Below are positions 1 through 64,000 of a DNA stretch of 64,000 bases, one piece after another. Source of the stretch: Lentinus brumalis (Eukaryota; Basidiomycota; Agaricomycetes; Polyporales; Polyporaceae); assembly GCA_001792895.1 (NCBI GenBank), contig MARA01000007.1:496001-560000 (forward strand), read 5' to 3'. A program made the position numbers and the translations under genes. Position 1 is the first letter of the stretch, and every line of letters starts with the position of its first letter. A model generated the notes under the pieces. That model searched no databases, was not told where the DNA came from, and worked only from the letters and a program-made list of their open reading frames with translations.

Positions 1-2012
1 GCTCATATAGCCCTGGACAGTGTTGCTCAGGAGCTCGACGGGTTTGACGGGGTCGACGCAGAGCAGAAGTACGACGTATCCCTATCATGCGTGCCGCTCA
101 CTCAAGTTTCGGAGTCCGTAAGTGGTCTTCTTCAAGGTCTTGAGGTCTTGACACGAGTCTGACTGCCCCGCGTCAGCTACGGAACCTCGACCTCGCTCTA
201 CGCACTTGCAGTCCTCTTGTTCGCCGCGCTGTCAACGCCAGCGCCACAGTCAACAGGCTTCCTCCAAAGCTTCTCATCGCCATCTTCCTCCTTGTCCCAG
301 GAACTCTCGCAGCGGAGGAGATCTTCCGTTATCCTGCCCGGCCCATGAGCTCTGGACCTTTTCCGATGGTACGCCACCTGCTACCTCTCATTGCAGTCTG
401 TCATCGGTGGAGGGACATCGCCGTCGCCACACCTTCCCTGTGGTCGAACATTCACGACCAGCGCCGGTATGATCCGTCAACCGGCTTGCGAGTGAAGAGC
501 ATATCCATGCTCAATAACGCCTTTTTAAGGTGCCCATCCGGACCCATACGCATATTCCTGGACCATGGTGCCTCCTCCCAGACCTGCGCCTCTATGCGGA
601 CCGAGTCTTTTCGCATCACAGAGTTATGGGTAGACGCCAGGACCTCCGAGAGCACCTACGGTGGACCACACTTTGATATACTCCAGGCGCTCTGTCTTAC
701 GGACCTTAGCAATGTCAAATACTGTGTACTTGCTAACTACCGCTACTCGTCCTCTCTGTTCGAAAGGCGGACTGAGCATCCATCCTCAGGACCTATCAGC
801 CGCCTGCGATACCTGTGTCTCCATAATTCGGTCATCGAGCCCTCGATGGACATGCCTTCACTCACTCATCTGGCGATTTCCTCGTTCCCTGTCCGCATAT
901 GGTCCTCGACTATCGATGTGCTATTACGCTTGCTCTCCCGTTGCCCTCGGCTTCGCGAGCTCCATCTTACTGCGCTCTTCCGTCGGTTCAAATGGGCTTA
1001 TACAGAGCTGTATAGCCCGTTGAACCATGGTATAGGCCAGAAGGTCCGCCTCCCCCTCCTGGAGACCCTCGTGATTGACGAGCCGGTTTTCGACTACATA
1101 TCCGTCAGACCTTATCACCCCGAGCCAGACGCTCAGGCGGCGGTGAAGGGACTGGCTATGGCGCTCATTCCGCACCTCTCCCTGCCGAACGACTGCGAAG
1201 TGGACGTCGGCGAGCTGTTCCCGCCGTTCGCCCTTCCGTTCGTCACCGCTCTGGCCGCAGCCAGGGAGACTCAGCTGGAGACGGAAGAGACGATGCTCTA
1301 CATCGTATCGGACAGGGTTGGACGAAGAGGACAACGCCAAGAACGCCACCATATCGCTGCTATCAATGCGGACCGTGAGGACGGCAACATTCTGCGTGTC
1401 GGCGTCCGCCGTCGCGCGTGGCGACACAAGAAGCCCGACGAGGAGGATATACGGATTTGGGACCAAATCGGCCCTCTGCTCTCCGTGCCCATGTTCGGAT
1501 TGGTGCGGTTCCTGGTCCTAGAGATCAGCGGTCGCGTGTACTGGCCACACGACATGTCCAAGGCCGTCTTTTCGAGCCTCCCGCTTCTGGAGGCAGTCTT
1601 CCTGGACTCGCTGCCCCCGTTCCCAGTGGCGCAGCGTGCCTCGTCGGTCCTGCACGCGCTGTTCCCACCCAAGGACGAGTACGACCGTCTCGGAGCGGGG
1701 CCGGACGTATGCTGCCCGAACCTCGTCTTCGCGCTTGCGAGCTGCCGTCCGAATGAGGTGCCTGTCATGTTGGAGGCGGCGCGGGCGAGAGCGGCGGCCG
1801 GACATGCTGTCACGCGGTTGATGCTGGACGTGCTGTGGCGGAGAAACCGGCCGCGAGAGATGAGGATGTACGATGGGGAGGGCGTGCTGGTCAAGGTCCT
1901 CATGGAAGATGAGGCAAACGAGTTTAGGGATCGTCCGAAGATGGCAGGGCTGGGTACGCCTTGCGCTCGATGGGATGACAGCTCGGACGATGAGTGTGAT
2001 AGCACGATGTAA
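1..2012 (+). CDS. F-box protein with LRR-like C-terminal half, 5' end outside window
   Basis: Partial gene. Exon 1 runs to 117, a 59-bp GT-AG intron covers 118-176, and the last exon is 177-2012; the phase (0) is consistent, so the true frame extends upstream of the ATG at 345. The F-box lies around 255-450 (LPPKLLIAIFLLVP, then CHRWRDIAVATPSLWS), the usual agaricomycete F-box signature. The remaining ~500 residues carry irregular leucine-rich segments and no enzyme motif. F-box proteins normally bind Skp1 and present substrates to a CUL1 ubiquitin ligase; the substrate is unknown. The next gene is a clear paralogue in the same orientation, so the two form a tandem duplication. The C-terminal tail is acidic (SSDDECDS). 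Confidence 0.85.
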
Positions 2013-2816
2013 CGTACCTGCAGTATTTTAGCATACTACAGTACAGTCAACTGTAGCACAGGGAGATTTCGGTGCTGCTGATCACAAGCTCAACGCCGCT
2101 CTTGCATGATCTCTTGCCGCCGGCAGGGCGCTCGCCACTGGCGCAGCGCCAGAGTCAGACGACTAGCAGCTCTCTTGACTACTAGCGACCGCCTACTCGA
2201 ACCTATTGGTGCTCTTGACGCGACATTCTTTCGTACTGGGTTACGGGAGCTCAAGAGGCAGATTCCTTACTCGCCGCAACATTCTACATACCAGCAACCG
2301 GTCCCCGACTGCCCTGTTCTGGTACTTGCTGTGAGTATGGTGAGTATCGGTCTGGATAATACGTGCCACGCTCTCCTCAGAAACATCACAAAAGATCTTG
2401 AACAGTCTTGGGGCTTGGGGCGTAGCCCGATATATACTACAGCTGCTCAAATTCGACACCCTCGGAGGGAGCTACGATGCCACGTCGAACGCCACGATCA
2501 ATAGAACAGCGTGCAGCTACGTGTCAGCCTTTCTTTCACCATACACGCTTCCGTTCTGGAGCTAAACGCTTATTGCAGGGGGCGCAAGGCGCCCTGGAGA
2601 TTTCTCAATGCCGCTGGGACCGGAGGGCCGCGAGTATATGAACATAGAAACACGCTGGGCGGATGCGGCGACGGTTGAGCTTTCGAGCTTCGTGGACATT
2701 GGATCATCGTGAGCATGACGCCGCTTACCTTTCCCTGATCATATATAAACTCATCGTCGCCGTCCTCGCCAGCTCCAGTCCTCTCGCTCTCTCCGTCAGA
2801 GTCTTCACTCTTCATT
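2013..2816. other. Intergenic region between two F-box paralogues
   Basis: No gene can be supported. A 132-codon open frame (2106-2504, plus) resembles no family I recognise. The downstream part is promoter for the next F-box gene. Confidence 0.5.
2741..2749 (+). promoter_or_regulatory. TATA-like box of the second F-box gene
   Basis: ATATATAAA lies about 70 bp upstream of the ATG at 2817, a plausible core-promoter position for a short 5' leader. It supports using that ATG as the start. Confidence 0.5.
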
Positions 2817-4883
2817 ATGACTCTGAGCACTTCGACCGACCGAAGTAGCCCTGGCCGAGCCGTCTATCACGCTCGCAAGACCTTGAGAGTCGTGGCGCAG
2901 AAGCTCGATGAACTCAACATTGGTCAAAGGTTGGTCAGATACTACGATGCGTGGCGCATATTTTGACGCATCTAATTAGCGGCGCACATTTGGATTCAGT
3001 AAGTCGTTTCTTATAGCGTACGGTGTCCCGATCATTGAATGCGGCATCAGCTCTGGGACCTCCAGGCGGCGCTGCAGGCATGCGCAGCTCCTGTCAGTCG
3101 TTTAATCAACGCACATGCCCCTATCAGCAAACTTCCGCTGGAGCTCCTCGTTGCCATATTCCTCTTAGTTCCAGAACCACTTGCAGCGAATGCCATCTTC
3201 AAATATCCCGCTCTACCTCTTACCTCCGGTCATCTCGTTGAACTTCGCCACATGCGCCCCCTCCTCACGGTCTGCCGCCTGTGGAGGGAAGTTGCTATCG
3301 CCACACCGTCCCTCTGGTCGACAATCCACGATGTGTGTTTCCATGATCCGCGAACCGGTGCACGACTCGAGAGCAGATCTGTGAACAAGAAACCGGCTGG
3401 ATGGTGCACGTCGGGGCCGCTACGCGTTTTCCTAGATGCCGGGATCTCACCCGATCACCAGCTTCGTTCTGTGCAGACCCAGTCACGTATCCAAGAACTC
3501 TGGGTTGACGCAGCGCACTACGACGATGACGACACATGGAGGTCCATGGAAGTCACCAACTGGCTTCATCTTGCGCGCGACCTCAGCAACGTCGAGTACT
3601 GTGTACTAACACACCTTACTTTGTCGTTCTCTCCATTCCGCATGCAAACGAGTCGTGCCCAGTCTGTGGGTCATGCCTCCCGACTGCGAAAGCTCACTCT
3701 AAATCAGGCTTTCTTCATACCCTCCGACAACATCCTTTCTCTCACCCACCTCTCTATCTCTGCGTACCCTGCGCACTTGTGGAAGCACCCTATCCTTGGC
3801 ACGGTGTTGCAGTTCCTATCGCGATGCCCAAGGCTTCACGAACTCTATCTTACTGCAGTGTTTTGCGAAGTCAAGACCTCGGGCACGAAGTTCTTCGACG
3901 CAACGGCGCATGGTGAATGGAATGGTCAGACAATACGCCTACCCTCATTGGAAAAGCTGATCATCGACGAACCGGTCGTCGAATACCTCCCTCTCGGCCC
4001 GTATGTCCTACTGCCGGACTCCGAATCGAAGGTTAGGGGACTGGCTATGGCACTCATCCCGCACATCGCCCTGCCGCACAACTGTGCCGTGCGCGTTGGA
4101 GACCTATTTCCAGATCTCCTCATCCCGTGTGCATCCCTTGTCGCGGAAGCCAGGGCCATAGGTCAGTCGCCACACCGTGAGATGGGGGCGACACACCTCA
4201 GCATCGCGTCATCCGGGTCCGGACGCAGAGCAGAGCACCACGCCTTCACTGCGGTGAACACCGCGCGTCCTCAGGCGCGTACCACCCTGGATGCTCGTAT
4301 TCGCCGTCGCCCATGGGAGGAAATGAGGCCCATGGAGGAGGAGACTTCACTGTGGGGATATATCGGTCCTCTGTTCTCCCATCCCACATTTCAAACCACC
4401 CGGAACGTCTGGCACCTGCAGATGGAGATTGGAGGTGATGTATACTGGCCGTACGACATGTCCAGGGCTATCTTCTCGAGCCTCCCGAACCTCCAAGTGC
4501 TCATGTTGGAGCTCCCCTCATCGCCTGTGGCGCAGCGCGCTCCGTCGGTCCTGCACGCGCTGTTCCCTTCTCTTGAAGAATACGACAATGGAGTCCCAGT
4601 GATATACTGTCCTCGTCTCCGGCTTACAGCTGTGAGCTGCCGGCCAAAGGAGGTCCCGGTCATGCTGACAGCAGCACGCGCACGAGCGGACGCGGGATAT
4701 CCCGTTTCACGGCTTCTCCTAGACGTCGGCTGGAAAAGGAATGCCACGCGGGAGATGAGAGAGTACAATGGGGAGAGTACTCTCGTCAAGATCCTTACAC
4801 AGCGTGAGGCGGAGGAGTATATGCTCCGTCGACAACTTGTCAAGGAAGCCGCACCACGCGCTCGGGACAGGTTCTGTTTTTGA
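2817..4883 (+). CDS. F-box protein with LRR-like C-terminal half (tandem paralogue)
   Basis: The main exon is 3051-4883, preceded by an acceptor CAG at 3048-3050. The 5' part probably starts at ATG 2817 with a Ser/Thr-rich leader that reads VAQKLDEL, matching VAQELDGF of the upstream paralogue. A GTAAGT donor at about 2999 closes a short middle exon; the exact 5' exon joins are not certain. The F-box is near 3125-3330 (KLPLELLVAIFLLVP, then VCRLWREVAIATPSLWS). The rest aligns along its length with the upstream gene, including the motif VYWPYDMS (VYWPHDMS upstream) and RAPSVLHALFP (RASSVLHALFP upstream). Role by family: Skp1-binding substrate adaptor of an SCF ligase; substrate unknown. Confidence 0.85.
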
Positions 4884-5049
4884 GCGACAGGCTTTGCAGT
4901 CTCAAGACAGTCCGAGAGCGATGTTCCATACTTACGTTGAGTACTTACGTTAAATTGGCTGCCAAGTGTCTCGTGAATGTCCCATACAATTGATGCAACG
5001 ACACATTGATTCGTGGTGCTTACAGGATGAGAAAACACTCCATTCTGAA

Positions 5050-6150
5050 TCAGTTGCCCTGCGCTGCAGCGCTGCCCCATCCGGTGACCGTCACACCCAT
5101 CATATCCGGAAAGCCTTTCCAGGCCTCCTTTCGCGCAGCCATATCCCGATCCCGGAACGCCTTGAGGCAAGGCGCACAGAGCGCGGTGAGTGGAACGATG
5201 GACTCCGCTGGAGCGGTGATGTCTTGGAGGATGACGGTCCTGAGCTTCTTGCCTTCTACCTGAGCCTTTGCACTCATCAATGTGGATATGCAGGGACGCA
5301 TCCCACATGTCTGCGAAGACGCGGGGGAGAAGGCGCGCAGACGCGCACGGACGGCGGCCTCGGCAATGCGGTCTTTGGCCGCGAAACAGAGCCTGAGGTC
5401 GCTCGTAGTCAGGGTTTCCTGCGAGCCGTCTTCGCGCATGAAGCCGTCGAAAACGGCATTTTCGAGGCGCGTGCATGCATAGAGAGCTGTGGGGAGAATT
5501 GACGGCTCTTCGACGAAGCGGGCGAGGTTGACGACGCCAGTGGCGTGCTACCGCGAATCCTGTAGGACTGTATACGCCGGTGTGCGCGACCCAGCGATCG
5601 AAGTCGTGCGTGTAGAAATCTTTCAGATACTTGATGGACTGCTCGTACAGGTCGACCATCTGGTACTTGTGGCCGAATCGGATGCAAGCGGAGATGGAGT
5701 AGAATGTAGGTAACTTCGCAGCGTACAGACTGCAAGTTGGGTTAGAACAACTCGAATGCTATGATTCAGTTATTTGGCGTACTTGGTTCCACGCGTGGGC
5801 ATGTACATGCGGAGGACGTGACGGAGATCTTGAGCCGAGTCTGACAACAGGATGACTGGACAGTGGTCTCCGCTCGTGGAAGAGAACGTAGAATCAGATG
5901 GTTTGTCCGTCGGCTGAGGGAGAGAGAACAAGTCCTTGAACATCGGAGAGTGCTCTGCCAGCCAACCCTTGTAGATCTTGAATTGGATGTCCTGTGCCAC
6001 CAGGATGACGGTGCCATCGTCGAACCAGAACTCGTCGTCCTTTGCGCCACTCGCAAACGGCACCATCTTCGCCCGCTTCGAGGAGTTCTCTTCTTCTACT
6101 GCACTTGCATCAGCACCAAGCTCCGTGCGGTCTCTCTTTGCTGGCTCCAT
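5050..6150 (-). pseudogene. BTB/POZ family gene with a frameshift (possibly inactive)
   Basis: Exon 1 is 5783-6150 and exon 2 is 5050-5729, separated by a 53-bp GT-AG intron at the position conserved in the family. The BTB core is clear in exon 1 (DDEFWFDDGTVILVA, then HSPMFKDLFSL, then SAQDLRHVLRMYMP). Exon 2 begins well (FGHKYQMVDLYEQSIKYLK) but the frame breaks near 5546-5550, just before the conserved VVNLARF segment. Compared with paralogues, about two bases are missing there, so the total coding length is not a multiple of three. Past the break the frame is intact to the stop, with the C-terminal cysteines (CAPC). It is either a recent pseudogene or a sequence error. Confidence 0.8.
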
Positions 6151-6873
6151 GAGGCTGGATGGCGAGCTTGGGTAGTTAGGCTGAGCGTCAACTGCGTTCG
6201 AGTCGGGAGTCGAGTCTTTCGTTGGGGGCTGTCTGGTGCTGGTAAGTCAGCCTTCTTTCATAGACCAACATGTCGGTGAAGAGCTTACTGTTCTGAGATA
6301 CTATTGACGTTGTAGTTCGAAGCGCGTCGTTGTTGGTTCAAGTGCAATGGCATAGATGACAATTCATGCCATCGGGACGGGCGCGTAAAGTTGAACCGGA
6401 TCGAACCGACAAGCGCGGGGCAATGCTTGCTCTTGAACAATGACCACCATGATCCACTTGCACTACTATCGATGCTTCGTCATGCAGGAATCTGACAACC
6501 TCAACAGCTCGGGGACTAGCTTGCTGGTTCAGCGTGATTGATGGGACACTGTTGATTGTCCAGGTAAGTACTCACTCACCGCTGATTCATCGTGACTGCT
6601 CTCCGGAGTCTTACCTTTTGTCTTTTCGCGGCACACAATAGACGGCGTTGTCACGGGGAGACCATGTCTTTACGCCTGCAGGTACTCTTCCGATATATAG
6701 AGGGGATTGGTGAGCGCAACCCACGCCGACCGCGTATATAGTTCGTCATTCCTCCGTCCCGAGACATAGAAGAGAGAGACTTGGTGAGTACTGCCCTTAC
6801 CGATGTTGTGTAATTCGTTGTCACTCATGATCATCCATCGCACAGCTACAAGCCCTGCACCCGAAGTTGAACT
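6151..6873. other. Divergent promoter region between two BTB-family genes
   Basis: No coding potential. TATA-like motifs ATATATAG (near 6693) and GTATATAG (near 6734) face the plus-strand gene at 6874. A GTGAGT...CACAG segment (about 6783-6844) looks like an intron in its 5' leader. Confidence 0.45.
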
Positions 6874-8048
6874 ATGACCAATGACGTCCTCACCGCCGAC
6901 CCGAACTGGATCGTCAGATTACTAGCGCCTGACTCGGGTCCCAGTGACTCTCCTGCGTCGTATATGGGGATCCGTATCTACCCTGAGCCCGAGGTCATCA
7001 TCTACATCAAGGCGGGTGACGAGGGAAGTTGGGTATTTCGCATCTACGAGGCCTCCTTCTTGGAGTCCTCCGTGCACTTGCATTCTCTGGAGCAGGGCAT
7101 TCGGAGGTTCCTGCCCTCTGCCAACACTATCCTTGCGGTGCACCTCGGGGACTGCGCTCCAGACTTCGTCAAGTACCTCGAGTTGTTCAACCTGTGGAGG
7201 CATCCCGGGTAAGTCGATCTCTACCCCGCTTTCGTACGTCGCGCTCACACTGTGCGCTTGCCATTAGCATCCAGCTCGGGATGGACACGACGCCGGGGGA
7301 GGAACAGTTTGAATCTGTTCCCAACAATTTCCGTCTCCGTCTCGAGGAAGGCGTAGTCGCCATGAGAGAGCTTCTGGCGCTCTTCTTCAAGTGGTACTTC
7401 ACGGACGACTACACGACGTTCATGGGCGCGTTCCGAACTTCCATGGCTCCTGGTCCAGTATCCCATGACCACGCAATCGGCATAGTCAACCTCGCCCGCC
7501 GCTACTCCATACCTTCCATGCTTCCGGTGGCGTTGATGGCCTGCATGCAGATTGCGGACCCGCAGCTCCTCGTTGACGGCTACTGCGATTCTGACGGGGA
7601 CCATGAGCACCTGGACTCGGACGACATAGCGCGCCTCTATGCCGCTCAGAGGAGGTTCTACCGTCGAACCATCTCCGTCGTCCGGCAGATGTTCGCACCC
7701 GAGCCCTCTGAGCACTGCACATCCTCCGACGGTGTGAAGTGCAAGGTTGCACTGATCCAGCTCACCATGGAGGCCTTGCGCCGACTGGAGGCCACGCCGC
7801 TTCCATTCGAGATACTGTGGCATGGCGCGAAGCTCGTCACGACACTGCCGCAGGGTGAGGGATTGTGTTCCGGCTGTGCGGACATGGTGCGGGCGCGAGC
7901 GGAGGAGCTGAACTTGGAGACATGGAGGAGCCTTCCCTGCCTCTTGCAGCTTCCTCTCGTGGGGTGGGGTCAAGGCGCATGCGACACGCACAATCCGCCC
8001 TCGGAGCACGCAACTGCACCCGCGTGTCGGTTCCCGGTTGAGTACTAG
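6874..8048 (+). CDS. Divergent BTB-family protein, 371 aa
   Basis: Two exons, 6874-7208 and 7268-8048, joined across a 59-bp GTAAGT...TTAG intron. The second half is recognisably the local BTB family: HAIGIVNLARR near residue 200, SDDIARLYAAQ, a C-terminal cysteine set (C-T-S-S-D-G-V-K-C, then CSGC) and a short tail. The first half lacks the hallmark EFWFEDGT box and the SPEDLRH motif, so the BTB fold there is either strongly diverged or replaced. The intron sits earlier in the protein context than in its siblings. It may be a neofunctionalised member. The start at 6874 is the first ATG after the putative leader intron. Confidence 0.75.
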
Positions 8049-8587
8049 TCCCAATTGTCTCGCTCTTCACGAATGTATCACTGTATTGTCGGCGAAGGAT
8101 AAGTAAACGGACAACGATCCTATGTTTTTCTGTACGTAGTACGAAGGCTGACCGGAGCGCTGACCGTCGGAATCGGACCGAATTGAACCCGGGAAAGCTA
8201 CAAGCGCTGATAGTGTGGCCACGACTTGCGCAAGGTCTTCTTCCACCTTGCAATGTTTCCTCCTCGCCATGATGTCCATCCCAAGTGAACACCGAGTACT
8301 CAGGCACCAAAATTGAGAACAGTCTGTCTCAGTGAAATATGAGCTGGACCTACTCCGTTGTGAAGCTCGCTGAGCGCGTCTTCGGATACTGCAAGTCGGT
8401 CCAAATCAGTCACAACCGAAGTGAGTGCTGACGTAGAGTCTCGTAGGGTGAACATCGAGGAGACTCTGGCGCTTCCCTGTTCTCCGGTCTTCGCCCTACA
8501 GCCTTGTCGCGGGAGGTACGCAGATCGCTACTTCATAGTCGCCCACATTTGCGCTGACATACAGCTACGAATGTTGAAGCAGCGTCC
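8049..8587. other. Intergenic region upstream of a BTB gene
   Basis: No gene supported. Open frames here are short and run antisense to the flanking genes. Confidence 0.4.
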
Positions 8588-9734
8588 ATGTCTTACTCCG
8601 CTCACAATCCTGGAGGGCCCAGAAAGAGAGCTCGCGTCGACTCCGCAGTGGACATCCCAAAAACCGAGTGTGTCGAGCCGACGATCCCTCCGGCCGTCAC
8701 ACATGTTACCGAGGACGCGGAGTTGTGGTTCGAAGATGGGACGGTCGCCCTTGTCGCAGGAGAGATCGGGTTCCGTGTGTATCAGGGCTTATTAGCCGAC
8801 CACTCTACCGTTCTCAAGGCCATGTTCGCTCACCCGGACGGCTACATCTCGTCAGATGATGGAAGTGCGCAAACATGTCTGGTCATACGTCTCTTGGACT
8901 CTCCTCACGATCTTCGACATCTACTACGGGTCTACATGCCGTCACGAGGCAAGAGGCACGCTTGTTATTTATCTCCTTCCTGGCATACCTGCTGATCCTT
9001 GGGCCAGCGCACTCATTGCCGCCAAGACGCTCACTTTCGACGCAGTGTCAGCTTGCATTCGCCTTGGCAAGAAGTACCAGATGACCGAGCTATACTCAGA
9101 ATGCGTCCAGTTCCTCAGGAATCACTACACTACCGATTTCGATCGCTGGACCGGCCATGCATACTGGGCTCCCCCGTCGTTCTCCGATTCGCACGCCATA
9201 GGCGTCGTGAACCTCGCTCGTCTCACGAGAGAGGCGTCCATCCTGCCGACCGCGCTCCTTGCATGCACCCTGCTCCGCTCCGACATCCTCCGCGGCTTCA
9301 CCCGGGCCGACGGCACACAGGAGATCTTGGGTGCCGAAGACCTCGCTCGCTGCTTCGATGCAAAAGAGAGGGTAGTCGAGGTTACGATCGCCGCGCGGCT
9401 GCGAACTTTCCACCCCGAAATGTCTGCGCAGTGCAAGTCGGGCCCGAGGTGCAAGGTTGCTCTATGCAGCGCACTGAGGATGCTAGAGAAGAAGATCAGC
9501 AGCCGGCAGGCTACAGACGAGCCTCGTCGTGTTGGAGACCCCCTCGGTCCGGCGACGTCCATCTGCTCGTATGACCAACTCGGTCTCTGCACGGCGTGCG
9601 AAGATATGGTGCGAGTCCGCGACCTACAGGCACGCAAGGAGCTTTGGAATCGATTACCGGAGATCGTGGGCATTGAGGTAGCGGGTTGGCCACGTGCAGT
9701 GCGCGCTGAGGAGGAGGAGGAAGAGGAGGAATAA
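8588..9734 (+). CDS. BTB/POZ protein with apparently lost splice-donor GT
   Basis: Exon 1 (8588-8952) has the basic patch (KRARVD), ELWFEDGTVALVA, DHSTVLKAMF and SPHDLRHLLRVYMP. Exon 2 (9008-9734) has LTFDAVSACIRLGKKYQM, HAIGVVNLARLT, GFTRADGTQEIL, C-terminal cysteines (CTAC), LWNRLPEIVGIEVAGW and an all-glutamate tail. At the family's intron position the siblings have AA|GT; here it reads AA|GAGG, so the donor is GA. If 8953-9007 (55 bp) is still removed, the phases fit and the product is 363 aa; if retained, translation stops at a TGA inside the intron. The reading frames are otherwise undamaged, suggesting a recent change. Role by family: CUL3-type substrate adaptor, not proven. Confidence 0.8.
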
Positions 9735-10739
9735 GAAGAATACGGGGTACCTTCGAGTCTTCGGTGAGCCGATCCCAGGTACCCATGAATCCCAGTCGCT
9801 ACCGGCTCGAGGACAAGGTAGGTACATTCACACCCGCGCATTTCACGCCATTCTGACGTCTGAGACAAGATTCCATACATCATGTTGTACTAGCCACACA
9901 GAGCGATATCTCTCATTTCACCCTCCTGAAGCATGTAGACATCGTCGCACTGGCAGCCTCCACTAGCCGGATCGATGCGTCACCTTACAGTGCGTATATA
10001 ACTGACACTGCAGCATGGCTCCGCAGTCAGTCTGTTCGCGGCCCCCGACTTCCTTCCAGAAAGCGCTGAATATTGCTGATCGCAGGTCATACATGGAGAT
10101 TGACGGCGAAGGACCAGATGGGGGTGCGGAAAGGGGTACCACTGGTATCCGTCGACGACGCCCTCGCGTTATACGAAGGACGCCGCTGATCGCTCTCCAT
10201 CTGGAAGTATTCGGTCTGCGGTGTATGCTGACGACCAACGTGTCTCTGCACCTCGCGTCAAGATATGGTACAAGTCTCAAGACCGTGATCAGCAGGCACG
10301 CAAGGACCTTTAGAGAGATTGTTTGATGTCAAGGCAGCGGGTGGGCCAGCGGAAAGTCTCGACGAACGCACTCTCGGCAAGTTCTATTGTCAACGTATAC
10401 TCCGCGGGCAACTTCTCACAGCTCTGACCTATCATGCATCAACCTGTCCGAGTCTTGGCTATGAGAGTGACGCGTATGCAGCGTTCCGGCGCTACTGCCT
10501 ATCAGTAGTCTTGTCCCGATGTAGTGCAGAGTTATTGTGAGTTCATCCTGTTGTCCCGACTATTGTTGAACGTTGGCAGGGTACCCGGTCAAAGCAAATC
10601 CCCCAGACGCTCGAGGAAGGTACAAATCAAAACTACACCGACCAGGCCCTGCGCCCTCTATCATCTGCGTGCTCTCTTCCACGTCTTCCATTCCACATAC
10701 CCACCTCTTGTTTACACCGCTTCCTCACTTTTCTCTCAC
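9735..10739. other. Intergenic region with a decayed BTB fragment
   Basis: No intact gene. A stretch near 10260-10325 resembles the 3' end of the preceding BTB gene (listed separately). The rest shows nothing recognisable; the open frame running into the next gene from 10524 is most likely leader sequence. Confidence 0.45.
10258..10325 (+). pseudogene. Short relic of a BTB-family gene 3' end
   Basis: By eye this aligns with 9602-9660 of the upstream gene: AGATATGGT, then CAGGCACGCAAGGA, then CTTT, with small gaps. In the parent this encodes the segment with MVRVRDLQARKELW. Here the frame is broken by stops. Upstream similarity is too weak to delimit. Confidence 0.45.
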
Positions 10740-11942
10740 ATGGAAATGGATCAGCCTATGTCTTCCTCTACGGGGACCAAACGCCCTCACTGTGAGGACT
10801 CGGAAGATGTGCCACACGGTCCTAGCGCAAAACGGGGAAGGCTGGACGGCGCCGCTGCCGCTTCTCCCAAGAAGGACGAAGAGTTCTGGTTTGAGGACGG
10901 GACCATCACTCTTGTCGTTGGAGACATAGAGTTTCGCGTCTACAAGGGAGTGCTCGTGGAGCAGTCGCATGTCTTCAGAGACATGTTCGCCCTCGCGGGA
11001 CCAGGACTCCAGCCGGATGATACCGTCACATCTCCCGTTATCCGCCTCGATGACTCGCCGGAGTCGTTGCGCCACGTTCTGCGTGCCTGCATGCCCGTCA
11101 AGGATGCGAGGTGCGTGCGCGCGCGCTCGACCCCAGAGTCGCCCACCTCTGACCCGTCTCTCGACAGCTTCGCTGCTGCGGAAAATCCTTCCTTCGACGC
11201 CATATGGGCACGGATTCGCCTCGGAGACAAGTATCAGATGACGAGGCTCTACGACCATGCCGTCGCGTTCCTCAAATCTCACTTCACTGCGGACCTCGAT
11301 AACCGGGACAAGCTCGCAGCTTCAGGATGGGTTCCGAGCGGATGGAAGCGCGAAGAAGTCATTGGCGTGGTCAACCTGGCTCGCTTTGTCGGCGAACCCA
11401 CTATACTCCCTGCAGCGCTCTTGGGGTGTATGGCACTCGGCAGTGCGCTTGTCCCGGGTTTCGTTCGGGAGGATGGCGTACTGGAGAGGCTCTCCACTGA
11501 GGACCTGGGGATCTGTGTCGCTGCCAGTGCGACCGGGCGTATCCTTGCCGCGAGTGCAGGTGCCCGCATACGCCTTGCTTCCCGTATCGGCTCGTGTAAA
11601 AACCTTCGCTCTCAGGCTGGGCGGAACTATCCGCCGGGCTATGGTCCTCCGGGAAGCGATCCGAACACCCGAGTGATCAAAATGGCGGAAAGGTTGGTAG
11701 GAGTTGTCGATCCGCTCGCCAAGATTTCGGATTTGCTGGAGACGGACGAGATACACCACTGTCCCGAATGCTTCAAGGTCACTGAGGAGTGGGATGCTTC
11801 GGAGCGGAGACGGCTGTGGAATCGCTTGCCCGAGTTGTTAGGCGTCGAGGTCCCGGGATGGGACGATAGCACAGAAGTGGTTGAGAAACCTGCTGGTAAG
11901 CACTGTCCGCTCCCGCAAAAATTTGCTCATGCTAAGGTTTGA
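10740..11942 (+). CDS. BTB/POZ family protein with stop-free 57-bp intron
   Basis: Starts at ATG 10740 (MEMDQPM); the open frame extends further upstream but only through leader-like sequence. Order of parts: KRGRLDG basic patch, EEFWFEDGTITLVVGDIEFRV, SPESLRHVLRACMP, PSFDAIWARIRLGDKYQM, VIGVVNLARFVGEP, GFVREDG, a cysteine pair (CPEC) and LWNRLPELLGVEVPGW. The conserved phase-2 intron is 11111-11167 (GTGCGT...GACAG); it is 57 bp with no stop, so the unspliced message also translates. Near the end a GTAAGC donor at 11896 and CAG at 11953 would replace the last residues and move the stop to 11997. Spliced product about 380 aa. Confidence 0.85.
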   Translation: MEMDQPMSSSTGTKRPHCEDSEDVPHGPSAKRGRLDGAAAASPKKDEEFWFEDGTITLVVGDIEFRVYKGVLVEQSHVFRDMFALAGPGLQPDDTVTSPVIRLDDSPESLRHVLRACMPVKDARCVRARSTPESPTSDPSLDSFAAAENPSFDAIWARIRLGDKYQMTRLYDHAVAFLKSHFTADLDNRDKLAASGWVPSGWKREEVIGVVNLARFVGEPTILPAALLGCMALGSALVPGFVREDGVLERLSTEDLGICVAASATGRILAASAGARIRLASRIGSCKNLRSQAGRNYPPGYGPPGSDPNTRVIKMAERLVGVVDPLAKISDLLETDEIHHCPECFKVTEEWDASERRRLWNRLPELLGVEVPGWDDSTEVVEKPAGKHCPLPQKFAHAKV

Positions 11943-12322
11943 ACACCTGACAGGGACTAGAACTTTGGCGGAATGGCAGGTCATGATGACGGCGTAGCCA
12001 ACTTTTGACTATACTATGGAATAGTGGGACTATTTCTACCTCATCTCGTGGACGCGATTGAATGATGCTGTAAGTTAGTATAGAATTGCATCTCTTCTGA
12101 GCTTCGAAGTCGGTACGAGTCGCAGCAAGGCCAGGTGAGCGTCAAGGTTTCCCAATCGGACAGCCGACGGCGCCTGAAGCGACTGTGACGCATGCAGTGA
12201 GCAGCGCGCCGGCTTGCTCCTGTACCACCAACTCGCGGCAAATCGAAGTAACAAACCATGATCCTAGGTCTATCTGTTGGTCATTGAAACGCATTGAGGA
12301 CACCCTTGCTTCAATCTCGCCC

Positions 12323-14078
12323 ATGAACACCACCGCGGCGAATATCTCTTACGATGTGATCATCCGCATCTTGGACTGGCTTCGCGACGACTATTTATCT
12401 CTCTACCACTGCTCTGTGGCCAGCCGCACTTTTAGCGATGCCGCCGCAACTCTGCTCTACCGCAAGGTCACATATTCCCCCTCACAGAGCACCGTTCACC
12501 GCGTCCTGGACCTCAGGCAAAGGGACGACTTCCTGGTAAGTTTCGATTTCCTGATCTCGACACCGCATACGATAGAATGGTTGATTATCTACCTTAGACA
12601 GGTTTCTTTGCATCTGCCCGCCTTTCGCACAATGCCACTCGTGTGCGCCGATTAGAGATCAGCGGTGAGCTTTCTTTCATCTACCCCATTAATGAACGTC
12701 AGGGTGCTCACGCTCGTGCTACCAGGATACCTCTCAGCGCGCCCGCCGCCGCTCAACAAATTTCCAGCGCAACTGAGCGCAGCCGTCGAGTACTGGCCCA
12801 ACCTCCAAACGGTCATCTTTGCCCCGGCGCTCTATCACGACAGTACCTTCACGGACGCGCTCCCTCTCCTACTTCGGTTGTCTGCTCTTCGGGACCTTAC
12901 GGTGAATGGGGCATGCACGAACGATGCTCTCGCACCTGTACTGGTGCAAGTACGCGGCCTGGAGAGCTTGACGATCCAGTCTCCAAGTCGTGCGGTTCTC
13001 CAGCTCCTCCCGGAGTGGCTAGCAACGCTGCGCCCGACGTTGCGCAAGCTTCATTTCTCGGTACATCTGTATGATTTTTGCACTCGTTCCGTGAAGCTGA
13101 CATCAATCTCTCTTTTCAGGGAAGCTGCGGTTCGATAACCCCTGGCGTCCTGCGCTCGTTCGTCCCACATCTGCAATCAGTGTCCTCCTTTGCCCTCGGC
13201 TTGTCGTACTCGCTCACAGATGACGACGTCTTCAATTTCTGGACCAGCCTCCCGCATTTGACGAGCCTCGAGTTTAGGTACTATCTGGTATGTCGCACAT
13301 CATGCCTTCACTGACTATTTGCTGACGCGGCTACAGCAACTGCGGCCGTCGATCATACCACGTCTACCGAACCTCCGCCACCTGACGGTCCACTACACGC
13401 ACGTCACCACGAGGACTGATGCCGCCCATCTGTACAAGTGGATACGGCGCGTGATTACGCACTCTCCTCTGGCTTCGCTGCGTCTTGTGTGCGAGAGCGA
13501 GGTCTACGGTCCTGCGCCATCGTTCGATCCGCTCCTCGAGCATCTGTCTGCGCGGCACCCCGCGACGTTACGCAGGCTCGATATGAAGGACTGTCTCGTT
13601 GGCGATGCCGCTTTGCGCGAATTCTGCAGGAAGTGCGAGGCCCTCGAGGAGCTGTCTGTCGGTGTGTCTTTGGACACTCTGGTGAGTTAGTTCTGCACAT
13701 ATCCTGGGTACACCCTCACGAGCTCACTGCTTATGTCCACTGTGCAGCACGACTTCCCTCAATATACCTCTCGGCTCCGAAGGCTCCATACCGTGGCCTT
13801 CTGCGTTCGCAACACTAAGCGTCGGGTGGCGAGATCTCTACATTTCGCGAAGTCGTTTATACACCCGCAGTCCACGATACGTCGACTGACCGTTGATGGG
13901 ACGCGATATGAGGTTCGTAGGTAGTCCATTCCGTTTATGTCAGGCCAAAGCTCTTATCTCTTATTCACAGGGAAGCTGGGTTTCGACGAAGGATGCCGGC
14001 TCCGTCGACTTCCAAGTGGAGGAAGCGGACAGTCGGCCTCATCTATATCCGTGGGAGCTTGGTGTCATTGATAGATAA
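12323..14078 (+). CDS. F-box/LRR protein, seven exons, 466 aa
   Basis: Exons: 12323-12535, 12598-12664, 12726-13060, 13120-13287, 13337-13681, 13748-13912, 13971-14078. All joins are GT-AG, the phases agree and the sum is 467 codons. The N-terminus is an F-box-like segment (ISYDVIIRILDWL, then YHCSVASRTFSDAAATLLYRK). Then come leucine-rich repeats with spacing such as LRDLTVNG, LESLTIQS, LRHLTVHY and LRRLDMKDC, giving a solenoid for substrate recognition. It belongs to a different F-box subfamily from the pair at the window start. It sits between BTB genes on the same strand. Substrate unknown. Confidence 0.85.
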
Positions 14079-14350
14079 TCTCGCGTCCCATCTTCAATCT
14101 ACACGGGAAGCCCTTTATGACCACTTAGCGCGAACGCGGAAAACGTCGAAGCCGTATAGGCGAAGAGTATCGACCTCGCGAACTGAGTCAGAGGTCGCGG
14201 TCGCCGGTGACATGCGCGTGACGTCACGAATACGCAGAATTCCGGTTCGCGTGACAGGACGCGACTTGTCTTCCACGACCATCGTCGTCGCCGTCGCTCT
14301 CCCCTCCTCCTCATCTCCACGACCTCTGTTTGTGCACCCCTACAGACAGC

Positions 14351-15549
14351 ATGTCGGCCTCCCGTACTCCTCGTAAACGCGCTCGCTTGGACGGACCAGC
14401 GGACGACGAGCCGCCCCAAAGCCCCCAACCTGACGCAAACCCTGAGGAGCCCATGGCGAATGATGGAGGTGCAGCTGAATATACACGGGATGCGGAGTTT
14501 TGGCTTGAGGATGGAACAATGATCTTGGTTGCGGGCGACGTCGAGTTTCGCGTTTACAGTGGGCTTCTTGCAAAACACTCCCCGAGGCTCAAGGAGCTCT
14601 TCTCCGACACACAGTGCACACGTACGCTCTTGGTTGACGGTCGTTCCGAGATCTCCTGCCCGGTAGTCTGCCTGACCGACTCTCCTGACGACCTTCGACA
14701 TTTGCTACGTGCGTATATGCCCCAAGACGCGTCCAAGTATGAGTTTCCACAATCCCTTTGTTCGATAATATTGACCACTCGCAATCTAGTATCTACGAAT
14801 ACGAATACCCCTCCTTCGATGCGGTGTCCGCCTCGATTCGTCTGGGGCACAAGTATCAAATAATGTCGCTGTACCATCGGTCCCTGGAGTTCCTCAGAGA
14901 GAACTTCCCGGACGACTTCGATACGTACGACAAGCTCAACCAGTGGGTTCCCACCGGTTGGGCGATAGACGATGCCATCGGAGTCGTCAACCTGGCTCGG
15001 CTCATCGGCGAGACAACACTCCTGCCCACCGCGCTCCTCGCGTGCACAACACTAGGAGAGCAGATCGTCCGCGGATACCAACGCCAGAACGGCATGCAGG
15101 AGCACCTTACGATCGACGACCAGGCGCTCTGTATCAAGGCGAAGATCGAGATCCGCAAGGCACGCGTCGCGACGCTCTTCCGAATCCTTTGCCCTGCGCC
15201 TGCTAAGACGTGCAAGAACTCGTCTGGCTGCAGGACCACTCTACGCAAGGCGGTGTACAACTTGCACTCGACCATCGACGACTGGCTTGGCGACACCGAT
15301 GACCCGTTCACAGGGTACAAGACGTATATCAAGGGCGGAAAACTGGACGTGTGCGAGGTCTGCTTGCCCATGGTCGATGCTACGTCCGTGGCAGAGAGGC
15401 GGAAGCTGTGGAACCGTCTCCCGCTGCTGTTAGGCATCCAGGTGCCCGGATGGGGAGTGCCTCCCCGGCCCCGCAGTCTGCACCCGCGCAGTCATAGGTA
15501 TGTTCCTAGGGAGTTGCTACTGTGCGCGCAAAAGTTGAAGTACTTATGA
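14351..15549 (+). CDS. BTB/POZ family protein
   Basis: Exon 1 14351-14736, intron 14737-14789 (53 bp, GTATGA...CTAG), exon 2 from 14790. Contains PRKRARLDG, AEFWLEDGTMILVAGDVEFRV, SPDDLRHLLRAYMP, PSFDAVSASIRLGHKYQ, AIGVVNLARLIGE, a cysteine set (C-K-N-S-S-G-C and CEVC) and LWNRLPLLLGIQVPGW. It is a near-typical member and a useful reference for its damaged siblings. The stop at 15549 assumes no further splice; a GTATGT donor at 15498 and acceptor at 15559 would give an alternative C-terminus ending at 15650. Confidence 0.85.
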
Positions 15550-16074
15550 TGCTGCGCAGAAGGGTTCCGGACGGCCTGGGTAGTCGACATGTGCTGTATC
15601 TGTGGGGCTTGCCTGTACGTCCGGGTGTTTCACGACATGCCATGAACTGATGTCAACTGTTGAACAGGCCTGGACTTGTTATTACTGTACCCCTGTATGA
15701 GCAACGTCCTCCATGCTGACGCGTATGCATAAGGCCGAATGTGCCGTTCCTTGCGTCGCATTCGAGTGCCCGGCCTGACAAGCTTCAGGAGAGGACCAGG
15801 AAATTATTTCCCGTACGACAATACATATGAAACTACTGGCCCTTTCACAGTCGTATTGTCGTACGTGTCTAGGCGTGTGTACTTGAAGCAGAGACCTGCT
15901 GTCCGGAGAATGTGACGACACATGCGCGCCTACGCGTGACATAACGCGTCGTTGACGCGTCGTCTGGATTTTCGGGCGCAGCGCCTCTTCGACCCTCCCT
16001 CTCTTACCACCGTCCGCCACCATAGTCCCTCCACCTGACCATATTCCTTCCGGCAAGCATCTACAGCGTTGAGC
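15550..16074. other. Intergenic region
   Basis: No gene seen. Its right end runs into a decayed BTB copy whose own N-terminal leader is no longer readable. Confidence 0.4.
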
Positions 16075-16620
16075 AGGGACACGGAGTTCTGGTTCGACGA
16101 CGGCACCATCATCCTGGACTCCGGAGAGTCGAGTTCCTCGTGTACAAGGGACTTCTCGCCAGCCACTCCCCTGTTCTGAAGGAGATGTTCGCGAAACCAC
16201 ATGGTTCGCGTTCAGTACCCGCGGGCGATGGGTCTGAGTCGGTCATATGCCCGTATATTCGCCTCTCCGACTCACCGCAGGAGTTGCGCCACGTGTTGCG
16301 CGTGTTCATCATGGCTGTCAGAAAGTCTGGGTACGCAGACTGGTCCTTCTTTGTACGCACTCGCTGGAAGCGCAGTAGGCTCATTATTTTCAGCGACTGC
16401 ACATCTTACATGATTTCAGCTTACATTCGATGCAATGGGTACCGTCAGGGTCAGGATGGGACGACATCCACGCCGGTGGGGTTGTCAACCTCGCGCGACT
16501 CACAGGAGAGTTGCTCATGCTCACACCGTCCTTCTCAGTGCTGCCTGACAGGTCCCCATCCCCGGGCAACATCATGATTTGGAGAACGTCAGCCATTCAG
16601 ACACGCCGTCTCCCATGCTT
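16075..16620 (+). pseudogene. Decayed BTB/POZ family gene
   Basis: It begins with the family box (TEFWFDDGTIIL near 16080-16115), then a frameshift, then VEFLVYKGLLASHSPVLKEMF and LSDSPQELRHVLRVF in another frame, and the donor GTACGC at about 16331 in the family's intron position. After the intron it reads FDA and jumps to QWVPSGSGW, then GGVVNLARLTGELL, so about 50 codons including the LGHKYQM region are deleted. Similarity fades after about 16560. Multiple lesions make this a pseudogene. It shows that the BTB cluster undergoes birth and death. Confidence 0.75.
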
Positions 16621-17173
16621 TCGAAGCTGCAATGCGGAGCTCTGGTCATACTTCATCATTGGCGCGCGCCGTCTCGCTGGGGTGTCGAATCTGCAACCGG
16701 GCTTACGGTCTTTGGTGCCAAGGTGCGGTTCCCTCACAAGAAGCGCTGTCACGGACTCAACGTGGCCGGGATGCCAGACCTTTGACGCGCAGGGCTCGTC
16801 CTGCCGTCATTTTAGGCGCGAATCTCGTACCGCCGCGGCGGCGGCGAGGAAGGTCCACTCAGACTCAGCAAGCCTCGGGCACACGGTGTGCCGTCTAAGG
16901 CACCGCCTCTACCAATAACAGCAGTGCGTCTACCTCCCACGTCGTTCCGTCTGCCGGAGCGCGAGCATCGAGTGCATGAGTAGGAGGGAACTGCATTGAC
17001 AGGCGTTGGACAGGCGCGACACCTCTTAGCACGATGACCTTCTCCGTGCCAGCAATCCGCTCGGTATCGGATTGCAGCCTGCGAGCCGTTTCCGCATATG
17101 CTGCAGCGTGCAGCCCAGGAGGGGCACGCGTGCTTCCACGATACTACACCTTTTGCTCTGGTGCCCCTTGACA
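16621..17173. other. Intergenic region after the BTB pseudogene
   Basis: No gene supported; the left part is probably unrecognisable BTB remnant. The right end is promoter for the membrane-protein gene at 17174. Confidence 0.4.
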
Positions 17174-18631
17174 ATGCTGTCTTCAGACCCGGGACCCCTC
17201 TACATCGATAGCTATGCGGTATGTGTCAGCGCAACCCCAGTCAGTCAGCCGTCTCACGCCACGTTTCACACACAGCAACGTGTGGAGCGAGACCTGCTGA
17301 ACTCACGAATCGTCGCGCTCGTCCTCGAGTCGATGCTCTATGGCGTGTTCATGTTGACGTACTGCATGGGCATCGGAGAGTTGCTAGGCAGCAAACAGCC
17401 GAATGGCCTGTTGAAGCGCAACAGAATGCTGCTCGTGGTCAATACTGTGATGTTCGGACTTGCAACAACGGTGCGTTGTCTCGAATATCCGGTATTCAAT
17501 TCATCATCCGCGTAGCTGATGCCCGGTGTCTTTGCAGCACTTTTTGCTGACGACACAGACCACGATGAATGGGTTCGTGGCCATCGTGATCAGAGGAGCC
17601 GACAGAGAGAACGTGTACGATACGTTCCTCCAGTCTACGCACTTCGGTTCTACCGCCGACATAGCGCAGTTCTACATCTACGTCACGCAGACTCTCATAG
17701 GAGACATATTCATGGTGAGGTGCCTACTTGCTTGGGGTGGAGTTGCATTTGACGCTTCTCGTAGGTCTGCCGTCTATTCGTAGTATGGAATGACAAACGG
17801 GCTGTCGTCGCCCTCCCGGTCATCCTCATCCTGATTGATACTGGTGCGTAGAGCTATAAACACCAGCTTTTGCAATGCGAGGCGCTAATCGTTGTGCAGT
17901 TAGCGGCTACGCATGTGTACCGCTTGGACTGATGGGCAAGCTCGTTCTATCGCTCGCATTCTTCAGCTTCTCGTTCTTTACCAACATGTTCTGCACAGGT
18001 ACTCCCGTCTCAATCATTTTGCGGCGCATGTATCCTGACTTGTACGCAATCCTACAGTTCTCATCATGTGGCGCCTCCTGCAGGCAGACAAGGTCCTGCA
18101 CGCAGACTGGCGGTTTCGCTCGCGCGCCTGGTTCAACCTCGTGCGGTACCGCCGCGTCGTAGAAGCGATCGTCCAGTCCGCGGCGATCTACTCGACCGCG
18201 TCCATTGCGCTCGTCGTGACATCCTTCCTCAGCCCCAACATCGGCTACGTTGCATGTCTCTCGGTCTTTCCACAGCTCATCGTGCGTTCCTGCTTCACCT
18301 GAGCGTCGTTCTGGACTAAACTGATACCGGATACTGACGGACCCGCGATCACCCTTAGGGTGTGGTGTTCACGCTCATCGTCATTCAGATTGCGCGCAAG
18401 TCTGCGCTGTCGAACTTCGTGAACAATCAGTCACCGGAGTGGCAAGACGTGCGCATAGTGGGTGCAGCAATCAACACGAAGGGTCATACACGGGCAATGG
18501 ATCTGGAGATGCATATGGCGTCGGGCATGACGGGCTCAGATAGCGAAGGAACCTTGGGGACTGAGCGAGAGGCGGCGCGATATAATCCCTCCGCCGAGCC
18601 TACTAGTACAAGCACGGAGGGTATGTCGTGA
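17174..18631 (+). CDS. Seven-transmembrane-type membrane protein, agaricomycete family, 363 aa
   Basis: Exons: 17174-17218, 17276-17470, 17538-17714, 17765-17843, 17900-17998, 18058-18281, 18359-18631, all GT-AG with agreeing phases. Hydrophobic helices appear in order: LVLESMLYGVFMLTY, LVVNTVMFGLA, FYIYVTQTLIGDIFM-VCRLFVVW, AVVALPVILILIDT, LVLSLAFFSFSFFTNMF-VLIMWRLL, IVQSAAIYSTASIALVV and the last exon's VVFTLIVIQIARK. The C-terminal tail is cytoplasm-like and hydrophilic. Such mushroom proteins are usually annotated as hypothetical 7TM proteins, with receptor-like topology but no demonstrated ligand. A paralogue at 28160-29544 shares every intron position. Confidence 0.85.
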
Positions 18632-18813
18632 ATCTTTCAGGGACTGGCTCCTCGACCGGTGCGAATGCCGTGTGACCATGGACGTGACCTGAACGGTGGA
18701 CGCTCGACCGTCACTTTGAGCGCTCTTGTCGTTCCTTTTCAACTCACCGAGCCACCTACTACATTGTACTAGTGACCTGAATCGCTACTTCTCTATCTCG
18801 CGATTTGTGGATT

Positions 18814-19880
18814 ATGGCCAACGTCCGGGCTAACAAGCGGTCAAGAACGCAATCCGACGATGAATCCGAGGGATGCGCGATCAGGAGGACAGATGAAGAG
18901 TTCTGGTATGAGGACGGGACAGTTATCCTCGCTGCAGGAGATGTCGACTTTCGCGTATTCAAGGGAATCCTTGCGGAGCACTCGCCGGTCTTTAAGGATA
19001 TGTTCTCCCTTCCGCAGCCCCCTCTTGCTAACGGACAGGTCCCATCGTCTTGCCCCGTCGTCCACCTTTCTGACTCGCCGGACGACATCAGGGCGCTCCT
19101 CCGCGTTTGCATGCCAAAGACAAACTCCAAGTAAGTTGGCAGACTACACTGTTGGAATGCAACTCGAACTCTGATCATTATTGCGACAGCCCGTTCACGC
19201 AAGACGATCCATCGTACGAGACCATCGCCGGCTCTATCCGGCTTGGACACAAGTACGAGATCTGCGAACTCGTAGATCATGCTCTGGGCTACCTCAAAAG
19301 ATACTACACTGTGGACTACAGCCAGTGGAAGGCCCTCAAGATAGTGGTCCCTCCCCGATTCCAGTTGATGCACGCCATAGGCGTAGTCAACCTCGCACGC
19401 CTCACCGACTGCGAGACCATCCTGCCGACCGCGCTGTACCAATGCTGCCAGCTGGATGGCGAGCTGGTCAAGGGCTTTGCACGCGCGGACGGTACCCGTG
19501 AATGTCTCAGCGTGGACGACCTGGCGCTGTGCGTGGCGGCCCGTGCCAACCTCATGCAGGAGAGCGTCGGCATCGCGCTGCGGATCTGCGCCCCCGTTCT
19601 ATCCCTCTCGTGCACCCACCCAGCTCATTGTGCGCTTGCCTTCAATAGTTATTTGCACACCGGAAGGCTCGATCCCTTGGAGGTCTGCAACACGCACCCG
19701 CTCTGGTCAGCAGCGTCCATGGTGAACGGGGTGTGCCAGATGCTCTGCGATAGCTGCTGGCATATGCTGTGTGAGCGCAACACCAGCGAGCGAGTGCGAT
19801 TCTGGGACCGCCTGCCGGCTGTGTTGGGCATTGAGGTGCAGGGATGGAACGCAGGCGCGGCAGCGGTCCTTCAGCAGTGA
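18814..19880 (+). CDS. BTB/POZ family protein, 335 aa
   Basis: Exon 1 18814-19130, intron 19131-19189 (59 bp), exon 2 19190-19880; phase 2 as in the family. Motifs: NKRSRTQSDDES basic/acidic leader, EEFWYEDGTVILAAGDVDFRV, HSPVFKDMFSL, SPDDIRALLRVCMP, SIRLGHKYEI, HAIGVVNLARLT, GFARADGTRECL, cysteines (C-T-H-P-A-H-C, then CDSC) and DRLPAVLGIEVQGW. The C-terminal linker contains extra cysteines (CNTHPLW, GVCQMLC) compared with its siblings. ATG 18814 is the first ATG in frame. Confidence 0.85.
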
Positions 19881-20811
19881 ACGAGGATCTCGGACAACAT
19901 CGCCGTACTTGAAGGTGAGTAGTCTGTCCAAGTTGTGACTTGTAAACTGTACGCTGACAGCCGATCGCAAGGCGCAGTCATCTCACGAGTCAGCTCAGAT
20001 ACTCCGCTTGGTTCATTTGTCAATTGGTCGCCTTGTGTCGGCTCAGCGAAAGATCCCCATTCTCGTCACATGTCGCCCATCAGCATTGACACGACTCAGA
20101 CAGCCGTGTTCGATGACGATCCCAAATTTCGAATCCTACTTGGCGATGCGTCTAAATTTCCGAAGAATATGTTTCCCAACTTCCGCACATGCTCGGCGGG
20201 CCTGATTTCTCTGCAGCTCTTGTTCAGCTCCCTCATCGCGGCGAGCTCCCACCCGGCGGCCCGGCCGGCGATGCGTGCTGTAGAGTACTGGCGCGACCAT
20301 CGTGACATGACGCGCCGGACCTTCCAGATCTCTACAAACGGCAGGGGCCCTCGTTACGCTTCCTATGATTTCTGCTCAAGTACAATCTTCATCTGCTCCC
20401 TGCGACATGGCTCACTTCCTCGATCGTCAGCATGTGCCAAATGGTCACTAGTAGTAGGGTGTGGAATGTGCTCGATCTAGGTAGCTGTGAATGTATTCTT
20501 GAATCTCGATGGTGGTGTTCATTGCTCGGTGCCTACCAGACTTCTTCATCACCGATAGCGGGCAAGCTTGCCAGTGGGTATGCTGCCAGACGGCGAGCTT
20601 AGGTGTGATGTTTCGCGTCACGTCACGCGTCTGTCACCCTGCCGCAGTGAGCGCCAGCAGGCTTGCACGCAACCACTCCTCGATCCGCATCACTGACTAA
20701 GTGATTCCTACTGCTGGGAAATAAGGTAAATGCCTTGTTTACCCCGTACACCATGGTGTCACGTCGGCCTCATGCATACTTACAACTAGTACTCCAGTAT
20801 CTGTGGATAAT
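19881..20811. other. Intergenic region, no gene assigned
   Basis: A 181-codon open frame (19935-20480, plus) exists but shows no family resemblance and no splice signals tying it to neighbours. I treat it as chance or the remains of an unidentified gene. Confidence 0.4.
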
Positions 20812-21943
20812 ATGGCCGGATCGTCAAGTTCTACGACGGTGGCCTCGAGCAAGCGTCCGCGAGAAGATGCAATTCAGGCTGGGACCACGACTCAAGCAAA
20901 GAAGAGACGAAATGCTGCAATTGAACCCGTGCGGGACGAAGACTTCTGGTACGAAGACGGGACGATCATCCTGGTGGCGCGAAACGTGCAGTTCCGTGTC
21001 TACAGAGGCGTTCTCGCGGATCACTCGTCCGTGTTCGCAAACATGTTCTCATTTCCACATCCCACCTCTCGCCCACCAAACGCCGCACCTGCGGATTGTC
21101 CTGTTGTGCACCTCGATGATAGTCCAGAAGACCTCCGGCACATTCTTCGAGCTCTGCTCCCAAAGAAGAGCGCGTAAGTGTCATTGCAGGTATCTGCTGT
21201 CATTAGCTGGAGACTAAATCTCGGCATCGGATAGCTTCGTAGAGCTTGAAGGACCTACGTTCTACGAGATATCGGCCTACGTGCGACTGGGCAACAGATA
21301 CCAGATCGATGCGCTATTGAACCACTCCCTCTCGTACCTGAAGAGGTGCTTCCCCACCGACTTCGACGCCAGACAGGAGTGGCTGAGTGACAACTACGGT
21401 CAGGTACCGGTCGAATGGGGGGACCGCGATGCCATGGTCTTCGCCATCGGCGTCGTCAACCTTTCACGACTCGCTAACGTCGACACGATCCTACCCAGCG
21501 CCCTGGCAGTCTGCTGCTGTCTCACAGCCAAGCAGCTCGTAGCCGGCTTCAACCGCGAAGACGGGAGTCCGGAGCGACTAAGCGAAGAGGACTTGATACG
21601 GTGCATTGCAGGCATGCGTCAGCTGACATACGAGGCTTCGGCCGCGGTTGTGGCGGCATTCGCCCGCTTCAGCCCGCGGGCGTGCAAGGCTGGGACGGCA
21701 TGCCAGAATGCGATACAAGAGCTACTTCGTGACTACGCCGAGGAGGCGCCATACTTCCCAGTCGACAATCCTTTCAGAGATTGGGAAGGCTGGATCACGG
21801 AATACTGGAAAGAATCAGTTTGTCACGAATGTCGCGTGGAGGTTCGGGAGCGGTTCCGGGCCCAGCAGAGGAAGATGTGGGCGAGGCTACCACAAATCTT
21901 TGAACTCACTGTGGACGGTTGGCCGCGAGAAGAGGAAGACTGA
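20812..21943 (+). CDS. BTB/POZ family protein, 356 aa
   Basis: Exon 1 20812-21173, intron 21174-21234 (61 bp), exon 2 21235-21943. N-terminal basic clusters (SSKRPRED, KKRRNA) precede EDFWYEDGTIILVARNVQFRV, DHSSVFANMFSF and SPEDLRHILRALLP. Exon 2 has ISAYVRLGNRYQI, a longer loop before AIGVVNLSRLA, GFNREDGSPERL, C-terminal cysteines (C-K-A-G-T-A-C, CHEC), WARLPQIFELTVDGW and an acidic tail. It is one of the more divergent members. Confidence 0.85.
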
Positions 21944-22037
21944 ATGGAGTATACGGACTGTACTGAATGAGAGCGCACATAGTACACGGTTGTGCAGTGC
22001 GACTCTACGAGCGCACCTGTCGGCTTAACGCGTCAAA

Positions 22038-23310
22038 TTACCGAACATAAGACCAAGTCTCATCGTCCGCCTCTGCCGAAATCGTGGATACCTCCTTGAA
22101 CTCGCCTGACCCCAAGAGAAAACACTTGTAGAATGCCTCCTCGCCCCATTCGTAGATGACGGTTCTGAGAGTCGCGGATCCCCTCAAGACTGCCTCTGCG
22201 AAGCGTCGGATCTCGGCGCGCTTCCTCTCGTCCGGATACAGGTGATGGGTGCGCGCACGCGTCCACGCCGGAGACCAAACGAGGGTATGCAAGGCTGGTG
22301 GGAGGTTCGACGCGTCGACGGCATCGTCCGCATGACTGAGATAGCACATAGCCTGGGGGTCGATGCGAGAGTCAGTACTCTACAGTGAGTCCGGGGAAGG
22401 ACTGTCCACTCACATTCGCATGGGGCTGACAATGACGCACATGCAGGAACGTGAGGCGCGAACATCCGTTCCATGCATGCCCGTTGGTCGGGTACAGCCG
22501 CCCTTGCTGCTTCCAGACGTTCTGCTCCAGCCGCAAGCTGGCGAGCTGCGGTCCCACGGCGTGTATGATCCCAGCGATGTCGTCTTCCGACATCACAGAC
22601 GTGACGTTCAGGTGCGTCAGGCGGCGAAGATGGTCATCGCTCAGCCCAGCGAGTAGGCGGTACGGACAGGACAGTACGCGGATACGGCGCAGGCCGAGCG
22701 TCTCGAAGTCCTCCGCATCGCGGTGGTAGAGGCGGAGCTCCTCGAGCCTCTGCTGGCTCTTCAGGAACGCGACCGTCGGCTGGTCCAGCACGAGATGTTC
22801 GCCAACGATCCGCAGGAGGCGGACCCTTGTCTTGTCGAACACCGCGGCGATTGTGCGCATCGCGTTTCGGTCGCAAATGGTGATAGAGGTGAGTCTCCGG
22901 AGCTTCTCGAGAGCGGTGCCGACTATTCTGCATCTGTTCATATCAAGAGAGCGGTCTAGTATCGCGTCAGGATCTTCATCGAAGGTCCCATTCGCGACGT
23001 CGAAGGCGCGGGTCACAGAAGAGTGAGCCTTATTGTCAGGCCACTGGGCGAAGGAGATGGCCTTTACCGACCGCGCGAGGCGGGGTGCGGAGGAGACAGT
23101 GTCGGCGAACACCATGGCAGCGCGGAGGGAGGCGAGGTGGGGCTCATGATACAAGACGGATTCTGCCTCCGCACGCACGGCTTTGGAGAAAAGGAGCAAC
23201 TGTGCGGCGTCGTGTTGACTATATGCTCGCACAAATTCGAAGACATTCCTCCAGAGCTCGACAGGCACGTATGCACGACCGGGCGATATGCTGCTCGAGT
23301 CATCGTTCAC
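22038..23310 (-). CDS. F-box-like/LRR protein, 403 aa
   Basis: Exon 1 22414-23310, intron 22353-22413 (61 bp), exon 2 22038-22352; phase 0. The N-terminus (YVPVELWRNVFEFV, then HDAAQLLLFSKAVRAEAESVLY) fits a fungal F-box-like segment. After that come leucine-rich stretches (LRRLTSITICD, LRRLTHLNVTS, LRLEQNVW) and a C-terminal segment (LRTVIYEWGEEAFYKCFLL) typical of this class of basidiomycete F-box proteins. It lies on the opposite strand to the preceding BTB gene, tail to tail (95 bp). Probable SCF adaptor; target unknown. Confidence 0.75.
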
Positions 23311-23961
23311 GAGCTGGTCTTCCTGTCGAACAAAATCAGACCATGTAGAGCTGGTTAGGGAAGACGCTCACTGACTTCTGCGCACTCCGCGTCTCCAAGC
23401 GACTCTGGAGAGTAGGGTGGAGCGCCGTCGCGAAGATCGATATACGGGAACGGGGAGCCATCACCTCGATGTTTGGAGACCATAGCTGGAGGAAGACTGT
23501 AGATGCTTCGAAGTAGGAGAGAGATCGCGGTACAAGGGAGAAACCTGAGTTGTGAATTTGTCGACCGCTCGAAGTTCTGTGCTGCGGTGCGGTCCCGGCC
23601 GGCGGCGAGAAGCACATATGACTTGACTGGGTTTCTCACAAGCTTTCGCCGAGCCTGCACCTCGGGAAACGTCACTGCGACTCAACTGACAATCTGGGAG
23701 CGACCATCCAGGCGGGCAGCCTGAAGCCGATGCTGCTTTGTGATTATAAGGCCCAAGGGTGCATTTTGAAGAGTAACGTACGAGTCAAGATCGCAGAACA
23801 TCATGAGGATCATATGAGCCGAACTGGCAAGGGATGCAGCCTAACATATAAATTCCGGCGGTTTTCGTAGTTGCGCCCCGTTGGTGTCCGGATGTGCGCA
23901 CGCCCTGATTGATCGTTTAGTAAAAAAGACCAGCAGTAATGGTTCGAAAGCTGTACGTACC
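23311..23961. other. Intergenic region
   Basis: Contains the 5' side of the minus-strand F-box gene and the 3' side of the next minus-strand BTB gene. No separate gene seen. Confidence 0.4.
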
Positions 23962-25113
23962 TCACGCTTGCTCAGCGGGTGTTCCCCATCCGGGCGCAGC
24001 AATCCCCACCAGCTCAGGTAGACGGTTCCATATATGTAGGCGCTCATACCTACACCGCGCGTTCAACAGCGCAGAACACCTGCTGCAGACGTTCACCTTT
24101 CCATCCTTCACGCAATCGAGGTAGGGTTGGAAGACGCATCCGCCGATCCATACGTTGACCGTGGCATGGAGGTTGTAGATCGCCGTCCTGAGCGCGACCC
24201 TGCACCCTCCCTTCTCTGCGTTCTTGCAAGCGGGGGAGACCACCGGTTCGAGTGTGCGGAATAACGCGACTACTGCCGCTTCCCGGAGCCGTGTCTTCGC
24301 TGCAATGCAGAGCTTGAGATCTTCGAGGGTGAGGCTCTCCTGGGATCCGTCGCTCCGTGTATATCCGTCGACGAGCTCGTCTTCAAGCTCGATGCATGCC
24401 AGCAACGCCGTCGGGAGGAGACATGGCTCTCCGATGAGCCGAGCGAGGTTCACGACCCCAATGGCCTCTGCCTGCTTCCACCCAGGCGGACACCAATCCG
24501 GGTGATTTGCCCAGGTGTCGAAGTCATCCGTAAAGTGGTCCTTCAGGTAGGCGACAGATTCGTCGTAGAGCTCCATCATCTGGTACTTGTGACCAAGGCG
24601 GATAGAGGCAGAGATTGCGTCAAAGGAGGGGCTCTTGGCGTCATATAGTCTAAGCACATAATACTTGAGTGTCACAGTTTCAATCGCAACGGATCTGAAT
24701 GCATACCTGCCGTCGGCGTGGGTCATGTAGACTATACGCAGGATGTGCCGCAAGTCATCGGGATGGTCCGTGAGAGTAACAACGGGGCACGGAATGTCCG
24801 GCAAGCCGTTCATAGAGACAAGTCGTGTGGGGTTGTGTTGAGAGAATAGGTCCTTGAAGACAGGAGACCTGCTCGCCAAAATGCCGCTATATACGCGGAA
24901 CTCGACATCCCGGGCTACGAGCACGATCGTTCCGTCGTCAAACCAGAACTCCTCGTCCCTACGCGTTCCCAGCTCAGCTAGCGCATCGTCCTTCAGGACC
25001 AAGTCGACGTCGTCGCCGTCCGTGACTGCTTGGACCATTTGTTCATCCAGCCGGGCTCGTTTCCTCGTCGCTCGGGCGGAGTTAGTGGACATGTCGTGGC
25101 GTGGGCCCTTCAC
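23962..25113 (-). CDS. BTB/POZ family protein with stop-free 57-bp intron
   Basis: The region reads as one uninterrupted frame, but the family intron is present at 24650-24706 (GTATGC...TTAG, 57 bp, no stop). Exons 24707-25113 and 23962-24649 give 364 aa. Motifs: RKRARLDEQ, EEFWFDDGTIVLVARDVEFRV, HSPVFKDLFS, HPDDLRHILRIVYM, PSFDAISASIRLGHKYQMMELY, AIGVVNLARLIGEP, GYTRSDGSQESL, cysteines (C-K-N-A-E-K-G-G-C, CSRC) and IWNRLPELVGIAAPGW. Intron retention would add 19 residues between the BTB core and the helical half. Confidence 0.85.
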   Translation of the reverse strand: MKGPRHDMSTNSARATRKRARLDEQMVQAVTDGDDVDLVLKDDALAELGTRRDEEFWFDDGTIVLVARDVEFRVYSGILASRSPVFKDLFSQHNPTRLVSMNGLPDIPCPVVTLTDHPDDLRHILRIVYMTHADGRYAFRSVAIETVTLKYYVLRLYDAKSPSFDAISASIRLGHKYQMMELYDESVAYLKDHFTDDFDTWANHPDWCPPGWKQAEAIGVVNLARLIGEPCLLPTALLACIELEDELVDGYTRSDGSQESLTLEDLKLCIAAKTRLREAAVVALFRTLEPVVSPACKNAEKGGCRVALRTAIYNLHATVNVWIGGCVFQPYLDCVKDGKVNVCSRCSALLNARCRYERLHIWNRLPELVGIAAPGWGTPAEQA

Positions 25114-25819
25114 TCCACAGTAGGCAGCTTCGTCGCAGATTCTTTGTTAGTGAGAATAGGAATGGCGAGGGCACGGAGAGGGCAGGAGGGGAGCAGGAAG
25201 CTCAACGTAGAGGCGAGAAGACACGTCGTCAGACCGGCAAGCGCCCTTGAGGAAGAGAAAACGCGTGACGTCACGCGTTTGGAGACGAGAGGTGACATCG
25301 GACAAGGGCACTTAGAACTTGGAAGGCACAGCAGGTTCGCTGCGACTCGTACTGGTATCCTGGTGATTATGCATTGAAAGGGCTAGATAGGTGGAGCGTG
25401 GAGATGCCTGAGTAGATGGATGGAGATCTACCGCGGTGTAGCACCGTCTACTCATTCTACCGTGAAGATGACAACGCGCGTGAGGGACGGTGGTGGGCAC
25501 CACTCGGCAGTGCGGCAATAGAAGTATATATGGGAGTGAGAAAAAGGGGGGGTTTCAGCGAACAACAAGTTGCGCCTCCCATTCAGCTTGCCCGTCCGTT
25601 AGTTGTCAATGACCTCACTCACGACGTCGAGCTCGTCGCCTGCATTGAAGTTGGAGTCTCCCATCGGGCCCGCAGTGCGGTCCTGGAGGCCCAAAATCCA
25701 ACGCGCAAGCTGCACAAGGATGGCAGGTGTGTGTGATCTGCGATGTTGAGTGGCAGGTTGCGATGGCGCTGGAGATGATTCAGCCAATGAACGAAGGGAA
25801 CTAGTGCAGGATCCTCACC
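25114..25819. other. Intergenic region between two minus-strand BTB genes
   Basis: Promoter side of the gene ending at 25113. A TATATAT-like stretch at about 25526 may be a promoter element. No gene seen. Confidence 0.4.
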
Positions 25820-27055
25820 TCACTCCGTGCTCTCTGCCTCACCCCACCCGGGCACGTGTATGCGAAGGACTTCCGGGAGACGATCCCACAGCTTCTGGCG
25901 TCCACGCCAACATCGGTCTTCCATCATAGCCAAGCACGCGTCGCAGACCCCAAACTTGCCGTCCTCGATCTTCACGTACGTCGTGTAGGGAAAGAAGGGG
26001 TCGTTGTCGAGGAGGTCGTCCAGACGCGAGTGAAGCCCGATCAGTGCTGCCCGGATCACGTCGCTGCATGTCGCAGGAGCCTTGCACTCCGGGGCTGCGG
26101 TCGGAGCCAAGATATCGAATAGCACCCTCATGCTCGCCTTCCGGAGCTCTGTTTTTGCCTTGAAGCAGACGTCGAGGTCGTCCGGCGCGAGGGTCTCCTG
26201 CGAGCCGTCTTCTCTGGTGAAGCCGCGCGCGATGTCGCTCAGTCTGGTGCAGGACATGACGGCCACGGGGAGCAGCGACAGCTCTCCGCTCAGACGGGCG
26301 AGGTTGATGACACCTATGGCACGGTTGATCGGCCACCCATCCGGAGCCCATGCGCGCAGCTCGGTCCATCGATCGAGCTCACTCGGATAGTAGTGCTTGA
26401 GAAACTCGAGAGACTGCTCGTACAAGGGGTTCATCTTGTACTTCTTGCCCAGGCGTATGGACGCAGAGACGACGGCAAACGAAGGTTCCCTTGCGGAGAA
26501 TATGCTGCATCATAGCAGCGTTTGAACCGGGGTAAGCCTGAGGGCAATTGCTTGGACACTGGCGTACCTCACATGGCTCCGTGGCATGTACACGCGCAGG
26601 ATGTGTCGCAGATCCTCCGGAGAGTCGGCAAGCGTCACCACCGGACACGGTACGTCCTCCTTGCCGTTGATAGACACAGTGCGGGTGGGGTGTTCTTGGC
26701 CGAGGAGCTCTCTGAAGACGGGGGAGTGTGTCGCGAGGACGCCGCTATAGACCCTAAACTCGACGTCGCGCGCGACTAGAATGACCGTGCCATCGTCCGA
26801 CCAGAACTCTTCGTCCCTCTTCATCGCTATCCCATCGCCCGCACCCTCCCAGAGTCCGACAGATTGCGACCGCTTCCGCACCGAAGATTCCTCCTCCGCC
26901 ACTGGCTCTTCGCGAGCCCCTTGGATGTGACTGGACAATGCGACCGGAGACAAGATAAGACGAAGTAGACGAGCAGATGTTGGAACCAGGATGTCAATTG
27001 TTGGAGTGGTCGTAGAGTGGTCGGGGAGTCGGGACAGGAGATGGTCCATGGACAA
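25820..27055 (-). CDS. BTB/POZ family protein, up to 390 aa
   Basis: Exon 1 26568-27055, intron 26505-26567 (63 bp), exon 2 25820-26504. Motifs: VRKRSQS patch, EEFWSDDGTVILVARDVEFRV, THSPVFRELLG, SPEDLRHILRVYMP, PSFAVVSASIRLGKKYKM, RAIGVINLARLSGE, GFTREDGSQETL, C-terminal cysteines (C-K-A-P-A-T-C, CDAC) and LWDRLPEVLRIHVPGW. The N-terminus is ~50 residues longer than in its siblings, so the true start may be a later exon or an upstream intron may be missed. Closest in motif detail to the gene at 23962-25113, suggesting duplication in tandem. Confidence 0.8.
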
Positions 27056-27109
27056 CGGACATTGATTGCGATGTGATGGTGAAAGGTATCGGCCTCGGAC
27101 AGGTTCGAA

Positions 27110-27420
27110 TCGGAGATGCCGAGACAGCGGCTATCTGGCTGGACGGTATTTGCCAAGGTCCACCCTTACCTCCACCATCTCTACTAGACCCTGCCAGTCT
27201 CTATACCAGGCTCGCTAATAGCTCGCGCGATAGAGTTCCGTCTCTTCAAGAGCATCCTCACAGACCACCTCTCCAGAATGTCCATGGACTGCCTCAGACA
27301 TTTCAGCTCCTTGTTCCACTGTAACTCGTCACAGACTCGCCCGAGGACTTGCATGGCGTATGTATGCCGAAGTCGACGGTCTGCAGGCCTCAGCTTCGTG
27401 CTATGATCCGGAAGGAGCTG
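27110..27420 (+). pseudogene. BTB family relic
   Basis: On the plus strand, fragments of the BTB core can be read in shifting frames: IEFRLFKSILTDHLSRM near 27230-27285, then TDSPEDLHGVCMPKS near 27325-27372, matching the siblings' VEFRV...HSPVF and SPEDLRH...YMP. The stretch between them is shortened and the second half of the gene is absent. It lies head to head with the minus-strand BTB gene. Confidence 0.6.
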
Positions 27421-28159
27421 TGTCACGCTCACCTGGGAACGCTGAATATGTCGTTTCGGACGAGCCCCTTTGGATCGAGTCTGCTAGGGCGTTCGGGTCA
27501 GCAGGTTGTCGTGGATTCTTGTTTTCGAAGAGCTGAAGGTCTGTCACCGTATCGTCAGCAGTAAGTACGCATCCCTCGCTTCGTGATTGACCATCTATTG
27601 CCGCAAGTATGCAATTGGAGAGCCAGCAGTGATAGGTGCGTTTATTCATTGTCCCGGTAGGCAGTTTCAGAACGGCGGAAAGGTGAGTACATGATACCTC
27701 GATCAATGTCCGAGTTTTCCTGATGTCAAGATCCTATTCAGTATTCGGCACAACCCTGAACGACACGGTTTCCCAGAGCTGCAACTCGGAGCTCTCGTCC
27801 CGCCTTCACTCCAGACGCGAGCCAACTCGCGCCGCTGACTTAGTAGGGCACACACGGCCTGCAGCCGCGTGCCTTGTATGGGTTTCGGGCTGTCATACGC
27901 CTTTTCTTCCAGGATCTGCGGTGATACTGCCGCCCTGATGAGTCGCTCCGTTCTCAGGAGGGCCTGCATCTCGGCACGTGGCAGGGAACCTCTAGCCGAC
28001 TTACGCATGCCAGGCTCCAGCAGCTCGGTAAGTACTTGTCCGATGCACAGCCTGCGAGCATTGTACATATATGCGGTGACGACGACCCGGGTGGCGAGTA
28101 TATCTGCATCGACGGTCCTCCACCCTCGTGCTGATACTCGTTCACACGCCCTTTCGACG
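27421..28159. other. Intergenic region
   Basis: Open frames on both strands (for example 27703-28200, minus) overlap but none resembles a known family. The right end is promoter for the second 7TM gene, with ACATATAT near 28065. Confidence 0.4.
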
Positions 28160-29544
28160 ATGTCGTCTCCAGGCCCGGTCTCCATCTCCCTCGATGACAA
28201 TGGAGTAGGTGCCCGACTCCCACCTTGCCATACTCGTGCCTGACTCTTCCAATCAGCGACGCGTTCAGAGGGACCTCCTGAACTCCCGGATCATCGCGCT
28301 GTTCCTTGAGTCGATGGTCTTCGGCGTCTTCGCAATCTTGTACGCCACAAGTGTCTGCGACATTCTATGCGGGAGCCAGCCGAGTACGCTGTCGAAGCGC
28401 AACAAGAGACTGCTCGGGGTGAACACCCTGATGTTCGCCCTGGCGATAGCGGTGCGTGGGGTCGTATATGGTTCTGTCATCCCCACAGCTGAGCGCTGAT
28501 CTGTCGGGTCTCCGCAGCATCTCGCGCTCACTGTCAAGTCTACCTTGTACGGCTTCGTGACGAACGGAACTGACAGGCAGAGCGTGTACGACGCGTTTTT
28601 CGACTCGAGCCACTTCGGATCCGGCACCGACATAGCCCAATTCTACATTTACGTGACGCAGACCCTCATAGGTGACGCGTTTATGGTGAGACCCAGTGAT
28701 ATTTGAAAGGTGGGGTCGGAGCTGACCAGGAGCTGACCCAATTCGCAGGTCTATCGTCTATCTAGAGTATGGGGTGGGAAACGGACCGTCGTCATACTTC
28801 CTATGATCCTCATCCTCATCGATGCAGGTGCGTCCTGTCACCGCAGCTGGCATGAGTTCGACTGACCGCCATCTCTGTCTTTCCAGTTGGGGGCTACGGA
28901 GCCGTGCCCATCGGAGGTTTCGGCGACCTCATCCTGCCCCTCGTCTTCTTCACCTTCTCGTTCCTCACGAACATGCTCTCAACAGGTGCGGCTTGTGCCT
29001 CTAGCCGTACACTTCGCTTCGCAGCACTGATCTTGAGGCATTCCGCAGTGCTCATCATGTGGCGCCTCCTGCGCTCAGACAATCTCGTGCACGCACACTG
29101 GGGGTGGCACTCGCGCGCATGGTTTAACCTGGTGCGGTACCGCCGCGTCGTAGAAGCGATCGTCCAGTCCGCGGCGATCTACTCGACCGCGTCTATCGCG
29201 CTCGTCGTGACCACCTTCCTCAGCCCGAACATTGGCTATGTCGCGTGTCTCGCTATCTTCCCGCAGTTGATTGTAAGTCCTCTTCGCCCGCAGGTTGCGA
29301 TGATTCGGATGCTGATCAGGTCTTTCCGATGGCACATACGACATCGCAGGGCGCCGTGTTCTCGCTCATCGTGATCAATATTGTGCGCAAATCTGCGCTG
29401 CAGACCCCCTCAGTCGAACAGGGGCAACAATCTCGCACTACGATTGCACTGCCGCACTCGATGGGTCCCGCTCAGACCATGGAGTTGCGTGCGTCGACTA
29501 CAGTAGTCGAGGAGGGCGAAAAGGATGACCGGTTGAGTGTATAG
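28160..29544 (+). CDS. Seven-transmembrane-type membrane protein, paralogue, 334 aa
   Basis: Exons: 28160-28204, 28257-28451, 28518-28685, 28749-28827, 28887-28985, 29049-29272, 29350-29544; all GT-AG, phases identical to the copy at 17174-18631. Helices include LFLESMVFGVFAILYA, FYIYVTQTLIGDAFM, TVVILPMILILID, LILPLVFFTFSFLTNML and IVQSAAIYSTASIALVV. The segment RSRAWFNLVRYRRVVEAI of the first copy is almost unchanged here, so this loop and helix are probably functionally constrained. The first (MSSPGPVS) and last exons differ most. Function unknown. Confidence 0.85.
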
Positions 29545-30642
29545 AGCGATCCCGAGTCCGAGCATCTACCTTGAAAGCAGGATGTCTTGCTTGTTACCCC
29601 TTGCGTGCGAGAGCTGACTGTACAGGAGATAGGACATTCTGCCTAGTAGTGAATCTTTCTTGCCGTTCGTCCCTGTCCCGGTGGAAACGAACTCTGTGCT
29701 TCTCTCCCCTTCTTGTATCGACGAACACTGCTTGAATCGATGTAGCGTACTTACTGTAACTTTTTACTTTGAGGAACGGACGTAATGACAGTTTGCGTGG
29801 CTTGAAGGCGACGAGACGAGCTCGGCGGTCGCGACCCTGGCAACGACGGGCGAAGCGGACGCGGACGCGAACTTGTGAAGGTGAGCGAGCCGGCGTTTCT
29901 AGGCCCATGTAACAAGTAAAAGTGAACAAGTGGCGATACTTACATACCTTCTGAGTGCTGGCGTTGACTTCGCTCTTGTATTTGACCCATCATGAACGAC
30001 TACATAAGTGCGGATTGTAAGCCTGCACAGACCTTTTCCTTATCAGGAAGGTTGGCGCTTGCCTCTCCGCGGCGTTGCTGCACAAGTCCTCTCGCGCTAT
30101 AGGTACCAACTTGTACTTAGATCGAGAACTCAGACACAAAAGAGCCTCCTTCCTGGTCCCTCGGCGTGACGCAACAACACTTATTGATTATTTAAAGCCT
30201 CCAACAAGCATGCGCTCAAATAATAATCCTCCTTCTGCCTGTCTTGTCAATTACACTCACTGCCCAATTTCGCTGGAACTCCCACATTGACTACAGCCCA
30301 TTTTAAGGCCTCTATGCCCCTCGCCTGTGTTAGATGATGGTTATATAGTCTATAGTACATCTTACCCCAGTGTACTTAACTTCAATGGTTAGGGTCCCGA
30401 CAATTAGCGATTTTAATTACTTATATCAGTATGTGCCGCGCTGTACCCTTAATCCACTCAATCTATACCTTATGACACGCTATTCTATGGGATTGAGAGG
30501 CTCTTCGGCCTTGAAATGGACGTGAAGAGTATGGGAGACCTCAGAGGACTTGAGCGCTTGGGCAACAGCAGCCTGCTCACCTTCCTGATAAGGATAGGCG
30601 CCTTCCTTCCCGGAAAGGAAAAGGTGTGTGCAGGCTCACCAT
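29545..30642. other. Intergenic region with an AT-rich island, left flank of the giant element
   Basis: No gene supported; a 111-codon minus frame at 29594-29929 is unrecognised. The part 30175-30500 is markedly AT-richer than the rest of the window (runs such as ATTATTTAAAG and ATTTTAATTAC) and may be old transposon debris. It ends at the CAT target-site copy 30640-30642. Confidence 0.45.
30640..30642 (+). other. Left copy of putative 3-bp target-site duplication (CAT)
   Basis: CAT directly precedes the first base of the left terminal repeat; the same three bases follow the right one at 61084-61086. A 3-bp match alone has a 1 in 64 chance of being random. Confidence 0.5.
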
Positions 30643-31596
30643 CACGACGTGCAGATATAGATCTCGGGTGTCAGGACATGCATGGGACATTCGTCAGGTG
30701 TCTATCATTTCCGGGTCAATTGACGGGAATTACCGAGTCCGGGAATTGTGACATAACCCACACATATCTAGGACGGTGACATGTAAGCCAGAAAATGCTA
30801 CCACCTCAAGGTGCCGACAATGTCGGTGACATTACAAAGACATCCCACATGTCACAAGCATTTCCGGGACCAGGACATTCATCGGACAGGTGGGATTATC
30901 GAGACATTTCTTGGTTCCCAGCCTCAGCATTACCTAAACGTTCACTGAAAGGAGACAGTTTGCAGAAACGCAGCGTATCAGGGAATCATTCCAGAAACAT
31001 TTCCGAGACAAGGACATCTTGCAAATCCCTAACCCGGACATCTCGAGGGCATCCATTTCGGGACATGTAACATATCATGGCTCGTGGAATGACCGGGCCA
31101 TTCATGCCATCTATATACGCGCCTTCGCCCGCTCTCCCGCCCCCGCCAAAGCCGTCCCGCCGCCCGCCGCCCGCCCCGCCCTCGCTCTCACCCGCCCCGC
31201 CCTCGCTCGCACCCGCCCCGCCCTCGCTCGCACCCGCCCCGCCCTCGCTCTCACCCGCCTCGCCCTCGCTCGCACCCACTCCGCCCTCGCTCGCACCCAC
31301 TCCGCCCTCGCCCTCACCCGCCCCGCCCTCGCTCGCACCCGCCCCGCCCTCGCTCGCACCCACTCCGCCCTCGCTCTCACCCGCCCCGCCCTCGCCGGCT
31401 TTGCTGGCGCTGCCGCCGCATCGACTCCTACTTGCACCGCCGCTCGCCCGTGTCATATTTCCAAGTGTCTGCAGCATGGGGTGAGTCGTGCATGGAGGCA
31501 GAAGTTCAGTCGCGCTCGCGCTCACTTGAACTCATCGTACATCGTGTCTGCAGCATGGGGTGAGTCGTGCATGGAGGCAGAAGTTCAGTCGCACTC
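30643..31596 (+). repeat. Left terminal inverted repeat of the giant element (954 bp)
   Basis: Pairs with 60130-61083 in inverse orientation; the one mismatch I noticed is T for A near 30814. The outer ~430 bp carry many copies of a GGACAT/GACATT-like word in both orientations, as expected for subterminal transposase-binding sites. The inner part holds a 21-bp GC-rich tandem array and ends with two copies of a ~70-bp unit that includes the 3' end of the HPD gene found at the right terminus. Confidence 0.85.
31171..31395 (+). repeat. 21-bp GC-rich tandem repeat, left copy
   Basis: Ten full copies plus a partial of a unit resembling CCGCCCCGCCCTCGCTCGCA plus C, with variants (CTCAC, CCACTCC). 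All six frames are open because of composition; the Pro/Ala or Gly/Glu-rich translations should not be taken as proteins. Confidence 0.9.
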
Positions 31597-31720
31597 CTCT
31601 CACCCGCCCCGCCCTCGCTCGCACCCGCCCCGCCCTCGCCGGCTTTGCTGGCGCTGCCGCCGCATCGACTCCTGCTTGCACCGCCGCTCGCGACGCTGGC
31701 GTGTGCTGGCAAGCTCCTCG

Positions 31721-32431
31721 TAGACGAGTCACACAGAGCACGCCCACGCCACTCGAGCCGTGACGATGGCGAGCGACAAAGAGCACGGAGTGACGGTGAG
31801 CCCGGGCCCATCTGCCAGGCTTGCTCCGCGGAGCATCTCTATGCGCATTGTCGCTCGGCGACGGGCGTACCGACAGACGCGCTTTGGCCCCAACGGTGAG
31901 CCTCGCAGAGCTCTGGAGGGCTGTCCGGAGCTTGCTTAACAAACTTGCAGAAGCTCCAGGCGTCGCCATTCCGCGATCCTGGTGCGACGCGCTGGATGCC
32001 TGCCGCAACGCGCCGCGAAAACCAGGGACAGATTGGTCGCCGGCGGCCTGTGCGACAAACAGCATCGGCGAGCCACCCGGAGCACGATCTCCAGGTTCTG
32101 CCGGCCTCGCTACAGGTAGCACCTCCGTGCTCTTTGTTCCTCGGTCAGCCGGCAGAGAGCACAGCCGAAGTCCGTCCGAGCTTTATGGCGAGCTCTGGTG
32201 AGCTACGAAGGGCTCACCGAGGCTCGCCGAAGCACCGGCCGCTCTCCGGGTCACGTCCTAAGCAACACCGGTGCGCTCTATGTCGCTCGCCGCCGCCACA
32301 TCCGGCGCGACAAGGCGCCACCGCCGAGCCTCGGCCGTGACAATGGCGAGCGGTGAGAGCACAGAGCACAGCAGAGCGTCCTTCAAGCTCGCAGACGCAA
32401 GGCGTCGCTCCTCCAGCCCGCTCGAAGCAGC
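31721..32431 (+). repeat. Left inner inverted repeat block
   Basis: Pairs with 58832-59545 in inverse orientation (coordinate sum 91263-91266, one 3-bp indel near 31871), with a few mismatches toward the inner end. It is separated from the terminal repeat by 124 bp that partly duplicate the GC-rich array. It contains short direct repeats such as GAGCGACAAAGAGCACGGAG and GTGAGAGCACAGAGCAC. No gene is needed to explain its open frames. Confidence 0.85.
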
Positions 32432-32739
32432 ACCGGCGCGCGCACTCTCTGTTCCTTTTTGCTCTTCGCCGCCATAGCCTGCGCCGACCGAGGCGACTCA
32501 GGCGAGTGATCGCCCAGGCCCAGCTTCAACTCGCGCCGGCCGTGAAAATAGTGAGCAGCGAAGAGCTCTGCAGGGCTACACGCCGCCCGTGTAGTCTGCA
32601 AAACAAACTGCAGGAAGCCATGCATATAGGACCTCACCGTGTGGTGCTTGCAACGCTCGACCTATCCGGCCGCGCGCAACCTGGGACGGTACAACAGAAC
32701 ATTCATATATTTGTATGATCAACTCTGTAAAATTGTGTG
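32432..32739. other. Spacer between inner repeat and transposase 3' end
   Basis: No gene seen; presumably holds the 3' untranslated region and terminator of the minus-strand transposase. Confidence 0.4.
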
Positions 32740-35700
32740 TCAGCCATCTGCCCGAACAGGGAGTTGTGGACTGACCCTGTCTAATGATCTCACAACCATG
32801 CACGGTTCTCCAATCTCCTCGGGAGTGTACGCCAAACCAGCGAAGTGAGCGATGATGTCGTTCAGTCGGATAACGCGAGGAGTCGCGTCAAACGCGTCGT
32901 AGTAGAGCTTGGCGTTCAGGCTGTCATATGCGCGATAGGGATCATGGAGCTCGTGCTCCTTTGAGAGCGGTCGGAACTCGCTCACGACGACGAAGGGTTC
33001 AATCGAAGTCTTCTGTCCTTCAAGACGCCGATGGTAGAAGATATGTTCGATCCTCCCTGCGCCCGTGAGTTGTGACGTCCCGTCAATCTTGTACGTCACC
33101 AGAGAGTTCCGATCCCCCGTCGCGAACTGCACGCCGTCGTGAGTAATATTGTTGACAAACTGCCCTTGGGTAGGCAAGCTTGGAAGTCCTCGTGTAGAGC
33201 TGCGCGTGCCATACGCAGATGAAAATCGAGGCGGACCGTTGAAATTGACCAAGGAGAGTAGTGGATCGTAAACTGTAGGAGGCAATGGTTGCTCGGTGCT
33301 CTCGTCGTACTTGGCCTGAGCGTCTTGTCCGGCATAGAGAAATTCGAAAGAAAGGACATCTGTTACTCGAATGCCACGCGTGAGCTCGCTGAACGTTTTG
33401 CGAAAGCTCTCTAGCCATTTCTGGTACACTGGGAGGCTGGGCCAATCCACTGATCTCATGATCCATCGCAGAGATGCTCCCATATAGAAGTAGCGGATGA
33501 ACGTCATGGGTATCTCACCTGGATCAATGTCAGCGCACAGCAACAGACAGTAGAATTGATCACTGACTGGGTTTGTGGTTGGTCTTCAACCTTTGAAGCA
33601 TACCGTTGAAGCGTTCGAAGGGGAATCCCCACCAACCATGTACGGGGCCAAAGAGCTCCAAGCATCGCGTTAAGTGGAGCGAAAGGTGGTGATTGGGAAC
33701 CAGAGGACGATCGAAGATGGTCCGCAAGCCTGTCAGGTAGGCGAGCATGTGCCTGTCATATTCCGCAGCGCGAGAAGCAGACATAGACCTGCGAGTTGCG
33801 AGGTCGACCGCAGTGACGAGGTGGAGGAAGTTCTCGAGAACCTCGCGCTCAGGCTCTGTTGCTCCAACCCTACCCCACAGCCGAGTCAAGGTGATAACAA
33901 GATGAACAGTGCAGAGGGTACGCCACTGATCAGCTTTCAACTTGCCATGACTGGCGCGACCGATGTCCGACGGCGGCTTTTCCAACCAGCTTGGAACGAC
34001 GATGTTCGCAATGTCTTCCCGTACTCGCTGCACCACCTGCTGCGTGAAGACGTCGTACTTGCCCATGCCTGAAGGAGGGGGGAGATCGGGGAGATGGTAA
34101 CATGTGGTGTCTTCAGGGAGTGGATCTGGCAGTAGAACGTGTGCAGCGATGACCTCTGCGGACATGTGTTCGGTCTGAGGTTGAGGATCAGTCAGGGAAC
34201 GGACAACGCCTTCAGTGAATCACTCACCCATTTCATCAGGAGATCGACGATATCACCCTTCTTCGGCTCAGCGCCGAGCGTCACGACCTTGTTGAACCGA
34301 GCGACAGCGAGCAAGTAGTCGCGTCGTATGTTGTTCAGTGCAGGCCTAGCGCGTCGTGCGAGAGCGTTTCGAACGGCACAGAGAAATCCCCATTGCTCGT
34401 CCGAGTCGTGAGAGTTCCGTTTCTGTTTGTTCTCCTTCTCCTCCCCACAATCGGGAGACGAAACACCTCCATGCAGTGATGTCTGAGTTCTCCGAGGAAA
34501 AGATTGTGCATGGAATCGACAAGCGCGAACGTCGTCGGGTCCCAGTAGTCCAATCGAAGGAGTTCTGACCAGCGTAGTCCGTGCAACTTGAACATATCGT
34601 CGCGCGCCGTCTGTGTAGAAGCGTCCCGCCATTGGCAGGCGAGGTCGTAATGTTCGTCCCATGTCCGGCCGGGAGGCCAGGCAGAACGCTCAACCGACGA
34701 CAGATCTGACTTCCGTAGGCGACAAAATGAGCAGAAGGCGTCTGCACCATGCCCTGCGAAACCAGCTGTCTTGCGCAAGGCCGGCAGATCACATACAAGG
34801 GGTATGACCGCAGCACGAACGAGACGACCTGTCTCCTTTCGGAGAGCCGTGCGTTTGAGATACACGCCGCGACGCCATAGTTCAAGCAACTCGTCGACCA
34901 GGGGTGCGAGGAGATGGTTCAGCTGATGCTTCGACGGCTCCCGCTTTCCAGGTATGACTCCAGCAAGGTAGATGTTCTCGGGGCGGAAACGTAGATGAGG
35001 TGGCAGGTTCAGGCACGCCATGTAGATCGCGCCCACCGAGTGTGACTTTCCCGCACTCTTGTTCCCATGTGGGTTGAACCAGTCGATGAACAGACTGAAG
35101 ACGAGATGAACGGAGCCGTTTGTCTGGACGGAGAACAGGGTTTGGCGGTCGGGTCCGAGAAACTGTCTGATGCACGGAGACTCCATGATGTCATGGTAGA
35201 CTCCGCTGTCGGCCGTGCTCAACTCCCAAGACTTCTCCAGCAGTCGCTCCAGCTCGACGCGCATGAAGAGGTCGCTAAGCCAGGACTTCAAGCTGCGGTA
35301 TGGGAAAGACATGATAGGGTCGTAAACGACGCGAGGTCGGTCACCCTTCCGCTGCGGCTCGAGTGTCTTCTTAATCACGATTTTCGCGCCACAAGGCGGC
35401 CTGCCGGGTAGGTCGACGTGTGTGCAATGATGGGGATAGGCGTCGCGCGGACGATCCTTGTCAGGAGCGTAGATGGCGAAGCAATTGGGGCAGGCCGCAT
35501 ATTCCTTGATGTCTGGTTCGAGACGGAGTTTGTTCAGGACAGCCCTGAGGTTGGACGGGACCTCGTCGAGGACCGATTGCCCACTCCTCAGTGCAGAAAC
35601 CCCGGTATGGGCTGTGAGGACGCCAAATATGACGACCTGGAGGGTCGAAAGGATGAAGTCGGCTTGGAGGTATGAGACGGAAGCCAGAGTGTGCAGCAGA

Positions 35701-36747
35701 GTGACCATCAGCAACGCGGAAAGGATGTGGGTCGACATGGTGCGGTCGTCATGTTGGAAGAGGCGACCTGATATCGTTACGAACGTTCAAAACGCAAGAT
35801 GAGACGGTGATATAACAAGCAACTTACGCGGAGACGAAGGCACAGGGTCGGCTATACCACCACCAATCCCCTCCAACCACAGCCCAGCGTCCGAAGCCTT
35901 CTCGCGGACCCATGCTCTGGCCTCTAACCTCTCCAGCCGAGAGACTTCGCTTTCCAAGTTTCGCACAAGTTTCGCCTGATAGTTGTCCGCGTTCGCGCAG
36001 CCCACGGCAGATAGACCGCGTAGACGGCCAAGGCTTCTGCTCAGCCACGCTCTGTAGGAGAGGAATTCGGCAGTCTCGCGATCTTGTATATCCAGCAGGC
36101 CAGGAGGATCCTCAGCACTAACAGGTCTGGAAGCGAACACCAGCTTGATAGAGTCGGGCACCAGCCGTGACCGAAGGGCCAGGCCAGACTCGTCAGCGCC
36201 CAACTCTCTCATTCGGCTCGTGAATGTGTGTGTCTGCAAGGGTTTTCTAGCACAGAGAGCTTGGGATCGGATAAGATAACGTACCTCTGCACTGTGAGAC
36301 GGATGCTCTGCCGGAGCACGCCCGCTCGAGCTTGATAGTTGCTGGGCCCGGGCCCGTGGCATTGGCGACTCAGACGAGGGCACCTAAGTGGGGTGAGCAT
36401 GCCATACACGGCAACGGTCGGACACTCACGGTCGTTGGTTCACTCGTGCCTCGCTCCTGTCGATTGGGTACATCGCGAGAGCGGACGGGGAGGCTTCCTG
36501 GGGGCTTGGGCGTATGTTGCATTGTCCCGAGGAGAATTGCGCTTTCTTCTGGACCAAGTGTACCAGTCGCATCCGCGCTCACTTCTTCTCCACGAGCGGC
36601 CAAGCGTTCAGCTAACCGTTGTGCTTCTTGCTGAGTCTTATGCTGTTTGACAATCCTGACGTCGACTTCCCGGCCTTGACGCCATACGCCGTCCTTAGAC
36701 CTGTGGACAAACCCGATACATTCGGGGCAAAAACAGATGCCCTTCAT
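32740..36747 (-). CDS. tnp2-like (CACTA/EnSpm) transposase, apparently intact, 1,234 aa
   Basis: Exons (minus): 36430-36747, 36285-36383, 35828-36233, 34467-35767, 34228-34422, 33568-34174, 32740-33518; the sum is exactly 1,235 codons. The N-terminus has a Cys motif (CFCPECIGF) and a charged linker. The central part has AACPNCFAIYAPDK, DWFNPHGNKSAGKSHSVGAIY, AVIPLVCDLPALRKTAGFAG, AFCSFCRLRKSDL and LVDSMHNLFLGELRHHC, the tnp2 signature of basidiomycete CACTA elements. The C-terminal part has PVHGWWGFPFERFNGMLQRL, as in the domain following tnp2. It would bind the element ends and catalyse excision and insertion. The 44-bp intron 34423-34466 has a weak GTGTTT donor; intron 36234-36284 is stop-free. 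It reads toward the left end. Confidence 0.9.
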
Positions 36748-37269
36748 GTCAGGTCAGGTGAGTGGCGTGAGCGATGGGGGGCGACAACGGAGGAGGAGAC
36801 AAGCCACACAGGCGGCTAATGATGTATATATGTCATGATGAGCCACCCACCGTTGTCGTCCTACTGCTCTCACTTTGAGCGACTTGGCGAAGGCCTCGAC
36901 TTATGTTGTCAGCAAATAATCTGTTGGTCCTCAGAAGTTCATACATGAGTATGGTGTTCAAGCACTTTGTTCAAGTACTTATCTGTCGCGCGTGACTCGG
37001 TGTCACCTCTTGGTGCTCACCCAGTGCAGGCGCTGGAGGGATGCACCCATTCCATGAGGCCCACGTAACCACTAAGCAGATCGGAGCAAAAGAGCAGAAT
37101 GATCTGCGGAGGACCTCACGATTCAAAGGGGTTTTCTGCTCCGCCCTGTGCGTACTCTGCACATCCTTATGAGGCATGTGTGACTGTGATTGAAGTGTGA
37201 CAGAGTTACTGGAGCGTCACCACTTCAGTGCTGCCGCACGCAAAGCCGCATATGTACATGAGATACGAC
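36748..37269. other. Transposase promoter region
   Basis: Contains a TATA-like motif for the minus strand (36824-36831). Nothing else is recognisable. Confidence 0.4.
36824..36831 (-). promoter_or_regulatory. TATA-like box of the transposase gene
   Basis: TATATACA on the minus strand lies about 75 bp upstream of the transposase ATG at 36747, supporting that start. Confidence 0.45.
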
Positions 37270-38530
37270 CTACCAAGCGATCAAGCAGGTGTGCAAACAT
37301 AAAGCGGCATGCGCGAACACGTCGACACGTCGATGTAGCAGGACGTGCCCTGCCCGTGTCCTGCCTCGCAGCTCACAGTCTGTTCGAGTCCGCCATAGCT
37401 GTGCCCCCCCAGGGTGCTGCTCCTGCGACTTCTCCTCGCGACTTGCGCCAGGACAACAAGTACGCTCCACCTCCGCGAAGCCGTAAGACAAAGACGACGG
37501 TATCGGACACGTGAATGCTGGGAATCCCAAATGCATGTCAGCAAACGCCCTCATCATCCACCGCGCCAACTGTACTCACGTTTCGCGCCCGAGTGCGAGT
37601 TCATGTGCGCCGCCAGCCCGCTCGGTCGGGGGAACATCTTCAGACAAATCGTGCACTGGTGCATCTTCGACTTCTTCTGCGGCGGCCGCGCACGCTCGTG
37701 CCCGCCCTCGGACGGCGTGACCGGCGAGTGGTCGTTGTCGCCCTGCGGATCCGGACTGCGCGCAGCCTGGCGCGCCGCATCGTCGAGGCCGACCGCAGAC
37801 GCCTCGTACGCTGCCGCGCGCCCCCACTCCCTGCCTGCGGCGTGGTGGTGGTGCTCAAAGTCGCGCTCCTCGTTCGCGTGCGCGGAGCGATACGGCAGGC
37901 GCTGCACGTCGCTCGCGAGGCGGACGGCAGGCTGCTCTCCGAGTCGTCGTCGTAGTCGCCCTCGTCGAACACGAGCCCGGGGACAGACGACGGGCTGATC
38001 GGGTACGGCACCGACACCGAGTCCATCGAGTCGCGCCGCATCGGGACGGGGTACGGCGCGGACGCGGAGCGCGGCGAGTGCACGTCGATCAGGGACGCGG
38101 CGTCGGACGAAGAGAGGTGCGGGTACGGCAACGGCGGCGCGTAGTGTGCGTGGTTGTGCGGCGGCGCAGGGTACGACGCGGGCGAGCCGCCGGGCGTGGC
38201 GGGGAAGCGGGCTGGCGCGCCTGGGCTGTACAGGTGGTGCTCGCCGCGGCCGGGGAGGTACTGCTCGGGCATGCTGAAGCTCGTGGGCCCGGGCGGGGGC
38301 GAGCGGGACTGGCGGTGCTTCTTGAGTCTGCGGCCAAACTCGAGGGGGACGTTGAAGCAGATGTTGCGTTCGGCGTCGCGCAGCGTCGACCAGGCGGACT
38401 CGTGCACGCTGGGGGCGCTGTTGACGTACGTGCGCTCGCAGGAGTACTGCTCCGCGCGGGACGAGCGACAAGCGACAGCAAAAAGATTGACACACCCAAA
38501 CGTGAAGAGACATCCACTATGTAGAGACAT
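37270..38530 (-). CDS. C2H2 zinc-finger protein (possible transcription factor), structure uncertain
   Basis: The N-terminal part reads YSCERTYVNSAPSVHESAWS and FGRRLKKHRQ, then a long Pro/Ser/His-rich region (PPGPTSFSMPEQYLPG, SAPYPVPMRRDS) and an acidic stretch (DEGDYDDDSESS). The frame then shifts near 37945, either by a 41-bp GTGTTC...CAG intron or by a frameshift, into PSEGGHERARPPQKKSKMHQ and one good C2H2 finger (CTICLKMFPRPSGLAAHMNSH). A GTGAGT donor follows, and the next exon starts FTCPIPS, where a second finger is expected but its second cysteine and histidines are missing. It may be a decaying or alternatively spliced DNA-binding protein. It is cargo inside the element, on the same strand as the transposase. 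Confidence 0.6.
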
Positions 38531-39032
38531 ACTGCGACGAGGGGCTGGTACACTACACTCGGGATGGGGGACACCACGCCAGACCAGTCAACTGGGGACC
38601 TACAAACGTACACGTCAGCAGTAGTGAGGGGGAGCGGCGGGCACATAACGTCGGACTCACCTGCTCATACCCATCCACCGCGCGTCCCACCTTGCCGTAC
38701 AAGCCGCTGCCCACCTCGATTACCAAACCAGTCAGAGGTCAGAGAGCGGGCATGCCGAGAGTGGGAGAGGACTCACTGTCCACCTGTGGACGCATCTGGT
38801 AACCATCCTTCAGTACGTATACTTCTGTGATGCACCTCACTCCAGCCTTGTGTCATTGCGTCGCCTGCCACCCTCTCTACAGACATCAAGGTCATTGCAA
38901 TCTCAGGGCTAGCTCACTGATGACCTACCGCTCCGGTTTGTTCGCGCTGATCCTCGATACCGGTCAATATCAGTCGGGGTCTCATAAAAGGACCACTTAC
39001 ATCATGTCGTCGAGCGGATGTCAGTCGAGCGA

Positions 39033-39190
39033 GACGCGAGACGAGGAGAGACGGTGAGAGACGAGGAGAGACGAGGAGAGACGAGATGAGATGAGGAGAG
39101 ACGAGATGAGCTGAGGAGAGACGACGAGAGAGAGACGACGAGAGACGACGAGAGACGACGAGAGAGAGACGACGAGAGACGACGAGGAGT
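39033..39190 (+). repeat. GA-rich simple repeat (GAGACGAGGA / GAGACGACGA)
   Basis: Irregular tandem repeats of 10-12 bp units, strand-asymmetric purine-rich. Confidence 0.85.
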
Positions 39191-39670
39191 TACCTAGCGC
39201 TTCCCGCAGCTGTGCCCAGATTTTGAGCGGAGTCTAAAATTGTGGCTGACCGGGGGCGAATATCAACATGCTCACTGTATCGTGTATCGTGTCCACCCCG
39301 TAAGTTTATGGCCTTCCAAGATCGTCCGAACGTCCGAACGGTCAGAAGGGCGGAGGAACAGGAGAGAGGAGCAGGCAGCACTGTTCGACCGTCCGAGCGC
39401 GCGCGCATTGTGACCGGGCCGGCACTTCGATCCGAATCCGAAATTGCGCCTCCCTTGACTCAGAGTCAGAGTACTTAGGTACTACACTACTCCTGCCGCG
39501 TGAGGCCTTATAGGCCCTGCGAGCTCCACCATACACCCCTACCCGTCTGCAAAGTTCGTGTCTCCCGCTCGGCGAAGGAAATTCAGCCTACGCAATGGCG
39601 TCTCTTGACATGCGCGTCCCTCTGCATTGTTTCCCGTCGTGGCTGTACGCACCTTTGTACTCGCGATCAC

Positions 39671-39679
39671 CTATATATT
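39671..39679 (+). promoter_or_regulatory. TATA-like box upstream of LRR-like cargo gene
   Basis: CTATATATT lies 78-86 bp upstream of ATG 39757. It favours that ATG over the in-frame one at 39595, which would lie upstream of the TATA. Confidence 0.45.
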
Positions 39680-39756
39680 CCGCCTCCGGAGCCATCGTCT
39701 GCACAGACATCTCCTCCCCTTGCACCTCCATTTCGTCACAAGCCAGCACTGCCAAG

Positions 39757-40905
39757 ATGCCCACACACGCTGCAGACCTGGTACGTCTTTGGACAGGCTT
39801 ACGAGGGAAGGTATGTTGTTCCACAGCATCCCGAGATGTCCATCCTCTCACCCGCAGGCCTGTGGCGTGTGTAATTAGACCGCAAAGCGCATCCGTTCGC
39901 ATCAGGAACTCCTGGCGTTCTTGCAGGGCGCGGAGAGCAATCCAGACGCGGCTGCCCTCGTAGGCGATCTCACTGTCAATCTCGAGGGCCCGGTTGCGTT
40001 TGATCTCCTCGGGCGGGGCATTGCAAGCTTGACGGGTTTGACGGGGTTGGTCTTGATGCTTAACACCCCGGTACCCCCGGGATTCTTCGACGGACTTGTG
40101 CTGCATGCCTTGGAGTTCTTCAAGACGAACGTTTCCCACCGTGACCTCGTTGGATTCCTCACCGCCACTCCCTCCTTAAAGACGGTTTCTCTAGACTCTT
40201 GTGGGGTACAAGATCATGGCTCGGAGCGCTGCCCTCTCAGCGCTGTCAAACTCAAGGATGTGATGACCTTGGAAGTCCCCTCGACTTGCGTAGTGGGGTT
40301 AGCGCACGATGCGCTTCTGCGGCTCACCATAGACGGCCAACCTCCCTCCCTCAGCGTCCCAGCAGTTTTGCGGGCGTTACCTGTCCCCCTCGCATCCCTT
40401 CTATATCTGACCGTCGATTTCCTTCCGGAAGACTACGATATCCTCGAGAAAGTCACTTCGGCAGCGCCCATGTTGGAGTCACTGAAGCTAACTGAACGGG
40501 CTCATATTTCGGTGAGCAGATTCAATCGTGGCATGGATTTGTCTCTGATGATCTGTACAGCGACGAGAGGCACATGCTCGTCGAGCATGGAACGACACCA
40601 ACAAGTGGTATCAACGGCTTTTGTTGCTCCCAAATCTGCAACAGTTTGCTTTGTGCACGGCCGCAAGCGTCGTGGAGATTCCCGCTGATGTAGAGGCGGA
40701 ACGTCGTCTGTTGTATGCTTGGGTCAGCGGTGTCCGTCCGCGATCACGCCAGCATCTGCCATCACACCCTTCACTGTCTTATATTCGCGTCTGGTATCGG
40801 CGTCGCATGCATGACAATGGTGTCCTTACCCACTGGTCACGGGATGGAGAGATCTGGCGCAACATCGTCAGTATCGTAGGTCCCCCGCGGGACTCCGTGT
40901 TTTAG
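39757..40905 (+). CDS. LRR-like protein of F-box-associated type, 334 aa (cargo)
   Basis: Exons 39757-39810, 39906-40511 and 40561-40905; GT-AG and phase 0 throughout. After MPTHAADL the protein reads VGDLTVNLEGPVAFDLL, LTGLTGLVLML, LKTVSLDSCGV, LKDVMTLEVPS, LLRLTIDGQPP and MLESLKLTERAH, an irregular leucine-rich solenoid. The C-terminal part ends with HPSLSYIRVWYR and IWRNIVSI. No F-box is visible at the N-terminus; similar solenoids are common C-terminal halves of polypore F-box proteins, so this may be a lone recognition domain. It is cargo in the giant element; function unknown. Confidence 0.7.
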
Positions 40906-41517
40906 ACTTCTTCTTAGTGAGTCTCTAGTATACAGCAACTGTCGATATGCTCATATGCTCATCAGCCCGGCCTGCCATGGCAGAAGGCCGACAGTCGCCG
41001 CATCTTCTCGCATGTCTTCGATCACCCATAGTATCCCTGTGTAGAGTGTCTCTGAGATTACAAGCTCACTGTACTTATTTAACGTGGTATAGCTCAACGA
41101 TACGTGTTGTCCTGTTTCACTACAGGGGCCGGCCGAATTCCGGCGCCGCTAAGTAGTCCAACCGGGCGTCCACGTGAGCGACCTCCTACTACGGCCGCAG
41201 TGAAATACTCGCAGACCCGCAGTGGGACGAACTGGACGAAGAGGTTGGACGCTATAGCGACCTCGGGGTCGTCCATCAGAGGGACGTGACTGTCATGTGA
41301 TCGCGTCGCGTCGCGTGGAAAGAAATGACGTCAACCCGCTGCGGCGTGAGAGGTCCGTTCATTGTTCAAGCTCAAGACTAGCTGGATGGCGCTCTGCTCA
41401 GTGCACAAAGCATGGCAACGGCATTGCGGGTACAAAGACGCTTGTGCTTTGGAGACAATGGCCGTTCCGCAGTCATCGCGACCTCTTTAAGTCTCCCCGT
41501 CCTGTCACACTGACGCT
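40906..41517. other. Spacer
   Basis: Short open frames only; no gene supported. Confidence 0.4.
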
Positions 41518-42620
41518 ATGCCGTCTAAGATCTCCAGGTCAAGTTCGCTCACCACTATGTTGACTGCAGAATCCTTGGAAGAAGTCGAGAGAGTCGGAGA
41601 GAACGCTTTCGAGTTCGAACCACTCGGGACCTCTCATATACTGGGAAAGGCCAATTCCATACTCGTCGGTCGGCCGGGCAGGAACAACGAGCTACGCGAA
41701 GGCACGCCGTACGACGAAGCACCTACACCTGCGCCTACCGGAGATGATGAGGGTGTCGACCACGGAGATGGAGTATCGGCAAGTCCACGTAGGAGCGGTG
41801 TCACGAAGCGGTGCGTGCTTGCTTCATCTTGGTTTCTGTCTCTCTCTCATTGGCCCATCTAGAGCTCGAAATAGCCCCAGCAATGCGGACCCTTACCAAC
41901 CTGTGCTAGAGCACATCGGTCAACTACGCAAGTCTAGTCTTCGCCTCCTGAACGCCACTCTGGTGTTTGTCTCTGGTTGGATTGACGTGCGTCCTTTTCA
42001 TATAACGAACATTTTGCCATCTTCTGACAACTCCGCAGGAACCCACTTCCCGCAACGCTGACATTGACGACAACATCGCACGGCGTATCGCAGAGATCGA
42101 AGTCCTCATGCAGGCAACTCGCAACACGATGTCTCGCGCCTATCGTATGTGCTCGTACTCTTTTGTGTCTCTCTCTTCCCTGAGCCCCTGCTCACAGTCA
42201 CGCATGGGATCAAGTCTTGGCGGTTTGCAAGGACAGAGCCCAGACGCCTCACCGATGATGAGATCGAAGGTATGTGCTTGTGGTGGCATGTGGCGCGACA
42301 GTTCCTAATCAGCCGCAGCTCTACTCTTTGGACCGCCGCACAAACATATTCTGGTTGCAATCCGCGAGGTATGTGTCTTCTGCTCATACCTGGACGACCT
42401 CTGAACCTCTGGTTAGTACCGTTGGCCATCGTGGCTACGTCACTGGCAGATGCGAGCCGCCACCCTATTCCAGACCCGCAAGTATATGGCAATTACTTGG
42501 TACGCGGCAATTCCCTTGATCGTCCTGGTCTGCGCTATCTTTGGGTGGCGTTGGGTAGTCCCGCAGGAGCGTGTCGAAAGTGAATATCCCTTCTTAGAAT
42601 CTCTCAAGTCGTCTCTCTAG
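41518..42620 (+). CDS. Predicted tail-anchored membrane protein, 271 aa (cargo)
   Basis: Six exons: 41518-41810, 41863-41986, 42039-42144, 42198-42269, 42319-42368, 42450-42620; every join is GT-AG and the sum is 272 codons. The N-terminal ~100 residues are polar and acidic. The middle is helical (PVLEHIGQLRKSSLRLLNAT; ARRIAEIEVLMQATRNTMS). Near the C-terminus one strong transmembrane helix (WYAAIPLIVLVCAIFGW) is followed by ~20 lumenal or external residues. I do not recognise the family. The layout fits a tail-anchored protein of the ER or nuclear envelope. A SUN-domain protein is encoded in the same element, but the C-terminus does not look like a classical KASH peptide. Confidence 0.75.
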
Positions 42621-44121
42621 TTACGAAATATTACTGCCACATCACGGCGTCTGGTCTCCACTCTTACTGCATGTTCTCGTGTTCTCGTATCATATCATCG
42701 CTTGATTCATTTTGGCGATTGCTTGCGACACGACGCTCTTTGCCTTCTGTGTTTCACCTCCCTCTATCACCCTTATCCCTTACGCGGCCGCCGCACACTC
42801 CTCACACACGATATCCACCTCGGAGAGGAGTCGTATCTGTTGCCAATAACAATCTACGCATCGCAAGCCTCTCTGAGAGCTGCAAAGAAGTCGCCAGTAG
42901 TAAGAGCGCGCATGGTGAGTCCTTCAGTCCTCGCCCTGCATCCTGTATCCCTATTCCCGCGTGCTGACGTCCTCACCCTCTCAAAACTCGTTCATACGCT
43001 ACCCAAGATGTCCCATTCGACGCTCACGCCGCAATCCTACCCTGGGGCCCGTACATACCTCTCAGCGTATCAAACCAGCTCTGCATAGCTGCGCCGGGCT
43101 TACGCGCATGCTGTCCAGTACTCCGCGCGGCCGAGAACAAGCTTGTCCGCCGCCATCGGCCGCTTTTGTGCCGTGCCCAGGAAACAGTCGGCTATACCGC
43201 CTCCTTGCCCCTCGCACATGCACCCAACTCACTCCAGACGACGCGCACAACGCACACGAACCGGGATACATGCGTTTCGTGGGGTGTCAAGATCTGCCCT
43301 CCTGTCGCGCATCCTCTACGAAGCTTTGCCCAGCAAAGAGAGCCCGCTCTATCTCGGCACACGGAACGACACAGCCCATGCGGTGTCTCCCAGCAACTAC
43401 GACTACCCTCTATCAGTTCCCGCTGTCGCACGTCAATCTGACGACGTCGAATATCTTGTCAGAATTGTCGACTTCATCACTACCTCGATCACGACCCTCG
43501 TACCGCCACGCTGCTCCAAGCCGCCTGCGATCAAGTCTCGAGCTCGAGCGAGCTCGAGCGACGCACTCTTTCCGCCGTCGCTCTCCGCTCTGTTTACGCC
43601 GTACGCCAATGCAGAACGCCCGGGGGCTCATGCAACCTCGCAGTGTGCACGAAACCCGGCGCATCTCCCCGAGCACCGGCCGCACCTCGTTTCCGTCCGC
43701 GCACGTACCCGGAGCCGATCCGCGCAGGTCGACCAAATCGCGTTTCATGCCGATTTGATAGCCTGGCGCAATGCACGCCTCCTCCCCGCCTCATGCCGCT
43801 CCCAACACTCCGGTTCTCGCCGGCGTACAGCGAGTTTGAACGTTCGACCTCACGCTCCGCCGGCGTGAGGGGCTGTCATGGACAGTCGACGCGGGTACGC
43901 AGAAAGTCTCGCACGCGTCCGATGTGCGCTGGCGCTGACGTCTGAGGCGAGGCCGAGATGGGTGTGAATCATACCGAGCGATAGGCTTGCAAGGAGGCAC
44001 TCGCCGTGTAGATAGTAGCATTCAATTCTATCTCGACCCCAGACACTACCGCGCATACGATGGAACAAGCGTGCGAAGTGAGAGACAACAGTGTATGTAT
44101 TTGGCGATGAAGCGTACTGCG
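42621..44121. other. Spacer, GC-rich, no gene assigned
   Basis: Several long overlapping open frames occur on both strands (for example 42961-43758 and 43143-43868, plus). None shows a domain, and the codon pattern does not favour one frame. An undetected multi-exon gene is possible around 43440-43620, where a frame reads LLQAACDQVSSSSELERRTL. Short CTCGAG repeats occur near 43533-43562. Confidence 0.4.
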
Positions 44122-44986
44122 TCACAGTTGAACGTGGGTGTGGCGATGTCCATCTCGACTCACAGAAGGGTTAACGACTGAACGGGGAACAGTGAACGAG
44201 ACGCTCGCGTTTCTCTGCACGAACTCGACGACGACCGTCTGTCCGTCGTGGACCAACCACGTCCTCCCTTTCGCCCGACCTGCCAAGGCGTCGTTGAATA
44301 CTTTCTGGAGTGGCTCGATCGGGTAATTGCTCGGAAACCCGCCTCCCCACCGGCTGCCGTCAGGGATGTTCGAGACTACAACGTCATCCGGCGGGAGACA
44401 AAGGGAGGTGTTAGACCGATGGTCGTAGACCTCGAACGTCCACTCTGCCGTGCCGGGAGCGCCCTGCCACATCCGGATGCAGTACTCGGTTCCAGGCGCC
44501 ATTATGATCTTGTACCCCTCAGGATCGAGCGGTCGTCTCTGTACAATATCCGTGTTAGTAGAGCCTGCAAGCGATATAGACTGACTACCACGTACCCCGG
44601 TAATAGGTGCTACGCCTTTCAGTCTATTATCAACCATCTCCTGCACCGAGAGGATGTCGCCATACGCTTGAAGCATCTCGTTAAGCGTCGCATGCAGGTA
44701 TGAACGGATGACGCTTTCGGAGGCATCTTCTGGCAACAGCGGACCCGCCGTTCCCAGCGCGTAGATCTCGAAGTCGGTTCGAGCATTGAAGTTGGTATAC
44801 TGGGAGCATTGCTCCTTGAGAACCTCGCCCCAGGTCAGGGGCAATGTAGTCTCGACGATAGCTGCAATCATTAGTGACGAGCCACAGTATGTAAGAGTAT
44901 GGGGACTTACAGGCGAAGCCCATGAGCAGGCCGTCGAAGGGGGAGGAGAGCGAGGTTGCTTCGACGTGAGGCAGGATCATGAGCAT
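44122..44986 (-). CDS. Unknown cargo protein, paralogue of the gene at 46793-48032, 252 aa
   Basis: Exons 44911-44986, 44596-44861 and 44122-44538; the middle join uses a stop-free 57-bp intron (44539-44595). Shared with the paralogue: R-x-DFE near the start of the core, ITG at the exon 2 end, the motif PGTEYCIRM (PLAREYCMDF in the other), W/F-E-x-E/Y-V/L segments, a W-L-x-H/T-DGQT stretch, and FTVP near the end. The intron after ITG is in the same place in both. No known domain is recognised. The two copies face each other with a third gene between them. Function unknown; specific to the cargo set as far as I can see. Confidence 0.7.
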
Positions 44987-45524
44987 GCGTTCTCAGGCGG
45001 AAGATAAATGCGTTCTCAAGCGCTTATGGCCGCCGAACACGCAATCCTCCTCCTCGCTTCTTTCCGCTCTCGCTCCTCCTCGCTTCTTCGCTTCTTTCCG
45101 CTCTCGCTCCTCCTCGCTCTCGCTCCTCCTCGCTCTCGCTCCTTTTCACTCTCTCTAACCGTGTCCTTTTGCCTCAGTTTGGAGGCCAGGTTTGCTGCAT
45201 GCTTCAGTATATGCTCCCATCTCTCGAAAGCGACGGGACATGGAGGGCGTGAAATCGATGGGCACATGTTCCCGCGAGAAGTGCCGGGCATAATAGTGCA
45301 TCATGCGGACGTACTTCTGGATACAACGTCGAACTTCTGAATACTCACGGTTCATACAGAGGCGATCAGCAGATAGGATCCCGGCCCGCTGCCTACATTG
45401 TGTATATATTGCTTCGGGTGAGCGACTCGCATGCTGCGAGCCCAACGTACAGCCCAACGTGAGTCAGTACAACGTACTTCGTTGTGCGCTGTTGAAGTCT
45501 AACCTCACTGCCCTACAGGTCATC
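44987..45524. other. Divergent promoter region with CT-rich repeat
   Basis: CT-rich low-complexity run (about 45055-45160, units like CGCTCTCGCTCCTCCT). TATA-like TGTATATAT at 45401-45409 faces the plus-strand gene. No gene seen. Confidence 0.5.
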
Positions 45525-46541
45525 ATGTCAGACAACAAGTAAGCGTATCATAACTACCGTTGCGCCTGACATTACTGACGTGGGTCCAGGGATGTCGACA
45601 TGTCCGAACTCCCGGGGCTCGTTGACATCGACGAACCGGGATTTGAAGATATCGACGAATCGGGACTCGAAGATATCGACATGGTCAACGTGTACGTTCC
45701 TATACCGAGCCCAGTGCCGCCGCCAGGCCGGAGGCGTCGGCGTCAGCCCCCCAAGGAACGTGTGGTTCCTGCGGGAGGCTGGTTCATGGGCGCCGTCGGC
45801 TCTCTCCGTCTTCAGCAAACCGCGGCGGACATCTACTTGCAGCGAAACTCAGATCCGGCCTTCGACGAAGAGGGAACGCGGCGCCGCGTCGCGACGTGTG
45901 TACTCCTTTGGGGTGTCACCTTCGCCTACGTCCAGGCCACCGTCGCTCCCGGTCCCGTGCTTCAGCAGGTCTGGGTGGCGGATGGGAACGCGGCTGGCTG
46001 GTTGCTCACCGCCGTAGACCTAGGCCAGACGCACCTGCATCGATGGGACGTACCAATCGTCATCCCAGCGATTGTCCCAGCGCTCTTGGGTGGCTACTTC
46101 GTCGAGGGGGATTTGGTTGTAGGATGGCGTCTCTCCTGGCATCATGTCGTGGAGATCAGACGAACGAACAAGGATGGTGGGCCTCTCGATCTCCACTACC
46201 ACGAGCACGAGCGCCGCAGGCACAGGCAGCTGGAGCCGCCGGCTCTCAAAGACGACGGCAAGTACTGGTTGTTTCGATATATCCGGTACGCAACGCAGGT
46301 CCAGAACTACCGCAAGGCCATAGGAAAGCCGAAGAACGCCGCGGGCGGTGTAGCGGGCGACTCGGGCGACTCCGACGATGATGCCGGCCGCGGCGGGGGC
46401 GGATCCAAGAAGGGTCGTGGCAAAGGCCGGGGAAGGGCGCAAGTGGTCGGGCTCGTGGCAAGGGCGCGAGTGGTCGGGGGAAGGGCGGCGCGAGCGGTCG
46501 GGGGAAGGGCGGCGCGAGCTCTCGTGCTTGAGCTAGCCTGA
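45525..46541 (+). CDS. Unknown cargo protein with acidic N-terminus and Arg/Gly-rich tail, 321 aa
   Basis: Exon 1 is only 14 nt (45525-45538, MSDNK), followed by a 51-bp intron and exon 2 (45590-46541). The N-terminus has repeated acidic units (LVDIDEPGFEDIDESGLEDI) then PPPGRRRRRQPPKERVV, which looks like a nuclear localisation signal. The centre is globular with no recognised fold (AGGWFMGAVGSLRLQQTAAD, LLGGYFVEGDLVVGWRLSW, YWLFRYIRYATQVQNY). The tail goes DSDDDAGRGGGGSKKGRGKG and on through Arg/Ala/Gly repeats, a typical nucleic-acid-binding low-complexity end. A chromatin or RNA-related role is inference only. Confidence 0.75.
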
Positions 46542-46723
46542 ACGGACGCTGTACGTTGTATTCTGGAACATGTATTCGTTGTCACGGGGTTGTGCATGCG
46601 AGTCGCGACCGTCGGACCACATGAAGCTGTGTGACTCGTGACCGGTTGACGAACCACTAGGCCGAGCGCTCAGCCCCAGGGTTTGTTTCCAACCTCCACC
46701 GCGAAGTTCTCCACCATCTCATA

Positions 46724-46772
46724 TCCACCTCCTGCTACCTCCACCTCCTGCTACCTCCACCTCCTGCTACCT
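46724..46772 (+). repeat. 18-bp tandem repeat (CCACCTCCTGCTACCT-like), three copies
   Basis: Three near-perfect tandem units directly upstream of the next gene's start; possibly leader or promoter sequence. Confidence 0.8.
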
Positions 46773-46792
46773 CGTTGATTCACTCGTGCACC

Positions 46793-48032
46793 ATGTCAGC
46801 TAGACGTCCAACGGTTTTCGCAGTGAGTTGTCAATGATCGTAGCTTCTCTCCACTTCCTGATGTGTCTGTATGGTCAGGGTGCCGCGTACTCTCGCCCCT
46901 CTCTCGTCCCTCCCGGTCTCCCTCCACTGCCGCACTGTCCACACTCGCTCCCCGGTTTAAAAGGGAGGTCGATGTGCGCAGCTTGTCATGTAGGCAAGCC
47001 TCGGTGTCTGCGGTGGGTCATCAGTTATTGTTGCTGCTCTTCAGTTGTTGATGTCTCTGCGTGGTCAGGCTACCAGTCGATATGCGCCATATTCCACCTC
47101 CCGCCCTTCGGCTTCGCCCCGCTCCTCCCTGCCCTCCCAGGCGTCTCGACCGTCCCGCTCCTCCCAGTCCTCCCAGACGTCTCGACCGTCCCGCTCCTCC
47201 CAGTCCTCCCGCTCGGTAGGCTCCTCCCAGCCTTCCCGCTCCGCTCAGTCGTCATCCGCTACCACATTAGCCGCTCTCGGTATACCCACCACCAAGCCAG
47301 GTCAAGATCTGCGCGACATCTGTCAGCAGATAACCGACTTCAAATTCCCTGGCTTTCGACCTCGCAATGATTTCGAACTTATGACGCTAGCGACAAGGAA
47401 GTACCCGGGGACCCGTGCCAACCTGAGCACATGGCTGGACGAGCAACTCGCTTTCGCAATTCAGGATGTAGGGAGCTTAGAGGCGGTGTTGGGACACGCT
47501 CGGAATATACTTGGTATGGCGTCTAGTCGCATAACGGGAGTACGTGGTCACACTGGCGCGAGATATGCTTGAAGCTGATTCCCTGCCGTTTCAGCTTAAG
47601 CCCCAAGGCATGGGACCTAACGTCTTCGTTCGCCCCATTCCTAACAGTCCTTATTCTATCCGGCTGTTTCCCGGCTGCCCGCTAGCCCGGGAGTACTGCA
47701 TGGACTTCGTCGACACCGAAACAGGGCTGCCCGTCAACTCTCCTTTCGAGTACGAGCTATTCGGTGTCCCTAAACCATCCGGACCATGCACTGGACTTGG
47801 TTTATCACGCATCACGAGTCTGGATAGCCTGTTCGGCGTCCGTCAAGATCAGATCGCGCCCGGACACGAGAAGTTCCTGCTCACGGATGGTCAGACGTGC
47901 CTGCTGAGGCGTCCCGGCCAGAAGGACGTGCGCTTTACCGTGCCTATCCGACTCCAACCCGTCGCACCATCCGGAGTGAAGGCTGACGACGTTGATGAAT
48001 TAGACCTACCCGCCTCGATCGCGGCGGCGTGA
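46793..48032 (+). CDS. Unknown cargo protein with Ser-rich N-terminus, paralogue of 44122-44986, 312 aa
   Basis: Exons 46793-46822, 47069-47539 and 47595-48032; phases agree (313 codons). The N-terminal ~70 residues are a Ser/Arg/Pro-rich linker built from SRPSRSSQSS repeats. The core aligns with the minus-strand copy: RPRNDFELMTLA, ITG at the intron, REYCMDFVD, FEYELFGV, LLTDGQTCLLRRPGQKDV and RFTVPI. Intron 1 (246 bp) looks internally duplicated, with two acceptor-like GTGGTCAG/ATGGTCAG sites (46902 area and 47068), so its 3' end could vary. No known domain. The retained intron position shows that the two genes are true paralogues. Confidence 0.7.
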
Positions 48033-48370
48033 GGGGAATGTATGGCCACTATCGGGGATGGCTTTTCTGGACGGTGTTTCGACTCCACTGTATTACACGC
48101 ATCACTTATGTATCTGTATCCCTCATCGCTCCGCTGCAATATTTATTGTGTTCAACGCAGAACGCACTCTAGAGCCTAAGTGAGCGCCGTCGAGCGCCGT
48201 CGAGCGCCGTCGAGCACATTAGCGCCGGCCGACCATTGACCATATACGGGCTGCTTTGTGCTCAAGACAATGAGTATACCTCATGATCAGGTCCTTTGTG
48301 TCACAGCGCGCCGACGACATGAACAGGCTCTTGCCTTGCCACCCGCGACCACCTCTGATGCTTGCTGATC
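48033..48370. other. Spacer with short tandem repeat
   Basis: Contains three copies of GAGCGCCGTC at about 48183-48213 and nothing gene-like. Confidence 0.5.
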
Positions 48371-50634
48371 ATGACTCGCCCTCTTCAGCCCATACCTATA
48401 CTACCTGTTGTTCTACAAGGGACGAAGCCCGGTCTGTTGGATCCTACCCAACCTGGGCGACTCTTGCAAAGTTCCAGTTCCACGCTGCACTTCGCCGTCT
48501 TTGACCCCAGCACCGCTACATACAATCCTTTCAGCTCTCAGCCCGCTAATCAGCCTCAGGGCCTCAGTCATCCTGCGCGGATCGTCATCGAGACCACGCC
48601 CAACCAACCGACTCGATGGCGCTTTGTGACCAGCGCAGAACTTGGTCCTGGAGTGGAGAGTGAAGGCTCGTGGCCTAGGGTCGTACTACTTTGCGGGTGA
48701 GTTGCACTCAAGATCCACGTTTCTTTTCGCTTCGCTCATATGAATATTGCTGCCAGAAAACGTCTTATACTCTTGCAGGATCAGTGGGATATCTATAAGC
48801 TCGACCCCGAATACGACTGTTACGTTCCTCCTTCACCCCACCATCCTGTAATAGCCCACAAAGCGCAACCTGCTCCTACTGGGAAGCGCGATTGTCCTCC
48901 TCCAGGGATCGTGAAGGACGAACCCTTACGCAAGAAGCCACGTTCTTCATCGGGTGCAGAGGGCGAGGAGACATGGGAAGCGGGTGAGATGTCGGAAGGT
49001 GCGGGTGTGCGCCAAGAGGATCACAACTCACAGGTGCGCATGTTGCCATCTACGCACATAAGCGATATGTCTAACGGTCGGTCTCTGCAGAAGGACTGGA
49101 AGTCGGAGCAGCGGCCGGAACCTATGCCAGGTGCCGAGAGCATTCCTCGCCCCGTAGAGGAACCTTCAGGCCCTCCTCAACCACTGCGAGAGGGTGACCA
49201 ACGTCAGAACGACTCACCGTCGGCCCACGCACGTGCCGTTACACCGGACATTATTGATCTCACCATGGACGACGACGACGACGACGACCAAGCAGGGCCA
49301 GCGCAACCTTCCACCGCGTCGCGGCACACTGCATCTCCTGTGTCGTGCCAACGTCCGCAGACTCAGTCTACGTCTCCTCACCCAGCACCTATCCAACCTG
49401 AACACCAGCCTCTGCCGTCTCAGTTCGCACAGCCCGACGCTACAATTCCGCCTCCACATGAGCAGCACGAGGACATCACTGCTCGACCGCCCCCGCAGCC
49501 CCCGCAGCCCCCGCAGCCCCCGCAGCCCCCGCAGCCCCCGCAGCCCCCGCATCCCCCGCATCCCCCGCAGCCTGCAGCCCCGAGCCATCTGTGCCGTTCG
49601 CATTCGGACAGCCCGCACCCGCACCCGCTCAGCCGGAACCTAGTCAGGAACCCACTCAGACTGCGGCCGCTCATGCTGAGCCGCAACGTCATACAAAGCG
49701 TAAAGGTGGATATTCTCGTATGTTCAGTGACATCTCGCTCATAACATAAACAGAGTCACGGGAGTCCCCATACCTTCAGGAAGAAGGTGAACGGCCGGAA
49801 GATGAACGGCCGTTCATGGAACGGGCAGGCAAGCGCCTGAGGACGCAGCCGCCTAAACCATACCCTTTTCCGCCTTTCACACCTCCGCCGAAGCCTCCCA
49901 GTCGCTTTCGCGCGAAGGTTGACATTCTCTCCGAACGGATGCGTGAAGACACTGCGCGCCGTGGTGAGAGACTCCGTGACACGGTGTTCGCGGAAGGGGC
50001 AGCAGGGGCAGTCCCAGACACAATGGATGTGGACGAAACCGCACTCCCGTTCGCTGATGATGGGCCGGATGGTGTCGCTACACGCGCGGCCGCTGAGGAA
50101 GAACGCCTCCGGGCTGCTGAAAAAGAGCGACGTCGTCGAGCTGCCGCTGCTGAACGCGAGGCGCATCAGCTCAAGCGCGTGAATTGGCGCAAGGCGCAAC
50201 GCAAGCGGTGGTTGTTTGCCTTCTGGTCCGGAGATCGTGCATTGGAACGTTACCTCGAGCTCGGCCACCAGTTCGACATCGCCCTGTCGGACGACTACAA
50301 GTACGATCCGATCGAACTCGATCTCGTTCCTTGGCCCATTCTTCGCCATCCCGTGAAGCAGACGTGGGATGACATCTCGTGGGAGTCCGTCGAAGACTTC
50401 TTCGACGAGGTGCAACCGCGCATGTCTGCGTCCGCGTTCAAGAAGCTTGTCTTCGAGAGCCAGAATCGCTTCCATCCAGACCGTTGGTCCGCGCGCCGTC
50501 TGTTGCAAGGCATGGAGGCAGAACAACGCCAGGAATGGATTGAGAAGTTAACGATTGTGACACAGGCTATCTCACCGATAGTTGCGGCCGTTCGCAAAGG
50601 AAAGTGGGTGAGGACTCGCCGATTGGCCCAGTAG
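48371..50634 (+). CDS. Large cargo protein with SUMO-interacting-like motif and C-terminal HPD domain; frame break in a repeat
   Basis: Exons 48371-48696, 48757-49033, 49091-49717, 49754-50634; the intron 49034-49090 is a stop-free 57 bp. The middle is Pro/Gln-rich and holds PDIIDLTMDDDDDDD, a textbook SUMO-interacting motif pattern (hydrophobic core plus acidic run). A CCCCCGCAG repeat (about 49490-49570) follows, after which the sensible frame changes (EPSVPFAFGQPA and TKRKGG), so one or two bases are gained or lost there. The last exon has an acidic/basic coiled segment (EEERLRAAEKERRRRAAAAE), then a folded domain ending NRFHPDRWSARRLLQ. HPD with flanking helices resembles a degenerate J-domain and recurs in the gene at 59727. 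Role unknown. Confidence 0.7.
49490..49572 (+). repeat. 9-bp minisatellite (CCCCCGCAG) in coding sequence
   Basis: About eight tandem units coding Pro-Pro-Gln or Ala-Ala-Pro depending on frame; the place where the host gene's frame changes. Confidence 0.85.
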
Positions 50635-50772
50635 GTAGCACCGCCACCATAGTTGTAGAGGAGCTAGTATCCCGGTTATACAATTTCACTTCGCTGCTCC
50701 CTTCGTACTTCAACTGTGGATCCTACACCCTTCCTCGGCCAGCAACACGTCTCCCGTCTACCGTCGCGCGTA

Positions 50773-52235
50773 ATGCCTCGAAAGTATATGAAAGCTCGAA
50801 GCCTCAATCATGAACACGACGCGCCGATTGCCGCAGTCGCTTTCAGCCCCAGTGGCTCGTTGATCGCCACTGCTGGCCTAGACTGCAAGGTTGCGCTTTG
50901 GCGGGTTGAGGACGGTGGCCTCATGCACGTATGGGAGGGTAGTAGCGCGGTGCTATCATTGGTGTGGATTGGAGACAACGAGGAGACCATCGTGTGCGGC
51001 ATGCGCGATGGCAACCTGGTGTTTCTATGCTTTACGCCGGTACGTCCCTCCGCACCGTGAAATATCTGCCCGCTGAACTCCCGCTAGCGACTTCTCACTG
51101 TCCAAGGGCAGTGCGCTCATAAGTATCCCCTGGAATGTCTTGCTGTCTCTGGCTCTCGCGTCGCATCTGGAGCGCACAAGGAGGTCAAGTTGTGGGACTG
51201 GTACCGCAGCGGTCAAGACAACGGTACGCGCGTTGATACCATGCGCTGTGTTCCCAGACATTGACGCATTTCAGTCAATCGTTTTGATCTGGTGAAAGCA
51301 CTAACGGACCCTTCGATGAGCTCCCATAACAAACACCAAGAGGTCATCGTGACCAGTCTCCATTGGACCTCCCACCGTCGTCGTCTACTCATGGTGACGT
51401 ACATGCACCATGGGATACAGTAAGTGTGAATGCTCTTGTTCAGTCACACTTTCAGTTCTCATTTCTCGCTGGTGTAGCTTCTTTGATGCGCTTACTTTCG
51501 AGCATGTGCGCACCATGTCGCTCCCTGGTATGATGTACGTCCGTGGTCTGTTCGGCTCTCATATGCTTCTCATTCACGAATCTCAGTGCTGGTGCATCGC
51601 TCGCGCCCAACAGCGCGTACCTTGCCGTCTCGAACATGTTCAAGGGATTCGATATATACAAACTGCCTTCCGAGGAGCCGCTGGTCTCATTCGAGCACAT
51701 CGATGAGCGCGATGCTGCTCCATCTTTACCGATTCCTCTCAAGTTCGTCCACGGCGGTCAAGCCCTCGTCGGTGGAAGCATGTCGGGTAAGGTTGGTCTG
51801 TGGCATATCCCTCTCGGTGTCATGCAAGTGCTGCAACTGCCGAGTAAGTGCTGGCGCCTCTCGTAGCTGCAGCTGAGCTAACCTATCTCAGGAGGATTCG
51901 AGGTAATCGCTCTGGACGTAAGATACTTTCGCTGCTTGACCGGCTCAGCTGATAAAGCTTAGGGACCATAGGAGCACGCAGCTGTCTTGGGCGAGCCAAG
52001 CACCCATCGCTTCCTCATTGCGACTGGCATCGCAAATGAGGAAGGTAAATCATATTGCATCATATGGGAAGGCGAGGAGCTCGCAGCGAAGGAGCACCTT
52101 GACGGCATAGTGCGCGAGGACGCTCTCGAAGAACTCGATGCCATGGATGCCGCACCCGAGTATCCGCTCGCCACCGCGCCTCCGGCCGCACACTCCACGT
52201 CGGTGCGTCCTATATCCACGTTTCCGAACGAATAG
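50773..52235 (+). CDS. WD40-repeat protein, 383 aa (cargo)
   Basis: Seven exons: 50773-51039, 51088-51223, 51275-51419, 51478-51534, 51587-51843, 51892-51917, 51972-52235, all GT-AG, 384 codons in total. WD-type blades are visible: HDAPIAAVAFSPSGSLIATA followed by DCKVALWRV; AVLSLVWIGDNEETIVCGM; LECLAVSGSRVASGAHKEVKLWDWY; IVTSLHWTSHRRRLL; FVHGGQALVGGSMSGKVGLWHI. The repeats form one, perhaps incomplete, beta-propeller, and a ~60-residue Ala/Glu-rich tail follows. Such fungal proteins are usually scaffolds. No NACHT or other effector domain is attached. It lies in the middle of the cargo array, same strand as its neighbours. Confidence 0.85.
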
Positions 52236-52946
52236 AGAGTGACGCCCACTGCTGCAGCTTCCGGTGAAGCTCCTATGGGTGGCTGTCGCTGCATTGACTA
52301 TTGCTTATGTTCTGAATTTCAATGTCATTTTGCTGGCTCTCGAGAACGCGTCATCTTGAATTTTAGATTCTTTTGCAGTAATGTAGTGCGCAGTTTTCCC
52401 TCGTCTCCCATCACCACGGGCAAACCACCGCTTGCCTCGTTCGCTCCCACACGCTCGCTTTTCGTCCCGCCCACCTCTCCCTTCTCTCTCGCGCTAGTTC
52501 GTAATACCTAGACCTGTAGCCCAACGAGTAGTGTCAGCATGCAATACACGCAGCCATCCCCGCTCACCGATGCCGCTCTATGCGGCTGCTACGACGCACG
52601 TTCGCAGGATAACCGCGGCGCGACGCCGCGTCCGTGTCCGGCTCTGCCGGTCCCAGCCCAACCCCTCCGTCCTGCGTCCGCGTCGTACAGTCCGCGTCCA
52701 GCAGGAGCACCAGACGAAGCTGGACGAGCTATGTAACTGTGGATGTCAAAGCTGTGCGGCTTCCGGCAGCTTCCGGCCCGGGAGCGTTCGGCGCTTTCTC
52801 AGATCCTTTGTCTTGTAGTCTCTTGCAGCATTGTCCTCCACGGTTCTTTGTATATAACGACGCGACCATGCGCCGTCAATATTTCAGTCCTCACCACCAC
52901 CACCACCACCACCGCTGCCGCCGCCGCCGCCACCACCACCACCACC
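52236..52946. other. Spacer with CAC/CCG trinucleotide repeats
   Basis: A 65-codon open frame (52539-52736) is unrecognised. Just before the next gene lie CAC and CCG trinucleotide repeats (about 52885-52946) whose His/Arg-rich reading frame I do not take as coding. Confidence 0.5.
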
Positions 52947-54256
52947 ATGTACACGTTCTCAGCATCTCGACCAGTTGAAGCGGATGGAGAAGTCACTCGT
53001 CTCGTATTCAGACCAGCGTGCGCAGCAGACGTTGTGGACGTAGCACCTACTGTGACCAGGCTTTTCTATCCGGAGTAAGCTGTTCCATCATCCAACGAAC
53101 GAGCTGATATGCTAACTTCTCTGTCAACAGCGGTGTCCGCGTCAAACACGAAGACCGCCTCGACCTGCCTTTACCCGCCTCCGTACAGAAGCCTCGGTCG
53201 GTCATGCGTACACCTTCTACTTGTTCCCCATCCCCTCCCCTGCTACCCGAGCGAGTACGTCCCGAGCAGCTTCTGTGGCTCCTTCTCTCGGCTTCGAGTC
53301 ATCTCCTTCGCCTATACCACGCCCTCGCGCCAGCAGCCGTGTTCGTACTTCCGCTCCACGCCTCACACCGAAGGCATCCACATCTACCAGGGGTCCCGAT
53401 CCCGAATATCCACCTGGCAACTTTGGCGATTCCTTGCCCACCCGAGTGACTCGGTCTTTGTCGCGCTCGTCTTCTCGTGTCTCGCTTCGCGATGACATAT
53501 CCAGTGCCCCTTCCACCCGTGCCTCTAGCCCACCGCCGGTGAGTCAATTGCTTTCGCGCTGAATTTACCTTCAATGCCGATTCGTTGTTACGGCTGCAGA
53601 TGCCAGTCGAACATCTTGAGCGCATCGAGCAGAAGGGCTCGCCCACAGATGAAGAGAAGCGTAGAGGCATTGTTCCGCCGACCCTCTGGTATTACGAGTT
53701 CTTCGGCACAGAAGAGCTCTCCGAGCCGCCGTCGGCAATTGCGAAACGTCCGGACCTTCAGTTCCACGACATCTTCTGCTATCATGTCCGCGGGCATCTT
53801 GACCGTGACCCGATGGTTTGGGTGTGGCTCAACGCGGCCACTGGCAGCAACCGCGGCCACTGGAAGCCGATCGTCAAAGGGTATGCTCGCCCTGCGGATA
53901 ATCGGCGGCTCAAGTTTTCTGGTACGCCCAAGCGACCGGCCTACGTCACCGAAGAATGGTTCCGCACGCTTACTCGCAAGGAGCGCAGGAAGGCCGAGGC
54001 GGAGCAGGCCACAGCCAAGAGGAGGGGCAAGGAGAAAGGTCAGCTCATGGTTTACACTTCGCGCACCCCCTCTCTAACATCGTATACCAGCTTTCTCTGC
54101 ATGACACGCATACCAGATCCAGCGAGCCCCCGTGCGCCCGACTACTCAGCGACTACTCAGCGACTACTTAGATTGGCTCTGCTCCTCTCCGTTCCCTTCC
54201 TTGTCCCGTTCCTCCTTGTACCCTCCGCGCCTGCCTCTTCCAAGTGCTTCCTGTAG
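52947..54256 (+). CDS. Unknown basic cargo protein, about 376 aa
   Basis: Exons 52947-53074, 53131-53207, 53270-53538 and 53600-54256; phases fit (377 codons). The second intron (53208-53269) is chosen because it links the N-terminal part (EVTRLVFRPACAADVVDVAP) to a Ser/Pro/Arg-rich linker (SPSPIPRPRASS, TRSLSRSSSRVSLRDDIS). The last exon contains a compact domain (WYYEFFGTEELSEPPSA, FHDIFCYHVRGHLDRDPMVW, RGHWKPIVKGYARP, PAYVTEEWFRTLTRKERRK) and a lysine-rich stretch. Reading on gives a hydrophobic C-terminus (LALLLSVPFLVPFLLVP); alternatively a GTCAGC donor near 54037 splices to a stop near 54101. Family not recognised. Confidence 0.6.
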
Positions 54257-54458
54257 TGTATGAATAACCTGCACTGATACCCCAATACACTGTTATTCCT
54301 CTCGAGTACCTATCACTACGCGTGCGTCGAGCGCTCGGAAACCGGACGGCATTGTGCACCCTGGGCGGCTATGCCTGCTGCGTCCCGTCCACCACGATCG
54401 CACACTCTGTCATTGTCAGTGTCGCCTCTCTCGTCATCCCCTTGCAATTTGCACAGTC

Positions 54459-55559
54459 ATGGCAAAGAACACCTCTAACTCGAGCCCGGACAATCCTTAT
54501 GCTGCCCATCACTGGGTATTCGAGGAGGGAGCCCAGGAAGGTGAGTAAACCGGGCGGCTACTAAGTCGGGCAGAGACTCACACACCTCCCGGTGTTCATG
54601 AAGCCCGTCGACACGTCCAATTCGCATCCCCTAACTCGAAGCGTCCTACTACATCCTCAACTCCCGCGAAAGGCGCCACGACAGGTTCCAGTACTGCTCT
54701 CAGGCGTGAGCGTGGTTGTCGGTGGCACACAATCCTAGCCCTGTGCATCCTTATCATCCTGTCGCTCGCCATGTTCACCGATCTGCAACATTCATCGCTC
54801 GTCTTATACCTGCGCAGCGAAGCACTTCTGCGCTTCCAACCCGAGTTCCCCCTCCCTTTCCGCTTGATCGACTCCCCCATCCCTTCTAACATCGTCAACT
54901 ATATCGAGCTGTCCATCAATAACGCCCTACTCAGCCAGCTAGGTCGTCGGGACTATGCATTGGCCTTGGATGGAGCACATATATCTCCCGGCCTCACCTC
55001 TCCAGGCGTGGGCGCTGGCGCAACCCACGGCACCTCCAAGAGCAGCTGCTACGCTCATCCTGCTGAAGTCGTGCTGCGCGACAACATGCATGGCGGCCGC
55101 TGCTGGCTTATTCCGGGAAGACAAGGCCAGATCGGTGTATTCATGCTCGAGGTCATCTATCCCACTCACATCACTGTCGATCACGTCCCTATGCAAGTCG
55201 CTCGGCTCATCGAGTCAGACATACGACAAGCACCTCGGTCGATCCGAGTCTGGGGTGTGGTCGAGGGGCGACAGAACGAGGAGCGTTACGCTCTCTATCG
55301 AGAGGATCATCCGATACCGGAAACCTTGCCGCAAGGTGGTCCTCCTCTTACTTCCGGACAGAACTTCCTCCCAATCGCCGAGTTCCAATATGACATCTAC
55401 GCCGGGCCGTATAGCCAGACGTTTCCTGTCCACGACTACATGCGGAATAGTCGACTCGCCATCGCTGTGTACGTGTTTGAGGTGCTAGACAACTGGGGAG
55501 CTGAATCAACGTGTATATACCGCGTACGGGTGCACGGCGAAGAAGACACTCGGGGATGA
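54459..55559 (+). CDS. SUN-domain membrane protein (cargo)
   Basis: Exon 1 54459-54540 and exon 2 to 55559; the intron is either 33 bp (ending 54573) or, more typically, 63 bp (ending 54603), both in frame, giving 355 or 345 aa. The N-terminus is polar and nucleoplasm-like. One transmembrane helix (TILALCILIILSLAMF) is followed by a Sad1/UNC-84 domain: RRDYALALDGAHI, GGRCWLIPGRQGQIGVFM, PTHITVDHVPMQV, APRSIRVWGVVEG, QTFPVHDY, NWGAESTCIYRVRVHGE. SUN proteins sit in the inner nuclear membrane and bind KASH partners in the perinuclear space to link nucleus and cytoskeleton. The coiled coil before the SUN domain is short. Finding it inside a transposon-bounded interval is unusual. Confidence 0.88.
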
Positions 55560-55892
55560 ACTGCTGCGTACGCTGTGATATCCTACTTGTCCCCCCTCGC
55601 TTCCCGTCGTTCGTCTACTGGTCTACTGTTCGTCTACTGGTCTACTGTTCGTCTACTGGTCTACTGTTCATGTAAGTATGTACTGATATTGAAAGGTTGC
55701 GTTGCTGAATAAGTAGGAGTGGCGCGGCCGCATTGTCGTCAAAGGCTACTAGCGCCCAGCCCTTTGTCTGCAGGAACTATATATCCTTGTCTCTGCCTCC
55801 TCCTCCCCAGCCACTCCTTCCACTCAACTGCGACATATCGTGCACGCCGGCCGTACACCAGATTACTTTCCTTGGCTGATCGTGCCTCGAAG
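55560..55892. other. Spacer with 19-bp triplicate and promoter
   Basis: Three tandem copies of GTCTACTGGTCTACTGTTC occur near 55612-55670, and a TATATAT-like stretch (near 55777) precedes the next gene's ATG. Confidence 0.6.
55612..55670 (+). repeat. 19-bp tandem repeat, three copies
   Basis: Unit GTCTACTGGTCTACTGTTC repeated three times, itself an imperfect double of GTCTACTG; lies between the SUN gene stop and the next promoter. Confidence 0.85.
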
Positions 55893-58701
55893 ATGGAACA
55901 CCAGCCACCTCACGTGCAACAATACGCACCACCTCACGCGCAACCACCTCACGCGCCACCACCTCACGCGCCACCACCTCACGCGCCACCGCATGCGAGC
56001 ACGCCGTATCACTGGAACTCTCCGCCAAGTCACACGTACGTAGGCCCCCCGTCTCAACCCCAAGAGTTTGGGTACTACACCGTCCATCCGCACACCCAAT
56101 ATCACACCGCGAGTGTTCATACGCAGCCTGTTCAGCCAGCGTCCCAGGCGCACTATCCTCCAGCCCCCCCCTTGCATTCGTTCACCTCACCTTACGCCTA
56201 TCAGCACCATCCGGGACCTGCTGTGCACCCACTGCACGTTCAGCCAGCCCCCGCGACAGTTTACGTTCAACAGGGGTACCAATATCCCGTTCCGCACCAT
56301 CCTCCGGCATCTGCGCACCCACCCTCTGCCTACATGCCAGAGCATGTCCAACCACGCGTGCCGCCGCAACCCTCTCGGCCGTCAGCGGCGCCCGTCCCAC
56401 AGACTTCTTTCACGTTTCAGGCCCCATGGGTCCCACCATCTGAGCGTGATGATGAGCCTACCGCAGCGACATCTGCGAAGCGTCGTTCAACTACACGGGC
56501 CAGTGTATCCCGCTCAGGCTCAACCCGTTCAAAGACGTCAGCAAAGCCGAAGGAACCCCAGCTCCCTCCTCCGTCGTTGGCGAAGCCAAATGAGCCTGAT
56601 CTCTCGCCGAAGCCTTCGACGGCACAGCCGAAGCGACCAATCCCACCCAGAGCTACGGTTGAGTCACTGCTCTCCGACGGATTCGTACCGCCTCTCTCGG
56701 CCATCGGCAGCGAGCTCGTGCGTATCTTCGCATTGTGTCTTGTCCGCACGGTGCCTGATCCTGGTCCAGCAGTCGGCGAGCGACGCAGTGGTCTTCTTCA
56801 ACGCTCTACCTCTGCACGACAAGAAAGAGATTCTCCGAGCCTATCTGCAAGGCTCGACCGACCAGAACCATCTCGTGGATGACGCGGACCGGACGGTGAG
56901 TAGCATGCGCTCATTCCCGAAGGTATCGTAATGATGACCGTGAACGATGACCGTGGTACCTCTGCAGACCTTCTTCAATGTAGGCTCCACGAAGCAGACG
57001 CACGTCTCAGGAACGCGTTCGATCCCTGATCTGAATGATCAGCCTGACGCCTCAGCTTCCACTTTGCGTCCGAAGACTGCCCGTTTCCAGACGACCGTTG
57101 AGGACGCTGATTCGGTACGTCTGAATACTCAGGTGTTAGGGTACTGCTCACTCCGCCTTACAGGACTCTGATGATGTCACCGCTCGGCTTGGAGATGATC
57201 CCAAAGGAAAGGTAGACAAAGACGTCTAGTTGATTGGTTACTCAGGATTCTGATGGTCGCATTTGACATAGCAACGGAGCAACGAGCCTAAGGGCACAGC
57301 ACCATCGTTCCCTGCCCGACCGAGCGCTACGTTCACTCCGCGGCCAATGCCATCGTCTGGAGGCAGCAACCACTTCAACGTGTGTCTTCTGGATGCCGTA
57401 CATGATATCCAGGAGAAAGTAGATCGCAGGCTGGCCGATCTGCAGTAAGCATGTACACGCTCGCTGCTCTGGAGCTGGACTTAGCATTCATCAGGACGTC
57501 CATACAACATATTCAACACAAGCTCTCGGAGTCTCTTGCACCCGAGATGCCTGAGCGAAGAACTCCGAGATCGGTGCCGAAGAAAGCTCGCAACCGGTCC
57601 ACTGCCGCAAGGATACAGAAGGCTAACGCCGGGGAAGACTTCACGGAACAGTTGGAGGCAGTGACCTCTGACGAAGAGGGAGGAACCCCGCCCCTGCAAC
57701 ATCGAAGACGCCAAAACCGGCATCAACTCCACAAGCCCGAGCCCAGTTCAATGAAGCGGTGGAGCGCGCACATCTCAAGAGGCTAGGGGTACGCCATCCG
57801 TTAGTCTTGTGTAAATTGTCGACTAACAACGTGTGGTCAGACGTGCGTGCGCATTCATCTGGATGAGGAGATACTCGACATAAAGAACGTGAAGGAGCTC
57901 CCCGGCAAGTTTCCTGTCCTTACCGAGCTTCAGATCAAGGCGTACACCGACTCCAAGGAACCCGTGTTCACGAGTCGCGAAACCTTCTTCATGGACTTCT
58001 CCCGCCCACTGAAGTCATTCGTACTCAACAAGATGGCCGCGGACTTCTTCATCGAGGACTTCCTTGCTGCCGTCGCAGGCGGCTCCTACCAGGACCCACC
58101 CATTCCAGCTCGCTACTTGACCAAAGTTCAGATCTTCGCCGCCCTCGAAGGTCACGTTGACCACCTTCGTTCGGAGTTCGCCAGGCTCACGAAGGCTGCA
58201 ACACCCGAGAACATCCAGAAACAAAAGGATCGCGAGGCGTTAGCTGCCGCAGCCTCGCGGCAGAGAAATACCTTGCACGCGCGTCGGGATACTGTCACGG
58301 ATCCCGCTTTCGGGTTGCAGCGACATGCTGCCATTGTCTCCAAGCTGCGACGGGTCCATATTAGCCCCGATGTCCCAGTGCACGTGGAGAAGGGTGTTCG
58401 CTGCCGGGTCTTCCACATCACTGAGGCGATGTGGCAGAGCCGGAAGTACAAGGACTTCATGCGTGGACTGGACAAGATCCGCGGGTCCAGCAAGCAGGGG
58501 AAGGGCGGGAACTTACCCCGACAACGAATTGAGCTTGCGGACCCGCAGTGGGTTGATACACCAGCACCAGTTGGGTTGTGGAAGAACTGCTACGACGACG
58601 ATTGGCTCGGCAAGCAGACTCTGTACACGCTTAACAGTCTCCAGATCATCGACGAGGACTACGACTTTTCCTTGGATCAGCGAATGGAGGAGTTTGCTTG
58701 A
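55893..58701 (+). CDS. Large Pro/His-rich cargo protein with C-terminal domain, about 808 aa
   Basis: Exons: 55893-56717, 56770-56895, 56968-57114, 57164-57211, 57272-57444, 57495-57660, 57708-57788, 57841-58701; the phases fit and sum to 809 codons. The N-terminal ~190 residues are His/Pro/Tyr-rich, with QPPHAPPPHAPPPHAPP repeats. Next come a Ser/Lys-rich region (RSGSTRSKTSAKPKEP), a short helical motif (ESLLSDGFVPPLSAI then VVFFNALPLHDKKEILRAYL) and a predicted coiled coil (VHDIQEKVDRRLADLQTSIQ). The C-terminal domain (FPVLTELQIKAYTD ... RQRNTLHARRDT ... GLWKNCYDDDWL) resembles, from memory, a domain widespread in agaricomycete repeat regions. The intron 57661-57707 (47 bp) is chosen to keep the frame; a frameshift is the alternative. 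Confidence 0.65.
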
Positions 58702-58831
58702 CTTGGTGGACGGACAGTGTACGTGTAAGTATAGTGTATTCATATGGACTACAGTTGCTACTTCGTGACCCCTGTTATGACCCGGGTACCCGTGAGATGT
58801 TGCAGGTCGTGGCTGCGACAAGCGACAATGA

Positions 58832-59545
58832 GCTGCTTCGAGCGGCCCGGACGAGCGACGCCTTGCTTCTGCGAGCTTGAAGGACGCTCTGCTGTGCTCT
58901 GTGCTCTCACCGCTCGCCATTGTCACGGCCGAGGCTCGGCGGTGGCGCCTTGTCGCGCCGGATGTGGCGGCGGCGAGCGACATAGAGCGCACCGGTGTTG
59001 CTTAGGACGTGACCCGGAGAGCGGCCGGTGCTTCGGCGAGCCTCGGTGAGCCCTTCGTAGCTCACCAGAGCTCGCCATAAAGCTCGGACGGACTTCGGCT
59101 GTGCTCTCTGCCGGCTGACCGAGGAACAAAGAGCACGGAGGTGCTACCTGTAGCGAGGCCGGCAGAACCTGGAGATCGTGCTCCGGGTGGCTCGCCGATG
59201 CTGTTTGTCGCACAGGCCGCCGGCGACCAATCTGTCCCTGGTTTTCGCGGCGCGTTGCGGCAGGCATCCAGCGCGTCGCACCAGGATCGCGGAATGGCGA
59301 CGCCTGGAGCTTCTGCAAGTTTGTTAAGCAAGCTCCGGACAGCCCTCCAGAGCTCTGCGAGGCTCACCGTTGGGGCCAAAGCGCTCTGTCTGTCGGTACG
59401 CCCGTCGCCGAGCGACAATGCGCATAGAGATGCTCCGCGGAGCAAGCCTGGCAGATGGGCCCGAGCTCACCGTCACTCCGTGCTCTTTGTCGCTCGCCAT
59501 CGTCACGGCTCGAGTGGCGTGGGCGTGCTCTGTGTGACTCGTCTA
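58832..59545 (-). repeat. Right inner inverted repeat block
   Basis: Inverse counterpart of 31721-32431 (714 against 711 bp). It begins 130 bp after the stop of the large Pro/His-rich gene and ends 181 bp before the short HPD gene. Its open frames mirror those of the left copy. Confidence 0.85.
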
Positions 59546-59726
59546 GGGCAGGCGTCGGGCGAGCCGCGTGCTTTGTGCTTTGTCTCTATATTTCTTTGTT
59601 AGCGTTAAAGTCGCTCTGCTCCTTGACCTTGCAACACCATACCCGAACGCCACGCCACTCCCTTTTTCACGTCTTCACCTCACGTCTTCAGTCCTCACGT
59701 CTATCAGTCCTCACGTCTTCAGTAAC

Positions 59727-60131
59727 ATGTCTGTCAACAATCGTCAGGAGCTAGACTGCCAGTGGACGGTAGATCTTGCTATCGAGCGGTACGAGAAGTT
59801 GGCGGAGCACTTCGATGTGGCACAGTTCACGCAGCGGGCGCCGGAGTTCGAGGAGATCCCTTGGCCGACCCTCTTCTCACCTGATGTACTCCATGTCGAA
59901 GGTGTTGGCTGGGATGCTGTCGAGGCGTTCTTTGTTGCTGCCAGGAGCAAGATGTCTGTCGCAGACTACAGGACACTGGTCAAGAGCACGTTGATACGCT
60001 TCCATCCTGATAAATGGGCGGCTCGCAACATCCTTCTTCACATTCGGGACGAAGGATACAAGGAGGCGTTGGCTCGGGCATCCCTGAGAGTCACGCAAGA
60101 AGTGTCGGCGATTTACGATGAGTTCAAGTGA
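59727..60131 (+). CDS. Short HPD-domain protein, 134 aa (cargo at the right terminus)
   Basis: Single exon, ATG 59727 to TGA 60131. The domain reads CQWTVDLAIERYEKLAEHFD, then EEIPWPTL, WDAVEAFF, KMSVADYRTLVKSTLIRFHP-DKW. It aligns with the C-terminal domain of the gene at 48371-50634 (LERYLELGHQFD, LDLVPWPIL, WESVEDFF, MSASAFKKLVFESQNRFHPD-RW). The HPD tripeptide between two helices recalls the J-domain loop that stimulates Hsp70, but helix order and length are not canonical. The stop codon overlaps the inner boundary of the right terminal repeat (60130), and a second copy of the last codons lies at 60187-60205 inside the repeat. Confidence 0.75.
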   Translation: MSVNNRQELDCQWTVDLAIERYEKLAEHFDVAQFTQRAPEFEEIPWPTLFSPDVLHVEGVGWDAVEAFFVAARSKMSVADYRTLVKSTLIRFHPDKWAARNILLHIRDEGYKEALARASLRVTQEVSAIYDEFK

Positions 60132-61083
60132 GTGCGACTGAACTTCTGCCTCCATGCACGACTCACCCCATGCTGCAGACACGATGTACGATGAGTTCAA
60201 GTGAGCGCGAGCGCGACTGAACTTCTGCCTCCATGCACGACTCACCCCATGCTGCAGACACTTGGAAATATGACACGGGCGAGCGGCGGTGCAAGTAGGA
60301 GTCGATGCGGCGGCAGCGCCAGCAAAGCCGGCGAGGGCGGGGCGGGTGAGAGCGAGGGCGGAGTGGGTGCGAGCGAGGGCGGGGCGGGTGCGAGCGAGGG
60401 CGGGGCGGGTGAGGGCGAGGGCGGAGTGGGTGCGAGCGAGGGCGGAGTGGGTGCGAGCGAGGGCGAGGCGGGTGAGAGCGAGGGCGGGGCGGGTGCGAGC
60501 GAGGGCGGGGCGGGTGCGAGCGAGGGCGGGGCGGGTGAGAGCGAGGGCGGGGCGGGCGGCGGGCGGCGGGACGGCTTTGGCGGGGGCGGGAGAGCGGGCG
60601 AAGGCGCGTATATAGATGGCATGAATGGCCCGGTCATTCCACGAGCCATGATATGTTACATGTCCCGAAATGGATGCCCTCGAGATGTCCGGGTTAGGGA
60701 TTTGCAAGATGTCCTTGTCTCGGAAATGTTTCTGGAATGATTCCCTGATACGCTGCGTTTCTGCAAACTGTCTCCTTTCAGTGAACGTTTAGGTAATGCT
60801 GAGGCTGGGAACCAAGAAATGTCTCGATAATCCCACCTGTCCGATGAATGTCCTGGTCCCGGAAATGCTTGTGACATGTGGGATGTCTTTGTAATGTCAC
60901 CGACATTGTCGGCTCCTTGAGGTGGTAGCATTTTCTGGCTTACATGTCACCGTCCTAGATATGTGTGGGTTATGTCACAATTCCCGGACTCGGTAATTCC
61001 CGTCAATTGACCCGGAAATGATAGACACCTGACGAATGTCCCATGCATGTCCTGACACCCGAGATCTATATCTGCACGTCGTG
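60130..61083 (-). repeat. Right terminal inverted repeat of the giant element (954 bp)
   Basis: Inverse, near-identical counterpart of 30643-31596. It includes the ~73-bp duplicated unit at its inner end, the 21-bp array (60331-60555) and the outer region rich in ATGTCC/AATGTC words. It ends ...CTGCACGTCGTG at 61083, followed by CAT. Confidence 0.85.
60331..60555 (-). repeat. 21-bp GC-rich tandem repeat, right copy
   Basis: Mirror of 31171-31395 with the same order of variant units, as far as the identical translations of both copies show. Confidence 0.9.
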
Positions 61084-61086
61084 CAT
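61084..61086 (+). other. Right copy of putative 3-bp target-site duplication (CAT)
   Basis: CAT directly follows the right terminal repeat and matches 30640-30642. Confidence 0.5.
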
Positions 61087-61450
61087 CCCATAAGTGCAGG
61101 TAAGTAACAAGAAGCGGAGGCGCCGTAGAGAAGTCGGGCATTGCGGGGAACGAATTTCCCGAGATCGTTCGATTCGTCTCCAGCCAATCAGCATGCTGAT
61201 AAGGCAGCCCAATTTGGACGGCAAGAGCTTCCCGATAAGATCTGACAGATCGTGCCTCGGATCGGCCCAGAATGCTCTCCAGACGCTTGCGAACGTTGGC
61301 GAGCACTTGTTTCCCCGTTACGACCACCGTCGCCACCGTCCAGCTCATCGCGCTCATCCCTCTCGACGGTCTCGACACTCTTTTCACGACTTTCACGACC
61401 AGGACACACACTAGCCACCGAATAGGAGGAACATCAGGAGCACGGACACG

Positions 61451-64000
61451 ATGGCCAGCAAGCAGGTGAGCTCGGCGAAACATTCTCGAGGAGCGACCGC
61501 TGAACGGTGGCATGCGGGGTAGCTTGGAAAGTTGCGCCAGGTGCGTGCTCTCGGGGGCTCAACAGCGACGGCGGACTGAAGGACGCGACGCGGGCAGTTC
61601 GTCGGCGAGATGGTCCTGTCGCGGGACAAGACGATCCAGTCGGACGAGTTCCGCGAGCTGGAACACGATGTCGAGCTCAGAAGGCAGGGCCTCTGGCGGT
61701 GAGTACCTCGTACACTTGCTTCTGCTTCTTATATGCGCCCTCCTGGCGTTCGTCCTCGTATTGCCGCTCTGTCTCCGTCTATATCGGGCAGTGCGTGGTA
61801 CGATAGTCAGTGGCGAACGCTGAAGAACTATACCGGAGTCGTGTCAGTGTCAACATACTGCGCTGCGGTCGCTATATGCGCACTTTGATATCCGTTCCAT
61901 GCTGCGTCATGCGCATACAGCGACCAAAGTCTGTCCTTCTGCTCGACTCCTGTGTCAATGTCATACATGGCGCCGACGTCAGTGATCTCCGATGTTCCCG
62001 GCGTCGGTAACCATACTATCCCACGCAGATACTTACAAAGTTACAACGTGGTGTGAACTGCGCAACGGCTCTCGCTGTATCGGGTCGTTTCAACTCAGAA
62101 TTGATGGAAAGCTAGTCCACGCAGTATGTCGAATCTGGAGTCAGACGAGTGACTAGTGGAGAAATAGGCGAAGATGCAAATCTTTGCAAGCATCTGCTGG
62201 GATTTGCCTCATGCGCAATCTAGTCTTCCATGTGCCGTGTGCTCTGCGATCGCCAGTCTTTTGAGCTCATTTCGTTCGTAACTCAGTGCGGGATTGTCCA
62301 CGACACGGGTGGAAAACAAGTCCACCGGCTGGCTGGGTTCCCACTGTCTTCCACTTTCACTCGCCTCGGGCAACAGCCTTTGGCGCGAAGTGCGGTTCGC
62401 AGGCCCCCATGAGCAGCTGTATGCATCCCCAGTTCGCTGGAGCTTGGCAAGTTGACGCGGAGCCATGCGGGCGGGAGACCCGTGTTACGCAAACATCTTT
62501 CGATCCTCGTTCATCTGCTAAGTTGCACACACCCGGCCTTCCCGTTTCTAGTGAGTTGTATGGTCATGCTCGTGCCGAGCGTCCCAAGGACGCGCGACAA
62601 CATTCCTTCGCAAGTGCATATATGCGCGTACAAGCATAGCTTGCATCTGCTTTGCTGCAGTGCCACGCGAGTACCGCACCTTGTCCCTGCTCATGCTTTC
62701 ATCTCTCATGACTCCGCGTAGCTGCAGCACACGGACTTATGGTATGCTTTCACAGACTCGATATCGCGTCTGACGACTACCGCCACTACCTCCTGAAGAA
62801 GAAGGTATGCGAGGCGCTCGACAACGAAGACAAGGTGCTCGCCCTCGACGCGCTTGGTGGGGTCATGATCAAACATGGCGAGGAGTTCGGCGAGGACTCA
62901 GCGTACGGTCAATCGCTCGTGAGCTTTGGTCGCGCACACTGCAACATCGCGTCGCTCCAGGAGAGCTACGCGTTGACGCTCGAGGAGACGTACCTCACGG
63001 CCGTGCGCCAGAGCGAGGACGAGATCAAGGAGTATCAGGCCCAGAGGAAGAAGCTTGAGAGCAGGCGGTAAGTACGTGGTTAGCGCGGTCCTGTATCGTG
63101 CGCTGACATCTCGTGCTAGGTTGAGCTACGATGCCGCAGTGGCGAAGCTCGAGAAGCTGAAGACGGCGAAGAAGGTCCAGGAGAAGGACCGCGAAGAAGC
63201 GCAGGAGGAGTACGACAGCACGAAGTCCCGCTAGTACGTCCACTCTTTTCCCGCATATACTCAGCTTGTTCAACGGTACTCTGCAGCGAGGAGACTCTCC
63301 AAGATGTCCGGACGCGCATGTACTCGATCCAGGAGAACGAAGTCATCCAGCTACGCGAGCTCACAAACTTCCTGAATCTTGAGATCACCTTCGTCCAGTC
63401 ATATCTCGAGGAGCTGCAGAAGGTCAAGGCCGGATGGATTGACGAGTACGTGCTATACATATTTTCCGTCAGATGCGATGTTGACCGTGCATCAGGGAGA
63501 CCATGAAGAAGCTGGGAGCACCGAAGGCGCGGCCACCACCACGGCCGTCAGCCGCTTCCCGTGCAGGCTCTATACGATCCACGAAGTCCACGAAGTCCGC
63601 GAAGAAGGCTGCCGAGGATGAAGCCGATGAGTCAAGCGACGAGGAGCCGCCCCAGATGTCCCGCAAGAAGTCGCTCTCGCGCAAGAAGTCCGAGGTGGGC
63701 AGCAAGCCTCCCTCACGCCCAGCATCCCGTGCTTCTCGTAAGCGCTCCGACAGCACGGCAACGGTCGCGAGCGAGAAGGAAGACAAGAAGGAGAAGGATG
63801 CGAAGCCGGAGAAGGGCTCACATCGGCTCAGCGTCGTCGGCAGCTGGAGCGCGATGAGCTCGATGATGGGCCGCGGGAAGAAGGACAAGGAGAAGGAGAA
63901 AGAGAAGGACAAGGACAAGTTCGCGGAGCTCGACAGCGACCACAGCGAGACGGACGAGTTCGGCTTGTCGAAGAATCATAAGCGTGGGTCGTCAATCCCC
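61451..64000 (+). CDS. BAR-domain protein, 3' end outside window
   Basis: Exons: 61451-61465 (15 nt), 61523-61540 (18 nt), 61598-61698, 62756-63067, 63120-63233, 63287-63445, 63496-beyond 64000; all GT-AG with fitting phases. The product starts MASKQ, LGKLRQ, FVGEMVLSRDKTIQSDEFREL and continues with the helical BAR signature: RRQGLWR, SDDYRHYLLKKKV, GGVMIKHGEEFGEDSAYGQS, FGRAHCNIASLQESYALTL, EIKEYQAQRKKLESRRL, RTRMYSIQENEVIQLREL. BAR dimers bind and curve membranes in endocytosis or actin-linked trafficking. The C-terminal half is a Ser/Lys-rich disordered tail (SRKKSLSRKKSEVGSKPPS, KDKEKEKEKDKDKF). The start codon is 368 bp from the giant element, which may therefore affect its promoter. Confidence 0.9.
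61699..62755 (+). other. Unusually long intron (1,057 bp) of the BAR gene
   Basis: Between donor GTGAGT at 61699 and acceptor CACAG at 62755. All other introns of this gene are 50-60 bp. No open frame in it resembles a gene. Insertion of a short non-autonomous element is possible, but I could not identify its ends. Confidence 0.6.

What the first reader, a model, noticed from the sequence alone, without database searches (positions are those of the whole stretch)
30643..61083. A 30.4-kb CACTA-like transposon that may carry about twelve cargo genes
Near-identical 954-bp inverted repeats sit exactly at both ends, begin with CAC, and are flanked outside by the same CAT triplet. An apparently intact 1,234-aa tnp2-type transposase lies inside. 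Between transposase and right end are genes for a zinc-finger protein, LRR-like, tail-anchored membrane, SUN, WD40, HPD-domain and several unknown proteins. Known giant fungal cargo elements (Starships) use tyrosine-recombinase captains with DUF3435; no such gene is visible here. A cargo-bearing giant element driven by a DDE-type tnp2 transposase would be a distinct class.
Basis: partly seen in the sequence, partly recalled or inferred. Interest (0 to 1): 0.92.

Follow-up and report, generated by a model that had tools for sequence, protein, structure and literature searches.

The report
Giant gene-rich fungal CACTA transposon family
A mushroom-type fungus carries a family of roughly 30-kilobase jumping DNA elements that hold about a dozen genes each, many of them a recurring set that travels with the transposase, including a nuclear-envelope (SUN) protein.

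The parts
30640..30642 (.). left copy of the 3-bp target-site duplication, CAT
30643..31596 (+). left terminal inverted repeat, 954 bp, begins CACGACGTGCAG; holds a 21-bp GC-rich minisatellite (31170-31395)
31721..32431 (+). inner inverted repeat, left arm
32719..36747 (-). tnp2-type (Transposase_21) DDE transposase gene, several introns; exons upstream of 35738 uncertain
37554..38646 (-). C2H2-like zinc-finger gene (24.9 bits, just under the Pfam cut-off)
39879..40688 (+). LRR-like gene (backbone family; profile support weak)
41557..42404 (+). predicted gene of unknown function, no Pfam match
44122..44986 (-). cargo trio gene 1, distant paralogue of gene 46972-48032, no Pfam match
45525..46541 (+). 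cargo trio gene 2, unknown
46972..48032 (+). cargo trio gene 3, unknown, no Pfam match
49780..50634 (+). RFHPDRW ('HPD') gene
50770..52359 (+). WD40 protein with predicted C-terminal transmembrane tail (backbone family); start approximate
53600..54256 (+). g53600: unknown protein with predicted C-terminal transmembrane tail (backbone family)
54549..55559 (+). SUN-domain protein with predicted N-terminal transmembrane helix (backbone family); start not fixed
57451..58701 (+). g57451: unknown protein (backbone family)
58832..59545 (-). inner inverted repeat, right arm
59727..60131 (+). 134-codon RFHPDKW ORF in the 584-bp stretch found only in the right arm
60130..61083 (-). right terminal inverted repeat, 954 bp, ends GTG
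61084..61086 (.). right copy of the target-site duplication, CAT

Best explanation
30643-61083 is a complete, probably autonomous member of a family of giant (~30 kb) CACTA/En-Spm transposons. Its tnp2 DDE transposase is inferred to recognise the CAC..GTG inverted ends and their repeats, and to move the whole unit by cut and paste, leaving 3-bp duplications. Many of the genes between transposase and right end are a backbone that goes with this group of transposases: LRR-like, WD40 with membrane tail, g53600 with membrane tail, SUN with N-terminal membrane helix, g57451. A module that seems exchangeable (the 44122/45525/46972 trio) and HPD genes are added to it. Shown: ends, duplications, three elements with both ends, recurring gene set and partly conserved order, intact catalytic residues. 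Inferred: mobility today, autonomy, and that the backbone serves the element. The gene make-up suggests membrane or nuclear-envelope functions.
For: Ends, duplications and sizes of three elements: 30,441 bp CAT; C35:191917-222551, 30,635 bp, AGA, first 540 bp of the repeats identical; C76:219371-249514, 30,144 bp, GAG. A fourth, C46:502013-524274, has a 359-bp repeat at 100%; its right flank is repeated elsewhere without the element, and that homology begins exactly at the first flank base. Transposase_21 67 bits, cut-off 28.6. Both D residues and the C2C pair are conserved in 18 of 18 other loci that align there, H652, H656 and E676 in 15 of 15 (a recount without a doubled locus). Within 40 kb of a tnp2 hit (at most 6.1% of the genome), excluding the window: SUN 10 of 16, WD40 8 of 11, LRR-like 8 of 9, g57451 7 of 8, g53600 8 of 10; binomial p 2e-9 to 3e-8. 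12 clusters with at least 3 of 5 backbone families, 10 with tnp2; order tnp2-LRR-WD40-g53600-SUN identical in the window, C76, C67 and C46. Tree of 30 tnp2: the 12 cargo-labelled rows are all in one 17-row side with 100/100 support, none among the other 13.
Against: No empty site: neither flank of the window's element has a second full copy, and no relative is held. No second element with the same ends was found for the three ends searched (window, C35, C46; C76 not searched), so recent copying is not shown. Near-identity of the inverted ends dates homogenisation, not insertion. Two clusters are rearranged (C65, C1:2.60 Mb), four clusters with two or more backbone genes have no tnp2 (C1:25 kb, C61, C78, C115), and 4 of 17 rows of the tnp2 group had no backbone gene found even. 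On the tree the label needs 4 changes within that group. The hit lists are capped, so counts are lower bounds and the missed hits could lie anywhere. Gene models are home-made, without RNA data.
Confidence: 0.87

Rival explanations
1. Composite or macro-transposon: two CACTA copies in inverted orientation bracket ordinary host DNA, which they carry once.
For: The inverted arms are unusually long (1.8 and 2.25 kb including the inner pair), as an inverted duplication of one end would give. No further full copy of this end was found in the genome.
Against: No inner end was found. The same gene families recur in other elements with different ends and duplications. Backbone presence follows the transposase group.
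Confidence: 0.06
2. The genes are ordinary host gene families that cluster in transposon-rich regions; the ends belong to elements beside them.
For: WD40 and SUN are eukaryotic host domains. Six of 16 non-window SUN loci have no tnp2 within 40 kb, and trio gene 46972 has 7 of 10 copies away from tnp2.
Against: Gene order is identical in four clusters. 3-bp duplications flank the whole 30 kb in 3 of 3 elements with both ends present. Of 17 SUN loci only C1:1714761 and C1:2200403 stand without another backbone family nearby.
Confidence: 0.04
3. A virus-like or integrated genome that borrowed a CACTA transposase, after the manner of Teratorn or Maverick elements.
For: A recurring multi-gene backbone with a transposase and membrane proteins.
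Against: No polymerase, capsid or packaging domain in the Pfam scans (10, 8 and 4 queries, several queries repeated). No relative of the SUN protein was confirmed in IMG/VR. Several genes, g57451 among them, stay without a family or fold.
Confidence: 0.03

Closest known systems
CACTA / En-Spm (CMC) DNA transposons
   Same: CAC..GTG ends, 3-bp duplication, Transposase_21 DDE protein with C2C and H-H motifs, repeats near the ends (family traits in PMC12730594, results part 1, read).
   Different: About 30 kb, inverted repeats of 124 to 954 bp, about a dozen predicted genes and a recurring backbone; the usual En/Spm has 1-2 ORFs (PMC6431247, passage).
Enlarged En/Spm families of the red alga Chondrus crispus (16-20 kb, 4-5 ORFs)
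   Same: CACTA families with more ORFs than usual (PMC6431247, passage).
   Different: Smaller; their ORFs were not compared here and are not named in the passage seen.
Soybean 20.5-kb CACTA Tgmt*
   Same: Very large putative autonomous CACTA element with subterminal repeats (PMC2613891, abstract).
   Different: One large gene giving transposase and TNPA-like products; no multi-gene backbone in the abstract.
Starships
   Same: Giant fungal elements carrying many genes; reported also in a basidiomycete, Tremella fuciformis (PMC13066641, passages).
   Different: Tyrosine-recombinase captain (search listing, passages); here a DDE tnp2 transposase and CAC..GTG inverted ends.
TET+ EnSpm, Plavaka and KDZ transposons of fungi
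   Same: Fungal DNA transposons with an accessory gene (PMC12730594, abstract and sections seen).
   Different: The accessory gene described is a TET/JBP dioxygenase; no Plavaka domain hit in the window's element; PlavakaB ends are CATCA..TGATG.

Membership tests
CACTA/En-Spm superfamily | termini CAC..GTG | tested here: met
   three elements with both ends, plus the right end of C46
CACTA/En-Spm superfamily | 3-bp target-site duplication | tested here: met
   CAT, AGA, GAG: 3 of 3 elements with both ends present; C46 has lost its left end
CACTA/En-Spm superfamily | Transposase_21/tnp2 with DDE, C2C and H-H motifs | tested here: met
   motif definition from PMC12730594
CACTA/En-Spm superfamily | short TIRs with subterminal repeats bound by a TNPA-like protein | tested here: inconclusive
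   repeat arrays near the ends are present, but the TIRs are long (124-954 bp); no TNPA search made
CACTA/En-Spm superfamily | transposition activity | not testable with these tools
   no second strain or relative held
Starship | DUF3435 tyrosine-recombinase captain | tested here: inconclusive
   0 hits in the genome, but the control genomes were silent too
Plavaka | PF18759 transposase domain | tested here: not met
   97 hits in the genome, none within the window's element
Plavaka | ends TGT..ACA or CATCA..TGATG | tested here: not met
   ends are CACGACG..CGTCGTG (Plavaka ends)
SUN-domain proteins (the element's SUN gene) | SUN fold after a membrane helix | tested here: met
SUN-domain proteins (the element's SUN gene) | binds a KASH peptide | not testable with these tools
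   H138 is kept in 29 of 32 and Y250 in 30 of 32 rows of the alignment; that these match the KASH pocket is recalled

The most novel reading that the evidence does not exclude
These elements carry their own nuclear-envelope bridge: a SUN protein plus tail-anchored partners (WD40-TM, g53600-TM), acting like a transposon-encoded LINC complex that places, protects or passes the element (for example between the two nuclei of a dikaryon). They would be a DDE-driven counterpart of Starships in basidiomycetes, with a fixed backbone and swappable cargo.
Probability: 0.2. Interest if true: 0.95.

Novelty: new variant of a known kind. Interest (0 to 1): 0.82.

Why it matters
In the papers that my searches listed, giant gene-carrying elements of fungi were tyrosine-recombinase Starships. 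A CACTA lineage that moves about 30 kb and a dozen genes by a DDE transposase would give basidiomycetes a second route for moving gene sets. It would also explain most of the SUN gene copies in this genome as transposon genes. Because the backbone recurs and the ends are known, the family can be searched for in other polypore genomes, and questions of cargo exchange and transfer between species become directly testable.
Full report
Observation. The window lies at C104:496001-560000 of an unnamed 53.4-Mb assembly. The inverted ends 30643-31596 / 60130-61083 differ at 1 of 954 positions, start CAC, end GTG, and are flanked by CAT on both sides. The terminal 18-mer is found in the window only at the two ends with up to 3 mismatches allowed, against 0.08 expected. 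The unit is 30,441 bp. Inside the ends a second inverted pair (31721-32431 / 58832-59545) is 98.9% identical, with 5 substitutions and 3 gap columns. Counting gap columns as differences, it is more diverged than the outer pair (Fisher p 0.006), so the outer ends were probably homogenised more recently. The right arm holds a 584-bp stretch with a 134-codon ORF that the left arm lacks.

Transposase. The minus-strand gene at 32.7-36.7 kb matches Transposase_21 at 67 bits, cut-off 28.6. Among the other tnp2 loci that align, the two D residues and the C2C pair are conserved in 18 of 18, and H652, H656 and the E of FERFNG in 15 of 15.

Other elements in the same genome. No further full copy of the 954-bp end was found (2 of 10 matches are full), so no close sibling is seen. 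PF02992 gives 41 hits. Starting from the tnp2 gene on C35 I fetched the DNA beside it and searched for its inverted partner. The element is C35:191917-222551, 30,635 bp, ends CACGGCGGGCAAATG../..CATTTGCCCGCCGTG, the first 540 bp of the repeats identical, duplication AGA/AGA. On C76 the ends are at 219371 and 249514: 30,144 bp, CACTACGTGCACC../..GGTGCACGTAGTG, duplication GAG/GAG. On C46 the right end is at 524274 and a 359-bp repeat at 100% lies at 502013-502371, but the left terminal 16 bp are missing. The right flank of that element recurs at 533175 and 541837, and the homology starts exactly at the first flank base, CGC: a boundary confirmed on one side. I looked for ends at four tnp2 loci including the window. 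Three gave both ends, and 3 of 3 of those have matching 3-bp flanks; by chance each would match 1 time in 64.

The genes are a backbone. Searches of the own genome with concatenated window proteins and with PF07738 show the same gene families beside other tnp2 genes. Excluding the window, within 40 kb of a tnp2 hit (at most 6.1% of the genome) lie SUN 10 of 16, WD40 8 of 11, LRR-like 8 of 9, g57451 7 of 8 and g53600 8 of 10. The C35 SUN gene was found by the protein search, not by PF07738. Twelve clusters, window included, hold three or more of the five families, and 10 of them hold a tnp2. The order tnp2-LRR-WD40-g53600-SUN is the same in the window, C76, C67 and C46. In C35 a g53600-like frame between WD40 and SUN was seen by eye in a translation. 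C65 and C1:2.60 Mb are rearranged. The hit lists are capped (39 of 80 and 38 of 110 candidates scored), so counts are lower bounds.

One transposase group. A tree of the 30 tnp2 loci held (11 of the 41 hits were not held) puts the 12 rows labelled with cargo in a side of 17 rows with 100/100 support, and none among the other 13; the root is at the midpoint, and within the 17 the label needs 4 changes. The label was set. L067, with only one trio-type gene nearby, was not labelled, and L048 (C111) gained a g53600 neighbour afterwards, making 13 of 17. Transposases of the C35, C76 and C46 elements share 39-51% identity with the window's by segment, so the association is old.

Exchangeable cargo. 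The trio 44122/45525/46972 recurs on C35. Two of its genes are closer to the window's than the backbone is: 45525 at 65% and 46972 at 69%, against 41-44% for SUN and 46-50% for the transposase. The third, 44122, is at 43%, no closer than the backbone. Relatives of 45525 and 46972 are on C61 and C70 too. The best reading is that part of the module is exchanged between elements; stronger constraint on two genes is not excluded. Of the non-window copies of 46972, 3 of 10 lie near a tnp2. Genes 44122 and 46972 are distant paralogues (26%, E 2e-8). The HPD family occurs twice in the window, on C65 and on C93.

How it most likely works. The transposase pairs the two ends (long repeats with minisatellites that may act as the subterminal binding sites of CACTA elements), cuts out the whole unit and inserts it with a 3-bp duplication. 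The backbone's presence with one transposase group suggests that it helps the element, not the host. The predicted membrane or nuclear-envelope character of three of the five backbone proteins points to the nuclear envelope or endomembranes as the place of action; this last step is inference. Two negatives matter: nothing here shows movement in living cells, and no empty site was seen.

Novelty. Judged by titles and abstract beginnings, searches of the open-access library listed no paper describing CACTA elements with a SUN/WD40 backbone. The nearest statements found are the 16-20 kb, 4-5-ORF En/Spm families of Chondrus (PMC6431247, passages), the 20.5-kb soybean element (PMC2613891, abstract), early fungal tnp2 hits (PMC1636069, passages) and accessory TET/JBP genes in fungal EnSpm (PMC12730594, abstract and sections). 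Starships are reported in the basidiomycete Tremella fuciformis (PMC13066641, passages), so giant elements as such are not new to basidiomycetes. Two papers that I wanted to check are not held, and no repeat database was searched.

Noticed in passing
window 5000-30000 and 61451-63981: The left flank holds several related predicted genes and ORFs that look like BTB-type proteins; the right flank begins, about 370 bp from the element, a gene that looks like a BAR-domain protein (both resemblances recalled, no profile run).
   Followed up: no
genome-wide: 97 Plavaka-transposase matches in this genome, several with long open frames; a second abundant CACTA-related group whose neighbours were not examined.
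   Followed up: no
C46:524275-543445 (L081, L083, L084): The flank of the C46 element is repeated about every 9 kb at 96% identity, an array that invites study on its own.
   Followed up: partly
C104:948365, C35:262025, C35:318316, C35:995790, C43:529048, C44:13093, C54:159022: Trio gene 46972 has relatives at 46-69% identity here; 6 of these 7 have no tnp2 hit within 40 kb. Perhaps other or decayed elements.
   Followed up: no
C1:25466-34333: LRR, WD40, g53600 and SUN genes in backbone order without a detected tnp2: a possible decayed element or one with a diverged transposase.
   Followed up: no
C93:406240-406611: A 44% relative of the 134-codon HPD ORF outside any recognised cluster.
   Followed up: no
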